Source: a virus. From it: a DNA stretch of 40,507 nucleotides. Below the pieces are notes generated by a model. The model was given only the letters and a program-made list of their open reading frames with translations. It was not told the origin of the DNA and did no database searches. The translations under genes were made by a program, and so were the position numbers. The stretch spans positions 1 to 40,507 of the IMG/VR virus record IMGVR_UViG_3300039456_000006; one strand, 5' to 3'. Shown in pieces: positions 1-40,507 of the stretch; the first letter of the stretch is position 1, and each line of letters begins with the position of its first letter.

Positions 1-2
1 AA

Positions 3-71
3 GCACCTCGTCGCGCCGCCGAAGCCCGGCTCGCCTATCACGCCGAAAACGACACTCTCGATTTGTACTAA
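3..71 (+). CDS. C-terminal fragment of an unknown protein, cut by the window edge
   Basis: The third forward frame is open from the window edge to TAA at 69-71 and reads as a 22-residue tail ending in DTLDLY. The stop overlaps the AAGGAG ribosome site (70-75) of the next gene, the tight spacing seen elsewhere in this genome. The start lies outside the window. Frame 1 is also open here, so the assignment is inference. No function can be given. Confidence 0.4.
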   Translation, partial: APRRAAEARLAYHAENDTLDLY

Positions 72-84
72 GGAGCCCGAGACA

Positions 85-354
85 ATGAATAAGCAAACCC
101 GCCAAGAGATCGCCAAGATCACCGAAGAGATCGAGACGATCGCAAACCGCTTTACCGAGTTGCACGACCGGATCGAGGAGCTCGCCGAGGAAGAGCGCGA
201 GAAGTTCGAAAACATGCCGGAGTCGATGCAATACGGCGAGAAGGGCGAGGCGCTCGAGCAAGCCGCCGACGCGCTCGAGAATGCAGCGATCGAGCTCGAC
301 CTTACCGGCGAGATCGAATCCGTCACCCAATACTTAGAAGAGGCCGCACAATGA
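85..354 (+). CDS. Small acidic helical protein, unknown function
   Basis: An 89-residue protein rich in Glu, Ala and Ile with heptad-like spacing, so probably a helical or coiled-coil protein. It has no membrane segment, cysteine or recognisable domain. The start is set by AAGGAG at 70-75, nine bases before ATG. The reading frame is open upstream to the window edge, but the ribosome site supports the start at 85. It overlaps the next gene by ATGA (351-354), so the two are probably translationally coupled. It belongs to a run of small plus-strand genes that seems to continue from the right end of the window. Confidence 0.75.
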   Translation: MNKQTRQEIAKITEEIETIANRFTELHDRIEELAEEEREKFENMPESMQYGEKGEALEQAADALENAAIELDLTGEIESVTQYLEEAAQ

Positions 355-575
355 GCATTCAAAACCACGACGCCCGCGATCTATACGAGCGCGCACAAGC
401 TGGCGAAGGCGCCTTCGCTAATACCAAGATCGAGGAGATCGCCAAGGCAAGCGACGCCGCGGCCGAGGGTATCCTCGCCGCCTTCAAAGAGGCCGGGCTC
501 ACTTTCCCGGGCGACGATCGAGCCGAGAATCTCGTGACCGCGATCTTCGCGACGGCGTGCGAGGTCAATCTCTAA
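351..575 (+). CDS. Small Ala-rich hypothetical protein
   Basis: A 74-residue protein with predicted helices and no recognised motif. Its ATG overlaps the stop of the preceding gene (ATGA), which fixes the start and suggests coupling. It is the last gene before a strong rho-independent terminator at 622-649 and so probably ends the plus-strand early operon. A 69-codon open frame on the opposite strand is a shadow of this gene. Function unknown. Confidence 0.7.
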   Translation: MSIQNHDARDLYERAQAGEGAFANTKIEEIAKASDAAAEGILAAFKEAGLTFPGDDRAENLVTAIFATACEVNL

Positions 576-580
576 TGGAA

Positions 581-617
581 TAACGAGTGCGGGGGCGCTT
601 AACGAGTTTTAACGAGT
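581..617 (+). repeat. Three AACGAGT repeats downstream of the early operon
   Basis: AACGAGT occurs at 582-588, 601-607 and 611-617. The last two copies are exactly 10 bp apart and the first is 19 bp upstream of the second. The sequence differs from the GTGAC operators, but the one-helical-turn spacing is similar. A protein-binding site between the last gene and its terminator is possible; no function is shown. Confidence 0.5.
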
Positions 618-621
618 AACG

Positions 622-649
622 GCCCGGGGCGAGAGCTCCGGGCTTTTTT
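622..649 (+). terminator. Strong rho-independent terminator with GAGA tetraloop
   Basis: A 9-bp stem (622-630 with 635-643, including one G-T pair) closes a GAGA (GNRA-type) loop and is followed by six T (644-649). This is the clearest intrinsic terminator in the window. It ends the small plus-strand operon at 85-575. Confidence 0.9.
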
Positions 650-697
650 ACGTTAGGCCGCAAGTCGCGGGTTTTTACGCTAGGCCGCAAGTCGCGG
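645..697 (+). repeat. Two near-identical 26-bp direct repeats
   Basis: Positions 645-670 and 672-697 are the same 26-bp unit, starting TTTTTACG and ending CAAGTCGCGG, with one mismatch (T653/C680) and a period of 27 bp. They start inside the T-tract of the terminator and end about 70 bp before the next gene. The role is unknown; a regulatory site or a recent duplication are both possible. Confidence 0.85.
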
Positions 698-768
698 CGC
701 GTCGGGGTGGCGTTTTTTTCACTTTTTTTGTTACGGCTGGCACCAAAGCGGTTGTAACCGACGGGAAT

Positions 769-1200
769 TTGTCGGATTCAACTCTACTTGGGGGCGAGTC
801 TATAAACTGGAGTCACGATTTGAATATACGAGTACAAGCGCGGGACGTCCCGTCATATAGCGCGGTGCACACGGTCGCCGAAACGCTCAATTTTTACGAC
901 GAGGCAATTCGCATAGTTGCGGCAAAAGGGGGAGACCCGGAGTCGCAAGAAATTTTTGATCTCGCCGACCTTCGGACTCGCGTGCTGGTCGCCGTCGAGC
1001 GTGAGAAGATCAAGAATCCCGACCGCGTCGACGATCTTCGCCTCGTGATCGGGGCTTGCGTCGCAATCGGTTATGAAGACGAAGACGGCGAGACAATCGC
1101 CGAGTCTTTGATTGTGCGCTGCCCCTGTTGCGGTACGCCGCAAGAAGTAGAATACGCCCGAGCCATTGTTGCCCGGGCGTGTTCCGAGAATGCCGAATAG
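769..1200 (+). CDS. Hypothetical protein with a CxxC zinc knuckle
   Basis: An unknown protein of up to 143 residues. Near the C terminus it carries the motif CPCCGTP, a two-cysteine knuckle that could bind zinc or act in a dimer. The start is uncertain: TTG at 769 has a poor ribosome site, whereas TTG at 820 is preceded by GGAG at 809-812 with seven-base spacing, giving a protein of about 126 residues. It stands alone on the plus strand after a terminator, converges with the minus operon ending at 1205, and uses more AT-rich codons at its 5' end than its neighbours. Confidence 0.6.
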   Translation: MSDSTLLGGESINWSHDLNIRVQARDVPSYSAVHTVAETLNFYDEAIRIVAAKGGDPESQEIFDLADLRTRVLVAVEREKIKNPDRVDDLRLVIGACVAIGYEDEDGETIAESLIVRCPCCGTPQEVEYARAIVARACSENAE

Positions 1201-1204
1201 GCAC

Positions 1205-1831
1205 TTACCAAGCTGATCGACCAAGGGGCTCGAGGAGCATCTTCGCGCGCGTCGTGAAGGCGGCCTCGAGCTCGCCGGGCGTGAGCTCGTAAGCCGACGA
1301 GAGCTCGCGCCCGGCCGGATCGGGAAGCCCGATCTCGGTCGCCCAATCCTGCCCGACAATGTCGCGCGCCTCGATCGCGAGAGAGAGGTTGTCGTAATGC
1401 TTCACCAAAGGAGGGAGCGCCGCCGCAATGCCGTAGCGTTGCGCGACCACGCCCCAGACCCGGCCCTCGAGCAATGCGACCTCGGGCACGAGGTGCTTAA
1501 CCGCGCGCACGAGGTCGCCGACGTATGCCTCGGCCGCGTCGTGCATCAGGATTTGAAGCAAGAGCTCCGGGTCGGTTATGTCGTCGGCCTCGGCGAGCTC
1601 GACCATTGCGAGGCAATGCGCGGCTGTCGGGACGTGACGAGCGAGGCCGTTGTAACGGTTAGACCACGAGAGGCCGCGAGCAATGTCTCGAAGGAAGACG
1701 TCGAGGGCTCGAGGCCGACCGAGATCGAAGAAGACCGAGCCCGTCCATATGCAAGACGGTTTGCGAGGCCCGGCGACGGTCGGGTGACGAGGCGTTTCGT
1801 TTGCGATCCGTTCAAATCGAGTCATTTTCAT
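1205..1831 (-). CDS. HD-domain phosphohydrolase
   Basis: A 208-residue protein of the HD superfamily, similar in layout to YfbR-type 5'-nucleotidases that dephosphorylate deoxynucleoside monophosphates. The metal-binding residues are visible: His in the AAHCLAM helix, then HD in MHDAAEAYVGDL, and a later conserved Asp in the KHYDNLSLAIEA helix. The start is fixed by TAATG overlap with the upstream gene. It is the last gene of the minus early operon. In phages such enzymes are thought to adjust the nucleotide pool; the exact substrate is inference. Confidence 0.8.
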   Translation of the reverse strand: MKMTRFERIANETPRHPTVAGPRKPSCIWTGSVFFDLGRPRALDVFLRDIARGLSWSNRYNGLARHVPTAAHCLAMVELAEADDITDPELLLQILMHDAAEAYVGDLVRAVKHLVPEVALLEGRVWGVVAQRYGIAAALPPLVKHYDNLSLAIEARDIVGQDWATEIGLPDPAGRELSSAYELTPGELEAAFTTRAKMLLEPLGRSAW

Positions 1832-2010
1832 TAGCGCGCGCCCCCGAATGCGAGGCCGTGCTTGCCTTGTGCGGCCGCTTGGCGCCGGTGCTCGAGCTCG
1901 AGGTCTCGGTCGGTGTAAGAGGTGTTTTCGTGGTGCACGTCGCGCGGTGTGACGGCGTGCTCGTCGCCAAGCGCTGCGACGGCGTGCTCGAGGTGTTTTC
2001 GTTCATTCAC
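1831..2010 (-). CDS. Small charged hypothetical protein
   Basis: A 59-residue hydrophilic protein rich in His, Arg and Glu, without a known domain. A GTG start at 2010 is chosen because GGAC lies about eight bases upstream and the stop overlaps the next start as TAATG at 1829-1833. An ATG four bases further in is in another frame and gives a low-complexity Ser/Thr product, so it is rejected. It overlaps the methyltransferase gene by 8 bp and is probably coupled to it. Confidence 0.55.
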   Translation of the reverse strand: MNERKHLEHAVAALGDEHAVTPRDVHHENTSYTDRDLELEHRRQAAAQGKHGLAFGGAR

Positions 2011-2578
2011 TTGTGGAGTCCTTTGAAGAGAATTTTTCGGTTTGATTGCCCCAAACATTCCAGCCGCGAAGGTGCGGCTCGCTCGACGATCGAGCGAAGA
2101 GCTCGAGCTTCCGGGCGTCGGGAAGGGCGCGATTAACGGCCCGGTGAATGTCGGGGGGCTTGCGCGAGTGCTCTTGCCGGGGGCGCTCGATCACGGAGTC
2201 CGAGAAGAGCGTCGGCTTCGGGCAAGGGAAGCGGCCTCGAGTGCAGATATAAACCGGCTCGTGCCGGTTGCGCGCCCAATAGCCGGTGCCGATCCGGTCT
2301 TTCTGCCATGTGACTTGCGACTTGTATTTGAAGCCCCAAGCCTTCACGACGTCGAAGGCGAGCTCGGCAAAAGGGACCGTGACCCACATCAAGAGAAGCG
2401 CGTCTTTGCTGGCGATCTCTTTAACCGGCAAGGCCATTATGTCGGGCAATCTCATGCAAGGATAATGGCCGAAGGCATTTCGCCCGGGACGCTTCTCGGA
2501 GTTGCCCGCGAAGCGCCAAGGGGGATCGGCGAGGATCACGTCGAAGCGCCCCTCGAGGTCGGCGAAGGGGGCGCTCAA
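2003..2578 (-). CDS. MT-A70 family adenine methyltransferase
   Basis: A 191-residue protein with the MT-A70 signature DPPW at residues 18-21, preceded by the strand FDVILA and followed by GYWARNRHEPVY, typical of phage members. These proteins transfer a methyl group from S-adenosylmethionine to N6 of adenine, usually in DNA in phages, and can protect the genome from restriction or alter regulation. The ATG overlaps the stop of the upstream membrane-protein gene (ATGA). No separate target-recognition domain is visible, so the target sequence cannot be told. Confidence 0.88.
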   Translation of the reverse strand: MSAPFADLEGRFDVILADPPWRFAGNSEKRPGRNAFGHYPCMRLPDIMALPVKEIASKDALLLMWVTVPFAELAFDVVKAWGFKYKSQVTWQKDRIGTGYWARNRHEPVYICTRGRFPCPKPTLFSDSVIERPRQEHSRKPPDIHRAVNRALPDARKLELFARSSSEPHLRGWNVWGNQTEKFSSKDSTSE

Positions 2579-2769
2579 AGCACGCCCCCGAGATAGATCA
2601 AGGTGAGTCCGATCACGTGCGCGAGGATCGTCGCGAGCATACCGATCCCGGCTTGCGCGCTCTTCTTCTCGTCGTTCTCGGATTGATTGACGGCCGACCC
2701 GGTCGCGAGGCCGAGGATCACGCCCCCGGTGTGAGCGAAGAGCCCAAGGGTTATTAGAGCGAATGTCAT
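2575..2769 (-). CDS. Small membrane protein with two predicted TM helices
   Basis: A 64-residue protein with two hydrophobic segments (about residues 2-24 and 42-63) separated by a charged linker containing ENDEKKSAQ. ATG 2769 is chosen because it overlaps the upstream stop as TAATG; a longer frame from 2811 would run deep into that gene. Its place among early genes makes a role in lysis less likely. Superinfection exclusion or another membrane function is possible but unproven. Confidence 0.7.
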   Translation of the reverse strand: MTFALITLGLFAHTGGVILGLATGSAVNQSENDEKKSAQAGIGMLATILAHVIGLTLIYLGGVL

Positions 2770-3284
2770 TAGCACGCCCTCGCTACATTGCCGCCGGGTC
2801 TGGCGTCGCACGATACGCTCGGCCCGACGTAGGGGCTCGAGGCCGCGATCCCGGCGCGAGTGTTCGCCACAAGAAGGAAGCCGTCGGCACCGCGCACCGC
2901 GTTAATGGTCGCACGCTTCACGCTCGAGCGAAGGCGAGAGACCACGGCCGAGACCGATTGCGGCTTGATACCGGCCGCGGCGCCGAGCTCTTCGCTCGAA
3001 ACCATTTGCCCGGGCTTGCGAGCGAGAGCCTCGAGGACGGCGCCGTCGGAGGCCGTGAGATCGCCCTCGAAGTCGAGCCCAAGGGCGCAAGCGGCCTCGA
3101 GTGTCTCCGGGTTGATCTTGCCGCGCTTTGAGGTCGCGCGACCGCCCTCGAGCTCGGCGACGCGCGCCTCGAGCTCGGCGATCGTGTCGAGCATATCAGA
3201 GACGCCGAGGCTCTCGGAGATAAGCGCGGCGAGATCGTCGATCACGCTCGACTCTGTTGCGGGGGTGAAGAGATCGCCGCTCAT
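2769..3284 (-). CDS. Probable DNA-binding protein with coiled coil and winged-helix-like region
   Basis: A 171-residue protein. Residues about 31-50 form a Glu/Ala-rich coiled-coil segment. Residues about 77-140 (LTASDGAVLEALARKPGQ, then a helix pair and VSRLRSSVKR) look like the winged helix-turn-helix fold of response-regulator outputs, without a receiver domain. The C-terminal 30 residues are Ser/Ala-rich. It starts by ATGA overlap with the GapR-like gene and sits beside another HTH gene, so a regulatory or nucleoid role is plausible. The family could not be named with certainty. Confidence 0.65.
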   Translation of the reverse strand: MSGDLFTPATESSVIDDLAALISESLGVSDMLDTIAELEARVAELEGGRATSKRGKINPETLEAACALGLDFEGDLTASDGAVLEALARKPGQMVSSEELGAAAGIKPQSVSAVVSRLRSSVKRATINAVRGADGFLLVANTRAGIAASSPYVGPSVSCDARPGGNVARAC

Positions 3285-3538
3285 TGACCGAGCGCCTCGC
3301 GATACATATCGAAGACGGCTTCTTCTTCGGCAATGTCGTCTTTGTCTCGCTTACGGTATGCGATCACCTTCGCCAAGACCTTCACGTCGTAACCGCGCGA
3401 CTTTGCCTCGGCTTTGACCTCTTTCACCTGATCGGCGAGATCGACCTTCTCGGCCTCGAGGTGCTCGATCCGCTCGACAAACTGGCGAAGCTCGGCCGCG
3501 GTGACTCGATAGGCGTCGGGGTTGTTTTCGTTGCTCAT
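3281..3538 (-). CDS. GapR-like DUF2312 nucleoid protein
   Basis: An 85-residue protein matching DUF2312 almost end to end: LRQFVERIEHLEAEK, an alpha-helical coiled region, AEAKSRGYDVKVL, a basic YRKRDKD stretch and a C-terminal MYREALG. The family's best-studied member, Caulobacter GapR, clamps around overtwisted, AT-rich DNA and assists replication and topoisomerases. The family is mainly alphaproteobacterial, which supports the host assignment. The phage copy may act on phage DNA topology or modulate the host GapR; that is inference. The start is fixed by ATGA overlap. Confidence 0.92.
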   Translation of the reverse strand: MSNENNPDAYRVTAAELRQFVERIEHLEAEKVDLADQVKEVKAEAKSRGYDVKVLAKVIAYRKRDKDDIAEEEAVFDMYREALGQ

Positions 3539-3963
3539 TGTTTTTTGTCTTTCTCTTGTTTCGATTCTGCCCCGATCTTGCGGACAAGAGCCCAGCCCTT
3601 GCGCGTAAGTCGAAGCCCGGTCGGCGAGCGCGTGACGAGGCCGCGATCTGCCATTCTCTCGACGCGCTTTCGCGCGACGCCCCTTTCGATCCCGATTAGC
3701 TCGGCGACCCGGAAAGCGGTCACGGCGCGATCTCTCTTTTCCGCGATTGCGACGGCGAGAATTGTCATATTCTCGATCGTGCGAAGGCTTCGCGGAGGAG
3801 GGGCGAGAGGGCCGGGGAGCTCGGGAAAGAGCCGCCCCCGGAGGATCGCGTCGATTTGTCTTCGGGAAAGGCCCGAAGAGCGCGAGAGGGAGAGCGCGCT
3901 CTCGCCCCCCGCGTGACGCTCTCGAAGGTCGACGATTGCCTTCCTCGTGAGAGCGTCACTCAT
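3535..3963 (-). CDS. Helix-turn-helix DNA-binding protein
   Basis: A 142-residue protein with two likely DNA-binding parts. Residues about 20-42 (SALSLSRSSGLSRRQIDAIL) form a classic HTH. Residues about 62-125 read as a winged helix of the MarR/ArsR type: TAFRVAELIGIERGVARKRV, then a wing at LVTRSPTGLRLTRKG. The C terminus is very basic (SKQEKDKKQ). It starts three bases after the upstream gene's stop and overlaps the GapR-like gene by ATGA. A regulator of early genes is likely; the target is unknown. Confidence 0.7.
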   Translation of the reverse strand: MSDALTRKAIVDLRERHAGGESALSLSRSSGLSRRQIDAILRGRLFPELPGPLAPPPRSLRTIENMTILAVAIAEKRDRAVTAFRVAELIGIERGVARKRVERMADRGLVTRSPTGLRLTRKGWALVRKIGAESKQEKDKKQ

Positions 3964-3966
3964 GGC

Positions 3967-4794
3967 TTAGAATTCCGCCTTCGCACCTACCGGCCCGCCG
4001 GGCATTGGGGGAGCCGCCGGAACCGCCGGAGCGGGCGCCGGAGCCGCCGGAGCGGGCGCCATTGGAGCCGGTGCAGGAGCCGCCGGAGCGATCGGAGCCG
4101 GGGCAGGAGCCGCGGGCGCCGGGGGAGCCATAGGAGCGGCCGGAGCGGGGGCAGGGGGAGCCATAGGAGCGGCCGGAGCGGGCGCCGGGGGCGTTGCTGG
4201 CACCAAGGGAGCGGCGACCGTCGCGAGCGGCTTAAATCCGGCTTGCTCGGGCGTGATCCATTGCGTGATAACGAGGAGCGGATAAGCGAGGAGCTTCCCG
4301 TTTATCGTCTCTTCGTGCGCGCCCTGCATTTGAACGACCGGCACGAGCCCGGGGTTTTGCGCCTCTTGCGCTTGGAGTTGTGGCGCGAGGTATTCGAGGC
4401 CGCTAAACGCCGTCCATCCGCCCTGTTGCCAAAGATACACCCGGCCGGAGAAGTCGGAGATCGGAAGCGACAAGCATTTCTTGTAACCGTCGCCCGGCTT
4501 GATCGGGAAAGGTTGCCCGGCTGGCATCAGAGACCGAAGAGGCTTCGGCATGTGTTGCTCGTTTAGCTCCCATCCGTATTGAAAATTCGGGGGGCGAATG
4601 TCGATCGCGACGCCAGATTGCGAGATCACGTCGAAGCCGTAACGCTGGCGACGGCCGCTTCCGTCGTCCATCGAGAGAGACCACGACCGGCGCGGCAAGA
4701 CGCCGTCGTCGGAGCCTTGCGAGGTCCAAGAGACGAAGCCGTCGAAGCCGCCGCCTTGTGGCCCGAGGTCGAGACCGTTTCCGAAAATGCTCAT
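3967..4794 (-). CDS. Unknown protein with a long Pro/Ala-rich C-terminal tail
   Basis: A 275-residue protein. Residues 1 to about 195 form a Trp-, Tyr- and Gly-containing globular domain rich in predicted strands. Residues about 196-275 are almost only Pro, Ala and Met in repeats such as APAAPMAPP. It lies directly downstream of the exonuclease gene, a common place for a phage recombination annealing protein or single-strand DNA-binding protein, so a partner role in recombination or replication is possible. No family was recognised. The tail is probably a flexible spacer. ATG 4794 lies about 60 bp after the exonuclease stop. Confidence 0.7.
   Translation of the reverse strand: MSIFGNGLDLGPQGGGFDGFVSWTSQGSDDGVLPRRSWSLSMDDGSGRRQRYGFDVISQSGVAIDIRPPNFQYGWELNEQHMPKPLRSLMPAGQPFPIKPGDGYKKCLSLPISDFSGRVYLWQQGGWTAFSGLEYLAPQLQAQEAQNPGLVPVVQMQGAHEETINGKLLAYPLLVITQWITPEQAGFKPLATVAAPLVPATPPAPAPAAPMAPPAPAPAAPMAPPAPAAPAPAPIAPAAPAPAPMAPAPAAPAPAPAVPAAPPMPGGPVGAKAEF
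3985..4200 (-). repeat. Low-complexity Pro/Ala codon repeats
   Basis: The 3' part of the gene at 3967-4794 consists of imperfect tandem copies of GCCGGAGC- and GGGGCAGG-like blocks encoding APAP and PMAPP units. Such arrays expand and contract easily by recombination, so tail length may differ between related phages. Confidence 0.8.
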
Positions 4795-4830
4795 TGATTG
4801 AGTCCTTTGTTTTCGAGGTTTGGAAGGGTT

Positions 4831-4851
4831 GCGCCCGGAGCCCCCGGGCGC
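4831..4851 (-). terminator. Hairpin after the exonuclease gene
   Basis: GCGCCCGG at 4831-4838 pairs with CCGGGCGC at 4844-4851 around a five-base loop. It lies seven bases after the exonuclease stop (minus strand) and is followed by a pyrimidine-rich but not T-only stretch. It may be a weak terminator or an RNA-stabilising stem between two genes. Confidence 0.5.
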
Positions 4852-4857
4852 GCGGGA

Positions 4858-5655
4858 TCAAATGCCGAAGAGCTTTCGCCGTTCGGCTTTCATGCCGGGG
4901 TCGCTCCAATAAAAAGTATCGGGGATCACGGGCACGATCTGCGCGAGCTCGTGCTTGTCTGCCGACAATTTAAGGAAGCGATTCATTCGGTTTGCGACGG
5001 CCTTAACCATCGCGAGCACGTCTTCGGGATCGCCGTCGGCGAGCGAGGCGTGCTTCTTTGGTGTCGCATAGAGAAACTCGACCGACCAACCGTCGGCCGC
5101 GGCTTTCTGGTAAACGCACCGCTGCACAATGTGCGCGAAGGATTGCTTCGAGGGGCACGCGAAAGACGTCTTGAGATCGACGATCGTCTTCCGGTTGCCG
5201 CCGAAGGCAAAGTCGAGATAGCCGATAAAGTCGATCGACGTCCCGTCGTCGAGGCCACACGACAAGCTGATCTTGTGTTGCGGCGTGCGACCGGAGTCGT
5301 CGGCCGGGGGCGCGATAATGTCTTTGCCGTATTGCTCGAGCCCCTCGAGGGCTTGATCGACGAAGCCGGGAATCCCGTTGCGTTGCTTCGAGTGATCCGA
5401 AAAGATCATTGCGGTTTTTTTGTCGTATGCCGCGAGAGCCGCTTCGACCGCTTCGTCGCGCGTCTTCCCGTGAAGGAGCACGTCGGAGCAAGCATCTTCG
5501 ACGACGATCCCTCGCCACATAGCCGCGCCGGGCGTGCCGCGCTTTTTGAAGACTTTCTCGGTAAGCCAGAAAGCCGGGCAATTCATGTAGGCGTTGATTG
5601 AGCTCGGCGAGAGGTGCGCTATCCCGTGAGTTTGAAAGCCGTTCTTTTGTGTCAT
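4858..5655 (-). CDS. PD-(D/E)XK nuclease of the RecB/Cas4-like group
   Basis: A 265-residue protein with the N-terminal segment LSPSSINAYMNCPAFW typical of PDDEXK_1 (RecB-like) nucleases. The catalytic motifs are GYLDFAFGG (Asp) and IVDLKTS (D-x-K), followed by QRCVYQKAA, matching the QxxxY motif of the family. Such phage nucleases act as 5'-3' exonucleases in recombination or DNA processing. ATG 5655 starts just before the conserved region; a longer frame to 5790 would run through the operator-containing gap and is unlikely. It heads the minus early operon. Confidence 0.85.
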   Translation of the reverse strand: MTQKNGFQTHGIAHLSPSSINAYMNCPAFWLTEKVFKKRGTPGAAMWRGIVVEDACSDVLLHGKTRDEAVEAALAAYDKKTAMIFSDHSKQRNGIPGFVDQALEGLEQYGKDIIAPPADDSGRTPQHKISLSCGLDDGTSIDFIGYLDFAFGGNRKTIVDLKTSFACPSKQSFAHIVQRCVYQKAAADGWSVEFLYATPKKHASLADGDPEDVLAMVKAVANRMNRFLKLSADKHELAQIVPVIPDTFYWSDPGMKAERRKLFGI

Positions 5656-5771
5656 GTTGTGACGATCCAGAATAAGAGACAGATTGACGCGATCGAGAGA
5701 AAGCCTAGTAAATCGAGGGCGAAAGCCCTTATCCGGCCGGGTCGCGGTTGTCTGCGCGGTTGGGTTATTGT

Positions 5772-5786
5772 GTGACGTTTTGTGAC
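5772..5786 (+). promoter_or_regulatory. Direct-repeat operator upstream of the exonuclease operon
   Basis: GTGAC at 5772-5776 and again at 5782-5786, ten bases apart, in the 165-bp gap between the exonuclease start (5655) and the RuvC gene end (5821). It is one of 16 sites of the same type. The gap holds no gene and should contain the promoter for the operon ending at 1205. Confidence 0.7.
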
Positions 5787-5820
5787 ACACGAGGCAAAAA
5801 AATAGAGCAATGCCAGGGAC

Positions 5821-6336
5821 TTACCCGGATTTGCGGAGTGTTTGCCGCGCCCCGAAGAGTGCGATCAAAGCGGCGTCGGCGCGGTTGTGATCCTTCTTGC
5901 GCTTGAAGAGCTCGGCGTGCCGGGGGAAGAGCTCGATCGCCAGTTGCCGCGCGGCCTCTTCGCCGTCGCTGCCCTTCTTGCCGTTGAGCTTGAATTCTTT
6001 CTTCCACTCTTGCGGCGTCGGTTGCGTGAAGGGCACGAGAGCGGCCGACAAGCATCCCTTAATCGCGCCGACGGCCTCACCGAATGCAAAGGCGCTCGCG
6101 GAGCCGTCTCTCGGTTGCGGCCCGACCTTCTCGAGATAGGCGAGATCGACCATATCGGCGCCGGTATCGGTGAAGATTGACAAGAGGTCGGCGATCGCGA
6201 CGCGCTTTCTCTTCGACTTGCCGACCTTGAGCTCGAAGGTTGGCACGTCGTGCACCTCGAGGAAGCCGCTCTCGGGATCGAGGATCGCGATCGCGCCGCT
6301 CGTGCCCGGGTCAATGCCTAGAATGAGTTTTCCCAT
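5821..6336 (-). CDS. RuvC-like Holliday junction resolvase
   Basis: A 171-residue protein with the RNase H-like fold of RuvC. The acidic residues are visible in order: Asp9 in LILGIDPGTSG, Glu69 in LAYLEKVGPQ, and the C-terminal HNRADAAL (His150, Asp154). It cuts four-way or branched DNA made by recombination and replication, which helps prepare DNA for packaging. The TAATG overlap with the HTH gene upstream fixes the start and suggests coupled translation. Confidence 0.92.
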   Translation of the reverse strand: MGKLILGIDPGTSGAIAILDPESGFLEVHDVPTFELKVGKSKRKRVAIADLLSIFTDTGADMVDLAYLEKVGPQPRDGSASAFAFGEAVGAIKGCLSAALVPFTQPTPQEWKKEFKLNGKKGSDGEEAARQLAIELFPRHAELFKRKKDHNRADAALIALFGARQTLRKSG

Positions 6337-6527
6337 TAGCCTTGAGCCTCGAGCTCGAGCTTGTCGAGGTAAGACTTACTGATTAGAATTGAGTCGCCAA
6401 CCATTGCGTGCGGAAACTTGCCGCGCTTACATGCTCGGCGCAAAGTTGTAGCATTTAGGCCGAGACGCTTCGCGGCCTCGGGGATCGTGCAGAAGCCCGA
6501 TTTTGGCGCTTCATCATTGGAGCTCAT
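6336..6527 (-). CDS. xis: Excisionase-like MerR/HTH_17 protein
   Basis: A 62-residue protein with a single HTH of the excisionase type: FCTIPEAAKRLGLNATTLRR, then CKRGKFPHAMVGDSILISK. ATG 6527 is chosen because GAGGG lies six bases upstream; a longer frame to 6569 would include operator sequence. It is divergent from the RHH-integrase operon, the usual place for a directionality factor or early regulator. Excisionase is the likeliest role given the nearby integrase; a simple transcription regulator is the alternative. Confidence 0.75.
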   Translation of the reverse strand: MSSNDEAPKSGFCTIPEAAKRLGLNATTLRRACKRGKFPHAMVGDSILISKSYLDKLELEAQG

Positions 6528-6562
6528 GGCTTGCCCTCTTTTTGTGAAATGTTGCCCGACTT

Positions 6563-6577
6563 GTGACATTTTGTGCC
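6563..6577 (+). promoter_or_regulatory. Direct-repeat operator before the xis-like gene
   Basis: GTGAC (6563-6567) and GTGCC (6573-6577), ten bases apart, 36 bp upstream of the xis-like start. It lies downstream of the likely -10 box at 6600-6605 of the minus promoter, so a bound protein would block transcription from it. Confidence 0.7.
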
Positions 6578-6599
6578 GGTTCCTAAGCGATACCGTCTA

Positions 6600-6629
6600 A
6601 ATATAGCCCATGCAATCACAAAACGTCAC
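6600..6629 (-). promoter_or_regulatory. Probable minus-strand promoter with overlapping operator
   Basis: On the minus strand GTGAC (6629-6625) and GTGAT (6619-6615), ten bases apart, precede a good -10 box TATATT (6605-6600) by nine bases. The repeats occupy the -35 and spacer region, where a bound protein would either repress or replace -35 contacts. It would drive the xis-like and ruvC-like genes. Confidence 0.6.
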
Positions 6630-6726
6630 AAGATATAGTTTTGCCGCATAGGGCGCGTAAGTGTCTGTTAAGCAAGGTTTTTATTTTTGCATGGGTGCTG
6701 TGAAAATTTGTATAAGTTGAAAAAAC

Positions 6727-6775
6727 GGCACATAACGGCACATTCTTGACGCTTTAACTGATTCCCTTGTTAGGT
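6727..6775 (+). promoter_or_regulatory. Operator and candidate promoter of the RHH-integrase operon
   Basis: Two GGCAC words (6727-6731 and 6737-6741), which are GTGCC on the minus strand, lie ten bases apart inside two tandem copies of AACGGCACAT. They stand just upstream of TTGACG (6746-6751), a near-consensus -35 box. A weak -10 (TTAGGT, 6770-6775) follows at 18 bp. The arrangement suits regulation of the plus-strand RHH-integrase transcript. The surrounding 6570-6888 gap is unusually AT-rich for this genome. Confidence 0.55.
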
Positions 6776-6837
6776 AAAAATTAGCCTATTTAGTAATAAA
6801 TGTGCACAAACTAGAAAATATGTGTATGAGTAGAGTT

Positions 6838-6852
6838 GTGACACGAAGTGCC
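6838..6852 (+). promoter_or_regulatory. Direct-repeat operator just before the RHH gene
   Basis: GTGAC (6838-6842) and GTGCC (6848-6852), ten bases apart, end 36 bp before the RHH start codon. This is where an autoregulating RHH protein would bind its own leader. Confidence 0.7.
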
Positions 6853-6888
6853 ACGTTGCAATGATTGCCCCACTAGGGAGATAAAAAA

Positions 6889-7203
6889 ATGTCAAAAGCC
6901 GAATATGTCCAAAAGCGGTTCAGAATTCCAAAGAGCCTTCACGACGAGCTCGAGGCCGACGCGATCGCCTACGGCACCAATGTACAAAGAGAGCTCGTCT
7001 CTCGGCTGATCCGCGGCTCGAGGAAAGCAAGCTCGGCCGGAATGAGTGCCGGAATAACCGTCGGAGAGCTCGAGGTCGCCCAGAAGCTAAACGAGAGCCT
7101 CTCGGCCGTGCTCGGCAATATGAAGCGGAGCGTCGAGGTTAGCGAGACAATCGCGCGCCAAGACTCTATGGAGCACGAGCTTGACGACGAGACCGAAGAA
7201 TGA
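6889..7203 (+). CDS. Arc-type ribbon-helix-helix regulator
   Basis: A 104-residue protein. Residues about 7-44 follow the Arc/MetJ RHH plan: strand VQKRFRIP, helix KSLHDELEADAIAYG, helix NVQRELVSRLIRG. Residues about 60-104 form an acidic helical extension ending DDETEE. RHH dimers insert the strand into the major groove and often bind tandem direct repeats. The start has GGGAG eight bases upstream. It overlaps the integrase gene by ATGA and so is co-expressed with it. It is the best candidate for the missing lysogeny repressor and for binding the GTGAC operators; that link is inference. Confidence 0.88.
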   Translation: MSKAEYVQKRFRIPKSLHDELEADAIAYGTNVQRELVSRLIRGSRKASSAGMSAGITVGELEVAQKLNESLSAVLGNMKRSVEVSETIARQDSMEHELDDETEE

Positions 7204-8444
7204 GCGACGACGCGAAGGTCTATCTCACCGAGCGCAAGCCCGGCGTTTTTATGGTGCGCACCTATCTTGGCACCGACGGCGCGGGGAAGCCGCTCTTCAA
7301 GCATGAGACTTTTAGAGGCACCAAGAACGAAGCGCGCGCTCGTGTGCACGACCTCGAGGCCGCGATCCTTCGAGGTGCGGCGCCCGGGCTCTCGGGTGAG
7401 ACCTTCGGGGGCTTCTGCGATAAGCATATCGAGAAAGAGGAGCGAGACGAGCGCCTCGAGCCCTCGACGCTCAAAGGATACCGCGAGGCGCGAGCGAGGA
7501 TCACCGCCAAGCTCGCGGTTATGCCGCTCGAGGAGCTCCACGCGAGCGACCTCGAGGAATGGCTCGGCTCTCTCTTGAAGAAGGGACTCTCGCCGACGAC
7601 CGTCAAGAATTCTCACGCCTTCGCCCGGCTCGTGCTCTCGCGAGCGGTCGATCTCGAATTGATCCCGGGCAATCCGGCGAAGCGCGTCAAACCACCGAAG
7701 CCCAAAAACAAGCGGCGCCGCGAGGTGTCCTTCGACGACTTCGAAGACTCGGTCGAAGCGACGACCGACGAGAAGATCGCCACGATCGAGCGCGACGTCG
7801 TGCTAAAGGTCGTCGCCAGTTTCGAGGCGAAGATCGAGGGGCGCCCTTGGATGAAGCCGAGCCCTTGCCTTGCCGCGGCGATCTTCACGGCCTACGCAAC
7901 CGGCCTACGCCGGGGCGAGCTCGTCGGTCTCTCGTGGAAAGACGTCGACCTCGATCGGGGCACGCTAAAGATCGCGCGCGCCGTCTGGTGGCCCTACGGT
8001 AACGAGAATCCGATCATCAAAACGACAAAGGGGGGAGACTCCCGCGAGATCATGCTCTCGCTCGAGAATGTCGCGCGCTTGAAGACTTGGCGGGTCAAGC
8101 TCGCCGAGCTCGCGCTCTCGAAGGGCAAGCGAGCGCCCTCGATCTTGTTTCCCGATCCGGCGACGCTCGGCGTCATGCGGCCCGACCTTCTCTCGAATAA
8201 GTTTCGGACTCGGATCAAGGCGCTCGATCTCGGGGGCAATAAATCCTTTCACGCGCTGCGACACACTCACGCGAGCGAGCTCCTCGAGAGGGGCGAGCCG
8301 GTGCGTAACGTCTCGGAGCGCCTCGGTCACAAAGACGTCGCGACGACGCTCCGGGTTTACGCGCACGCCTTGCCGGGGAGCGATCCCGGCTTTCAATCGA
8401 GGCTCGACGCTCTTCTTCGCGGCCCATCACCGCTAGACGACTAG
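7200..8444 (+). CDS. int: Tyrosine-family site-specific integrase
   Basis: A 414-residue phage integrase. An N-terminal arm-binding part (about 1-60) is followed by a SAM-like core-binding domain (about 60-165) and a catalytic domain with Arg237 (TGLRRGE), His351 and Arg354 (HALRH), His377 (GHKD) and nucleophile Tyr387 (LRVYAHA). It should recombine attP with a host tRNA-Cys gene (see 9491-9539) and bind the CTGCACAAAGGT arm repeats. It is co-transcribed with the RHH regulator. A hairpin terminator follows at 8455. Confidence 0.95.
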   Translation: MSDDAKVYLTERKPGVFMVRTYLGTDGAGKPLFKHETFRGTKNEARARVHDLEAAILRGAAPGLSGETFGGFCDKHIEKEERDERLEPSTLKGYREARARITAKLAVMPLEELHASDLEEWLGSLLKKGLSPTTVKNSHAFARLVLSRAVDLELIPGNPAKRVKPPKPKNKRRREVSFDDFEDSVEATTDEKIATIERDVVLKVVASFEAKIEGRPWMKPSPCLAAAIFTAYATGLRRGELVGLSWKDVDLDRGTLKIARAVWWPYGNENPIIKTTKGGDSREIMLSLENVARLKTWRVKLAELALSKGKRAPSILFPDPATLGVMRPDLLSNKFRTRIKALDLGGNKSFHALRHTHASELLERGEPVRNVSERLGHKDVATTLRVYAHALPGSDPGFQSRLDALLRGPSPLDD

Positions 8445-8454
8445 CCAAAAGAAG

Positions 8455-8482
8455 AGAGCCCCCGGATCACTCCGAGGGCTCT
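8455..8482 (+). terminator. Hairpin terminator after the integrase
   Basis: AGAGCCC (8455-8461) pairs with GGGCTCT (8476-8482), and CGGA (8463-8466) with TCCG (8471-8474), around a TCAC loop with one mismatch. A T-rich stretch follows about 15 bases later. It ends the RHH-integrase transcript and may work in both directions. Confidence 0.7.
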
Positions 8483-8587
8483 TCCCGCGCTCTTATTCAT
8501 TTTTATTTTGCGCTTCGCCGGTCGCTAGGCAGGAGGTTAGACCTTTGTTATCCGGCTGACGAGGTTAGACACACTCTCGCCTTGTGT

Positions 8588-8613
8588 GCGCCCGGTGAAT
8601 TTAGGCCGGGCGC
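8588..8613. terminator. GC-rich hairpin between convergent genes
   Basis: GCGCCCGG (8588-8595) pairs with CCGGGCGC (8606-8613) around a ten-base loop. It lies between the integrase (+) and the gene ending at 8624 (-). It has no T-tract on either side, so it is a weak or rho-assisted terminator at best. The rest of the 8445-8623 gap shows nothing further. Confidence 0.5.
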
Positions 8614-8623
8614 GGTTGTTGGG

Positions 8624-8857
8624 TTAGAGAGACGCGCCCAAGAGGAAGCCCAGAGAGCCGCCAAGAGAGACGCCGACGATCGCACGGAAGGCGAGGTCTT
8701 CTAGCCGGTCGTGCCAGAGCGCACGGCGAAGCTCTCGCTCTTGGCGATGCAATTTATCGAGCTCGGGTTGCGAGGGGATTCGGGGAAAGCGAGCTTCTTT
8801 CGCGTCACGCGCTGCGATCTTGTCGAAGTCGATCTCGGAAAAAATTCGGGTGTTCAT
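8624..8857 (-). CDS. Small protein with a C-terminal membrane segment
   Basis: A 77-residue protein: a charged N-terminal half (RQERELRRALWHDRLED) and one hydrophobic C-terminal helix (about residues 57-76, AIVGVSLGGSLGFLLGASL). It is probably a tail-anchored inner-membrane protein with the charged part in the cytoplasm. It is coupled by ATGA to the gene upstream. Expressed beside int and attP, it could be a lysogenic-conversion or exclusion protein; this is a guess from position only. Confidence 0.65.
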   Translation of the reverse strand: MNTRIFSEIDFDKIAARDAKEARFPRIPSQPELDKLHRQERELRRALWHDRLEDLAFRAIVGVSLGGSLGFLLGASL

Positions 8858-9168
8858 GCTGCAATCTCCTTGCGAGGTGTGTGTTGAATGGCCGTTACGT
8901 CTTCGTCGTAATCGGCATGAGAGAAGCGCGACACAAAGCCGAGCGGGTTAGCGTGCTCTCCGGCGACGTGGATCACGGCCGCGCGGTGCAGGGTGTCACG
9001 GATTGCCACGACCTCGGCGCTCGTCATGCGCTTGGGAAGGGCGAGCTTAACAAGCCTTCCACCGTGGACTTTGCGGGTCTCGCTTACGACTTCGACGGTA
9101 AAGATAAGGCGCGTCCCTCGAGGGAAGGAGCAACCGGCGGGGAGCTTTAGAAGATCGCTTTGTGACAT
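8854..9168 (-). CDS. Hypothetical protein next to attP
   Basis: A 104-residue soluble protein with alternating strands and one Ala-rich helix (TSAEVVAIRDTLHRAAV). No family was recognised. The operator at 9162-9176 overlaps its start codon, and a likely promoter with a second operator lies about 52 bp upstream (9220-9250), so its expression should be tightly controlled by the phage-wide regulator. Transcription from the attP side would cross 9326-9236 to reach it. It is coupled to the membrane protein gene downstream. Confidence 0.65.
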   Translation of the reverse strand: MSQSDLLKLPAGCSFPRGTRLIFTVEVVSETRKVHGGRLVKLALPKRMTSAEVVAIRDTLHRAAVIHVAGEHANPLGFVSRFSHADYDEDVTAIQHTPRKEIAA

Positions 9169-9176
9169 TGTGTGCT
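9162..9176 (+). promoter_or_regulatory. Operator overlapping a start codon
   Basis: GTGAC (9162-9166) and GTGCT (9172-9176), ten bases apart. The first word covers part of the ATG of the minus-strand gene starting at 9168. The second word deviates from consensus in the last base. Confidence 0.5.
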
Positions 9177-9219
9177 TTCATCGGCTGAGTGTGGGCCGAT
9201 CTAGCGCCTTTTGGGCGAA

Positions 9220-9260
9220 ATAGTAAAGCCGAAAAGTGACGTATTGTGACAAATTGCCCG
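9220..9260 (-). promoter_or_regulatory. Promoter-operator for the gene at 8854-9168
   Basis: GTGAC words at 9236-9240 and 9246-9250 (plus strand) lie ten bases apart, and GCCCG follows at 9256-9260, again in phase. Read on the minus strand, the repeats precede GGCTTTACTAT (9230-9220), whose last six bases make a -10 box. The same 11-mer stands beside an operator at 37625-37635, which supports a shared promoter class. Confidence 0.65.
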
Positions 9261-9311
9261 TAAAGAACGAATAGGCCACTGTAAAATATAGGAAAGATAG
9301 GGTGTAAAAAT

Positions 9312-9326
9312 GTGCCGACTTGTGAC
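9312..9326 (+). promoter_or_regulatory. Direct-repeat operator near the left attP arm
   Basis: GTGCC (9312-9316) and GTGAC (9322-9326), ten bases apart, 28 bp from the left arm repeat of attP. It may control the promoter below it or affect recombination by binding near the arm. Confidence 0.65.
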
Positions 9327-9353
9327 GCTCGATCGACGCCTTCCCGCTCGATC

Positions 9354-9377
9354 CTGCACAAAGGTCTGCACAAAGGT
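9354..9377 (+). other. attP left arm: tandem integrase arm-type repeats
   Basis: Two perfect head-to-tail copies of CTGCACAAAGGT (9354-9365 and 9366-9377). The same doublet recurs in the same orientation at 9587-9610 on the other side of the tRNA-like core. This is the expected layout of arm-type sites for a tyrosine integrase. Confidence 0.85.
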
Positions 9378-9490
9378 TTAAGGTTCGGTCGTTGTTTTTA
9401 TTGGATAATTTCGCCCGGAATGTTCACAAAAGCCCGATATGCCCGATTTGTGCACTCGGGGCGTAAGCTCTTGAAACTACGGGGGAAATT

Positions 9491-9539
9491 TGGAGGCGAG
9501 TAGGGGAATCGAACCCCTGTTCACGGATTTGCAATCCGC
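9491..9539 (-). other. attP core: 3' half of a tRNA-Cys(GCA) gene
   Basis: On the minus strand the sequence reads as the 3' part of tRNA-Cys: a 5-bp anticodon stem with GCA anticodon (9531-9533 region), a four-base variable loop, an AGGGG/CCCCT T-arm with TTCGATT loop, acceptor strand ACTCGCC, discriminator T and encoded CCA (9493-9491). The discriminator T matches the known identity base of tRNA-Cys. No D-arm or 5' acceptor strand is present, so this is not a working tRNA. It should equal the host attB, letting integration restore an intact tRNA-Cys gene. Confidence 0.9.
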
Positions 9540-9586
9540 GGACATAGCACGCTTTGATAAGCAAAAACAAAGACATAAACGAAAAG

Positions 9587-9610
9587 CTGCACAAAGGTCT
9601 GCACAAAGGT
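9587..9610 (+). other. attP right arm: tandem integrase arm-type repeats
   Basis: Two perfect copies of CTGCACAAAGGT (9587-9598 and 9599-9610), identical to the left-arm doublet. A GTCAC operator starts at the next base (9611), so the regulator and the integrase could compete or cooperate here. Confidence 0.85.
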
Positions 9611-9637
9611 GTCACGAGTCGTCACGCGACCCGTCAC
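9611..9637 (-). promoter_or_regulatory. Three-word operator abutting attP
   Basis: GTCAC (GTGAC on the minus strand) at 9611-9615, 9621-9625 and 9633-9637. The first two are ten bases apart, the third twelve. It directly follows the right attP arm with no spacer. Confidence 0.7.
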
Positions 9638-9673
9638 AATGAGCCGGAATAGTCTTTTAGAATCGGTGAGGGC

Positions 9674-9688
9674 GTCACGAGGCGTCAC
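9674..9688 (-). promoter_or_regulatory. Direct-repeat operator downstream of the lysis genes
   Basis: GTCAC at 9674-9678 and 9684-9688, ten bases apart. It lies 32 bp past the end of the lysis operon. A minus-strand promoter here would read through attP towards 9168; acting on read-through from the late operon is an alternative. Confidence 0.65.
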
Positions 9689-9719
9689 GTTTGTGATTCT
9701 GCCGTGTTCGCGTTTGTTC

Positions 9720-9926
9720 TCACTCGCTCGAGGTCGTCACGATCGCGAGGAGATCGCCAAGATTGAGCGGCTCGAATGCCGGAGCTTCTCGGCCGGTCGC
9801 CTCGATCGCGAAGATCGCAACCGGCGCGATAAGCACATTCCAAGCGATCATGCCGACGGCGATCCAGCCAAGGGCACGCCGGAAGCGTGAGCTCGTCGAG
9901 AGCGTGAGTCCTGTCGTTTCATTCAT
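9720..9926 (-). CDS. Putative holin, short version of the GTA 3TM holin type
   Basis: A 68-residue membrane protein. Residues about 15-42 (RRALGWIAVGMIAWNVLIAP, then VAIFAIEA) are hydrophobic. The RxxxGW...WNxLxAP pattern followed by LNLGDLLAIV resembles the 3TM holins of gene transfer agents and alphaproteobacterial phages, which are usually longer and have more membrane segments. It follows the Rz/Rz1 pair with an 8-bp overlap and ends the late operon. It would form the membrane lesion that starts lysis, or modulate the other candidate at 13147. Confidence 0.6.
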   Translation of the reverse strand: MNETTGLTLSTSSRFRRALGWIAVGMIAWNVLIAPVAIFAIEATGREAPAFEPLNLGDLLAIVTTSSE

Positions 9927-10170
9927 CTTTGCACCTGTCGAATTTGCGAGCCTCGGCCGCGAGGGCTTCGGCGTCGCGTCTGGTCGTGATTGAGCAAGAG
10001 CCCCACCCGCGGCCGGTGATCGCCGGAGCGACGCCGGGCGCGCATAGATCGAGGAGCTCGACCCGGGAAGCCCGGGCGCAATAGTCGGTCGTCACGATCG
10101 CCGGGGGCTTCAAGCACCCGCTAACGAGGGTCGCCACCAATAACGCGACGAAGGTCTTCGTCTGTCGCAT
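9919..10170 (-). CDS. Outer-membrane spanin lipoprotein (Rz1-like)
   Basis: An 83-residue protein with a short signal peptide and lipobox LVSGC (Cys19), followed by a Pro-containing segment (LKPPA). ATG 10170 is chosen because AAGGAG lies seven bases upstream; TTG at 10188 is a worse alternative. It starts inside the i-spanin gene in another frame, the classic Rz/Rz1 overlap, here about 50 bp. Together the pair should bridge inner and outer membranes and fuse them in the last step of lysis, which also shows that the host is Gram-negative. Confidence 0.75.
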   Translation of the reverse strand: MRQTKTFVALLVATLVSGCLKPPAIVTTDYCARASRVELLDLCAPGVAPAITGRGWGSCSITTRRDAEALAAEARKFDRCKDE

Positions 10171-10381
10171 CCTTGACTCCTTTCTCAATCTCTCGGGCTT
10201 CCTCGAGGGCTTCGACGAGGCGCTTCGCCCCCTCGGCCTCGAGGTAGGCGACGACGGCTTCTCGCTCGGCCGCTCGCGCCGTTGGTATCTTGCGAAGGTG
10301 CGCGTCGAGGTTTGCCGCCCCGGCGCCGATCACGAAGCCCACGACGAGCGCGATCTTCGTTTGAAAGCCGAGGGCGATCAT
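10121..10381 (-). CDS. Inner-membrane spanin (Rz-like)
   Basis: An 86-residue protein with an N-terminal membrane anchor (about residues 6-24, QTKIALVVGFVIGAGAA) and a long charged helix (EREAVVAYLEAEGAKRLVEA and on), the layout of a type II i-spanin. ATG overlaps the endolysin stop (ATGA at 10378-10381). The 3' end overlaps the Rz1-like gene. Frames that extend further upstream are shadows of the endolysin gene. Confidence 0.75.
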   Translation of the reverse strand: MIALGFQTKIALVVGFVIGAGAANLDAHLRKIPTARAAEREAVVAYLEAEGAKRLVEALEEAREIEKGVKDATDEDLRRVIGGDPR

Positions 10382-11373
10382 TCGAAAGCCCTCTTGATCT
10401 TCGGGATCGCCCAAACGTGAAGCACGACAAGCGCCGCGAAGGTGAAGCCGCCGACGATCACGAGCTCGGCCGTCGGGGAGAGCTCCTCGAGCATCCGGCC
10501 GAGCACGCCGCCCCCGGCCGCGGGCGCGAGATACTTCGCCACGGCCTCGACTTGGCGATCGCCGCTCGTCTCTTGGTCTCTCGGCTCGATCCGGGCGTCT
10601 GGCACGGCGTCGCGTAGCTGGCGCCACGTCTGCGCACCGACGACGCCGTCGGTCACGAGCCCCTCGGCACTTTGGAAGAGGAAGACGGCCGAGAAGGTCT
10701 TCGGCCCGAATTCGCCGTCGATCTCGTCGGAGCCGAGAAGCCCGAGCTCGGCGAGCCGCTCTTGAAGCGCGACGACCGATCGGCCGCTCGAGCCCTCGCG
10801 CAAGATCACGGCCGACCCGGCGCCCCCGGAGAAGCGGCGATAGGCGCGCTCGATCTTCCCGGCGTAATCCGCGGCCTTGCCGTTGCCGTTGTAGGTCGAG
10901 GCGAAGGTGAACCAATCATGCGCCCGGAGAGCGGAGTCGATCCCCTTCGAGAGCACGAATTCCGCGAAGGCGCGCACTTGCTCGTCGGGTTGCTCGAAGG
11001 CTTCGACGAGCTCGCTCGCGCTGTCATACCCGACGGCCGCGTAATTGAATCCCATGATCTGAGGGGCGCCCCACGACGCCGCGCGCTTTGCGGCCTCGGC
11101 GTTGAGCGTGAGCGCCTCTCGGTACATCTTCGCGCGCCGGGTCTTCGATACCTTGAGGGAGGCTCGCCACGGCTTCACGTTGCCGGGATCAAAGCCGATC
11201 GAAGCCCAGAGCGACCGGGGCAAATGGTGAGGCTCAAAACGCCGGAGCGGAGAGCCGTCGGAATTGAAGTAGACGCCCGCGGCCTCGACCGCAAAGACGG
11301 CCCGGATCGCGGCGAGATCGCAACCGATCTTCGCGGCGACTTCTCGAAATACGTTTTCGCTTGCTTTGGTCAT
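10378..11373 (-). CDS. Endolysin: N-acetylmuramidase domain, peptidoglycan-binding domain, C-terminal membrane helix
   Basis: A 331-residue protein. Residues about 5-185 match the DUF3380 N-acetylmuramidase family, with the likely catalytic Glu30 in FAVEAAGVYF, RFEPHHL, and GAPQIMGFNYAAVGY. Residues about 200-265 are a PG_binding_1 domain (GRSVVALQERLAELGLL, GEFGPKTFSAVFLFQ). Residues about 300-322 form a hydrophobic helix (VIVGGFTFAALVVLHVWAIP) before a basic end. It cleaves cell-wall glycan strands. A C-terminal anchor is unusual for a phage endolysin. It starts by ATGA overlap with the kinase gene. Confidence 0.9.
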   Translation of the reverse strand: MTKASENVFREVAAKIGCDLAAIRAVFAVEAAGVYFNSDGSPLRRFEPHHLPRSLWASIGFDPGNVKPWRASLKVSKTRRAKMYREALTLNAEAAKRAASWGAPQIMGFNYAAVGYDSASELVEAFEQPDEQVRAFAEFVLSKGIDSALRAHDWFTFASTYNGNGKAADYAGKIERAYRRFSGGAGSAVILREGSSGRSVVALQERLAELGLLGSDEIDGEFGPKTFSAVFLFQSAEGLVTDGVVGAQTWRQLRDAVPDARIEPRDQETSGDRQVEAVAKYLAPAAGGGVLGRMLEELSPTAELVIVGGFTFAALVVLHVWAIPKIKRAFE

Positions 11374-11927
11374 AGGAGCCCCCGGAAAAAATAGAGCTTC
11401 ACGCGCGCCCGGAATTCGCTCTCGCCGCCGACGTTGAAGATCGAGGCGTGCGGCTTCGGCTTGTAGGTTGCCGATCGGTGCGTCGTGACGTGCTTCAGAT
11501 CGCGCCCGGCGATCTCGCAAATGTATCCGTCGAGATCGCGCACGGTTTGCTCTTCGTTTTGAAATCGAAGATCGTCGCAAACCACGCCCGCCGCTCTCTT
11601 GAGCGCGAGCTTCGCTTTCGTCTTCCAAGCGCGCACCCAAAGCCCGGAGCCGATCAAGTCGCGCCCCCATTCGGTGCCGAGCGTTAGCATTGCGTGCCGG
11701 GGGCTCTTGCCGCAAAGGTGCTCGCAAGGTTGCTCTTTGAGATCGCCCTCGATCTTGCGCTCGATCATGTCGTCGGGAAGACCAATCTCTCGATAAAAGC
11801 CGCGGAGCATTGCCTTTAATGGTGCGGCGAATTTGACGCGCTCGAAGCCCTCGGCCTCGAGCACCTCGGAAGCGGTGCTTTTCCCTGCACCGGCTGGCCC
11901 GGAGAAGGCGACTATCTTCGGAGTCAT
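11370..11927 (-). CDS. Deoxynucleoside monophosphate kinase
   Basis: A 185-residue P-loop kinase. The Walker A motif GPAGAGKST is at residues 10-18; VKFAAPLKAMLRGFYREIGL and MLTLGTEWGRDLIGSGLWV match the lid and substrate regions of T4-type dNMP kinases, and VVCDDLRFQNE carries the second acidic motif. It converts dNMPs to dNDPs for phage DNA synthesis. It lies in the late operon between metallophosphoesterase and endolysin, with ATGA overlaps on both sides. Confidence 0.88.
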   Translation of the reverse strand: MTPKIVAFSGPAGAGKSTASEVLEAEGFERVKFAAPLKAMLRGFYREIGLPDDMIERKIEGDLKEQPCEHLCGKSPRHAMLTLGTEWGRDLIGSGLWVRAWKTKAKLALKRAAGVVCDDLRFQNEEQTVRDLDGYICEIAGRDLKHVTTHRSATYKPKPHASIFNVGGESEFRARVKLYFFRGLL

Positions 11928-13150
11928 AGCTCGATCACTCTCTTTTGTTGTTGCGGGTCGCGGAGCACCGGACTCTTGACCATCGAGACGAGGCCGAGAT
12001 CGCGGTGAAAGGTGAGGGCTTGCATGGATCGCCCGGCCGTGTAGTTGCGCCCGGCGTGCCAAAAGTCTTTGGCCGAGAGCGTTTGAAACGTCTCGACGGT
12101 CACGCCGCCGCGCTCGACCTTCGTCTCGTGGTGAATGTGCCCTTGATACCCATAGCGAAACTCGGTCGCGCCGAAGGCTTCGCCGACCTCGGCCGCGATC
12201 TTCGAGGGGAATTCGCCGGGCTTGCACGTGTGCCCGTGCGTCGCCGCGAGGAGCACCCGGCCGAAACGCGCATACCAGAAGAGCGAGGGATCGAGATCGA
12301 CCTCGACCCGCGGCTCGTTTTCGTATGCGATCGCCAGACAATGCGCGAGCCATAGCGCCGACTGAGGGTCATGGTTGCCCGCGCGCACGGTGACGTTAAC
12401 CGTCTTGTGTTTGGTCAAGGCGAGGTCGATCGCCCATCGCAAGAGCCCGATCCCGCTTCCGATCACCTTTGATTGACGGCCGTCCCGATCTAGCGGGTTG
12501 CCCGAGGCGACGGTCTTCGCCTCTTCGGTGTCGGTGTGAAAGAAGTCGCCGAGGCCGAGGATTTGGCATTTCTCGCTCGGGGGCGCGAAGCTGATTAGAT
12601 CGGAGAGCGCGGCTTGAAAGAGACGGCGCGACTCGTCGAGGTCGAAGTCTTCGCCCGTTTCCGCGGCCCACGAATAGAGTCCGTGGTGCTGGTCGACGAC
12701 CGGGTAAAGCGTCAAGAGATCGGCCTCGAGGTGCTCGGGCGCCGCCGTAGGTGCGACCTGCTCGAAGTTTTCAAACTCGGCCTTGAGCGCGTCGATCATG
12801 CCGACGGTGCGCTTCCCTTCTTCGCCCTCGATCAGCCATTCTTGCACGACGTTGCCGTCGGCATCCAAAAGGGCAGAGCGGCGTTTAAGGGCGAGGCCGG
12901 GCGTCGCCGTGTGCGGCTTCTTCTCGCCGGGCTTGGCTTGCACGCTCGAGCTCTTCACGTTGCCCTCGGCGTCGAGAGAGGTCGAGAGCTTCGCCATATG
13001 GAAGCCCTCGGGCACGGTGCCGAAGGCTCGGGCTTGCGTTAGCTTCCGGTGAAAAGACGTTTTCGAAATGCCGAAAGCCTCGGCCGCGTCGCGCACCGTT
13101 CCGGCCGCGTCGTAAACTTGCAAAATATGTTGGGCTTCGGTGCTGTTCAT
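11924..13150 (-). CDS. Metallophosphoesterase with N-terminal HTH
   Basis: A 408-residue protein. Residues about 5-40 form an HTH (AGTVRDAAEAFGISKTSFHR). Residues about 150-400 carry calcineurin-type metal motifs in order: D-x-H in VVDQHHG, GLGDFFH, GNHDP, AATHGH and GHIHHE. Such proteins occur in many siphoviruses and are often annotated as Mre11-like DNA repair exonucleases, but the true substrate is unknown. The HTH suggests action on DNA. It overlaps the holin-like gene upstream and the kinase gene downstream by ATGA. Confidence 0.88.
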   Translation of the reverse strand: MNSTEAQHILQVYDAAGTVRDAAEAFGISKTSFHRKLTQARAFGTVPEGFHMAKLSTSLDAEGNVKSSSVQAKPGEKKPHTATPGLALKRRSALLDADGNVVQEWLIEGEEGKRTVGMIDALKAEFENFEQVAPTAAPEHLEADLLTLYPVVDQHHGLYSWAAETGEDFDLDESRRLFQAALSDLISFAPPSEKCQILGLGDFFHTDTEEAKTVASGNPLDRDGRQSKVIGSGIGLLRWAIDLALTKHKTVNVTVRAGNHDPQSALWLAHCLAIAYENEPRVEVDLDPSLFWYARFGRVLLAATHGHTCKPGEFPSKIAAEVGEAFGATEFRYGYQGHIHHETKVERGGVTVETFQTLSAKDFWHAGRNYTAGRSMQALTFHRDLGLVSMVKSPVLRDPQQQKRVIEL

Positions 13151-13365
13151 TCGTCACCGCCCCCGCGTGTCGCGCGCCCCGTGATCTCTCGGATCGTGTC
13201 GCTTTCCCAAATGCGGAGAGCGAGCCAAATTACCGTAAGGAAAGAAGCGATTCCGGGGAGAATGCTCGAGAGCGACCCGAGCAAAACGACAATAGCCGCC
13301 GCGTCGCCTACGTTGTCGAGCTTATCGACGATCGAGGAGAGATCGTCGCGCGAGCCGTTTTGCAT
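13147..13365 (-). CDS. Small membrane protein, candidate holin
   Basis: A 72-residue protein with a hydrophilic N terminus (MQNGSRDDLSSIVDKLDNV) and about 35 hydrophobic residues (AAAIVVLLGSLSSILPGIAS then FLTVIWLALRIW), enough for two short membrane segments, followed by a charged tail. The IWLALRIWE-type end is common in small holin-like proteins of podo- and siphoviruses. It is the first gene after the tail-tip terminator and so opens the lysis cassette. Which of this and the gene at 9720 is the true holin cannot be told. Confidence 0.6.
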   Translation of the reverse strand: MQNGSRDDLSSIVDKLDNVGDAAAIVVLLGSLSSILPGIASFLTVIWLALRIWESDTIREITGRATRGGGDE

Positions 13366-13424
13366 TAGCTGCCCTCGTGCGCGGGCGAGGCGCGGGGGGC
13401 TTGTTTTCCTGATTCGAATTTAAA

Positions 13425-13455
13425 GGCGCCCGGGGTCGTTAATCCACCGGGCGCC
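13425..13455 (-). terminator. Terminator after the tail-tip gene
   Basis: GGCGCCCGG (13425-13433) pairs with CCGGGCGCC (13447-13455). On the minus strand it follows the tail-tip stop by six bases and is followed by TTTAAATTC. It may attenuate late transcription before the lysis genes. The rest of the 13366-13461 gap shows nothing else. Confidence 0.7.
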
Positions 13456-13461
13456 CGTTGT

Positions 13462-16278
13462 TCACGGCGTAACGTCGAAGACCTTCGTCTCGCCCTTGGA
13501 GAAATTGCCGTGCGAGGAGAAGTTTTGCACTAGCTGCCAAGTCACGCCGCCGTCGAGGCTCTTCTCGAGATCGAAGTCGGTCGGCGACTGTGTAGCGAAG
13601 GAGTCATTCCGCGCGGTCAATGCGACTTGCACGACGTCCAAGGCGCTCGGGAAGACATACCCGATTCCGATTAGACTTCCGTCACGATCCGCGCCCCATT
13701 CGGTTTCTGGATCATTGTCGAAGGCATTCGCCGCGACGAATTTTCCGCCGCGATCGGCGTCATAAACGACCGTGCCCCCGCTTGCGCTATTGGCGACATT
13801 TGCGACCGGCCGGAATTGAATCTCTGCCAATGCAAAATATCCGGCGTTGCCAGAAGTGCGACACAAGACCCGCCAAGCGGTCGCGCCGCCACCGCCGCCA
13901 CCGCCGCCGGAGCTCTCGCCCCATGTAAACGACTTGCGATCGAATTCGATCGAGCGCGACGTCGAAAGATCGACATTCTCGCGCTCGCCGAAAAGCTGGA
14001 CGGCGAAGGGCTTCCCGTTCACCGGCGAGATCGTGCCCGTTGTGTCGCCGTTGGTGAATATGTGCTCGGCCGACGGCGTGCCGTCGTCGTAAAGGATTTG
14101 CGCGACGGTGTATTCTCCGGCGCGCTGCGTCTCGCTTGGGTCGCTGCGCTGCGTGACGGTTTGCTTGCCGACCGCGTCGCGGTTCTTCCATTCAATATCG
14201 AAGGTGGTCTCGTCGCCGTCGATCTCTTGCGACTCCGTCACAAAGACCGGCGCCGTCGGCAAGTCGTTCACTTCGTCGACCGTCAAGAAATCCGAGCTCG
14301 CCTCGGTCTCGGTGAGCATCGAAGCGCCGGTCGAGGTCAAGAGCTTGATCTCGTGCGTCCCGGGCTCGAGCTCGTCGCCGAGGGGGAGCTCTTCGCGGTT
14401 TAGGAAGAGCACGCTCGCGCCGAGCTCGTGATCGGCCCGGGGCGTTTGGAATTTCGAGCGCGCGACCGTGAGCGAATAGGTGTCGTTTAGATTGTCGACG
14501 ACGTTCTCGATCTGCATCCATTCAAGACCGCCGACGAGAATAATCCCGTCGCCTTGCGCGAGGTCGACCGGGTTCCCGACCTCGAGGCCAGTAACGACGA
14601 TCACCTCGTCGTCGATCGAGACCTCGACGTCGAGCAATGCCTTTTCGGAGAAATCATAGGAGCCGGAGTCTTCGATCGAGCCTTCGGTGCTGGCGATGAA
14701 TTCAATATGAGTCCCGCTCGGCTTTGCGGCGATGTAGAGGGGAAGCCCCGCGGCGCCGTCTGTCGCCAAGTCTTCGGCCGCGTATTGCTCGGCGATGAAG
14801 CGAGGAGCCATGCGCACTGATCGGTTAATCGCCTCGAGGGCGTCGATATTCGGGGGCGTGAAGGCGCCGGGCGCTGGTGCGGTAAAGACGAGCTCGCCGA
14901 CCGAGAAAATATCTTGCACGCAATCCAGAGCGACCCGGCCGTCTTCGAGCGTGCCCAGATCGGCGCGCTCGACCCGGAGCACGAGGCCCGAGATTCCGAA
15001 TTCTTCATTCTCATAAAGGAAGACCGAGCCGGGCTCGAGCTTCGAGGCGCGTCGGTTAAGGATCAAACGGCACTTGATTAGCGGCGTCGTCAAAGCCTTG
15101 AGCTCGCGTTGTGCGAGGCTTTGCGCGAGCGTGTCGGAGTGACAACCGGGGAAGGCATACTCGACCGCGCGCACGCGACCGGCTCGACCGATCCCGGCCA
15201 TATCTTGAGCGAAGGCCGTCGCCGTTTGAAAATTCCGATCCGGCGACGTGTAGTTGACTCGCACCTCGTTGTAAGTCGTCTCCCACATTGACCGCGAGAA
15301 GCTCACGATCTCGAGCGTGTCGTCGTCGTCGAAGACCTCGAGCTCGTCGGTCACATAGTCTTGCCGGATCGCCTTCGCCTCGATCTGTCCGGTCGCCGCG
15401 TCTTCCTTCACGACGGCGTCGATCTGGCGAATTACTTCGTCGATATATTCGCTCGCCCGGTCGGCCGAAGCGGCGACGAGGCTTATCCCGTGCCCCTCGT
15501 CATAGAGGAGCTCGCCGAGAGCGTAGAAGCTCACTTGCGAGGCCGAGGGGAGCCCGAGCCCGCCCCAATCGTCGGAGAGAATGTCGTAAAGAGCCGTGGC
15601 CGGGTTTATGTCGTCGCCGATACGGTTCTTAGCGCCAAGGCCGAGCGGGTCGGGATAGCTCTCGACCTCGAAGGCGAGGCGCGGCAATTGAGCTTGCTCG
15701 CCCCAACGCACATCGCCGAAGACGATCGTCGCGAAGCCGCGATAAGCTGGCAAGAGGTCGCCGTCGGCGCCAAGAAAGCCTTGCACAATTGTGTCGACCG
15801 GCTGGTCGAGCGCGCCGTCGTAAAAGACGCCGCCCCCGGAAATTTCGCCGCCCTCTTTGTGACCGCCGAGGCTTTGAGAGATCGAGAAGCCGATCGGGGA
15901 GCCGTTGCCGTCACCGCAAGAGCCGATAATTTTGTCTTCATTTGTCCAAACGTGTTTGAGCCGCATCGGTCCGATCCCGAGCCCCAATTGCAAGGAGAGA
16001 TAATAGTCGTGCCCGACCGTGATCGTCTTCTTCTTGAAAAGCGAGACCCTGATCCGCTCTCGGATCGGCACGGCTCGAAAATTGCCATACCAAAGAGTAT
16101 TTGCGCCGCGGAGCATCGCCCGGCCGCGCACCCAAGGAGTCGCCGCGCCTTCGTCGGATCGGGGAAAGCTAACGTCGGAGAGCTTGCCGGGGCGAGCGTT
16201 CTCGAGCTTCGGCTTCGGGGCAAGGAGAGCCGTCGCAATAAACGAAACAGCAAAGATAATGAGATTCCAAAATGGCAC
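13462..16278 (-). CDS. Tail tip / host-specificity protein with C-terminal discoidin-like domain
   Basis: A 938-residue protein. A hydrophobic N-terminal stretch (FWNLIIFAVSFIATALLAP) and the domain after it (LSDVSFPRSDEGAATPWVRG, VGHDYYLSLQLGLG) are typical of alphaproteobacterial tail-tip proteins of the phage lambda J/GTA type. A run of eight Gly links the body to a C-terminal F5/8 type C (discoidin-like) domain of about 130 residues (GYFALAEIQF, SLDGGVTWQLVQNF) that probably binds a surface carbohydrate. GTG at 16278 is used, with GAGAGGG eight bases upstream. It should recognise the host and end the tail. Confidence 0.88.
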   Translation of the reverse strand: MPFWNLIIFAVSFIATALLAPKPKLENARPGKLSDVSFPRSDEGAATPWVRGRAMLRGANTLWYGNFRAVPIRERIRVSLFKKKTITVGHDYYLSLQLGLGIGPMRLKHVWTNEDKIIGSCGDGNGSPIGFSISQSLGGHKEGGEISGGGVFYDGALDQPVDTIVQGFLGADGDLLPAYRGFATIVFGDVRWGEQAQLPRLAFEVESYPDPLGLGAKNRIGDDINPATALYDILSDDWGGLGLPSASQVSFYALGELLYDEGHGISLVAASADRASEYIDEVIRQIDAVVKEDAATGQIEAKAIRQDYVTDELEVFDDDDTLEIVSFSRSMWETTYNEVRVNYTSPDRNFQTATAFAQDMAGIGRAGRVRAVEYAFPGCHSDTLAQSLAQRELKALTTPLIKCRLILNRRASKLEPGSVFLYENEEFGISGLVLRVERADLGTLEDGRVALDCVQDIFSVGELVFTAPAPGAFTPPNIDALEAINRSVRMAPRFIAEQYAAEDLATDGAAGLPLYIAAKPSGTHIEFIASTEGSIEDSGSYDFSEKALLDVEVSIDDEVIVVTGLEVGNPVDLAQGDGIILVGGLEWMQIENVVDNLNDTYSLTVARSKFQTPRADHELGASVLFLNREELPLGDELEPGTHEIKLLTSTGASMLTETEASSDFLTVDEVNDLPTAPVFVTESQEIDGDETTFDIEWKNRDAVGKQTVTQRSDPSETQRAGEYTVAQILYDDGTPSAEHIFTNGDTTGTISPVNGKPFAVQLFGERENVDLSTSRSIEFDRKSFTWGESSGGGGGGGGATAWRVLCRTSGNAGYFALAEIQFRPVANVANSASGGTVVYDADRGGKFVAANAFDNDPETEWGADRDGSLIGIGYVFPSALDVVQVALTARNDSFATQSPTDFDLEKSLDGGVTWQLVQNFSSHGNFSKGETKVFDVTP

Positions 16279-16382
16279 GGCGTGAGCCCTCTCGATACGC
16301 TGGCGAGGCGATCGGGGGGGGAAGTCTTCCTCGAGGGGATTATCGAAGGAATAACGGCCGGGCGCTACTCCTTACCCGTTGT

Positions 16383-17198
16383 TCACTTGAACCCGCTTTT
16401 GAAAGGGTTCTTCGACGGGATGAAGGGGAAGCCGCCGAAGTTTACGACGTTGTTAAATTTCGCCTTGCACGTCGCGACGCTGTGATCGCACCCGGGATAA
16501 AAGTCGATCGAGTCGCCCGGGGCGAGGAGCCGGAAAGGGTAGGCGATCCCGAGCCGGTCGCTCGTCGAGCTCGTGATTAGACGGCGCTCGCCGCTCGTGC
16601 GGCCGATCACCTCGCCACCCGCGAAGAAGTCATTATCGACGCCGCCGAGAGGTGTCGTCAAAGCGATCTCGTCATTCGATACCGAGAAGACGACGTCGGC
16701 ATAAAGGAAGGCGTCGCGCAATAGCTGGCACCGGGTGTCAAATAGCGAGTGATTGCATTGCGTTTGGTAGTGCGCGCTCGGGATGTTCGCCGAGACGGCT
16801 TGCGTCAAGGTCGACGGGATCGAGAGCTTCGCCATGTTGCCCGAGATTTTGATCGAGGCGACGGTGCCTTGAAAGTAAACTTGCACGCTATCGGAGTCGC
16901 CCTCGTGCATCCGGTAAACCGTGAGCTTCAAATTCTCCGGGGGCGCGAGCGAGAATGCAAACGCGCTGACCATATCGGACAAGGTCGGAAGCTCGACCTC
17001 GAGCGTCGCGGCGTCTTCGCTGTTGGTGGTGACGATATTCCCTCGCCGGATCGGGATCGGCCGGAAAGTCGAGCCGAGCACTTGCACGGTTGTGTCGTCG
17101 CTCGTGTAAGCCCATTTCTCGGTTTGCGTTTCGAAGAGGAAGAATTCGCTCGGGGCGCCGAGGTCGATCGAGTCTTCGTATTCGTCAAATGTTGGCAT
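16383..17198 (-). CDS. DUF2163 / BR0599-type tail hub protein
   Basis: A 271-residue protein. The N-terminal half has a DUF2163-like pattern, and the C-terminal part GCDHSVATCKAKFNN, FGGFPFIPSKNPF is the hallmark of the phage BR0599/GTA family. Four Cys (QCNHSLFDTRC and GCDHSVATC) may bind a metal or, as in the GTA homologue, an iron-sulphur cluster. It builds the hub between distal tail and tip. It overlaps the upstream gene by 14 bp. The usual NlpC/P60 peptidase gene after it is missing; the 104-bp gap 16279-16382 holds no convincing gene. Confidence 0.85.
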   Translation of the reverse strand: MPTFDEYEDSIDLGAPSEFFLFETQTEKWAYTSDDTTVQVLGSTFRPIPIRRGNIVTTNSEDAATLEVELPTLSDMVSAFAFSLAPPENLKLTVYRMHEGDSDSVQVYFQGTVASIKISGNMAKLSIPSTLTQAVSANIPSAHYQTQCNHSLFDTRCQLLRDAFLYADVVFSVSNDEIALTTPLGGVDNDFFAGGEVIGRTSGERRLITSSTSDRLGIAYPFRLLAPGDSIDFYPGCDHSVATCKAKFNNVVNFGGFPFIPSKNPFKSGFK

Positions 17199-18867
17199 CG
17201 TCGTTTATTCCCGCCTCGAAGGTTAAGCTCAAAGTCGCGCCGTTGTCGTCGTGCATGATCTGGACGCCGTCGGTCGCCAAGCGTGCGCGCTCGACGATCG
17301 AGAAGGAGAGGATCGGCGCGAGCCCCTCGGCCATGATCGGAGAGGAGAAGCTCACGCGAAGCGTGTTGTCGCCTTGATCGGTGATCCCGCTCACGCGCAA
17401 CACTTCGCCCGTGCGATCGGTGCGCTCGAGGTAAACGTCGCGCCGGTTGGTCTGGTCGATCCAGAATTGAAACTGACTCGCCTCGGCCTCGATGACGACG
17501 TCGGTCTCGCCGTTCTCGGGTTGCTCGAGCGGGATAAAGTTCGGCCGATAGGTCGGCACGTAAAACTCTCTCGCCCGGCCGCGCACTTGCGCGAGGAAAG
17601 CCCGGAAGAATTGCAAGTCGGCTTGATCTTCGATCCAGTATTGCCGCGAGCGTGTGATCGTCGCCAGAGCTTCGGGCGAGGCGAGGACGATCGAGCCCCC
17701 GAAGTCGAGCCTTTGCCCGTTGGTCGCATAGGACTCGCTCACGGTGCCGTTTGCGAGCGGGCGCCGCTCGAGCAAGGGGAGTCCTTCGTATGTCGAGACG
17801 GTCGCGCCATGCCCGACGAGCTCTTGCCTTTGCGTTACGAGCGCCTCGAGCGTGATCCGCCCGGCCGCGGTTTGGTGGCGATTGATCGCGGTCCCGTCGG
17901 GGAGCCATGCGGAAACGGCCGGATAACAAACGTCGCCCGCGGAGAAAGAAGCGGTGAGGGCATTCGAGAGCGTAAAGGTGCCCGCGCCTCGGTTGACTTC
18001 TGTCACGCGCGCGAGCTCGGCATAAGAGCGATCGCGGCGCTCGACATAGAGGGAGTCGCCTTCCACGATCTCGGCGAAGGAGCAATCGGCGAAGATCGTG
18101 TCGCCGCCCGCGTAGTCGGCCGTAAGCGTCATGTGCTCGGCCCATAGGGGAAGCACGACCGGCGCCGTCATACGCCCGGCAAGCGTCGCGGAGAGCTCTC
18201 GGAGCTCTTGCTCGGTTGTGGCGACAATGTCGAAGGAGAGGCGCCGCCTCGGGTTCCTGCGCACGCTCGACCGCTGCGTCTTCCCGTTGATCGAGCGCAA
18301 GACGTCGGTCTTCCACTCGAGCCGCTCGATCATGCCTTGCTCGGCGTGCTGGCCGACGATCGTCGCTCGCTCGGCCGTGAATTCGAGCTCGGTCTCGTCG
18401 TGCCGGAAGTCGAAGACGAAGAGGGCTTGCACCAATGGGGGAGCTTCGCGCGTGACGATCACGCCCGCCTCGACCGTTTCCCACGGATTCCAATCGGAGC
18501 CGGGGGCGATCGTGAGCTCGAGACCATCGGCGCCGGTTGAGTTGATCGCGTCGAGCTCGTTATCCCACGGGAAGGCGCTCCATATCTCGAAGCCGATCGG
18601 AGCGCCCTCGGTCGGGTTGTCGACCTCGATCACGGCCGGGATCACCCAAACGCGATAGAAGAAGTCGCTCGCCATTGTGCCGGAGATCGCACCGCTCGGG
18701 GCAAACTTGACCGGGATCGGGACGGCGACCTTCGTCTTCGAGTCGAGCATGGTTTGCACGTCTTCGCTCGCCGTCGCGTCGAGGGATTCGCCCGGGCTCC
18801 AAGTGAAGCCGGGGATCGAGGAGCCGTCGGTCGCGATAACGACGGCGCCGAGGAGTGCGTCGCCCAT
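17185..18867 (-). CDS. Distal tail structural protein
   Basis: A 560-residue, strand-rich protein. The middle (residues about 150-260) contains HDETELEFTAERATIVG and RLSFDIVATTEQELREL. The C-terminal part (FRAFLAQVRGRAREFYVPTY, then FQFWIDQTNRRDVYLERTD) resembles DUF2460-type distal tail proteins. Its place between the structural paralogues and the DUF2163 hub matches the distal tail position. Family assignment is tentative, virion role likely. Confidence 0.7.
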   Translation of the reverse strand: MGDALLGAVVIATDGSSIPGFTWSPGESLDATASEDVQTMLDSKTKVAVPIPVKFAPSGAISGTMASDFFYRVWVIPAVIEVDNPTEGAPIGFEIWSAFPWDNELDAINSTGADGLELTIAPGSDWNPWETVEAGVIVTREAPPLVQALFVFDFRHDETELEFTAERATIVGQHAEQGMIERLEWKTDVLRSINGKTQRSSVRRNPRRRLSFDIVATTEQELRELSATLAGRMTAPVVLPLWAEHMTLTADYAGGDTIFADCSFAEIVEGDSLYVERRDRSYAELARVTEVNRGAGTFTLSNALTASFSAGDVCYPAVSAWLPDGTAINRHQTAAGRITLEALVTQRQELVGHGATVSTYEGLPLLERRPLANGTVSESYATNGQRLDFGGSIVLASPEALATITRSRQYWIEDQADLQFFRAFLAQVRGRAREFYVPTYRPNFIPLEQPENGETDVVIEAEASQFQFWIDQTNRRDVYLERTDRTGEVLRVSGITDQGDNTLRVSFSSPIMAEGLAPILSFSIVERARLATDGVQIMHDDNGATLSLTFEAGINDDANI

Positions 18868-18869
18868 GC

Positions 18870-19967
18870 TTACGATCTCCTAACCGCAAAGCCCAAATTG
18901 CCCGACGTGCGGGTGAAGGGCTGGTCGATCAAAGAGTCGTCGGTCTTGATGTAGCGAGGGAAGACCTTCCAGACCTCGCCCCCATAGTTGAGCTCGGCCC
19001 CGGCCGGAAGGTGAGCGACGTTGCAGACTCGAGCGTTTGGAATGTCGCCGAGATAGCACATTTTGCCACCCGACGAGCCGACGAAGATCGGGAAGGCGCC
19101 GAGGGGCGTCATTCCGCCCGCTGGCATAACGCCCGCAATCTCGGAAGCCGTGCCGACCGTGAAGTGATTCCATTGCCCATAGGCGCTGCGATAGGTCGGC
19201 CCCCAATTCCTCGAGTTGATGATCGCGACAACGGAGTCCCTCGATAAGATCATGCGACCGCCCGAGCCTTCCGGGTATCCGCTGCCGACCGGAAGGCCGT
19301 CGCTTGGCACGCAAATTTGCGTATTTCCGCCGCCGCCGTAGCTTGTGCTCGTCTCGGCCCATTGCCGACCGCAACCGAAAAACTCTTCTTGAAAAGGATT
19401 GTTGCCGATCGCGCGCGAGGTGGTGCCCGTGAGATAATCCCGGTTGAAGGTCGCGGTGCAGTAAGTCGCGCCGCCGTGCGTCAAACCGTTCTTTTGGAGC
19501 TCTCCGAATCCGAATTGCCAATACCTTTCGCCGAGCGCCTCACAAACGCCCGTGAAGGTGTTCGCGACGGGATCGTCGAAGAAGTGATAATTCGAATACT
19601 GTCCATTTGTTTGACCGAGAGCCATACACGAGCGAAACGCCGAGACGACGTCGCCTTGCCCGGGCATGTCACTAAATTTCTCGATCAACGCCGGGTCGGC
19701 CGGAGCGGAGTCGCCGAGCCCCATTTCGAAGCGAGGCACGTCGACGAATTGCCGGGTCGCGTCGACATAGTAATTCGTCTCCTCGTATTCATCGGTGCCG
19801 AAATAGACGTGACACAAGCCCCGGCTCGCGACGAAGCTCGAGGCCGCGCCCCACCCGGAATTCCCGGCCGTTGTGACGGTCCAACCGTTTGATGAAAGGA
19901 AGGTGCGGAGCTTCGAGACGAAGTCGATATAATCGGCCGAAGAGTTGTTTTCGTATGCGATCGCCAT
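18870..19967 (-). CDS. Virion structural protein, tail-associated
   Basis: A 365-residue Gly-, Ser- and aromatic-rich protein with about ten Cys, unusual for this genome. The N-terminal LRTFLSSNGWTVT, central GRMILSRDSVVAIINSR and C-terminal WKVFPRYIKT...LGFAVRR recur in tail proteins of unrelated siphoviruses. It probably sits on the distal tail and may contact the cell surface. It shares general layout with the gene at 19972 (a GWT motif near residue 30 and a FP motif near the end), so the two may be diverged duplicates. Confidence 0.65.
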   Translation of the reverse strand: MAIAYENNSSADYIDFVSKLRTFLSSNGWTVTTAGNSGWGAASSFVASRGLCHVYFGTDEYEETNYYVDATRQFVDVPRFEMGLGDSAPADPALIEKFSDMPGQGDVVSAFRSCMALGQTNGQYSNYHFFDDPVANTFTGVCEALGERYWQFGFGELQKNGLTHGGATYCTATFNRDYLTGTTSRAIGNNPFQEEFFGCGRQWAETSTSYGGGGNTQICVPSDGLPVGSGYPEGSGGRMILSRDSVVAIINSRNWGPTYRSAYGQWNHFTVGTASEIAGVMPAGGMTPLGAFPIFVGSSGGKMCYLGDIPNARVCNVAHLPAGAELNYGGEVWKVFPRYIKTDDSLIDQPFTRTSGNLGFAVRRS

Positions 19968-19971
19968 GTCT

Positions 19972-21498
19972 TTAGAGCTCCTCGATCAATGCCCAATGAT
20001 TGCCGTTGCGGCGAGTAGAATTCGGGAAGGCCCGGAAGTTTCGGGCGTTGATTGTCACCGCTTGCCCGGGCGTAAGGTCAGACCCGGGAATCGCGAAGAC
20101 GCCGTCGAGAGCGCCGATCAAGCCCGAGCTCGAATGATCGAGCAAGAGCGCGGGCCAGATAGGAAGATCGCCCGCCGGGTTAGCGTCGACGCCCGCGAGC
20201 CAATGCCCCGACGAAGAGCCTTGATAGCTTCCTTCCCATCCGTCGGGGAAAGAGCCCGACGTGCCGCCGGTCTTCCAAGGCCAAACGCTTACGATCCCCT
20301 GAATCGTCGCGGCGCTAGAAATATACTTGTCGACGTTGGTGTCTTCGACGTGATTCTCGACCGGCTTTTGCGTACCGTCGGCGCGACGCATTTCGCCGCA
20401 ATCGGTGCCGGGGTCGAAAAAATTTCGGTGCGACGTGTTCGCGTCGAGATAGTCGCTCACTTGATCTCGAGCGCCGATCATAATTATGGGCGAGAGATAA
20501 TCCGCGGGGAGCGCAAAGGGCAGATAGAGCCCGGCATAAAAGCCATTATAGACCGAGCCCGATCGGCATTGCAGGATTAGGCGCCGGTCGTTGACGTATA
20601 GCCAAGCCTCGCATTCGCTCGCGTCGATCGGGACGTAAGGAGCGCGCGACGAGACTCCCACCTGTGACAAGATCGGAAATTGCGGGTCGTATGCCGTGAA
20701 TTGCCGAAGCTGCAAATTGTATCGGCCGAGATCGTTATCGCGCACCGACGCGATCGAGAGATAAACCTCTTGCCCGGCTCCGGCTCCGGCGCCGCGCAAA
20801 ACGAGCACCTCGCCCTCGGCCCGGTTGGGGCGATCGGCGTCGGCGTTTCCGTAATAGTCGGCATAAAGAGTCTTTGTCTCGGTGCCCGTCCAAGTGAGGC
20901 CCGTTGCGAAGGTCGCTTCGCCGCCGTCGACCGGAAGACGCCCGGCGTAAACCTGAGTCCACGTGACGCCGTCGGGAGAGTGAAAGAGGTCGATCCCGGT
21001 CGCGTATTCGCCTGTAACGCTTTGAGTGATCTCGAGACCGCCGATCGACTCGAAGCGATCGGGCACGCGCCCGCCGTCGGAGAAGTCGATATAAACGCTT
21101 CTCGAGGTGCCCGCGCTTGTGTTGTTGGATCGCCAAACGGCCGAGGAGGCGTCGAAGGCATTCGAGACCGGGCTCGCGGGCGAGGTCTCTTCGGTATCGG
21201 CAAAGATACGAGCCTCGGAGACGTCAATCTCGACACCCGCGAGATCGAGGAGCTTGATCTCTTCGGCGTGCTGGCGAATGGCGTCGCCTTGAAACTCAAT
21301 CCGCCAAAAGCGGCGCGGCGTGCCGTAAGTCGAGCGACCGGCGACCGGGATCAAGTGCCCGTCGAGCACGTTCGGATAACGATCGAGCAAGGTCCAACCA
21401 CCTGCGACGGCGTCGGTCGCGATCATGTCCATGATCTTATCAAGCGCGGTCAAGTCGCCGTTTGCGTCGATCGTGTGCGTTGCGTTTGTTACCGGCAT
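19972..21498 (-). CDS. Tail-associated structural protein with discoidin-like insert
   Basis: A 508-residue protein. The N terminus (LDKIMDMIATDAVAGGWTLL) and C terminus (GQAVTINARNFRAFPNSTRR) resemble those of the neighbour at 18870. Residues about 90-215 look like an F5/8 type C-like domain: SNAFDASSAVWRSNN, IDFSDGGRVPDRFESIGGLE and a HSPDGVTWTQVYAG strand. Such domains bind glycans, so it may be a receptor-binding or side-fibre protein. It starts directly after the tape measure stop (4-bp gap). Confidence 0.65.
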   Translation of the reverse strand: MPVTNATHTIDANGDLTALDKIMDMIATDAVAGGWTLLDRYPNVLDGHLIPVAGRSTYGTPRRFWRIEFQGDAIRQHAEEIKLLDLAGVEIDVSEARIFADTEETSPASPVSNAFDASSAVWRSNNTSAGTSRSVYIDFSDGGRVPDRFESIGGLEITQSVTGEYATGIDLFHSPDGVTWTQVYAGRLPVDGGEATFATGLTWTGTETKTLYADYYGNADADRPNRAEGEVLVLRGAGAGAGQEVYLSIASVRDNDLGRYNLQLRQFTAYDPQFPILSQVGVSSRAPYVPIDASECEAWLYVNDRRLILQCRSGSVYNGFYAGLYLPFALPADYLSPIIMIGARDQVSDYLDANTSHRNFFDPGTDCGEMRRADGTQKPVENHVEDTNVDKYISSAATIQGIVSVWPWKTGGTSGSFPDGWEGSYQGSSSGHWLAGVDANPAGDLPIWPALLLDHSSSGLIGALDGVFAIPGSDLTPGQAVTINARNFRAFPNSTRRNGNHWALIEEL

Positions 21499-21502
21499 TT
21501 TG

Positions 21503-23692
21503 TCACCTCGAGAGCATCCCTTGAATTGCGGCCGGGTTGCGCTCGATCACGTTTAGGATCGTGCGCTCGCCCGCGGTTGTGCCGATCGCGTCGAGGAGCT
21601 CGCCGGGATCGGTCTTGTTAATCACTGTCACGTTAGGAGCCGCGCCCCCGCCGTCGGCCTGATCCGGGCGCCGCACGCTTACGCGCTCGCCGGGCGAGGC
21701 TTTGAAGGCGACGAGCTTCGAGTCTGTGCCCCCGCCGCCGCCGACCGTGAAGTCGCCGCCTTGAGCGAAGCCCAAGAGCCCCCCGAGGAATCCACCGCCG
21801 CCGCCAAGACCGCCGAAGCCGCCGATCAATTGCTTCAAGAGCGAATTCGCCGCGAGCTTGGTTAGCTGCGAGAAAATGTCGGAGGCCAGATCACGGAAGT
21901 TAAACTTGCCCGTTTTGGCGAAGTCGACAAAGGCGTCGGAGAGCCCGTCGATCGCCGAGCCGATCCCTTCGGCCATAATGTCGCCCGCGGTTTGCGCCTC
22001 TTTGCCGAGGTCGATCAATTGCTCTTTCAAGCTCTTGACCTCGTCGATCTTGTCTTTGAGCGACTTCGTCGGAGCCTTCGAGGCGCCGCCCTTGGAGCCG
22101 CCGCCCGACGCCTCGGGATCGAAGGTCGGAGCGACGATCGCCTTCGCCGTGTCGCCGGGAGAATTGGCGATCTTGTCGACTGTGCGGTCGATCACGGAGT
22201 CGGCATAGTCGCCGACGGTATTGTCGAGGAAACTCTCGATCGCGCCCCCGGCTTCGCCGACAAAGTCGCGGCCGAAGTTTGCGCCGATCGTCTTCGCGGT
22301 GTCGCCGAGCGAAGCCGTGACGCCGTCGAAGTTGAAGCCGTCGAAGGCGCCCGAGAGCTCTTCCTTCGCCGCTGCGAATTCGCCCTTTAGCGCGAGCTTG
22401 ACCGAGGAGCCGACCGACGCCGCGGCGTTGCTGATCCCTTGGAAGGCGCCCTTCGCGGCTTCCCAAATTGCTTTGAAGTATCCGATCCAAGCGTCGGCGA
22501 AACTCTTCCCGACCGCGATCACGAAGTTAACGACCGACTTCGCGATCGAGCCGAAGCCGCCGAAGGCTTCCTTCGCGCTTCCGAGGATTGCTTTCGCGCC
22601 CTCGACGAAGCCCGAGAAGAGCGTCTTCGCCGCTTCCCAGACTGAGCCGATCACGCCGACGACGTCGCCGATCACGGTCTTGACGAGATCGAAGACGGTC
22701 ACGCTCGTATTGCCGAAGGTGACGGTTATCCCGAGGAGCTTCCCGATCGCGGCGCCGATCGCGACCGCGGCCGTCGCAAGAGCGAAGATCGGATTCGCGA
22801 GCACGGCGACCCGGAGAAGCCCGAGCCCTTTTATCAGGAGAGGAATCCCGACGGTCGCCAATCCAGCGACGGCGCCGAGAAGGGCGTCGGAGTTTTGAGT
22901 CAAGAAGTCGATCCCGACGGTCGCGGCTTTGAGCCCGGCCGTTAGTGCTGGCAAGAGTTTGCCCCCGACCTCTTCGGCGAGCTCTTTCGCCGCTTCTCCG
23001 GCCGTGTCGAGCGCGCCCGCGTATCCTTGCGCGGCCGCTGCACCGGCGCCGCCGAATTGAGACGAGAGCTCTTTAACGACAAGCTGTTGCGCCGCGAGGA
23101 GATCGCCGGATTTTACAAGCGCCTTGATCTGGTCTTTTTGCGCGTCGGTGAATTGCACGCCCGCCCGGGATAGGCCGTCGAGACCTTTCACCGGATCGTT
23201 AAGCGCCTTGCCAAGCTGCACGGCGTTTGTCCGAAGATTGCCGAAGCCCGCCTCGGCCAAGTCTTGAGCAAGCCCGAGCGTGTCGTCGAAGACGTCGCCC
23301 GCGACATTCTTAAACGTGAGAAGCACGCCCGCGGCGTCGCGTACCTCTTGCGTCGAGGCGAGAGTTTGGCGACCGATCTCGCGAGAGATTTTTGCAATAT
23401 CCTCGACCGACTTCCCGGCCGCGCCGCCGGTCGCGTTAATGATCCCTTGAAGCCGGGCGAATTGAGACTCGGCTCGAGCGGCGCCACCGATCACGGCACG
23501 CCAAACGGCACGCGCCGCCATGCCAGAGAGCGCGATCTTCGCGACGCGAGCCAAGTTGTTGAAGCTCGCGGCCGTGCGTTTCACGCTTTGGTTAATATCG
23601 TTTAGAGCTTTCTTGACCTCGCGCCCGCCGCTCTTCGAGCCGCTCGCGTCGATCACAAGTCTAACGTATCTGGTGACTCTTTCCGTTGCCAT
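21503..23692 (-). CDS. Tape measure protein
   Basis: A 729-residue protein of the expected type and place. It has an N-terminal helical part (KKALNDINQSVKRTAASFNN), the conserved NATGGAAGKSVEDIAKISRE, QTLASTQEVRDAAGVLLTF and AGFGNLRTNAVQLGKALNDP, hydrophobic segments (about residues 275-325 and near 395), then Gly-rich FGGLGGGGGFLGGLLGFAQ near the C terminus. It sets tail length and may form a channel during DNA entry. Using the general rule of about 0.15 nm per residue, a tail of about 110 nm is expected. Confidence 0.93.
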   Translation of the reverse strand: MATERVTRYVRLVIDASGSKSGGREVKKALNDINQSVKRTAASFNNLARVAKIALSGMAARAVWRAVIGGAARAESQFARLQGIINATGGAAGKSVEDIAKISREIGRQTLASTQEVRDAAGVLLTFKNVAGDVFDDTLGLAQDLAEAGFGNLRTNAVQLGKALNDPVKGLDGLSRAGVQFTDAQKDQIKALVKSGDLLAAQQLVVKELSSQFGGAGAAAAQGYAGALDTAGEAAKELAEEVGGKLLPALTAGLKAATVGIDFLTQNSDALLGAVAGLATVGIPLLIKGLGLLRVAVLANPIFALATAAVAIGAAIGKLLGITVTFGNTSVTVFDLVKTVIGDVVGVIGSVWEAAKTLFSGFVEGAKAILGSAKEAFGGFGSIAKSVVNFVIAVGKSFADAWIGYFKAIWEAAKGAFQGISNAAASVGSSVKLALKGEFAAAKEELSGAFDGFNFDGVTASLGDTAKTIGANFGRDFVGEAGGAIESFLDNTVGDYADSVIDRTVDKIANSPGDTAKAIVAPTFDPEASGGGSKGGASKAPTKSLKDKIDEVKSLKEQLIDLGKEAQTAGDIMAEGIGSAIDGLSDAFVDFAKTGKFNFRDLASDIFSQLTKLAANSLLKQLIGGFGGLGGGGGFLGGLLGFAQGGDFTVGGGGGTDSKLVAFKASPGERVSVRRPDQADGGGAAPNVTVINKTDPGELLDAIGTTAGERTILNVIERNPAAIQGMLSR

Positions 23693-23704
23693 GCTCGAAG
23701 CCTC

Positions 23705-24432
23705 TTATTGAGAGCTCTTTTCCTCGTGCTCGAGCCAAGCGGCGTCGAGTTCTCTCACAAGGTAGAGAAGGCCGTCGAGGCCGTCACCGGCCGGGACGTT
23801 GTTCACTTCGGCCCAAGTAATAACCGACGTGTAAGGAATAGGCCCGGAGCCGTTGAAGCCCGGAGCCCGGCACGAGTGACAATCGGTGAAACAATCCCAA
23901 GCCTCGGATTGCCAGAGATCGAGCTCGGGGCGATTGCGGAGAAGGCCGACCCGGCGACCGGCCGCGGCCGCACGCTCGAGCGCGGCCGCGTGCTTTCCGA
24001 CGGTCAATTCCCATCGGAGCCGGTCGGTTAGTTTTTTGCGTCGGCCTCGAGCTCTTCGCGCCGGAATGCCGCCGCGCTTTCCGCTTCGTTCCGAATAGCG
24101 TTGAAGAATTCGGGGAAGGCGACGAGCGCCTCGATCACGGCTTCGCGCTCGAATGGCACTTCTTTGCCGCCGATCGTCACGCCCCGCCAATCAAGGATAA
24201 CGGCCTCGGCGTAAATCCGAGCGAGGAGCCCGACGAGCTTCTCTTCGGAGATCGTGTCGGCCTCGATCTGTTGCCGGTGCGGCTTGAAGACCCGGCGCGC
24301 GGTGTTGCTGTATTTCTTATTTGCGCCCCCGGCGCGTCGGATCGTAACGACGGCGCCGTCGCCGAAGTCTATGTCGATTCCGGCCTCGGCCTCGAGGTCG
24401 TGATCTGTGCCAAATTTCTTTTGAAGGTCCAT
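23705..24432 (-). CDS. GT tail assembly chaperone made by -1 frameshift
   Basis: The frame downstream of gene G (24031-23705) encodes 108 more residues (LTDRLRWELTVGKHAAALER, then CFTDCHSCRAPGFNGSGP) and has no start with a ribosome site. A slip by -1 on AAAAAAC at 24037-24031 fuses it to G, giving about 242 residues. This is the lambda G/GT arrangement, in which a small fraction of ribosomes shift and GT recruits tail tube subunits to the tape measure. The C-terminal part holds CxxCHSC cysteines, perhaps a zinc site. Confidence 0.88.
24028..24432 (-). CDS. G tail assembly chaperone
   Basis: A 134-residue protein between tail tube and tape measure genes, the conserved place of G-type chaperones. 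It has an acidic, strand-forming N terminus (GTDHDLEAEAGIDIDFGDGA), a central basic part (RRVFKPHRQQ) and a helical C-terminal half ending AKN. The last codons GCA-AAA-AAC-TAA form a perfect -1 slippery site. It coats the tape measure during tail assembly. Confidence 0.85.
   Translation of the reverse strand: MDLQKKFGTDHDLEAEAGIDIDFGDGAVVTIRRAGGANKKYSNTARRVFKPHRQQIEADTISEEKLVGLLARIYAEAVILDWRGVTIGGKEVPFEREAVIEALVAFPEFFNAIRNEAESAAAFRREELEADAKN
24031..24037 (-). other. Programmed -1 ribosomal frameshift site
   Basis: The heptamer A-AAA-AAC is read in the G frame as gcA AAA AAC directly before TAA (24030-24028). It is one of the most efficient bacterial X-XXY-YYZ slippery sequences. The -1 frame is open for 108 residues to 23705. 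Confidence 0.9.
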
Positions 24433-24464
24433 AGCGAGAGTCTTTCTTTTTTGCGGGTTAGGGT

Positions 24465-24494
24465 GAGGCGCCCGGCCCGCAATCCGGGCGCCTC
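24465..24494 (-). terminator. Terminator between tail tube and chaperone genes
   Basis: An 11-bp perfect stem (GAGGCGCCCGG at 24465-24475 with its complement at 24484-24494) and an eight-base loop, 40 bp after the tail tube stop on the minus strand. The downstream sequence is only partly T-rich. It probably lowers expression of later tail genes relative to the abundant tube protein. Confidence 0.7.
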
Positions 24495-24533
24495 GTCTTC
24501 GGCCGAAAATTCACGCTTGCGGGCGTGTTTTCG

Positions 24534-25496
24534 TTAGCTGCCCGGGGCAGTCTTCACGATCTTGATCGAGCACCCCTCGGAAGGATCGAGGAGAGCGCGA
24601 AAGCCCATTTCGGCGACGACGTCTTCGCCGTTGCCACCCGCGACGCGACGGCCGGTCGTGAAGCGGATTCGGGGGAAGGTGATCGTGTAGGTGTTCGCCT
24701 GATCGTCGATCAAATCGAAGGAGATCGAGCTCTCGGCGCCTTGCACGAATTTGTCGTAAAGCGGCGCCGTGTCGGCGTCGAAGTATGCCGAGAGATTGCC
24801 TTCGATCTGGCGTTGCCCATATTTCACGCCGACCGCATCCTTAACGCCGATCGCCGCTTGCACGCTGGCGTTATTGTTGAGCGTGAAAGAGAGGCTCGAG
24901 TAATAGATCGAGCCCGCGACGCCGCCGACGGTGATATTCGCCACGTCGGGCGCCGCCATTGGCTTGCCGGAGCTCGGCGCGTTGTAGCTGGCGCCGGTGA
25001 TCTCGACCGAGTCCGTCGCCTCGCCTTTACCGAGGAAGTCGATCGACCCGGAAACGATCGCTTGTTGCTCGACCGTGAGGTTAAGCGAATTCGCGACCAT
25101 GCCGGAATAACGCGAATATTCCTTCGCGCCGCCGACGTCGAAGCTCTTCTCGATCGAGAGCGACTTCTTCGCCGTCCCGGCCTTGAGCTCCTCGAGGTCG
25201 TCGCCGGGCGTTGCCACGTCGAAAGCCCCGCGGAGCGCGTGCTCGAGGAGAAGATCGAAGCTCGAGCCGAAGGAAAGCTCGAAGTTGATCGGCCCGCTCG
25301 CCGAGGCGCCGACTTGCACTTCGTCGGTTACATCGGAAGCCGGAGAAATCTCCTCGCTCGTCGTCGTTTGAATGTCATAGACCAAGCCTTCGCCGGTCAT
25401 GCGAGCCCGCTCGAAAGTCGGGGTTGCGGGGGTAACGCCCCAAACCGACTCCTCGATAAACGAGAGCTCGGTTTCGCTGCTGTTTGCGTATGCCAT
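24534..25496 (-). CDS. Major tail tube protein
   Basis: A 320-residue protein rich in strands. It opens with SETELSFIEESVWGVTPATP, the usual start of Phage_tube_2-type tail tube proteins, and continues with MTGEGLVYDIQTTTSEEISP and INFELSFGSSFDLLLEHAL. The C-terminal part (NTYTITFPRIRFTTG) fits a strand pair lining the tube. Many copies stack into hexameric rings. A hairpin terminator follows, as expected for a highly expressed gene. Confidence 0.9.
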   Translation of the reverse strand: MAYANSSETELSFIEESVWGVTPATPTFERARMTGEGLVYDIQTTTSEEISPASDVTDEVQVGASASGPINFELSFGSSFDLLLEHALRGAFDVATPGDDLEELKAGTAKKSLSIEKSFDVGGAKEYSRYSGMVANSLNLTVEQQAIVSGSIDFLGKGEATDSVEITGASYNAPSSGKPMAAPDVANITVGGVAGSIYYSSLSFTLNNNASVQAAIGVKDAVGVKYGQRQIEGNLSAYFDADTAPLYDKFVQGAESSISFDLIDDQANTYTITFPRIRFTTGRRVAGGNGEDVVAEMGFRALLDPSEGCSIKIVKTAPGS

Positions 25497-25520
25497 GATA
25501 TGAAACCTTTCGTCGGCTTG

Positions 25521-25949
25521 TTACGCTTGAATTTCGAGGCGATAGCTTGCCTCGATCGTTGCCCGGAAAAAGCGACCGTTGTCGTCGCCGTCTCCGGTAT
25601 CCGGGGGCGATACGTTTTCGATCACGGTCCCGCCCGGGAGTCTCTTTGCCCGGAAGATCGCGCGCACCTCGTCGGCGATCTCGAGGGCGCGGTCGTCGCC
25701 GCGTCCCGCCCGGGTAAATGTGTGAATGAAGGCGACGCCGTTCTCGCGGAATAGCCGTTGCCCTTCGCCACCGGCCGAGACTTGCTCCTCGGTCCCGGGG
25801 AGAAACTCGATCGTTATCCATTCGTCGGGGCGATCTTCGTCGCGCACCTTTTTGTTGATTGTCTCGAGGAAGGGCGCCGAGACGTCGGTCGCCGTGATCG
25901 CGCCCGCGAGCGTTTGGCGAATGTCGTTGCGCACGGTTAGCGAGCTCAT
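25521..25949 (-). CDS. Tail terminator protein
   Basis: A 142-residue alpha/beta protein (TVRNDIRQTLAGAITATDVS, DEWITIEFLPGTEEQVSAGG, AFIHTFTRAGRG) similar in size and pattern to DUF4128 tail terminator proteins. It lies between the neck protein and the tube protein, the usual place of the ring that caps the tail and joins it to the head. It overlaps the upstream gene by ATGA. Confidence 0.75.
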   Translation of the reverse strand: MSSLTVRNDIRQTLAGAITATDVSAPFLETINKKVRDEDRPDEWITIEFLPGTEEQVSAGGEGQRLFRENGVAFIHTFTRAGRGDDRALEIADEVRAIFRAKRLPGGTVIENVSPPDTGDGDDNGRFFRATIEASYRLEIQA

Positions 25950-26572
25950 AGGAAAGCGCCCCCTTGTCTTAGGTAAATAATCGGCGAGGGCACGGCCATT
26001 AACGAGCCGCCCTTGCGGTTGGTCCTGACGACGCTCTTCCCGTCCTTCGGGACCGTGTAAGAGAATGTGAGCCGGGCGCTCTTCCCGAAGGCGCTCTTCG
26101 CCTTGCGAAAAGTCGGCTTGAAGATTCCGCCCTTCGCTTTCAATGAAAGACCGTTCTCGACCTTCCGGCCGTAGGGCGAGACCGTGTAAAAGTTAACCTC
26201 GGTCGTGCCCGGGGGAATCTGTTTATAGCCTTCGAAGACGCCCGCGCCCGGGACATACATCTTCAAATCTTTCTGATAATCGCCCGAGAGCTCGATCCGG
26301 TCGGCCATGCGATTGAGCTCGGTCCAGATGTAAGCGATCACGTCGTCGAGCGCCTCGGCCGCATATTCAATCTTTCCGAAGAGCTTAACGGCCGTGTCGG
26401 GCTTTCCGAAGCGGTTGTCGGTGAAGACTTGCTTCTTCTTCCAAGAGGGATCGCCCCTCGAGGCGTCGAGGAGCTCGGCCCGGGCGATCTTTGTGTGACG
26501 CTTGCGAAAGTCGCCGAGTGCGACCTTCTCAATATCTTTTTGATCCTTAAAAGGGAGCGTTGTCGTTGCCAT
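25946..26572 (-). CDS. Neck / tail completion protein
   Basis: A 208-residue basic protein. ATG 26572 is chosen over a longer frame to 26605 because a GA-rich ribosome site precedes it and the longer form would overlap the upstream gene. The N terminus is helical and charged (FKDQKDIEKVALGDFRKRH); the rest contains SGDYQKDLKMYVPGAGVFEG and ARLTFSYTVPKDG. By position it should be a head-tail joining or tail completion protein. The exact family was not recognised. Confidence 0.65.
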   Translation of the reverse strand: MATTTLPFKDQKDIEKVALGDFRKRHTKIARAELLDASRGDPSWKKKQVFTDNRFGKPDTAVKLFGKIEYAAEALDDVIAYIWTELNRMADRIELSGDYQKDLKMYVPGAGVFEGYKQIPPGTTEVNFYTVSPYGRKVENGLSLKAKGGIFKPTFRKAKSAFGKSARLTFSYTVPKDGKSVVRTNRKGGSLMAVPSPIIYLRQGGAFL

Positions 26573-26576
26573 GCCT

Positions 26577-26903
26577 TCACCCCTCGACCGCGAGCGCGTA
26601 AGCAAGCGCGACGCCGCCCGCGGCGCGCGTGTGAGGGTCTTCGGCCGTGATCGCGTAGGTCTTGCCCCGCATCTTCACGAGGTCGCCTTCTCGCGGCTCT
26701 CCGAAGGTCTCGAGGCCGTGGTTTAGGAGCAAGATCGAGAAGCTCGACTTCTGGATCGCGCCGACGAGATCGGGGCGAGCGTGAGCCGTGACCTTCGCCA
26801 AGAGATCGACGACCGAGGTCGAGCCGTCTTCCTTCTCGATCTCGATTAGATCGGTCGCGCCTCGAGCGAATGCCCGGCGATATGCGGCGAGAGCCCGGCT
26901 CAT
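26577..26903 (-). CDS. Head-tail joining protein (by position)
   Basis: A 108-residue protein with a helical N terminus (RALAAYRRAFARGATD) and a beta-rich C-terminal half containing LLLNHGLETFGEPREGDLVK and GKTYAITAEDPHT, a pattern like small head closure (stopper) proteins with an SH3-like barrel. It starts by ATGA overlap with the connector gene. The role is inferred from gene order. Confidence 0.65.
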   Translation of the reverse strand: MSRALAAYRRAFARGATDLIEIEKEDGSTSVVDLLAKVTAHARPDLVGAIQKSSFSILLLNHGLETFGEPREGDLVKMRGKTYAITAEDPHTRAAGGVALAYALAVEG

Positions 26904-27484
26904 GCGATCCTCGGCGAGCGATAGGGATCGAGGAGATCGAAGGCCGACTTCGGCACGGTGTCCGTATTGCCTTGAATGTAAGTGACCGAGTGCACACCGG
27001 GCACGCTCTCGGATTGCACGCTCGGGTCGCGATCCTTCGCGAAGCGCCGGAGCTTGACGATCTCGGCGACCGCGCTCTCGAATGCGAGGGGAAGATCACG
27101 ATCGGGATCGTCGAGGATATATCCGCTCTCGAGCTTGATCTCGATCTCGCCGACGAAGGCTTTCCCATAGGGCGCCCGGATCACGCCCCACGGCGTGAAG
27201 GCGAAGCCGGTCCCGGCGTCGATCCGAAAGTCGTCGTCGAGCCAAACCTCGCCCTCGACTGTGACCTTTGTCACGGCGTGCAAGGGTAGGGCGTCGACCA
27301 TAACGAAGGCCGCGGCCTCGACGCTATGGAGTCGGATCGTGCGCGCCTCGCGCTCGATCTCATAACCGACGACGCTCGCCACTTGAGCCGACGCGATCAA
27401 GATCGCCCGGTCGAGAAATGCGTCCTCGTCGGTGCCCTCGATCCCGAGGTCGAGCTTCAAGTTTTCAAGCGTCGTCAATTTCAT
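26900..27484 (-). CDS. Head-tail connector (adaptor, gp6-like)
   Basis: A 194-residue protein. LENLKLDLGIEGTDEDAFLD and RAILIASAQVASVVGYEIE match the helical N-terminal part of HK97 gp6-like adaptors, and AFESAVAEIVKLRRFAKDRD the later helix. Here a beta-rich insert of about 80 residues lies between them, so it is longer than HK97 gp6 (about 110 residues). It forms the ring under the portal. Its start immediately follows the upstream stop. Confidence 0.8.
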   Translation of the reverse strand: MKLTTLENLKLDLGIEGTDEDAFLDRAILIASAQVASVVGYEIEREARTIRLHSVEAAAFVMVDALPLHAVTKVTVEGEVWLDDDFRIDAGTGFAFTPWGVIRAPYGKAFVGEIEIKLESGYILDDPDRDLPLAFESAVAEIVKLRRFAKDRDPSVQSESVPGVHSVTYIQGNTDTVPKSAFDLLDPYRSPRIA

Positions 27485-27793
27485 TTATTCGCCCTCGTCT
27501 TCGGGGGCGTCGTCGCCGTCTGGCGCGTCGTCGGGCTCGGTTGTGCCCTCGAGCTCTTTCTCGAGCGCCTTCAATTTGGCGAGGCGAGCGATCTCTTCGC
27601 AGTCTTCGCGGCGCTTTTCGTCGGCGTCGACGCGAGCCTTGACGGCTTTCTTCGCCGCGGCGTCGAGGGGCTCGGCATGGCCGCAAGCGCCCCATTGCGC
27701 GAGCACGTCGACCGGCACGTCGTCGCCGTCGACCTCGGCCTTCGAGGCGAGGTTGTATTGACCGGCGACCGAAATATTCATGCGGAATTTCAT
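27485..27793 (-). CDS. Small acidic protein after the capsid gene
   Basis: A 102-residue protein. The N-terminal half has strands (FRMNISVAGQYNLASKAEV) and one CxH (ACGHAEP); the middle is a charged helix; the last 20 residues are strongly acidic (PDDAPDGDDAPEDEGE). It follows the capsid gene and a strong hairpin. Candidates are a capsid decoration or head-maturation protein. No family recognised. Confidence 0.7.
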   Translation of the reverse strand: MKFRMNISVAGQYNLASKAEVDGDDVPVDVLAQWGACGHAEPLDAAAKKAVKARVDADEKRREDCEEIARLAKLKALEKELEGTTEPDDAPDGDDAPEDEGE

Positions 27794-27827
27794 CGGGTTT
27801 TCTTTCGTTGGAAAAGGGGAAGGGAGA

Positions 27828-27847
27828 GGGGGCGCCGAAGCGCCCCC
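27828..27847 (-). terminator. Terminator after the major capsid gene
   Basis: GGGGGCGC (27828-27835) and GCGCCCCC (27840-27847) form a perfect 8-bp stem, which on the minus strand closes a very stable TTCG loop and is followed by a pyrimidine tract ending CCCCTTTTCC. It lies six bases after the capsid stop and should favour capsid over downstream expression. Confidence 0.8.
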
Positions 27848-27853
27848 GCCCGG

Positions 27854-29101
27854 TTAGGCCGTGATCTCGAGAGCCTTGATCGGCTTATCGCCCGCATCCA
27901 TCAAGAAACCGCCGTGACGCTCGGCCACATGGAATCCGACTTGCAAGAATTCGGCGTAACGCTCGGTTAGGCGCTGCATCATTGGCGAGCCCGCATCGCG
28001 GATAAGGTAATTTTTGAAATTACCGTAAGCGATCGGAGTTGCGCTCGCGACGACGCCGGGCATTTCCTGCACGACCGCATAAGGCTTGCCGAGGATAGTC
28101 GACGGCTCGCCCACGCGAGTCGACTCGACCCAAATCGGCTTGCCTTCGGCGTCCTTCATTTTCCGCGCGGCCTTCAAAGCTGCGTCGGAAATTGCGAAGC
28201 CGGATTGCGCCCGGTGCTCGGGGTCGATCGCGTGTTGCAGTTCGACGAGGTCTTCCCAAGTGAAGACGCCCGCGCCCGCGGTTGCGACTGTGTCGATCCC
28301 GGTCAAGAAGCCCTTCGGCTGTGTCGTGCCGTTGCCCGTCGCATAGTGCGCGTTTTCAGTGCGCGCGATCCGCTTCGCCAAACGAGAGGGCAAGAAGCCG
28401 TCGAAGGAGAAGAAGGAGTCTTCGAGCAATTGCAGCGACATACGCACGATTCCCGAGTGATACATGAATGTACCAAACGACTCTTGACCGAAGTCGAAGG
28501 TCGTCTCGGAGCCCGCGGTGCCTTCGTCCAGAATGGCGCCGGAGGTTGCCCCGGTGTCGTCGTTCGTCGGGACTTCGATCGGAGCGCCGTTAGCGGTCTT
28601 GATGATCGTCGCCAAGGGACGAATCCCACCGAATGCGAGCTTTGCTTCCTCGAGCTTTGCGATAAAGTTCTCGGGGATAAGGAAGCCCGCGCCGTTAGCG
28701 CCGGTGCCCATAGCTGCACGAATTTCCGGGGTCATTTGTGCGGCGCGTTGCTGCATCATTTGACGAGCTTCGTCGGAAGCGCCGCCCATGCCGAATTGCA
28801 TCCAATCCAAGAAGGCGCGCTCTTCGTCGATCCCGGCTTCGGTTGCCTGATCGACCGAAACATTCTCACGACCGGCGCGGCGCTCGGCCACGTCGACGAG
28901 GGATCGCTCGGCCGCTTCGACGGCCTCGTGCCGCACAATGTCGGCATTCATGGAATCAACGTCGGCAAGCATGTTGTCGACTTCGACATTTGCCGCGGTG
29001 CGATCTTCGACGCTCATGTCGTCGGTGATCGCCTCGATCTTGGCGCGTGCTTGTGTGGCGATGATCGCCTTGCGCTCGCGCAGTTCGGTGAGCTTAGACA
29101 T
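27854..29101 (-). CDS. Major capsid protein, HK97 fold
   Basis: A 415-residue protein. Residues 1 to about 100 form a charged coiled-coil delta domain (SKLTELRERKAIIATQARAK) that the prohead protease should remove. The rest carries the HK97 signature regions: IRAAMGTGANGAGFLIPENF, MYHSGIVRMSLQLLEDS, ATGNGTTQPKGFLTGIDT, GKPYAVVQEMPG and the C-terminal FLQVGFHVAERHGGFL. It builds the icosahedral head. The gene order protease-capsid-connector is conserved in HK97-like phages. Confidence 0.96.
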   Translation of the reverse strand: MSKLTELRERKAIIATQARAKIEAITDDMSVEDRTAANVEVDNMLADVDSMNADIVRHEAVEAAERSLVDVAERRAGRENVSVDQATEAGIDEERAFLDWMQFGMGGASDEARQMMQQRAAQMTPEIRAAMGTGANGAGFLIPENFIAKLEEAKLAFGGIRPLATIIKTANGAPIEVPTNDDTGATSGAILDEGTAGSETTFDFGQESFGTFMYHSGIVRMSLQLLEDSFFSFDGFLPSRLAKRIARTENAHYATGNGTTQPKGFLTGIDTVATAGAGVFTWEDLVELQHAIDPEHRAQSGFAISDAALKAARKMKDAEGKPIWVESTRVGEPSTILGKPYAVVQEMPGVVASATPIAYGNFKNYLIRDAGSPMMQRLTERYAEFLQVGFHVAERHGGFLMDAGDKPIKALEITA

Positions 29102-29149
29102 TTGGGAATCCTTTTCTTTGTCATTGCTCGACGGGTAACGCCCGCCTCG

Positions 29150-29764
29150 TTACGCTCCGGCGAGCCGAAGACGTTTCTTAGCGAGCTCGCGGGTCTCTTC
29201 TGCCGAAAGACCTTTGCGCTCGTCATTCTGTGCCCGGGCGACCTCGAGGCCGCGCGCTGCGATCGTTGTGTCGGGGTAGGCTGGCCGACCGACGGCCGAG
29301 ACCTCGAAGAGCTCGACGTCTTCGAGCGTGCGGAGATACGGCGCCGCCTCGTCGTCGGGCTCTTCCCAAGTGTCCTTTTTGACTCGGAAGCCGAAACTCA
29401 TTCCGGCCACCAATCCCGAGCGCACCTCTTCGAGCATGTCGCGCCCGGTCGTGGTGTCGGGAAGGTCGATCTCGACCCGGAGCCCCTTCGGATCGTCAAA
29501 CATGCGAAGCGAGCCGTTGCCCTGACGAGCGAGGCGCTTTGCGTGATCGTGATCCGCGAGAGCGAAAACGTCGTGCTGCCCGTCGAATGCGCGCTTGAAT
29601 GCGCCCGGGGCGATACGCTCGACGAAGCCGCCGAGGTCGTGCGAGTCTTTCTCATACATCGCCGCGAAGCCCTCGAGCGTGCGGCTCTCTTCGTCGCCGT
29701 CCTTCGCCCGGAGCTCGATCGAGCCAACCGTGAAGCGGCGCTCGAGATCACTCTTCTTTGTCAT
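29150..29764 (-). CDS. Prohead protease, HK97 gp4-like (S78)
   Basis: A 204-residue serine protease. Catalytic residues are visible: His in ALADHDHAKRLAR (His72 or His74) and Ser123 in GLVAGMSFGFRV, followed by LRTLEDVELFEVSAVGRPAY typical of the family. It cleaves capsid delta domains during head maturation. ATG 29764 (MTKKSDLERRF) is used; a longer frame to 29836 is a shadow of the portal gene, whose 3' end it overlaps by 17 bp. Confidence 0.94.
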   Translation of the reverse strand: MTKKSDLERRFTVGSIELRAKDGDEESRTLEGFAAMYEKDSHDLGGFVERIAPGAFKRAFDGQHDVFALADHDHAKRLARQGNGSLRMFDDPKGLRVEIDLPDTTTGRDMLEEVRSGLVAGMSFGFRVKKDTWEEPDDEAAPYLRTLEDVELFEVSAVGRPAYPDTTIAARGLEVARAQNDERKGLSAEETRELAKKRLRLAGA

Positions 29765-31067
29765 TGCTCGACTCCTCTTCGTCGGTTTCGGATTCTTTGT
29801 TCTGGTCGTCGCCGTCGGTCGCATTGCCGACCGCATTCCCGGCCGTGCCGTCGGCGATCGCCTTCGCTCCGGCCATGTTCTGTTGCAAGAAGAGCTCGTC
29901 GCCGCCCTCGATCGGCTCGAGGCCGAGGCGACCGCGCGCTTCGTTTGGCGTGAAGATCGCGCTTTGAATGCCCTTCGCGAGCGCGTCGACTTGATCCTTA
30001 AAGGAGCCCCGCTCGAGCTCGGTAAAGTCGAAGCGGACTCGCTTCTTCGAGCCCTTCGGGAATAGCTTCCGATTGAGCTCGGCCTCGATCGAGGCGACCC
30101 GGGGCAGGATCGAGAGCTTCACAAATCGAAGCGTGTCGTTTTCGTTGTTGGCGTAAGACTTCGCCTCGGGGTCGGCGAGCATCGCCAGAGGGACGCCGAA
30201 GAGCGCCGCGATCTCTTGGCGCTGATACTTGCGAGTCTCGAGGAATTGCGCCTCGTTTGGAGCGACGCCGATCGTCGTCACGTCGAGACCTTCCTCGAGC
30301 ACCGCCGGGGCGTGCTGTTGCGTGCCGCCATAGCGAGAGAGCCAAGCCGACTTGAGACGGCTCGCGGCGCCTTCCGAGAGCGTCTTCTCGTGCTTCAAGA
30401 CGACCGAGGGGCGCGCGTCGTTCTTGAAGAAGCGAGCGCCGTATTTCTCGGCCGCGATCGAGAGCCCGAAGACCTCTTTCGCTTGAAGGATCGGAGAGAG
30501 CCCGACGAGACCGTCGAGGATCACGCCGCCGCGAAAGTGAATAATCTCGGTCGAGGGGAGACGAAGACCTTCGCCGCCGTCCATCATTGCCACGTCATAA
30601 ACGAGCTTGCCGCCGATCTTCCGGGGCGAGACGTTGCGCGAGATCAAGGGCAGAAGGTTAGCCGGTTGCCCGGCGCCGTTGCGCTCGATCGCGGCGTAAG
30701 AGTTGCCCCATATCTCGGCGTGCGTTTGCATCATCACGAAAAAGTCGTGCGCGCTCATGTATTCGTTAGGCTCGATCGTGAGAGCGAAAACGCCCGGCGT
30801 GCCCGTCACCTTTTGGCTCTTTCCGTCCCGATCTGTCTCGATCACTTCGCGCGGCATTGTGGCGATTGTCTGCGAGATAATGCGCACGCAAGCGAAGACG
30901 GTCCCGAGCCGGAGCGCGCTCTCGCCGGTGATCGTGATCCCTGACTCCGAATTTGTGGCGCCACCGAAGAAGGCGTCGTCGAGCGCCGAGGCCGTGATCT
31001 CGGTCGTCGGGTTTTCAAGGCTGGCGCGCTCCTCGGAGCGGCGAAGAAATGCAGGAATCAAATTCAT
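29748..31067 (-). CDS. Portal protein, HK97 family
   Basis: A 439-residue protein with the family pattern: ESALRLGTVFACVRIISQTI, EPNEYMSAHDFFVMMQTH, EIWGNSYAAIERNGAGQP, FRGGVILDGLVGLSPI, KYQRQEIAALFGVPLAMLAD and ESKSY-like AKSYANNENDTLRFVK. The last 30 residues are very acidic. It forms the dodecameric DNA gate of the head. ATG 31067 overlaps the terminase stop (ATGA); the open frame upstream to 31400 is a shadow. Confidence 0.95.
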   Translation of the reverse strand: MNLIPAFLRRSEERASLENPTTEITASALDDAFFGGATNSESGITITGESALRLGTVFACVRIISQTIATMPREVIETDRDGKSQKVTGTPGVFALTIEPNEYMSAHDFFVMMQTHAEIWGNSYAAIERNGAGQPANLLPLISRNVSPRKIGGKLVYDVAMMDGGEGLRLPSTEIIHFRGGVILDGLVGLSPILQAKEVFGLSIAAEKYGARFFKNDARPSVVLKHEKTLSEGAASRLKSAWLSRYGGTQQHAPAVLEEGLDVTTIGVAPNEAQFLETRKYQRQEIAALFGVPLAMLADPEAKSYANNENDTLRFVKLSILPRVASIEAELNRKLFPKGSKKRVRFDFTELERGSFKDQVDALAKGIQSAIFTPNEARGRLGLEPIEGGDELFLQQNMAGAKAIADGTAGNAVGNATDGDDQNKESETDEEESSNDKEE

Positions 31068-32800
31068 ATCAGAAGAAGCCCTCGGCCTTCGTAAACGCTC
31101 GCCGCGCCCTCTTGATCGAAGATCGCTTTCCCTAGCGCCATGATCGAAGAGATCGCCGCGTCGATCTTGTTTTCTGGTCTTTCCTTGCGGGGGTAGACAT
31201 TGCCGCGGGCGTCGTAATGCCCGACGACGTTTCCGATATTCCAAGCAAGCACCGGGTTGCCGTCGTGCACGAGATTGCCGCTCCGAATAAGAGCGTCGAG
31301 CTCCTTCGTCGGCTCGGAAAAGTTTTGCGTCGTTGCTCGAAACTCGACCATTTCCACCCCTTCCGCTTGCATTCGTTGCGCGAGTTGTGTCGCGCTCCAA
31401 GGATCAAAAGCCACCGACCGCAACCGGAAACGCCCTCGGGCGTCGAGGATCGCGGCCTCGATTGCTTCAAAGTCGGTTATGTCACCGCTTGTCACAAGAA
31501 GGTGGACGTTGTTCGCCCACTCGACATAGGAAGAATTTCGGCCGTCGGTCACGGCGAGCTCGGGCAAAAAGCATTTATTGAAAAGCGCCCAAGGCTCGCC
31601 GGTGCCCTCTTGCGGGGGGAAGAGGAGCGAGAGCGAGGCGAGGTCGGTCTTCGTCGAGAGGTCGAGCCCGGCGTAACAATCGCGCCCTTCGTAATGCTCG
31701 AGCTCGAGCGTCGGGTCGCCGAGCTTGATCCAGTTCGCCAAGGAGAAGAGCGCGTCGTCGGCGCCGACCCAAATATTCAAATGCCGAGTCTTGAATGCCG
31801 CCTCGCGTGCTGGCGACTGTTGCGCTTGCGTTGCGATCGCTTGGATCGCGTCGGGTTGCACCGCGACGCCCCAAGACGGATTCGCTTTCTGCCAAGTCTC
31901 GGGACTCCAAATGTCGTCGTCGGCGTCGGCCGCGTAAAGGATTCCGAAAATGCGATCGTCGTCGACTTGCCCCCGGAGCACCTTCTCGACGTAGGTCCAA
32001 AGCTGGCGACCGACTCCGCTCGTGTTGCCGGTCGCGGTCGAGATCGACAAGAGGAAAGGTTGCGCCCGCTTGCCGAGCGCGGTCAAGAGCACGTCGTAAA
32101 CCTCGCTTGTCTTGTGCGAGGCGATCTCGTCGCAAACGGCGACGTGCACGTTAAGGCCGTCGAGGCTCTTCGCGTCGCTGGCGATCGGCTTAAAGTTCGA
32201 CGCCGTCGTCGATTGATAGATCGCGTTTGCGCCCTTCTCGACGCCGAAGCGGTCGAGCAATTGCGGCGTGCGGCCGACCATATGTTGCATGGTCGAGAAG
32301 AGAATTCGCGCCTGATCGCTGGTCACGGCCGCGGCGTATCCCTCGGCGCCGCCTTCGCCTTCAATAAAATTCATGTAGAGCGAGAGGGGCGCGGCGACGG
32401 TCGTCTTCCCGTTGCCCCGGGGCACGTAGACGACGCCTTGCCGAAAGCGTCGGTTGCCGTTGTCGTCGACGAAGCCGAAGACATTCAACCAAACGAAGCA
32501 TTGCCAAGGCAAGAGGCCGAGCGGCTTCCCGGCGAGCGGCCCCTTAATGTTCGGCAAGAGTTGCGCGAAGACGATCGCGTCTTCGGCGAGCTCGGCCTCG
32601 AAGCCCCACTTCCCGAGCTCGACGTCGCCGAAGAATCTTTGCACCGCCCGGATAACAAACTCGCCCGCGGGAATCCGACCTTGCACAATGTCGACGGCAT
32701 ACGCCCAAGCCCGGGCGCAATTTGGATTCTCGCCGAAGTCGAAGGGCGCCTCGGGAATTTGGTCGGAGCTCCAAGGCTCGCAACCGGCGATCGTGCTCAT
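31064..32800 (-). CDS. Terminase large subunit
   Basis: A 578-residue packaging motor of the Terminase_1 type. Walker A is VPRGNGKTT (about residues 127-134), Walker B VAVCDE (Asp224, Glu225), and the RNase H-like nuclease shows Asp380 in YAGLDLSTKTD, VAFDPWSA and KIDAAISSIMAL. It cuts concatemers and pumps DNA into the head. ATG 32800 overlaps the stop of the preceding 65-residue gene. An open frame of over 570 codons on the opposite strand is a GC-driven shadow. Confidence 0.96.
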   Translation of the reverse strand: MSTIAGCEPWSSDQIPEAPFDFGENPNCARAWAYAVDIVQGRIPAGEFVIRAVQRFFGDVELGKWGFEAELAEDAIVFAQLLPNIKGPLAGKPLGLLPWQCFVWLNVFGFVDDNGNRRFRQGVVYVPRGNGKTTVAAPLSLYMNFIEGEGGAEGYAAAVTSDQARILFSTMQHMVGRTPQLLDRFGVEKGANAIYQSTTASNFKPIASDAKSLDGLNVHVAVCDEIASHKTSEVYDVLLTALGKRAQPFLLSISTATGNTSGVGRQLWTYVEKVLRGQVDDDRIFGILYAADADDDIWSPETWQKANPSWGVAVQPDAIQAIATQAQQSPAREAAFKTRHLNIWVGADDALFSLANWIKLGDPTLELEHYEGRDCYAGLDLSTKTDLASLSLLFPPQEGTGEPWALFNKCFLPELAVTDGRNSSYVEWANNVHLLVTSGDITDFEAIEAAILDARGRFRLRSVAFDPWSATQLAQRMQAEGVEMVEFRATTQNFSEPTKELDALIRSGNLVHDGNPVLAWNIGNVVGHYDARGNVYPRKERPENKIDAAISSIMALGKAIFDQEGAASVYEGRGLLLI

Positions 32801-32994
32801 GTGTTCGCCAAGAGCTCGCGAGCGAGCGCCTCGGGCTCGGCTCGTGAGATAACCAAGCGGCAAGACTTGCCGTCACGATCGGCCCGGAGATCGAGGAGCT
32901 CGAGCACGACGCGCGAGCCGCGCTCGTCGAAGTGACCGTCGTCGCCGACCCGGCCGAGCATTTTCATTTGAGAGGGGATCGCGGGTCGGCTCAT
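32797..32994 (-). CDS. Small protein between terminase subunits
   Basis: A 65-residue protein (SRPAIPSQMKMLGRVGDDGH, then RVVLELLDLRADRDG and AEPEALARELLANT) with mixed strand and helix. ATGA overlaps on both sides (32991-32994 and 32797-32800) fix its limits and show that it is expressed with both terminase subunits. It may regulate packaging or DNA binding. No family was recognised. Confidence 0.7.
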   Translation of the reverse strand: MSRPAIPSQMKMLGRVGDDGHFDERGSRVVLELLDLRADRDGKSCRLVISRAEPEALARELLANT

Positions 32995-33440
32995 TGGCGA
33001 CGCCCCCGGCCTACGCGATCCCAAGGATCGGCCGCGGCTTCTGCCTTTTTCGTGTTGCCGTCGGTCGCGCCGACTTTCGATCGGTCGGCCGGTGTCATGC
33101 CGAGCGACGAGAGCGCGCGTTGCAGCGAGCCGAGCTCGGCCGCGGAGAGATAGCAAAGAGGATCGGTTGCGCGAAGCCTCGCCAAGAGACGAGCCGCGAT
33201 CTCGATCGTGAAGCGGTCGCTCTCGCGTGCGACGCCCGGGGGAATCGCCGCGACGATCTCGGCCCATGCGTCGAGGTTTTGCGGCTCGCTTTTTTTCTTC
33301 GCGTTTTTGAGACCGGCCGGGGGGAAGCCGAGCTCGGGCACCTCGGGCTCGCTCTCTCGATCGTGTCGCGTTGTCGCGCCGGGGCGCGTGCCCTCGAGGG
33401 CGTGCTTCGCGGTCGGCTTTCTCGGTCTTCCTGCTGGCAT
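32991..33440 (-). CDS. Terminase small subunit, P27-like
   Basis: A 149-residue protein. The N terminus PAGRPRKPTAKHALEGTRPG is the usual opening of P27-family small terminases, followed by ...PAGLKNAKKKSEPQNLDAW and a helical core (RFTIEIAARLLARLRAT, LSAAELGSLQRALSSLGMTP). It recognises phage DNA for packaging. ATG 33440 is chosen by that N terminus; no strong ribosome site is visible and TTG 33455 is an alternative. It ends by ATGA overlap with the 65-residue gene. Confidence 0.85.
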   Translation of the reverse strand: MPAGRPRKPTAKHALEGTRPGATTRHDRESEPEVPELGFPPAGLKNAKKKSEPQNLDAWAEIVAAIPPGVARESDRFTIEIAARLLARLRATDPLCYLSAAELGSLQRALSSLGMTPADRSKVGATDGNTKKAEAAADPWDRVGRGRRQ

Positions 33441-33466
33441 ATTTTTATTGCGCAAAGCGCCCTTCG

Positions 33467-33525
33467 ATTGAAACTTTCGAAACCTTCAATTTCGACCGCG
33501 CGAAAATTCTCTTATCCATGCGGTC
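33467..33525. other. Inverted-repeat region between HNH and terminase genes, candidate packaging site
   Basis: A 24-bp near-palindrome centred on TTTCGAAA (33467-33490; ATTGAA and TTCAAT at its ends) is followed by GACCGC (33494-33499) and its complement GCGGTC (33520-33525). The 33441-33540 gap is the longest non-coding stretch in the packaging module and has no promoter-like signal. HNH genes next to terminases are typical of cos-type phages, so a cos site here is plausible but unproven. Confidence 0.4.
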
Positions 33526-33540
33526 TTTCCCCTTACGCTC

Positions 33541-33879
33541 CTATTGTCTGACCCGCCCCCGCCCGAAGGATTGCTCGCGTGCGGTGCGTGTGCTGTGGCA
33601 CGAGTGGCATAGTGTGCGGAGGTTAGAGGGATCGAGGCGCCGGTCGGGGGCGTCTCTCACGCTCACGATATGGTCGACGTTAGGTCGATCGGGTGAGCCG
33701 CACTCGACGCAGAAGGGATTCAATTTGAGGTGAGCCCTTCGCACCTTGATCCAGTCTGAGTCATAGCCCCGGGCGTGCGACGTGCCTCGCTTCTTATCGA
33801 GAGCCCGCTTGCGCTCGAGCTCGGCGACCTTCGGGTCTGGTGCGTGTCTTGGTCGGAAGGATTGCGGGCGCGTTGGCAT
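33541..33879 (-). CDS. HNH endonuclease of the packaging module
   Basis: A 112-residue HNH nuclease beginning PTRPQSFRPRHAPDPK, the usual opening of phage HNH proteins near terminases. It has CVECG and CHSCHS zinc pairs flanking VDHI (the catalytic DH) and NLRTLCHSCH (the N and second H). Such proteins help terminase cut the genome in HK97-type phages. A GTG at 33936 would lengthen it, but it lies inside the operator, so ATG 33879 is preferred; no clear ribosome site is seen. Confidence 0.85.
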   Translation of the reverse strand: MPTRPQSFRPRHAPDPKVAELERKRALDKKRGTSHARGYDSDWIKVRRAHLKLNPFCVECGSPDRPNVDHIVSVRDAPDRRLDPSNLRTLCHSCHSTRTAREQSFGRGRVRQ

Positions 33880-33913
33880 GGGGGGAGGGCTTTCGCTTGC
33901 GGTTGCTTTCGAA

Positions 33914-33946
33914 ACTATATCGGCACGCTTTGTCACGTAATGCCAC
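33914..33946 (-). promoter_or_regulatory. Late promoter with three-word operator
   Basis: On the minus strand GTGGC (33946-33942), GTGAC (33936-33932) and GTGCC (33926-33922) follow each other at exact 10-bp steps. They are followed by a -10 box TATAGT (33919-33914), 35 bp before the HNH start. This is the likely start of the long packaging, head, tail and lysis transcript. Confidence 0.65.
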
Positions 33947-33972
33947 CCGGTGCCCGTTGTTCACAAAAGAAA

Positions 33973-33998
33973 GAAGGGCGCCCGATTGAGCGCCCTTC
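33973..33998. terminator. Terminator of the replication operon
   Basis: GAAGGGCGC (33973-33981) pairs perfectly with GCGCCCTTC (33990-33998) around an eight-base loop. On the minus strand it is followed by TTTCTTTTGTG, making a good intrinsic terminator for the operon 37488-34104 just before the late promoter. Confidence 0.8.
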
Positions 33999-34004
33999 AT
34001 TTCG

Positions 34005-34073
34005 TCAGCAAGGAGGAAAACAAACCCGATTGAAGGATTTAAGCGGAGCCACCGCTCGAATCAGTTCTTGCAT
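34005..34073 (-). CDS. Possible 22-residue peptide gene
   Basis: ATG 34073 opens a frame MQELIRAVAPLKSFNRV... of 22 residues ending FPPC before TGA. GGGAC lies seven bases upstream and a GTGAC operator pair a further 10 bp upstream. It ends just before the terminator at 33973-33998. It may be a real micropeptide, a leader peptide or chance. Confidence 0.3.
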   Translation of the reverse strand: MQELIRAVAPLKSFNRVCFPPC

Positions 34074-34088
34074 ATTGAGTCCCTGTTT

Positions 34089-34103
34089 GTCACTAGGCGT
34101 CAC
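34089..34103 (-). promoter_or_regulatory. Direct-repeat operator at the end of the replication operon
   Basis: GTCAC (GTGAC on the minus strand) at 34089-34093 and 34099-34103, ten bases apart, abutting the stop codon of the gene at 34104. It precedes the possible micropeptide gene and may act as a stoperator in read-through transcription. Confidence 0.65.
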
Positions 34104-34826
34104 TCAAAAAGGAATCTCGTCGTCGAGCCCTTTCGCTCTCGGCGTCTCGAATAGCTCGAGCCCGGCGCCAGTGTCGGGCGCCTTCTCCTCGTGCGGCTTA
34201 ATGTCGGTGATCTTCGCCTTCGGGAAGTGCTCGAGCACCTCGCGCACGAGCTCGAGGCGTGAGCTCTCGTATATCCGAATAAGCATCTCGATTGAGAGCA
34301 CCCGGGGGGCTTGCTCTTTGTCGACGTGCTCGAGCGTCCCGGCCCGATCTTCTTCGGTAAAGCCGATCAAGTATTCGCCGCGCTCGCCGGTGTACGACCA
34401 AACGGTGATAGGCAAGGTCGGTTGCCCGAGCCTCGAGGCTTCCTCGTCGAGAGCGATCCACCCGCGATAGAGAATCCCGGCTTCTCGAGCGACCTTCGTC
34501 CCGTCGCCCTCGTCGATCGCCAGATTAAGCCGCTCGAAGACCGCTCGGAATTTCGAGGCCGTCTCGGGCGTCACGAGTGTCTCGAGCCGATCTTTGCCCC
34601 ATTTGTTTTCCATCTTCATTGCGATCTCGTCGAGCGGCCGCAATGCGCCATAGATCGCGCCGAAGACGGCGTCGCCTCGAGCGTCGGGGTTTGTGAAGAC
34701 GTCGGGCTTCGAGCCCGCTCTCCTCGAGCCCCTCGCGCCCGGCTGGCGTTTCGGCTTGGGCGCGTTTGGCGAATTCGGCAAGGGGCGCTTGAGGGCGCCA
34801 ATTTGTCTTCCCATTACGTCGGGCAT
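34104..34826 (-). CDS. Replication-module protein with an SSB-like C-terminal tip
   Basis: A 240-residue protein of unknown family. The N terminus is basic and Pro-rich (ALKRPLPNSPNAPKPKRQPG), the middle is helical (MKMENKWGKDRLETLVTPET, RAVFERLNLAIDEGDGTK), and the last residues are DDEIPF, nearly the DDDIPF tip of bacterial SSB that binds PriA, RecO, exonuclease I and polymerase III. An OB fold is not obvious. It may be a diverged SSB or recruit host replication proteins. ATG 34826 has AAGGA at the right distance. The iteron origin lies directly upstream. Confidence 0.75.
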   Translation of the reverse strand: MPDVMGRQIGALKRPLPNSPNAPKPKRQPGARGSRRAGSKPDVFTNPDARGDAVFGAIYGALRPLDEIAMKMENKWGKDRLETLVTPETASKFRAVFERLNLAIDEGDGTKVAREAGILYRGWIALDEEASRLGQPTLPITVWSYTGERGEYLIGFTEEDRAGTLEHVDKEQAPRVLSIEMLIRIYESSRLELVREVLEHFPKAKITDIKPHEEKAPDTGAGLELFETPRAKGLDDEIPF

Positions 34827-34863
34827 TTGAGCATCCTTTTCTCGGAGTGTTTTCGTTGTCGTT

Positions 34864-35053
34864 TGCATCGGTCCATTTGTCATTGGCTCGAGCATCGCGC
34901 ACCGGCCCCCCTAAAGGGGGGGACCGATGCAACCGATGCAGCGAGCAAAATCAATGACTTAGCGGCTATTGGTGAAAGTGCACAATTGCGCACTAATCGG
35001 GCGCGTGCATCGGTTGCATCGGTGCCCAAAAATAGGCCGATGCAACCGATGCA
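34864..35053. repeat. Iteron cluster, probable replication origin
   Basis: Seven copies of the 9-bp word ACCGATGCA (one copy starts with G) lie in 190 bp: 34864-34872 (inverted), 34923-34931 and 34932-34940 (direct pair), 35006-35014 and 35015-35023 (inverted pair), 35036-35044 and 35045-35053 (direct pair). A CCCCCC/GGGGGG hairpin lies at 34906-34922 and an inverted repeat GTGC/GCAC near 34978-34993. There is no gene between 34827 and 35070. Iterons beside the primase-helicase gene are typical of an origin bound by the initiator. Confidence 0.8.
34906..34922. other. C6-TAAA-G7 hairpin in the origin region
   Basis: Six C (34906-34911) and seven G (34916-34922) flank TAAA, giving a very stable hairpin that ends at the first iteron pair. 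There is no T-tract on either side, so termination is unlikely. A structural role in the origin, for example as a priming site, is possible. Confidence 0.6.
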
Positions 35054-35070
35054 GAGAGCCGCGAGGGCGC

Positions 35071-37488
35071 TCATTGCGAGCGGCCCGGGCGATAGCATGG
35101 GCGAGAATTCCGGTTCTTGTCTTTCCCATCGAATTGCTCGAGCACGCCGTTTTTGAGCCATATCTTCGCGACGTATTTCGCGCGTGCGGCGCCTTCGTCG
35201 GAGCTCACGTCGAAGTCGCATATCTCGCCGATCAAGTGCCCGATCCAGTTCTCGGATTTAGCGTCGACCCGATAGGCGAGACCGTCGACGGCCTTCTCGC
35301 CACATTCGGAGCGCACGGCGTTAGCGTGCTCGAGCGTGATCCCGTCGAAGGGATCGGGGGGCGCCCATCTGGTCACGATCGCGACGTGATCGCCCTTATC
35401 GTCGAGAGGGTCGTTTTCGGGGGCATTTGGGAGCTCGACGCCCTCGAGGTGATACCATTCCGCGACCTCGGCCGGGGGGCTCATGTTTTGCTTGCCGTCG
35501 CCAATCTTCACATATGAGCGAATAAGGGCTTCGGGAATTCCGAGGCGCTTCGCTTCCTGTTCTGACATACGATTGAGCGATCTATTCGAGCGAGAGGCGC
35601 CAGAGAGCGACCCGGCTCCTCGAGCGTCGTCGTCGGTCGTGTCTCGATCCTGATCGCCCGAGCTCTTCTTCCTGCTATGGTGAACAATCTCGACCGCGAT
35701 CTTCGCCTCGCTGGCGAGCTTTGCGAGGCGCTTCACGACGAGGTCGATCGCGTTATTATCGTTTTCGTTGACGCCGTGCGACGAGACGAAGGGGTCGAAG
35801 ATCAAGACGTCGATCCGCTCGTCTTTGCAGAATGTGAGAAGCCCCTCGAGGAGCTCTTCGTTAACGAGCGTGCCCTCGCGTGTATCGGCCGCGAGCTTCA
35901 CCTCTTGGTCACGCCCAGAGAGCGCAAAGAAGCGGCCCTTCGTGTCGGCTGTGGTGAGCTTGTAATGAATGAGCGCCGCCGCGATCCGACGGTGAATCTC
36001 GTCGAGCGGGTCTTCGAGGTTGAAGTAAGCGACCCGGAGAGGCGCCTTGACGAAGTGCCCGAGGAGCGGTCGGCCGGTCGCCATAGCGAGCCCCTCGATC
36101 ATCACGAGAGTCGACTTTCCGACGCCGCCGGGGGCGATCGTTACCGAGCAATACTCGCGGATATAGTGCTTGCCGTATAGGAAGGCGCGCTTCGGGATCG
36201 TCGAGAAGTCGGAGAGCGAGAAAGCCTTCGGGGGGGAGAATTTCGTGCCGAAGGGCGAGGGGGGCGCCGGAGGTCCGACGCTCTCGCCCGGTGCGGCTTG
36301 TGCGGCGATCGCGGCTTGCTCTTTGGCTCGCTCGATCGTTTCCATGCCGGAGATCGCGCCGTCTTGAGCGCGCCGGATATGAGTCCCGCATTTATCCCAA
36401 AACCATGTTCGACCGCGCGCCTCGCGCTCGAGGCCGTCTTCGGGTTGCTCGCCGGGGATCGCCCTCTTCGGTCCCGCCTTCGCCGCATAGGTCGGCCAAG
36501 CGTCGAGAAAGAGCTCGTCGGCTGTCGGCCACCGATCGAAGGTCGCCGCGAGGTTGCGGATTGCCCCGCCGATAATCTGCATCGCGTATTCGTCGCGGCC
36601 GTCGATCCGGCGCCCGAGCATGTCATAAGTGCGCTCTCGGCCGATCGGATCTTGATTCCCAGGATTCGGGGGCTGTTTTGGTAGCGATTGCAACGGGTTA
36701 GGCGGTTGCGAGGTGCTCGGAGGGCTCGAGGGCGCCGTCGGGGGCGCGGGTTGCGGCGTCGTCGCCAGTAGATCGCCGGTCACGCCTTTCTCGTCGTCTT
36801 TGGCCTTCTTGCGCACGGCTTTTGCATCGCCCGGGGGATATGCCGCCTTTGTGCTCTCGATCGTGTAGGGCTCGGCCGGAGCGGTGCCGGGTGTATGGTA
36901 TTCGGTGAGCTCGACCTCGCGGCCCTTCTTGCCGGGCTTCGGCCACGATATGCACCCGGGGAGACGCATCACGCGATCGGCGTTGACGACCGCCGCGTCG
37001 GCGACCGATCCGAGGCCGAGGTAAACGCCCGCGAGCATTGCGTCGAGCTCGTCTTGATCTGTCACAAGCTGGTCGAGCTTCCAGAAGCCTTGCACGCGCT
37101 TTGCAGGTTTGCGGCCGGTGACGACGATCGAGTGCGGCGATCCGAGCCCCTCGTAAAGCGGCTTGGCGATCTCGGCCGCGCCCTTGTCGTCGAAGTCGGC
37201 CCAGACCATCGGAGCGCCGACGACTTGCTTCTTCCCGTTCCTCTTCTCTCGGAGTGAATCCAATTTGCGCAAGCCGGGCGCGAAATAGGCGTTATTGCCT
37301 TCGGTTCGGTTGACCTGCACCGCGAAGTTAGCGGCTTCGATCCGGCCGTCGGGCGTGTTGTCGAAGAGCTTCGCCCGGTTGATCTTCATGCCGAAGGCGA
37401 TCTCGATCAATCCGGGCTCGGCAATGTGTCCGAAGTGCCGATCGAGGAAGTCTTTCACGACGCCCGGGTCGGCTCTCAATTCTGGCAT
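35071..37488 (-). CDS. Primase-helicase (RepB-like primase fused to RepA-like ATPase)
   Basis: An 805-residue replication protein. Residues about 1-230 resemble RepB-like archaeo-eukaryotic primases: PMVWADFDDKG with acidic residues near 97-100, RVQGFWKL and DRVMRLPGCISWPKPGK. A Pro-rich linker follows (residues about 260-310). Residues about 430-640 form a RecA-type ATPase like RepA helicases, with Walker A APGGVGKST near 455 and DVLIFDPF as Walker B, then EIVHHSRKKSSG. It should open and prime the origin at 34864-35053. ATG 37488 is preceded by GAGAGAG; longer frames are not supported. Confidence 0.88.
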   Translation of the reverse strand: MPELRADPGVVKDFLDRHFGHIAEPGLIEIAFGMKINRAKLFDNTPDGRIEAANFAVQVNRTEGNNAYFAPGLRKLDSLREKRNGKKQVVGAPMVWADFDDKGAAEIAKPLYEGLGSPHSIVVTGRKPAKRVQGFWKLDQLVTDQDELDAMLAGVYLGLGSVADAAVVNADRVMRLPGCISWPKPGKKGREVELTEYHTPGTAPAEPYTIESTKAAYPPGDAKAVRKKAKDDEKGVTGDLLATTPQPAPPTAPSSPPSTSQPPNPLQSLPKQPPNPGNQDPIGRERTYDMLGRRIDGRDEYAMQIIGGAIRNLAATFDRWPTADELFLDAWPTYAAKAGPKRAIPGEQPEDGLEREARGRTWFWDKCGTHIRRAQDGAISGMETIERAKEQAAIAAQAAPGESVGPPAPPSPFGTKFSPPKAFSLSDFSTIPKRAFLYGKHYIREYCSVTIAPGGVGKSTLVMIEGLAMATGRPLLGHFVKAPLRVAYFNLEDPLDEIHRRIAAALIHYKLTTADTKGRFFALSGRDQEVKLAADTREGTLVNEELLEGLLTFCKDERIDVLIFDPFVSSHGVNENDNNAIDLVVKRLAKLASEAKIAVEIVHHSRKKSSGDQDRDTTDDDARGAGSLSGASRSNRSLNRMSEQEAKRLGIPEALIRSYVKIGDGKQNMSPPAEVAEWYHLEGVELPNAPENDPLDDKGDHVAIVTRWAPPDPFDGITLEHANAVRSECGEKAVDGLAYRVDAKSENWIGHLIGEICDFDVSSDEGAARAKYVAKIWLKNGVLEQFDGKDKNRNSRPCYRPGRSQ

Positions 37489-37527
37489 ATGGTGCTCTCT
37501 CTTGCTGGCGTGATTCGGTTCCGATAC

Positions 37528-37542
37528 GTGACGAAGCGTGAC
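37528..37542 (+). promoter_or_regulatory. Direct-repeat operator before the replication operon
   Basis: GTGAC at 37528-37532 and 37538-37542, ten bases apart, 40 bp upstream of the primase-helicase start. It lies in the 218-bp divergent gap 37489-37706 that should hold promoters for both directions. Confidence 0.7.
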
Positions 37543-37603
37543 GGTCCGACTCGAGCAATAGCCCACGAAATATGCGCTAGTCGAGCGAATAATTCGGGAA
37601 TGT

Positions 37604-37635
37604 GTGACAAAAGGTGACAAATAGGGCTTTACTAT
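37604..37635 (+). promoter_or_regulatory. Early rightward promoter with operator
   Basis: GTGAC at 37604-37608 and 37614-37618, ten bases apart, followed six bases later by GGCTTTACTAT (37625-37635), whose TACTAT may be the -10 box. The same 11-mer stands beside the operator at 9236-9250. It should drive the small plus-strand genes from 37707. Confidence 0.65.
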
Positions 37636-37706
37636 GCCGGGCAATAGTGTAGAAATGTGCACATAACGAACACGCCCGAGAGGGCCAGAGACCCGGAGAG
37701 ACACCA

Positions 37707-37922
37707 ATGACTTTCGAAGCCGCAACCGCCAAGATCGACGACTTCTTCGCCCTTAACGTGCGCACCGGCGAGCGCCTCGCCGCCGAGTATGCCGCCGAGA
37801 CCGAGCAATATATCTTCGTCACTGATAACGTGCTCGACGTTCTGGACTTGCCCCGCGCCGAGCGCCTCGTGAATTACGTCGAGGATCGCTTCGACGCGAT
37901 CAACGGGGAGTCGGCTCAATGA
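37707..37922 (+). CDS. Small early protein, unknown
   Basis: A 71-residue acidic alpha/beta protein (ATAKIDDFFALNVRTGERLA, then LDVLDLPRAERLVNYVEDRF). First gene of the rightward early operon, with GGAGAG seven bases before ATG and the operator-promoter about 70-100 bp upstream. It overlaps the next gene by ATGA. Small first-expressed phage proteins often modify the host or block defences; nothing specific can be claimed. Confidence 0.75.
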   Translation: MTFEAATAKIDDFFALNVRTGERLAAEYAAETEQYIFVTDNVLDVLDLPRAERLVNYVEDRFDAINGESAQ

Positions 37923-38155
37923 GCCCGGCCCTCGAAGCCCGCAAGAGCGGCCTCGAGCTCGCCCTCTCCGAAGTGATCGGAGAGGCCGTCGAGATCACGA
38001 TCCGCGGCCCTCGCGCCTTCACCTTCTCGACCGAGCGCGTCGTCGCCGAGTTGCCGGTGAAGCTGATCGAATACTTCGGCGCCCGGATGCACTTCGAGAG
38101 CGTCGAGCACGACGCCGAGATCGGGTCTTTCGTTTACATGGGGGCGAGCGCGTGA
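37919..38155 (+). CDS. Small early protein, unknown
   Basis: A 78-residue protein with strand-rich sections (AVEITIRGPRAFTFSTERVV, LIEYFGARMHFESVEHDAEI). The start overlaps the upstream stop and the stop overlaps the next start, so it is translated in a chain. No family was recognised. Confidence 0.75.
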   Translation: MSPALEARKSGLELALSEVIGEAVEITIRGPRAFTFSTERVVAELPVKLIEYFGARMHFESVEHDAEIGSFVYMGASA

Positions 38156-38382
38156 GCGCCCGCTTCACCCGCCGCGCCGTCGAGAAGGCGATCGGCGACG
38201 ACCGCTTGACGCTGCAAAAGTATGAGGCCGGGTCGGGCTCTTACTGGTATTTCGTCTTTGACGATCTCGACGCCGGGGGCGACTATCGCGATCAAAGCGA
38301 ATACACGCCCCGGCTTTCTGATATGCCCCTCGAGCGTTGGGTCGAGATCGGCAAGAGATTTTTGAAGGAGTGCACGCAATGA
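38152..38382 (+). CDS. Small early protein, unknown
   Basis: A 76-residue protein with a basic N terminus (SARFTRRAVEKAIGDDRL) and an aromatic, acidic middle (GSYWYFVFDDLDAGGDY), ending in a helix (LERWVEIGKRFLKECTQ). GTG or ATG-type start by overlap with the upstream stop. No family recognised; coupled by ATGA at 38379-38382 to the next gene. Confidence 0.75.
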   Translation: MSARFTRRAVEKAIGDDRLTLQKYEAGSGSYWYFVFDDLDAGGDYRDQSEYTPRLSDMPLERWVEIGKRFLKECTQ

Positions 38383-38741
38383 ATAAGCGCAAAAAAATTA
38401 CGATCGGCCCTCGGGCGCTCGGCGTCTTCGCTGGCAAGATCGAGGATCGTCTCTCGGGCACCAATATGCAGCGCGACGTTTACCTAAAAATCGCCAGACA
38501 ATCGACGCGGCACGAGAAGGTGATCGTCGAGCTCACGGCCGACGAGTGCCTCGAGCTTTGCGAAGAGATCGACTTCGCCATAAATCCACGTTACGGCCGC
38601 GACCGCTACATTCACCCGGAGAGTGACGACGACCGCGCCGAGGTCCGATCTCTCCGGCGCCTTTACAACCGGCTCGACGAGGCCGCGACCGAGCTCCTCG
38701 GCCCGGCGCCCGACGTGTCGCACTTGAGGGTCGTCAAATGA
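38379..38741 (+). CDS. Small early protein, unknown
   Basis: A 120-residue basic, helical protein. ATG 38379 is chosen because GAAGGAG lies about eleven bases upstream and it overlaps the preceding stop; a start at 38337 would duplicate coding space. VIVELTADECLELCEEIDFA and SLRRLYNRLDEAATELLG suggest a helical bundle. Function unknown. Confidence 0.75.
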   Translation: MNKRKKITIGPRALGVFAGKIEDRLSGTNMQRDVYLKIARQSTRHEKVIVELTADECLELCEEIDFAINPRYGRDRYIHPESDDDRAEVRSLRRLYNRLDEAATELLGPAPDVSHLRVVK

Positions 38742-39115
38742 GCGAGGGCGGGGATATGCACGAGCGGCTCGAGAAGGCCGCTCTCGCGATCGGTCTAACC
38801 GAGCACCTCGAGGCCGAGGCCAGTTATTACCGCTTCGAGGTCGAGCGCGACTATTCGGTCTCGCTTGGCGAATTCCTCGACGAATGGCACGACCGGCACC
38901 TTCAAGACCCGTCGGCCGGTTGGCTCGATCGGAAGAGCCTCGAGGTCGTGCGGCGTGCGTATATCGACGCCCGGATCGCGATCTCGAGCGAGGAGCTCGA
39001 CGGCTTCTATTTCGAGCGGCAAAGCACCGGGGGCAAGGGCTCGACGATCTGGTTTCGCCGGAAGGGCGTCGCCTATGAATACGAGCCGAGCTTCGACAAG
39101 GATAAAAGCCAATGA
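38738..39115 (+). CDS. Small early protein, unknown
   Basis: A 125-residue acidic protein (HERLEKAALAIGLTEHLEAE, FLDEWHDRHLQDP, STIWFRRKGVAYEYEPS). The high content of charged and aromatic residues and the lack of Cys suggest a soluble domain. An internal ATG at 38756 is a possible alternative start. Overlaps both neighbours by ATGA. Confidence 0.75.
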   Translation: MSEGGDMHERLEKAALAIGLTEHLEAEASYYRFEVERDYSVSLGEFLDEWHDRHLQDPSAGWLDRKSLEVVRRAYIDARIAISSEELDGFYFERQSTGGKGSTIWFRRKGVAYEYEPSFDKDKSQ

Positions 39116-39549
39116 GCACGCCCATTAAATTCCACGTCGACGGCCGCGTGAGCGTCGAGGGCGAGGTCGTCGGCACGGCCACCAATACCGGGCAAGGCTG
39201 GCGCTTCTCGGGCTTGAGCGGCGCTCTCTTCACTGGTCGCACGCGAGCCGACCTTCGCGACGTGATCCTCGCCGAGCGTTGGAAGGGGGCGCCCGAGCCC
39301 GTCCAGAAGCCCGGGCGCGACGGTCGCTTGCATGGGGGCAACTATAGCAAGGCCGAGGCGCCCGGATATTACGCCGGGCTCGAGGGCAAGGCGTTTAGCT
39401 TCAAGGCCGCGCCCGAGCCCGATCCCGAGAAGCGGCCGCGCGATCCCGGGACGATCTCTCGAGCCGGAGCGACGCCGGTCGCGGATAGCCCGGCGACATT
39501 GGCGAGGAAGCGGCGCCTCGAGGCTCTTCGAGGTCTGAAAGATAAGTGA
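39112..39549 (+). CDS. Early protein with basic C terminus, unknown
   Basis: A 145-residue protein. The N-terminal 60 residues form strands (STPIKFHVDGRVSVEGEVVG, GWRFSGLSGALF) and the rest is rich in Pro, Gly and basic residues, ending RKRRLEALRGLKDK, so a nucleic-acid contact is possible. It is the last gene before an operator that overlaps its stop codon at 39546-39570. Confidence 0.7.
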   Translation: MSTPIKFHVDGRVSVEGEVVGTATNTGQGWRFSGLSGALFTGRTRADLRDVILAERWKGAPEPVQKPGRDGRLHGGNYSKAEAPGYYAGLEGKAFSFKAAPEPDPEKRPRDPGTISRAGATPVADSPATLARKRRLEALRGLKDK

Positions 39550-39570
39550 CATAATGTGACGTTATGTGCA
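39546..39570 (+). promoter_or_regulatory. Three-word operator overlapping a stop codon
   Basis: GTGAC at 39546-39550 and 39556-39560 and GTGCA at 39566-39570, all at exact 10-bp steps; the first word contains the TGA of the preceding gene. It stands 82 bp upstream of the gene at 39652 and is the longest perfectly phased array of this type on the plus strand. Confidence 0.7.
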
Positions 39571-39617
39571 CATTTGTATTGCTAAACGGCGAAGAATCGG
39601 CGTAAGGTGATTCCAAT

Positions 39618-39632
39618 GGCACACGCCGTCAC
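39618..39632 (-). promoter_or_regulatory. Second operator before the gene at 39652
   Basis: GGCAC (39618-39622) and GTCAC (39628-39632), that is GTGAC-N5-GTGCC on the minus strand. It ends 19 bp before the next start codon, so two operators in opposite orientation flank this short gap. Confidence 0.65.
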
Positions 39633-39651
39633 ACCTTGGGAGATTTAGACC

Positions 39652-39885
39652 ATGAAATTCGAAGCCGGAAAAACTTACTTCGCCCGCTCAATCTGCGACC
39701 ATAACTGCGTTTGGAATTTTGAAGTCGTGAAGCGCACCGCAAAGTCGGTCACGCTCAAAGCGACCGACGGCGAAGTGAAGCGCCGCGGGATCAAGATCGA
39801 CTCGACCGGCTCGGAATATTGCTTGCCGCTCGGCTCGTTTTCAATGGCCCCGAGCCTTAACGCCGAGCGCGAGGTGAGCGCATGA
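39652..39885 (+). CDS. Small early protein, unknown
   Basis: A 77-residue protein, mostly strands (KTYFARSICDHNCVWNFEVV, AKSVTLKATDGEVKRRGIKI), with CDHNC in the N-terminal half. The compact beta-rich sequence could be an SH3- or OB-like small barrel. GGGAG lies about nine bases before ATG. It is coupled by ATGA to the next gene and has its own operators upstream, so it may be regulated apart from the 37707 operon. Confidence 0.75.
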   Translation: MKFEAGKTYFARSICDHNCVWNFEVVKRTAKSVTLKATDGEVKRRGIKIDSTGSEYCLPLGSFSMAPSLNAEREVSA

Positions 39886-40505
39886 AAAACGCCGCCGAAT
39901 ACATCGCAACCGCAACCGCCGCCTTCGACGCCGGGTTTGCCTCGAAGGCCGCTCAAAAGCGCGCCCTCGACGACCTTAACCGCGCATTCGATCGCGAGCG
40001 CGAAGGCCACGGCGCCGACTATCGCGTCGAGCTCTTCGCTAACGACGAAGCGCACGGCGAAAATTGGGATCGCGCCGCATTCCTCGACGCCCGCGACGTG
40101 CCCTTCGATCTGCATCATGTGCGCGAGCGTCACCTTGCGATCTTCGCCATGTATAGCCGCGGGCGTGCCGCGACCGTGCGCGATCTGGTCGAGCTTCGCG
40201 CCGCGATCAAGGCCGCGCCGATCGCCACGGTCGAGCCCAAGTCGAAGCCCCTCGAGGAGCTCTCGAAGAAGGTCGACAAGTCGCTCGCCGAGATCATGGA
40301 TATGCGCCGCGCGCAATATCGCGAAGGGATCGAGCTCGTCGAGGTCTTCGGTCAATTGCCGGTGACAATGAGCGTGCACGTCGTGCACGGCCACAAGGGC
40401 GCGATCTTCCCGCGTCGCTTCTTCTTCATGGCCGGGAAGCTCACGCCCCTAAACGTGATCCTCGCCGTGTTGCAGGATACCGCCGACGAGAAGGGGGGCA
40501 AATAA
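39882..40505 (+). CDS. Early protein of 207 residues, unknown
   Basis: A two-part protein: an Ala-rich helical N-terminal half (AAEYIATATAAFDAGFASKA, DDLNRAFDREREGHGADYRV) and a C-terminal half with KSKPLEELSKKVDKSLAEIM and PVTMSVHVVHGHKGAIFPRR. It is the largest gene of the rightward early region. No family was recognised. Its stop overlaps an ATG (TAATG) at the window edge. Confidence 0.75.
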   Translation: MKNAAEYIATATAAFDAGFASKAAQKRALDDLNRAFDREREGHGADYRVELFANDEAHGENWDRAAFLDARDVPFDLHHVRERHLAIFAMYSRGRAATVRDLVELRAAIKAAPIATVEPKSKPLEELSKKVDKSLAEIMDMRRAQYREGIELVEVFGQLPVTMSVHVVHGHKGAIFPRRFFFMAGKLTPLNVILAVLQDTADEKGGK

Positions 40506-40507
40506 TG
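40505..40507 (+). CDS. Start codon of a gene running off the window
   Basis: The last three bases are ATG overlapping the preceding TAA, the same TAATG coupling seen at 1831, 2769 and 6336. The rest of the gene lies outside the window. Joining the two window ends would put this ATG in frame with the gene at 85-354, not with the fragment at 3-71. Confidence 0.4.

Follow-up and report, generated by a model that had tools for sequence, protein, structure and literature searches.

The window, i.e., the entire 40,507-nt stretch of DNA analyzed here, represents a previously undescribed temperate phage whose host is probably a marine alphaproteobacterium. Its integration region contains a tyrosine integrase gene (7200..8444, + strand) and an attP core (9490..9539, -) that is an exact 50-bp copy of the tRNA-Cys(GCA) 3' end of Tateyamaria pelophila. 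Two integrase arm-type repeats, CTGCACAAAGGT, are found in the left arm (9354..9377, +) and two in the right arm (9587..9610, +). A small Arc/RHH-like protein with weak matches only is encoded upstream of the integrase (6889..7203, +), and a wHTH excisionase-like gene of the HTH_17 type (63 aa; 6336..6527, -), predicted to open the leftward early operon, is also located near the integrase. Another phage wHTH protein, MarR_2/Trans_reg_C-like with a probable coiled-coil N-terminus, is encoded at 2769..3284 (-). No close relative was found in IMG/VR (searched by integrase, RHH, RuvC, helicase, capsid, and HTH_17), in INPHARED (searched by DNA and protein), or in ∼400 genomes of the candidate host family (integrase, RHH, and HTH_17 searches). 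Two candidates, L010 and L011, proved not to be true relatives.

A two-word DNA signal is present in ∼16 copies at nearly all control regions of this phage and around its integration site. The initial annotation had listed sixteen sites with GTGAC or GTGCC words spaced 10 bp apart; all sixteen coordinates are right, and 14 of the 16 are exact GTG(A/C)C-N5-GTG(A/C)C pairs. The off-consensus words described at 6615 and 9162 carry one mismatch each, in the second word (GTGAT and GTGCT, respectively). The exact scan of both strands gave 15 pairs in the window; the addition is a pair at 31481..31495 (-), absent from the first list, for which coding regions had not been scanned exhaustively. This pair is truly coding, inside the terminase gene, and is consistent with a chance occurrence.

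At the left end, pair GTGACgttttGTGAC (5772..5786, +) lies between the exonuclease and RuvC-like genes, and pair GTGACattttGTGCC (6563..6577, +) in the leader of the excisionase-like gene. The mismatched pair GTGACgttttGTGAT (6615..6629, -) has as its first word the -35-like hexamer of a leftward promoter-like match, GTGACG-18-TATATT. Pair GTGCCgttatGTGCC (6727..6741, -) is situated in the divergent switch region, and pair GTGACacgaaGTGCC (6838..6852, +) directly upstream of the RHH-like/integrase operon, its first word overlapping a promoter-like -35. The sites at 6563-6852 are located between the divergent HTH_17 and RHH-int operons, a region that, judged by gene content, would be the lysis-lysogeny switch.

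The attachment site is flanked on both sides by integrase arm sites and by four pairs, an arrangement overlooked in the initial annotation. To its left are pair GTGACgtattGTGAC (9236..9250, +), upstream of gene 8854-9168, and pair GTGCCgacttGTGAC (9312..9326, +), directly outside the left arm sites; the mismatched pair GTGACattgtGTGCT (9162..9176, +) spans the start codon of gene 8854-9168. To the right, pair GTGACgactcGTGAC (9611..9625, -) abuts the right arm sites directly, and pair GTGACgcctcGTGAC (9674..9688, -) follows 63 bp from it, past the 3' end of the late operon. The 9611 and 9674 pairs have no obvious promoter to serve.

In the remainder of the window, pair GTGACaaagcGTGCC (33922..33936, -) lies where the HNH/terminase (late) operon begins, with a terminator-like hairpin (33998-33973) upstream of the pair, and overlaps coding sequence only via the doubtful start codon of the HNH ORF. 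Pair GTGACgcctaGTGAC (34089..34103, -) is found directly after gene 34104-34895, pair GTGACgaagcGTGAC (37528..37542, +) upstream of the primase-helicase gene, and pair GTGACaaaagGTGAC (37604..37618, +) upstream of the rightward operon starting at 37707. Pair GTGACataatGTGAC (39546..39560, +) is followed in phase by TGTGCACA; the extra word reported at this site is present and constitutes the left half of this palindrome, which is found upstream of three rightward units. Pair GTGACggcgtGTGCC (39618..39632, -) lies in the leader of gene 39652-39885. The pairs are located at operon starts and boundaries, and no pair was found in the gaps of the 24-kb late operon (10 to 33.5 kb).

The earlier claim that the motif exceeds chance held up in the exact scan: the 15 exact pairs compare with a mean of 0.15 in first-order shuffles of the window (at most 2 in any of 300 shuffles; Poisson P(≥15) ∼2e-25), which rules out chance as the source of the sites. 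With one mismatch allowed, 30 sites were found versus a shuffle mean of 5.3 (largest 14). The intergenic-coding comparison gave the same picture, with 13 of the 15 exact pairs touching non-coding gaps (called by hand), which make up 8.2% of the window and for which the shuffle expectation is 0.018 exact pairs. Enrichment is limited to the 10-bp spacing: 15 pairs occur at N5 and at most 2 at every other gap length from 0 to 24, with none at N6. The two 5-bp words are separated by a variable N5. At N5 spacing all 15 pairs are direct and none is inverted, with no enrichment of a further word at -10 or +20; the unit is therefore a directional pair of words. Together with the purine that follows the first word in 16/16 listed sites, the constant direction points to an asymmetric reader that would bind head to tail. 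Relative to the adjacent gene, the orientation is mixed (∼8 with, 7 against, by inspection).

Among 80 terminase-related phage loci we found 5 sites in 990 kb, or 0.2 per 40 kb, so the motif is not one shared by phages with related terminases. In the candidate host genus, genomes contain ∼1-4 GTGAC pairs per Mb, close to the level of the reversed-pattern control, compared to ∼200 per Mb in the phage, and a host-wide motif is ruled out for this genus. Enrichment over shuffled sequence, coding DNA, the 80 phage loci, and the candidate-host-genus genomes supports reading the sites as a putative operator set with direct repeats one helical turn apart. As far as the sequence can tell, the signal resembles a binding site through which a single phage protein would switch many phage genes at once.

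The motif with its spacing, direction, enrichment, and positions is observed, as are the attP anatomy and the fold class predicted for the candidate protein; that the sites are bound, by which protein, and to what effect, we infer. Our main reading, with a probability of about 0.43, is that the sites belong to a single genome-wide operator set, bound head to tail by a phage winged-helix protein, most likely the HTH_17 protein 6336-6527. We favor this protein because four pairs surround attP, with the 9611 pair abutting an arm site, and because of its matches and fold: it matches HTH_17 (E 1e-10) and a PHROG annotated "excisionase and transcriptional regulator," has a confident wHTH core in the predicted structure, and its nearest solved folds include BldC, P2 Cox, RdfS, and Pukovnik Xis (probability ∼1, but E 0.03-0.07). 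Gene order provides another reason, since RHH-int diverging from HTH_17 resembles cI-int/apl of coliphage 186. So does the sequence scan of 186, where the two known Apl sites are the only places with TTG(A/C)C-N5-TTG(A/C)C. Direct repeats with one-turn spacing are the targets of excision factors, three of which (Apl, Cox, and RdfS) regulate promoters as well (PMC7498355, PMC11963761).

Like the sites described here, the Apl operators consist of 5-bp xTG(A/C)C words, direct and 10 bp apart, at attP and the lysis-lysogeny switch, beside an HTH excision factor. They differ in that the first base is T instead of G, and in that they form longer arrays at two places only, whereas the present pairs occupy at least seven gaps, including late and replication promoters. 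Furthermore, the 6336-6527 protein has no detectable homology to Apl beyond a 16-residue match. The likeness of the words was noticed post hoc and could be convergence. Arrays of three or more adjacent words are a feature of Apl and are not known for every excision factor; no third word is enriched here, and we did not file the set as Apl-type. RdfS (of ICEMlSym R7A) and P2 Cox are wHTH excision factors close to the 6336-6527 protein in predicted fold and likewise act as promoter regulators; RdfS lacks a clear consensus, whereas the words here are strict. Several points weigh against the HTH_17 protein: known excision factors recognize their sites loosely and work at att and a single switch, while the words here are strict and extend to late and replication promoters; Apl requires three adjacent words, unlike the pairs here; and HTH_17 genes are no commoner in contigs selected for GTGAC arrays than in control phages.

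The main competitor, which we consider unlikely but serious, is that the wHTH protein 2769-3284 reads the set as an OmpR/PhoB-type tandem dimer and acts as the main early/late regulator. Domains of the OmpR type recognize two direct repeats spaced by roughly one turn (PMC9275681), a mode that fits the strict two-word unit, and regulators of this type such as CenR are likewise winged-helix readers. The 171-aa protein has a wHTH match only and lacks the receiver domain of such regulators; its Trans_reg_C-like match (E 4e-4; 9e-6 per genome) scores 20.7 bits versus a curated cut-off of 26.2, while MarR_2 passes. A homolog (29% over 72 aa, E 5e-8; Trans_reg_C E 1e-4) is encoded near five GTGAC pairs in a distant phage fragment, L214, which also has a related helicase (44% over 310 aa); the pairs there lie between the helicase and terminase genes, roughly corresponding to 33922 and 34089 here. 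On the other hand, this reading gives no account of the pairs that lie between attP and the late operon's 3' end, and in a family search the 2769-3284 family was rare in GTGAC-array contigs (2/38 vs 0/38 controls). A scan for two neighboring pairs found many phage contigs with period-10 GTGAC arrays, at single loci and often near replication genes, and neither HTH_17 nor Trans_reg_C was consistently common to them; for these reasons the array contigs were not used as binder evidence. One hit of that scan, L173, encodes a related wHTH, but its GTGMC pairs are inside an open reading frame.

Tandem short repeats are bound by RHH dimers, and the Arc/RHH-like protein 6889-7203, co-operonic with the integrase and at the position of cI in phage 186, could be the lysogeny repressor with one dimer per word. 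This is improbable: with its two-fold symmetry an RHH dimer should accept inverted words as well, none of which was seen, and the palindrome TGTGCACA would suit such a protein better than the pairs. Its PHROG match is weak (Arc-like, E 0.009), no Pfam match was obtained even at E 10, and its AlphaFold model is of low confidence. CII-type activators also recognize two direct words at roughly one-turn spacing, and several phage ORFs are without assignment, one with weak HTH matches; still, we have little confidence in a CII-like activator or the HTH protein at 3535-3963 as the binder, as no CII-like protein was found in the phage and the sites vary in orientation and in position relative to promoter-like elements, unlike those of an activator. 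Alphaproteobacterial OmpR-type regulators use direct repeats, but a host regulator is very improbable given the low pair density in the presumed host genus. The known CenR (TGA-N8-TGA) and ChvI (GCC-N8-GCC) sites are ruled out by their 11-bp spacing, at which the phage has no pairs. The initial annotation compared the set to the stoperators of mycobacteriophage L5, which are likewise numerous across one phage genome; an operator set with one-turn repeats is supported, and the L5-like assignment is not. In L5, a stoperator is a lone asymmetric site of 13 bp that follows the direction of transcription and mostly lies away from promoters (PMC9283540, PMC6550527), whereas the sites here, although repeated in gaps across the genome, are paired 5-bp words in mixed orientation with the late-operon gaps empty, and we give almost no weight to a block of elongation.

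If the HTH_17 protein is the binder, one protomer would contact each 5-bp word, placing two protomers side by side on the same helix face. At attP it would bind beside the integrase arm sites and decide which way recombination runs; at the early switch, primase, right-hand, and late promoters it may occupy the DNA and repress or modulate transcription. That one small wHTH excision factor is also the genome-wide regulator, acting at attP, the early switch, and the replication and late promoters, is possible rather than probable. Apl and Cox have been described at att and at a single pair of promoters. With a genome-wide set of Apl/Cox grammar, excision and the timing of every phage operon would become one decision, and an excision factor that is also the genome-wide regulator would tie excision to the whole lytic program. 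Because the words are short and strict, the whole regulon may be read from sequence, and a single protein with a single DNA fragment would be enough to test it.

An exact scan of both strands of the 40,507-base window for GTG(A/C)C-N5-GTG(A/C)C, i.e., two words GTGAC or GTGCC in the same direction with 5 bases between them, returned 15 pairs. First-order shuffles of the window (300 shuffles) gave a mean of 0.15 pairs and never more than 2, and the gaps shuffled alone gave 0.018; when one mismatch was permitted, 30 pairs were observed vs. a shuffle mean of 5.3. At each other gap of 0 to 24 bases at most two pairs were found. Non-coding gaps, 8.2% of the window on hand-called genes with starts and gaps set by eye, are touched by 13 of the 15 exact pairs. 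The initial annotation had described a genome-wide set of 16 operator-like sites, rare by chance and located in gaps; the comparisons with shuffled and coding sequence agree with this view. All 16 of its coordinates proved correct, with one off-consensus letter each at 6615 and 9162; an exact site at 31481, within the terminase gene, had been overlooked. Phage loci with related terminases carry 0.2 pairs per 40 kb (80 loci), and in 20 genomes of the candidate host genus GTGAC-N5-GTGAC occurs ∼1 to 4 times per Mb, close to the reversed-pattern control. No close relatives of the phage were found in IMG/VR, INPHARED, or ∼400 genomes of the candidate host family.

The words at N5 are direct in 15 cases and inverted in none, and a purine directly follows the first word in all 16 listed sites; these sites show no enrichment for a third word at -10 or +20. 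Given the shared direction and the lack of third-word enrichment, we concluded that the unit is a pair with a direction rather than an extended array. The extra word noted at 39546 belongs to a palindrome, TGTGCACA, that has only three copies in the window (6801, 37656, and 39565) and none in coding DNA. Each copy lies in the gap upstream of one of three rightward gene sets, and the palindrome could represent another type of operator.

The window is a complete IMG/VR virus record, which names no host. The first of its leftward early genes encodes a 63-aa HTH_17 protein (6336-6527, start chosen by us); next come a RuvC-like protein, assigned from reading the sequence, and a PD-(D/E)XK nuclease. 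An RHH-like protein (6889-7203) and a tyrosine integrase diverge from the HTH_17 gene. Two further products of the early operon are an MT-A70 methyltransferase (2003-2578, E 6e-24) and a protein with a GapR DNA-binding domain (3281-3538, Pfam E 2e-28). The late genes run leftward from ∼33.9 to 9.7 kb, closed by a small membrane-protein-like (holin-like) ORF (MNETTGL..., ∼9720-9926).

An exact 50-bp copy of the tRNA-Cys gene 3' end of Tateyamaria pelophila lies at 9490-9539, with two CTGCACAAAGGT repeats per side (9354-9377 and 9587-9610). We take the copy as attP and the repeats as integrase sites of the arm type. The tRNA match suggests a host range in Rhodobacterales and does not prove the host. 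Pairs 9236 and 9312 flank attP on one side, 9611 and 9674 on the opposite side. Pair 9611 directly adjoins the arm sites, and neither 9611 nor 9674 has an evident promoter to serve.

The HTH_17 protein is our favored candidate reader of the pairs. Its predicted structure is a winged helix (mean pLDDT 78, ∼90 in the core), and the solved structures closest to it in fold include BldC, P2 Cox, RdfS, and Pukovnik Xis (probability ∼1, but E 0.03-0.07). Excision factors recognize direct repeats spaced by one helical turn; three of them, Apl, Cox, and RdfS, also control promoters (PMC7498355, PMC11963761). In the genome of phage 186, taken as a control, all four copies of TTG(A/C)C-N5-TTG(A/C)C lie at attP and pR-pL, its two annotated Apl sites; this is the grammar of the window pairs except for the first base, a likeness given modest weight since it was noticed after the fact. 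The main rival reader is the wHTH protein at 2769-3284. L214, a distant phage fragment whose helicase is the nearest match found (44% identity over 310 residues), carries five GTGAC pairs between its helicase and terminase genes (5669-5860), at about the position of 34089 and 33922 in the window, and encodes nearby a wHTH related to the 2769-3284 protein (29% over 72 aa, E 5e-8). Both proteins resemble OmpR-type Trans_reg_C domains, below the curated cut-off. Domains of this kind recognize two direct words roughly one turn apart (PMC9275681), in keeping with a strictly paired unit. L214 ends short of any excisionase region and thus does not decide between the two readers. The RHH-like protein is a less probable reader: a symmetric dimer should tolerate inverted words, and the window has only direct pairs.

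Period-10 GTGAC arrays occur in other phage contigs among the matches listed from a scan selected for the pattern. Those with varied spacers, among the matches listed, are L121 198-278, L126 3106-3140, L130 5774-5881, L177 9049-9139, L181 854-945, L184 8946-9027, L215 6382-6462, and L219 9099-9180. Where genes could be read, the arrays listed frequently neighbor genes of replication or cell-cycle type (DnaA C-terminal domain, GcrA). Also among the matches listed, the array of contig L158 (4845-4956) adjoins a DnaA-box-like TGTGGATAA, a sequence arrangement that suggests an origin. L012, a phage with a distant AAA_25 relative, has three GTGAC words 10 bp apart (3503-3527) close to where a helicase ORF has its 3' end.

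We infer that the pairs of the window function at promoters. Among the promoter-like matches in 5640-9720, whose number is near the shuffle mean, a GTGAC word forms the -35-like hexamer in two of three (6629 minus, 6838 plus). The comparison with L5-type stoperators made in the initial annotation is not supported, because ∼8 pairs point with the adjacent gene and ∼7 against it, and no pairs occur in the internal gaps of the late operon. Site position and orientation differ between promoters, a pattern more compatible with occlusion than with an activator of fixed geometry.
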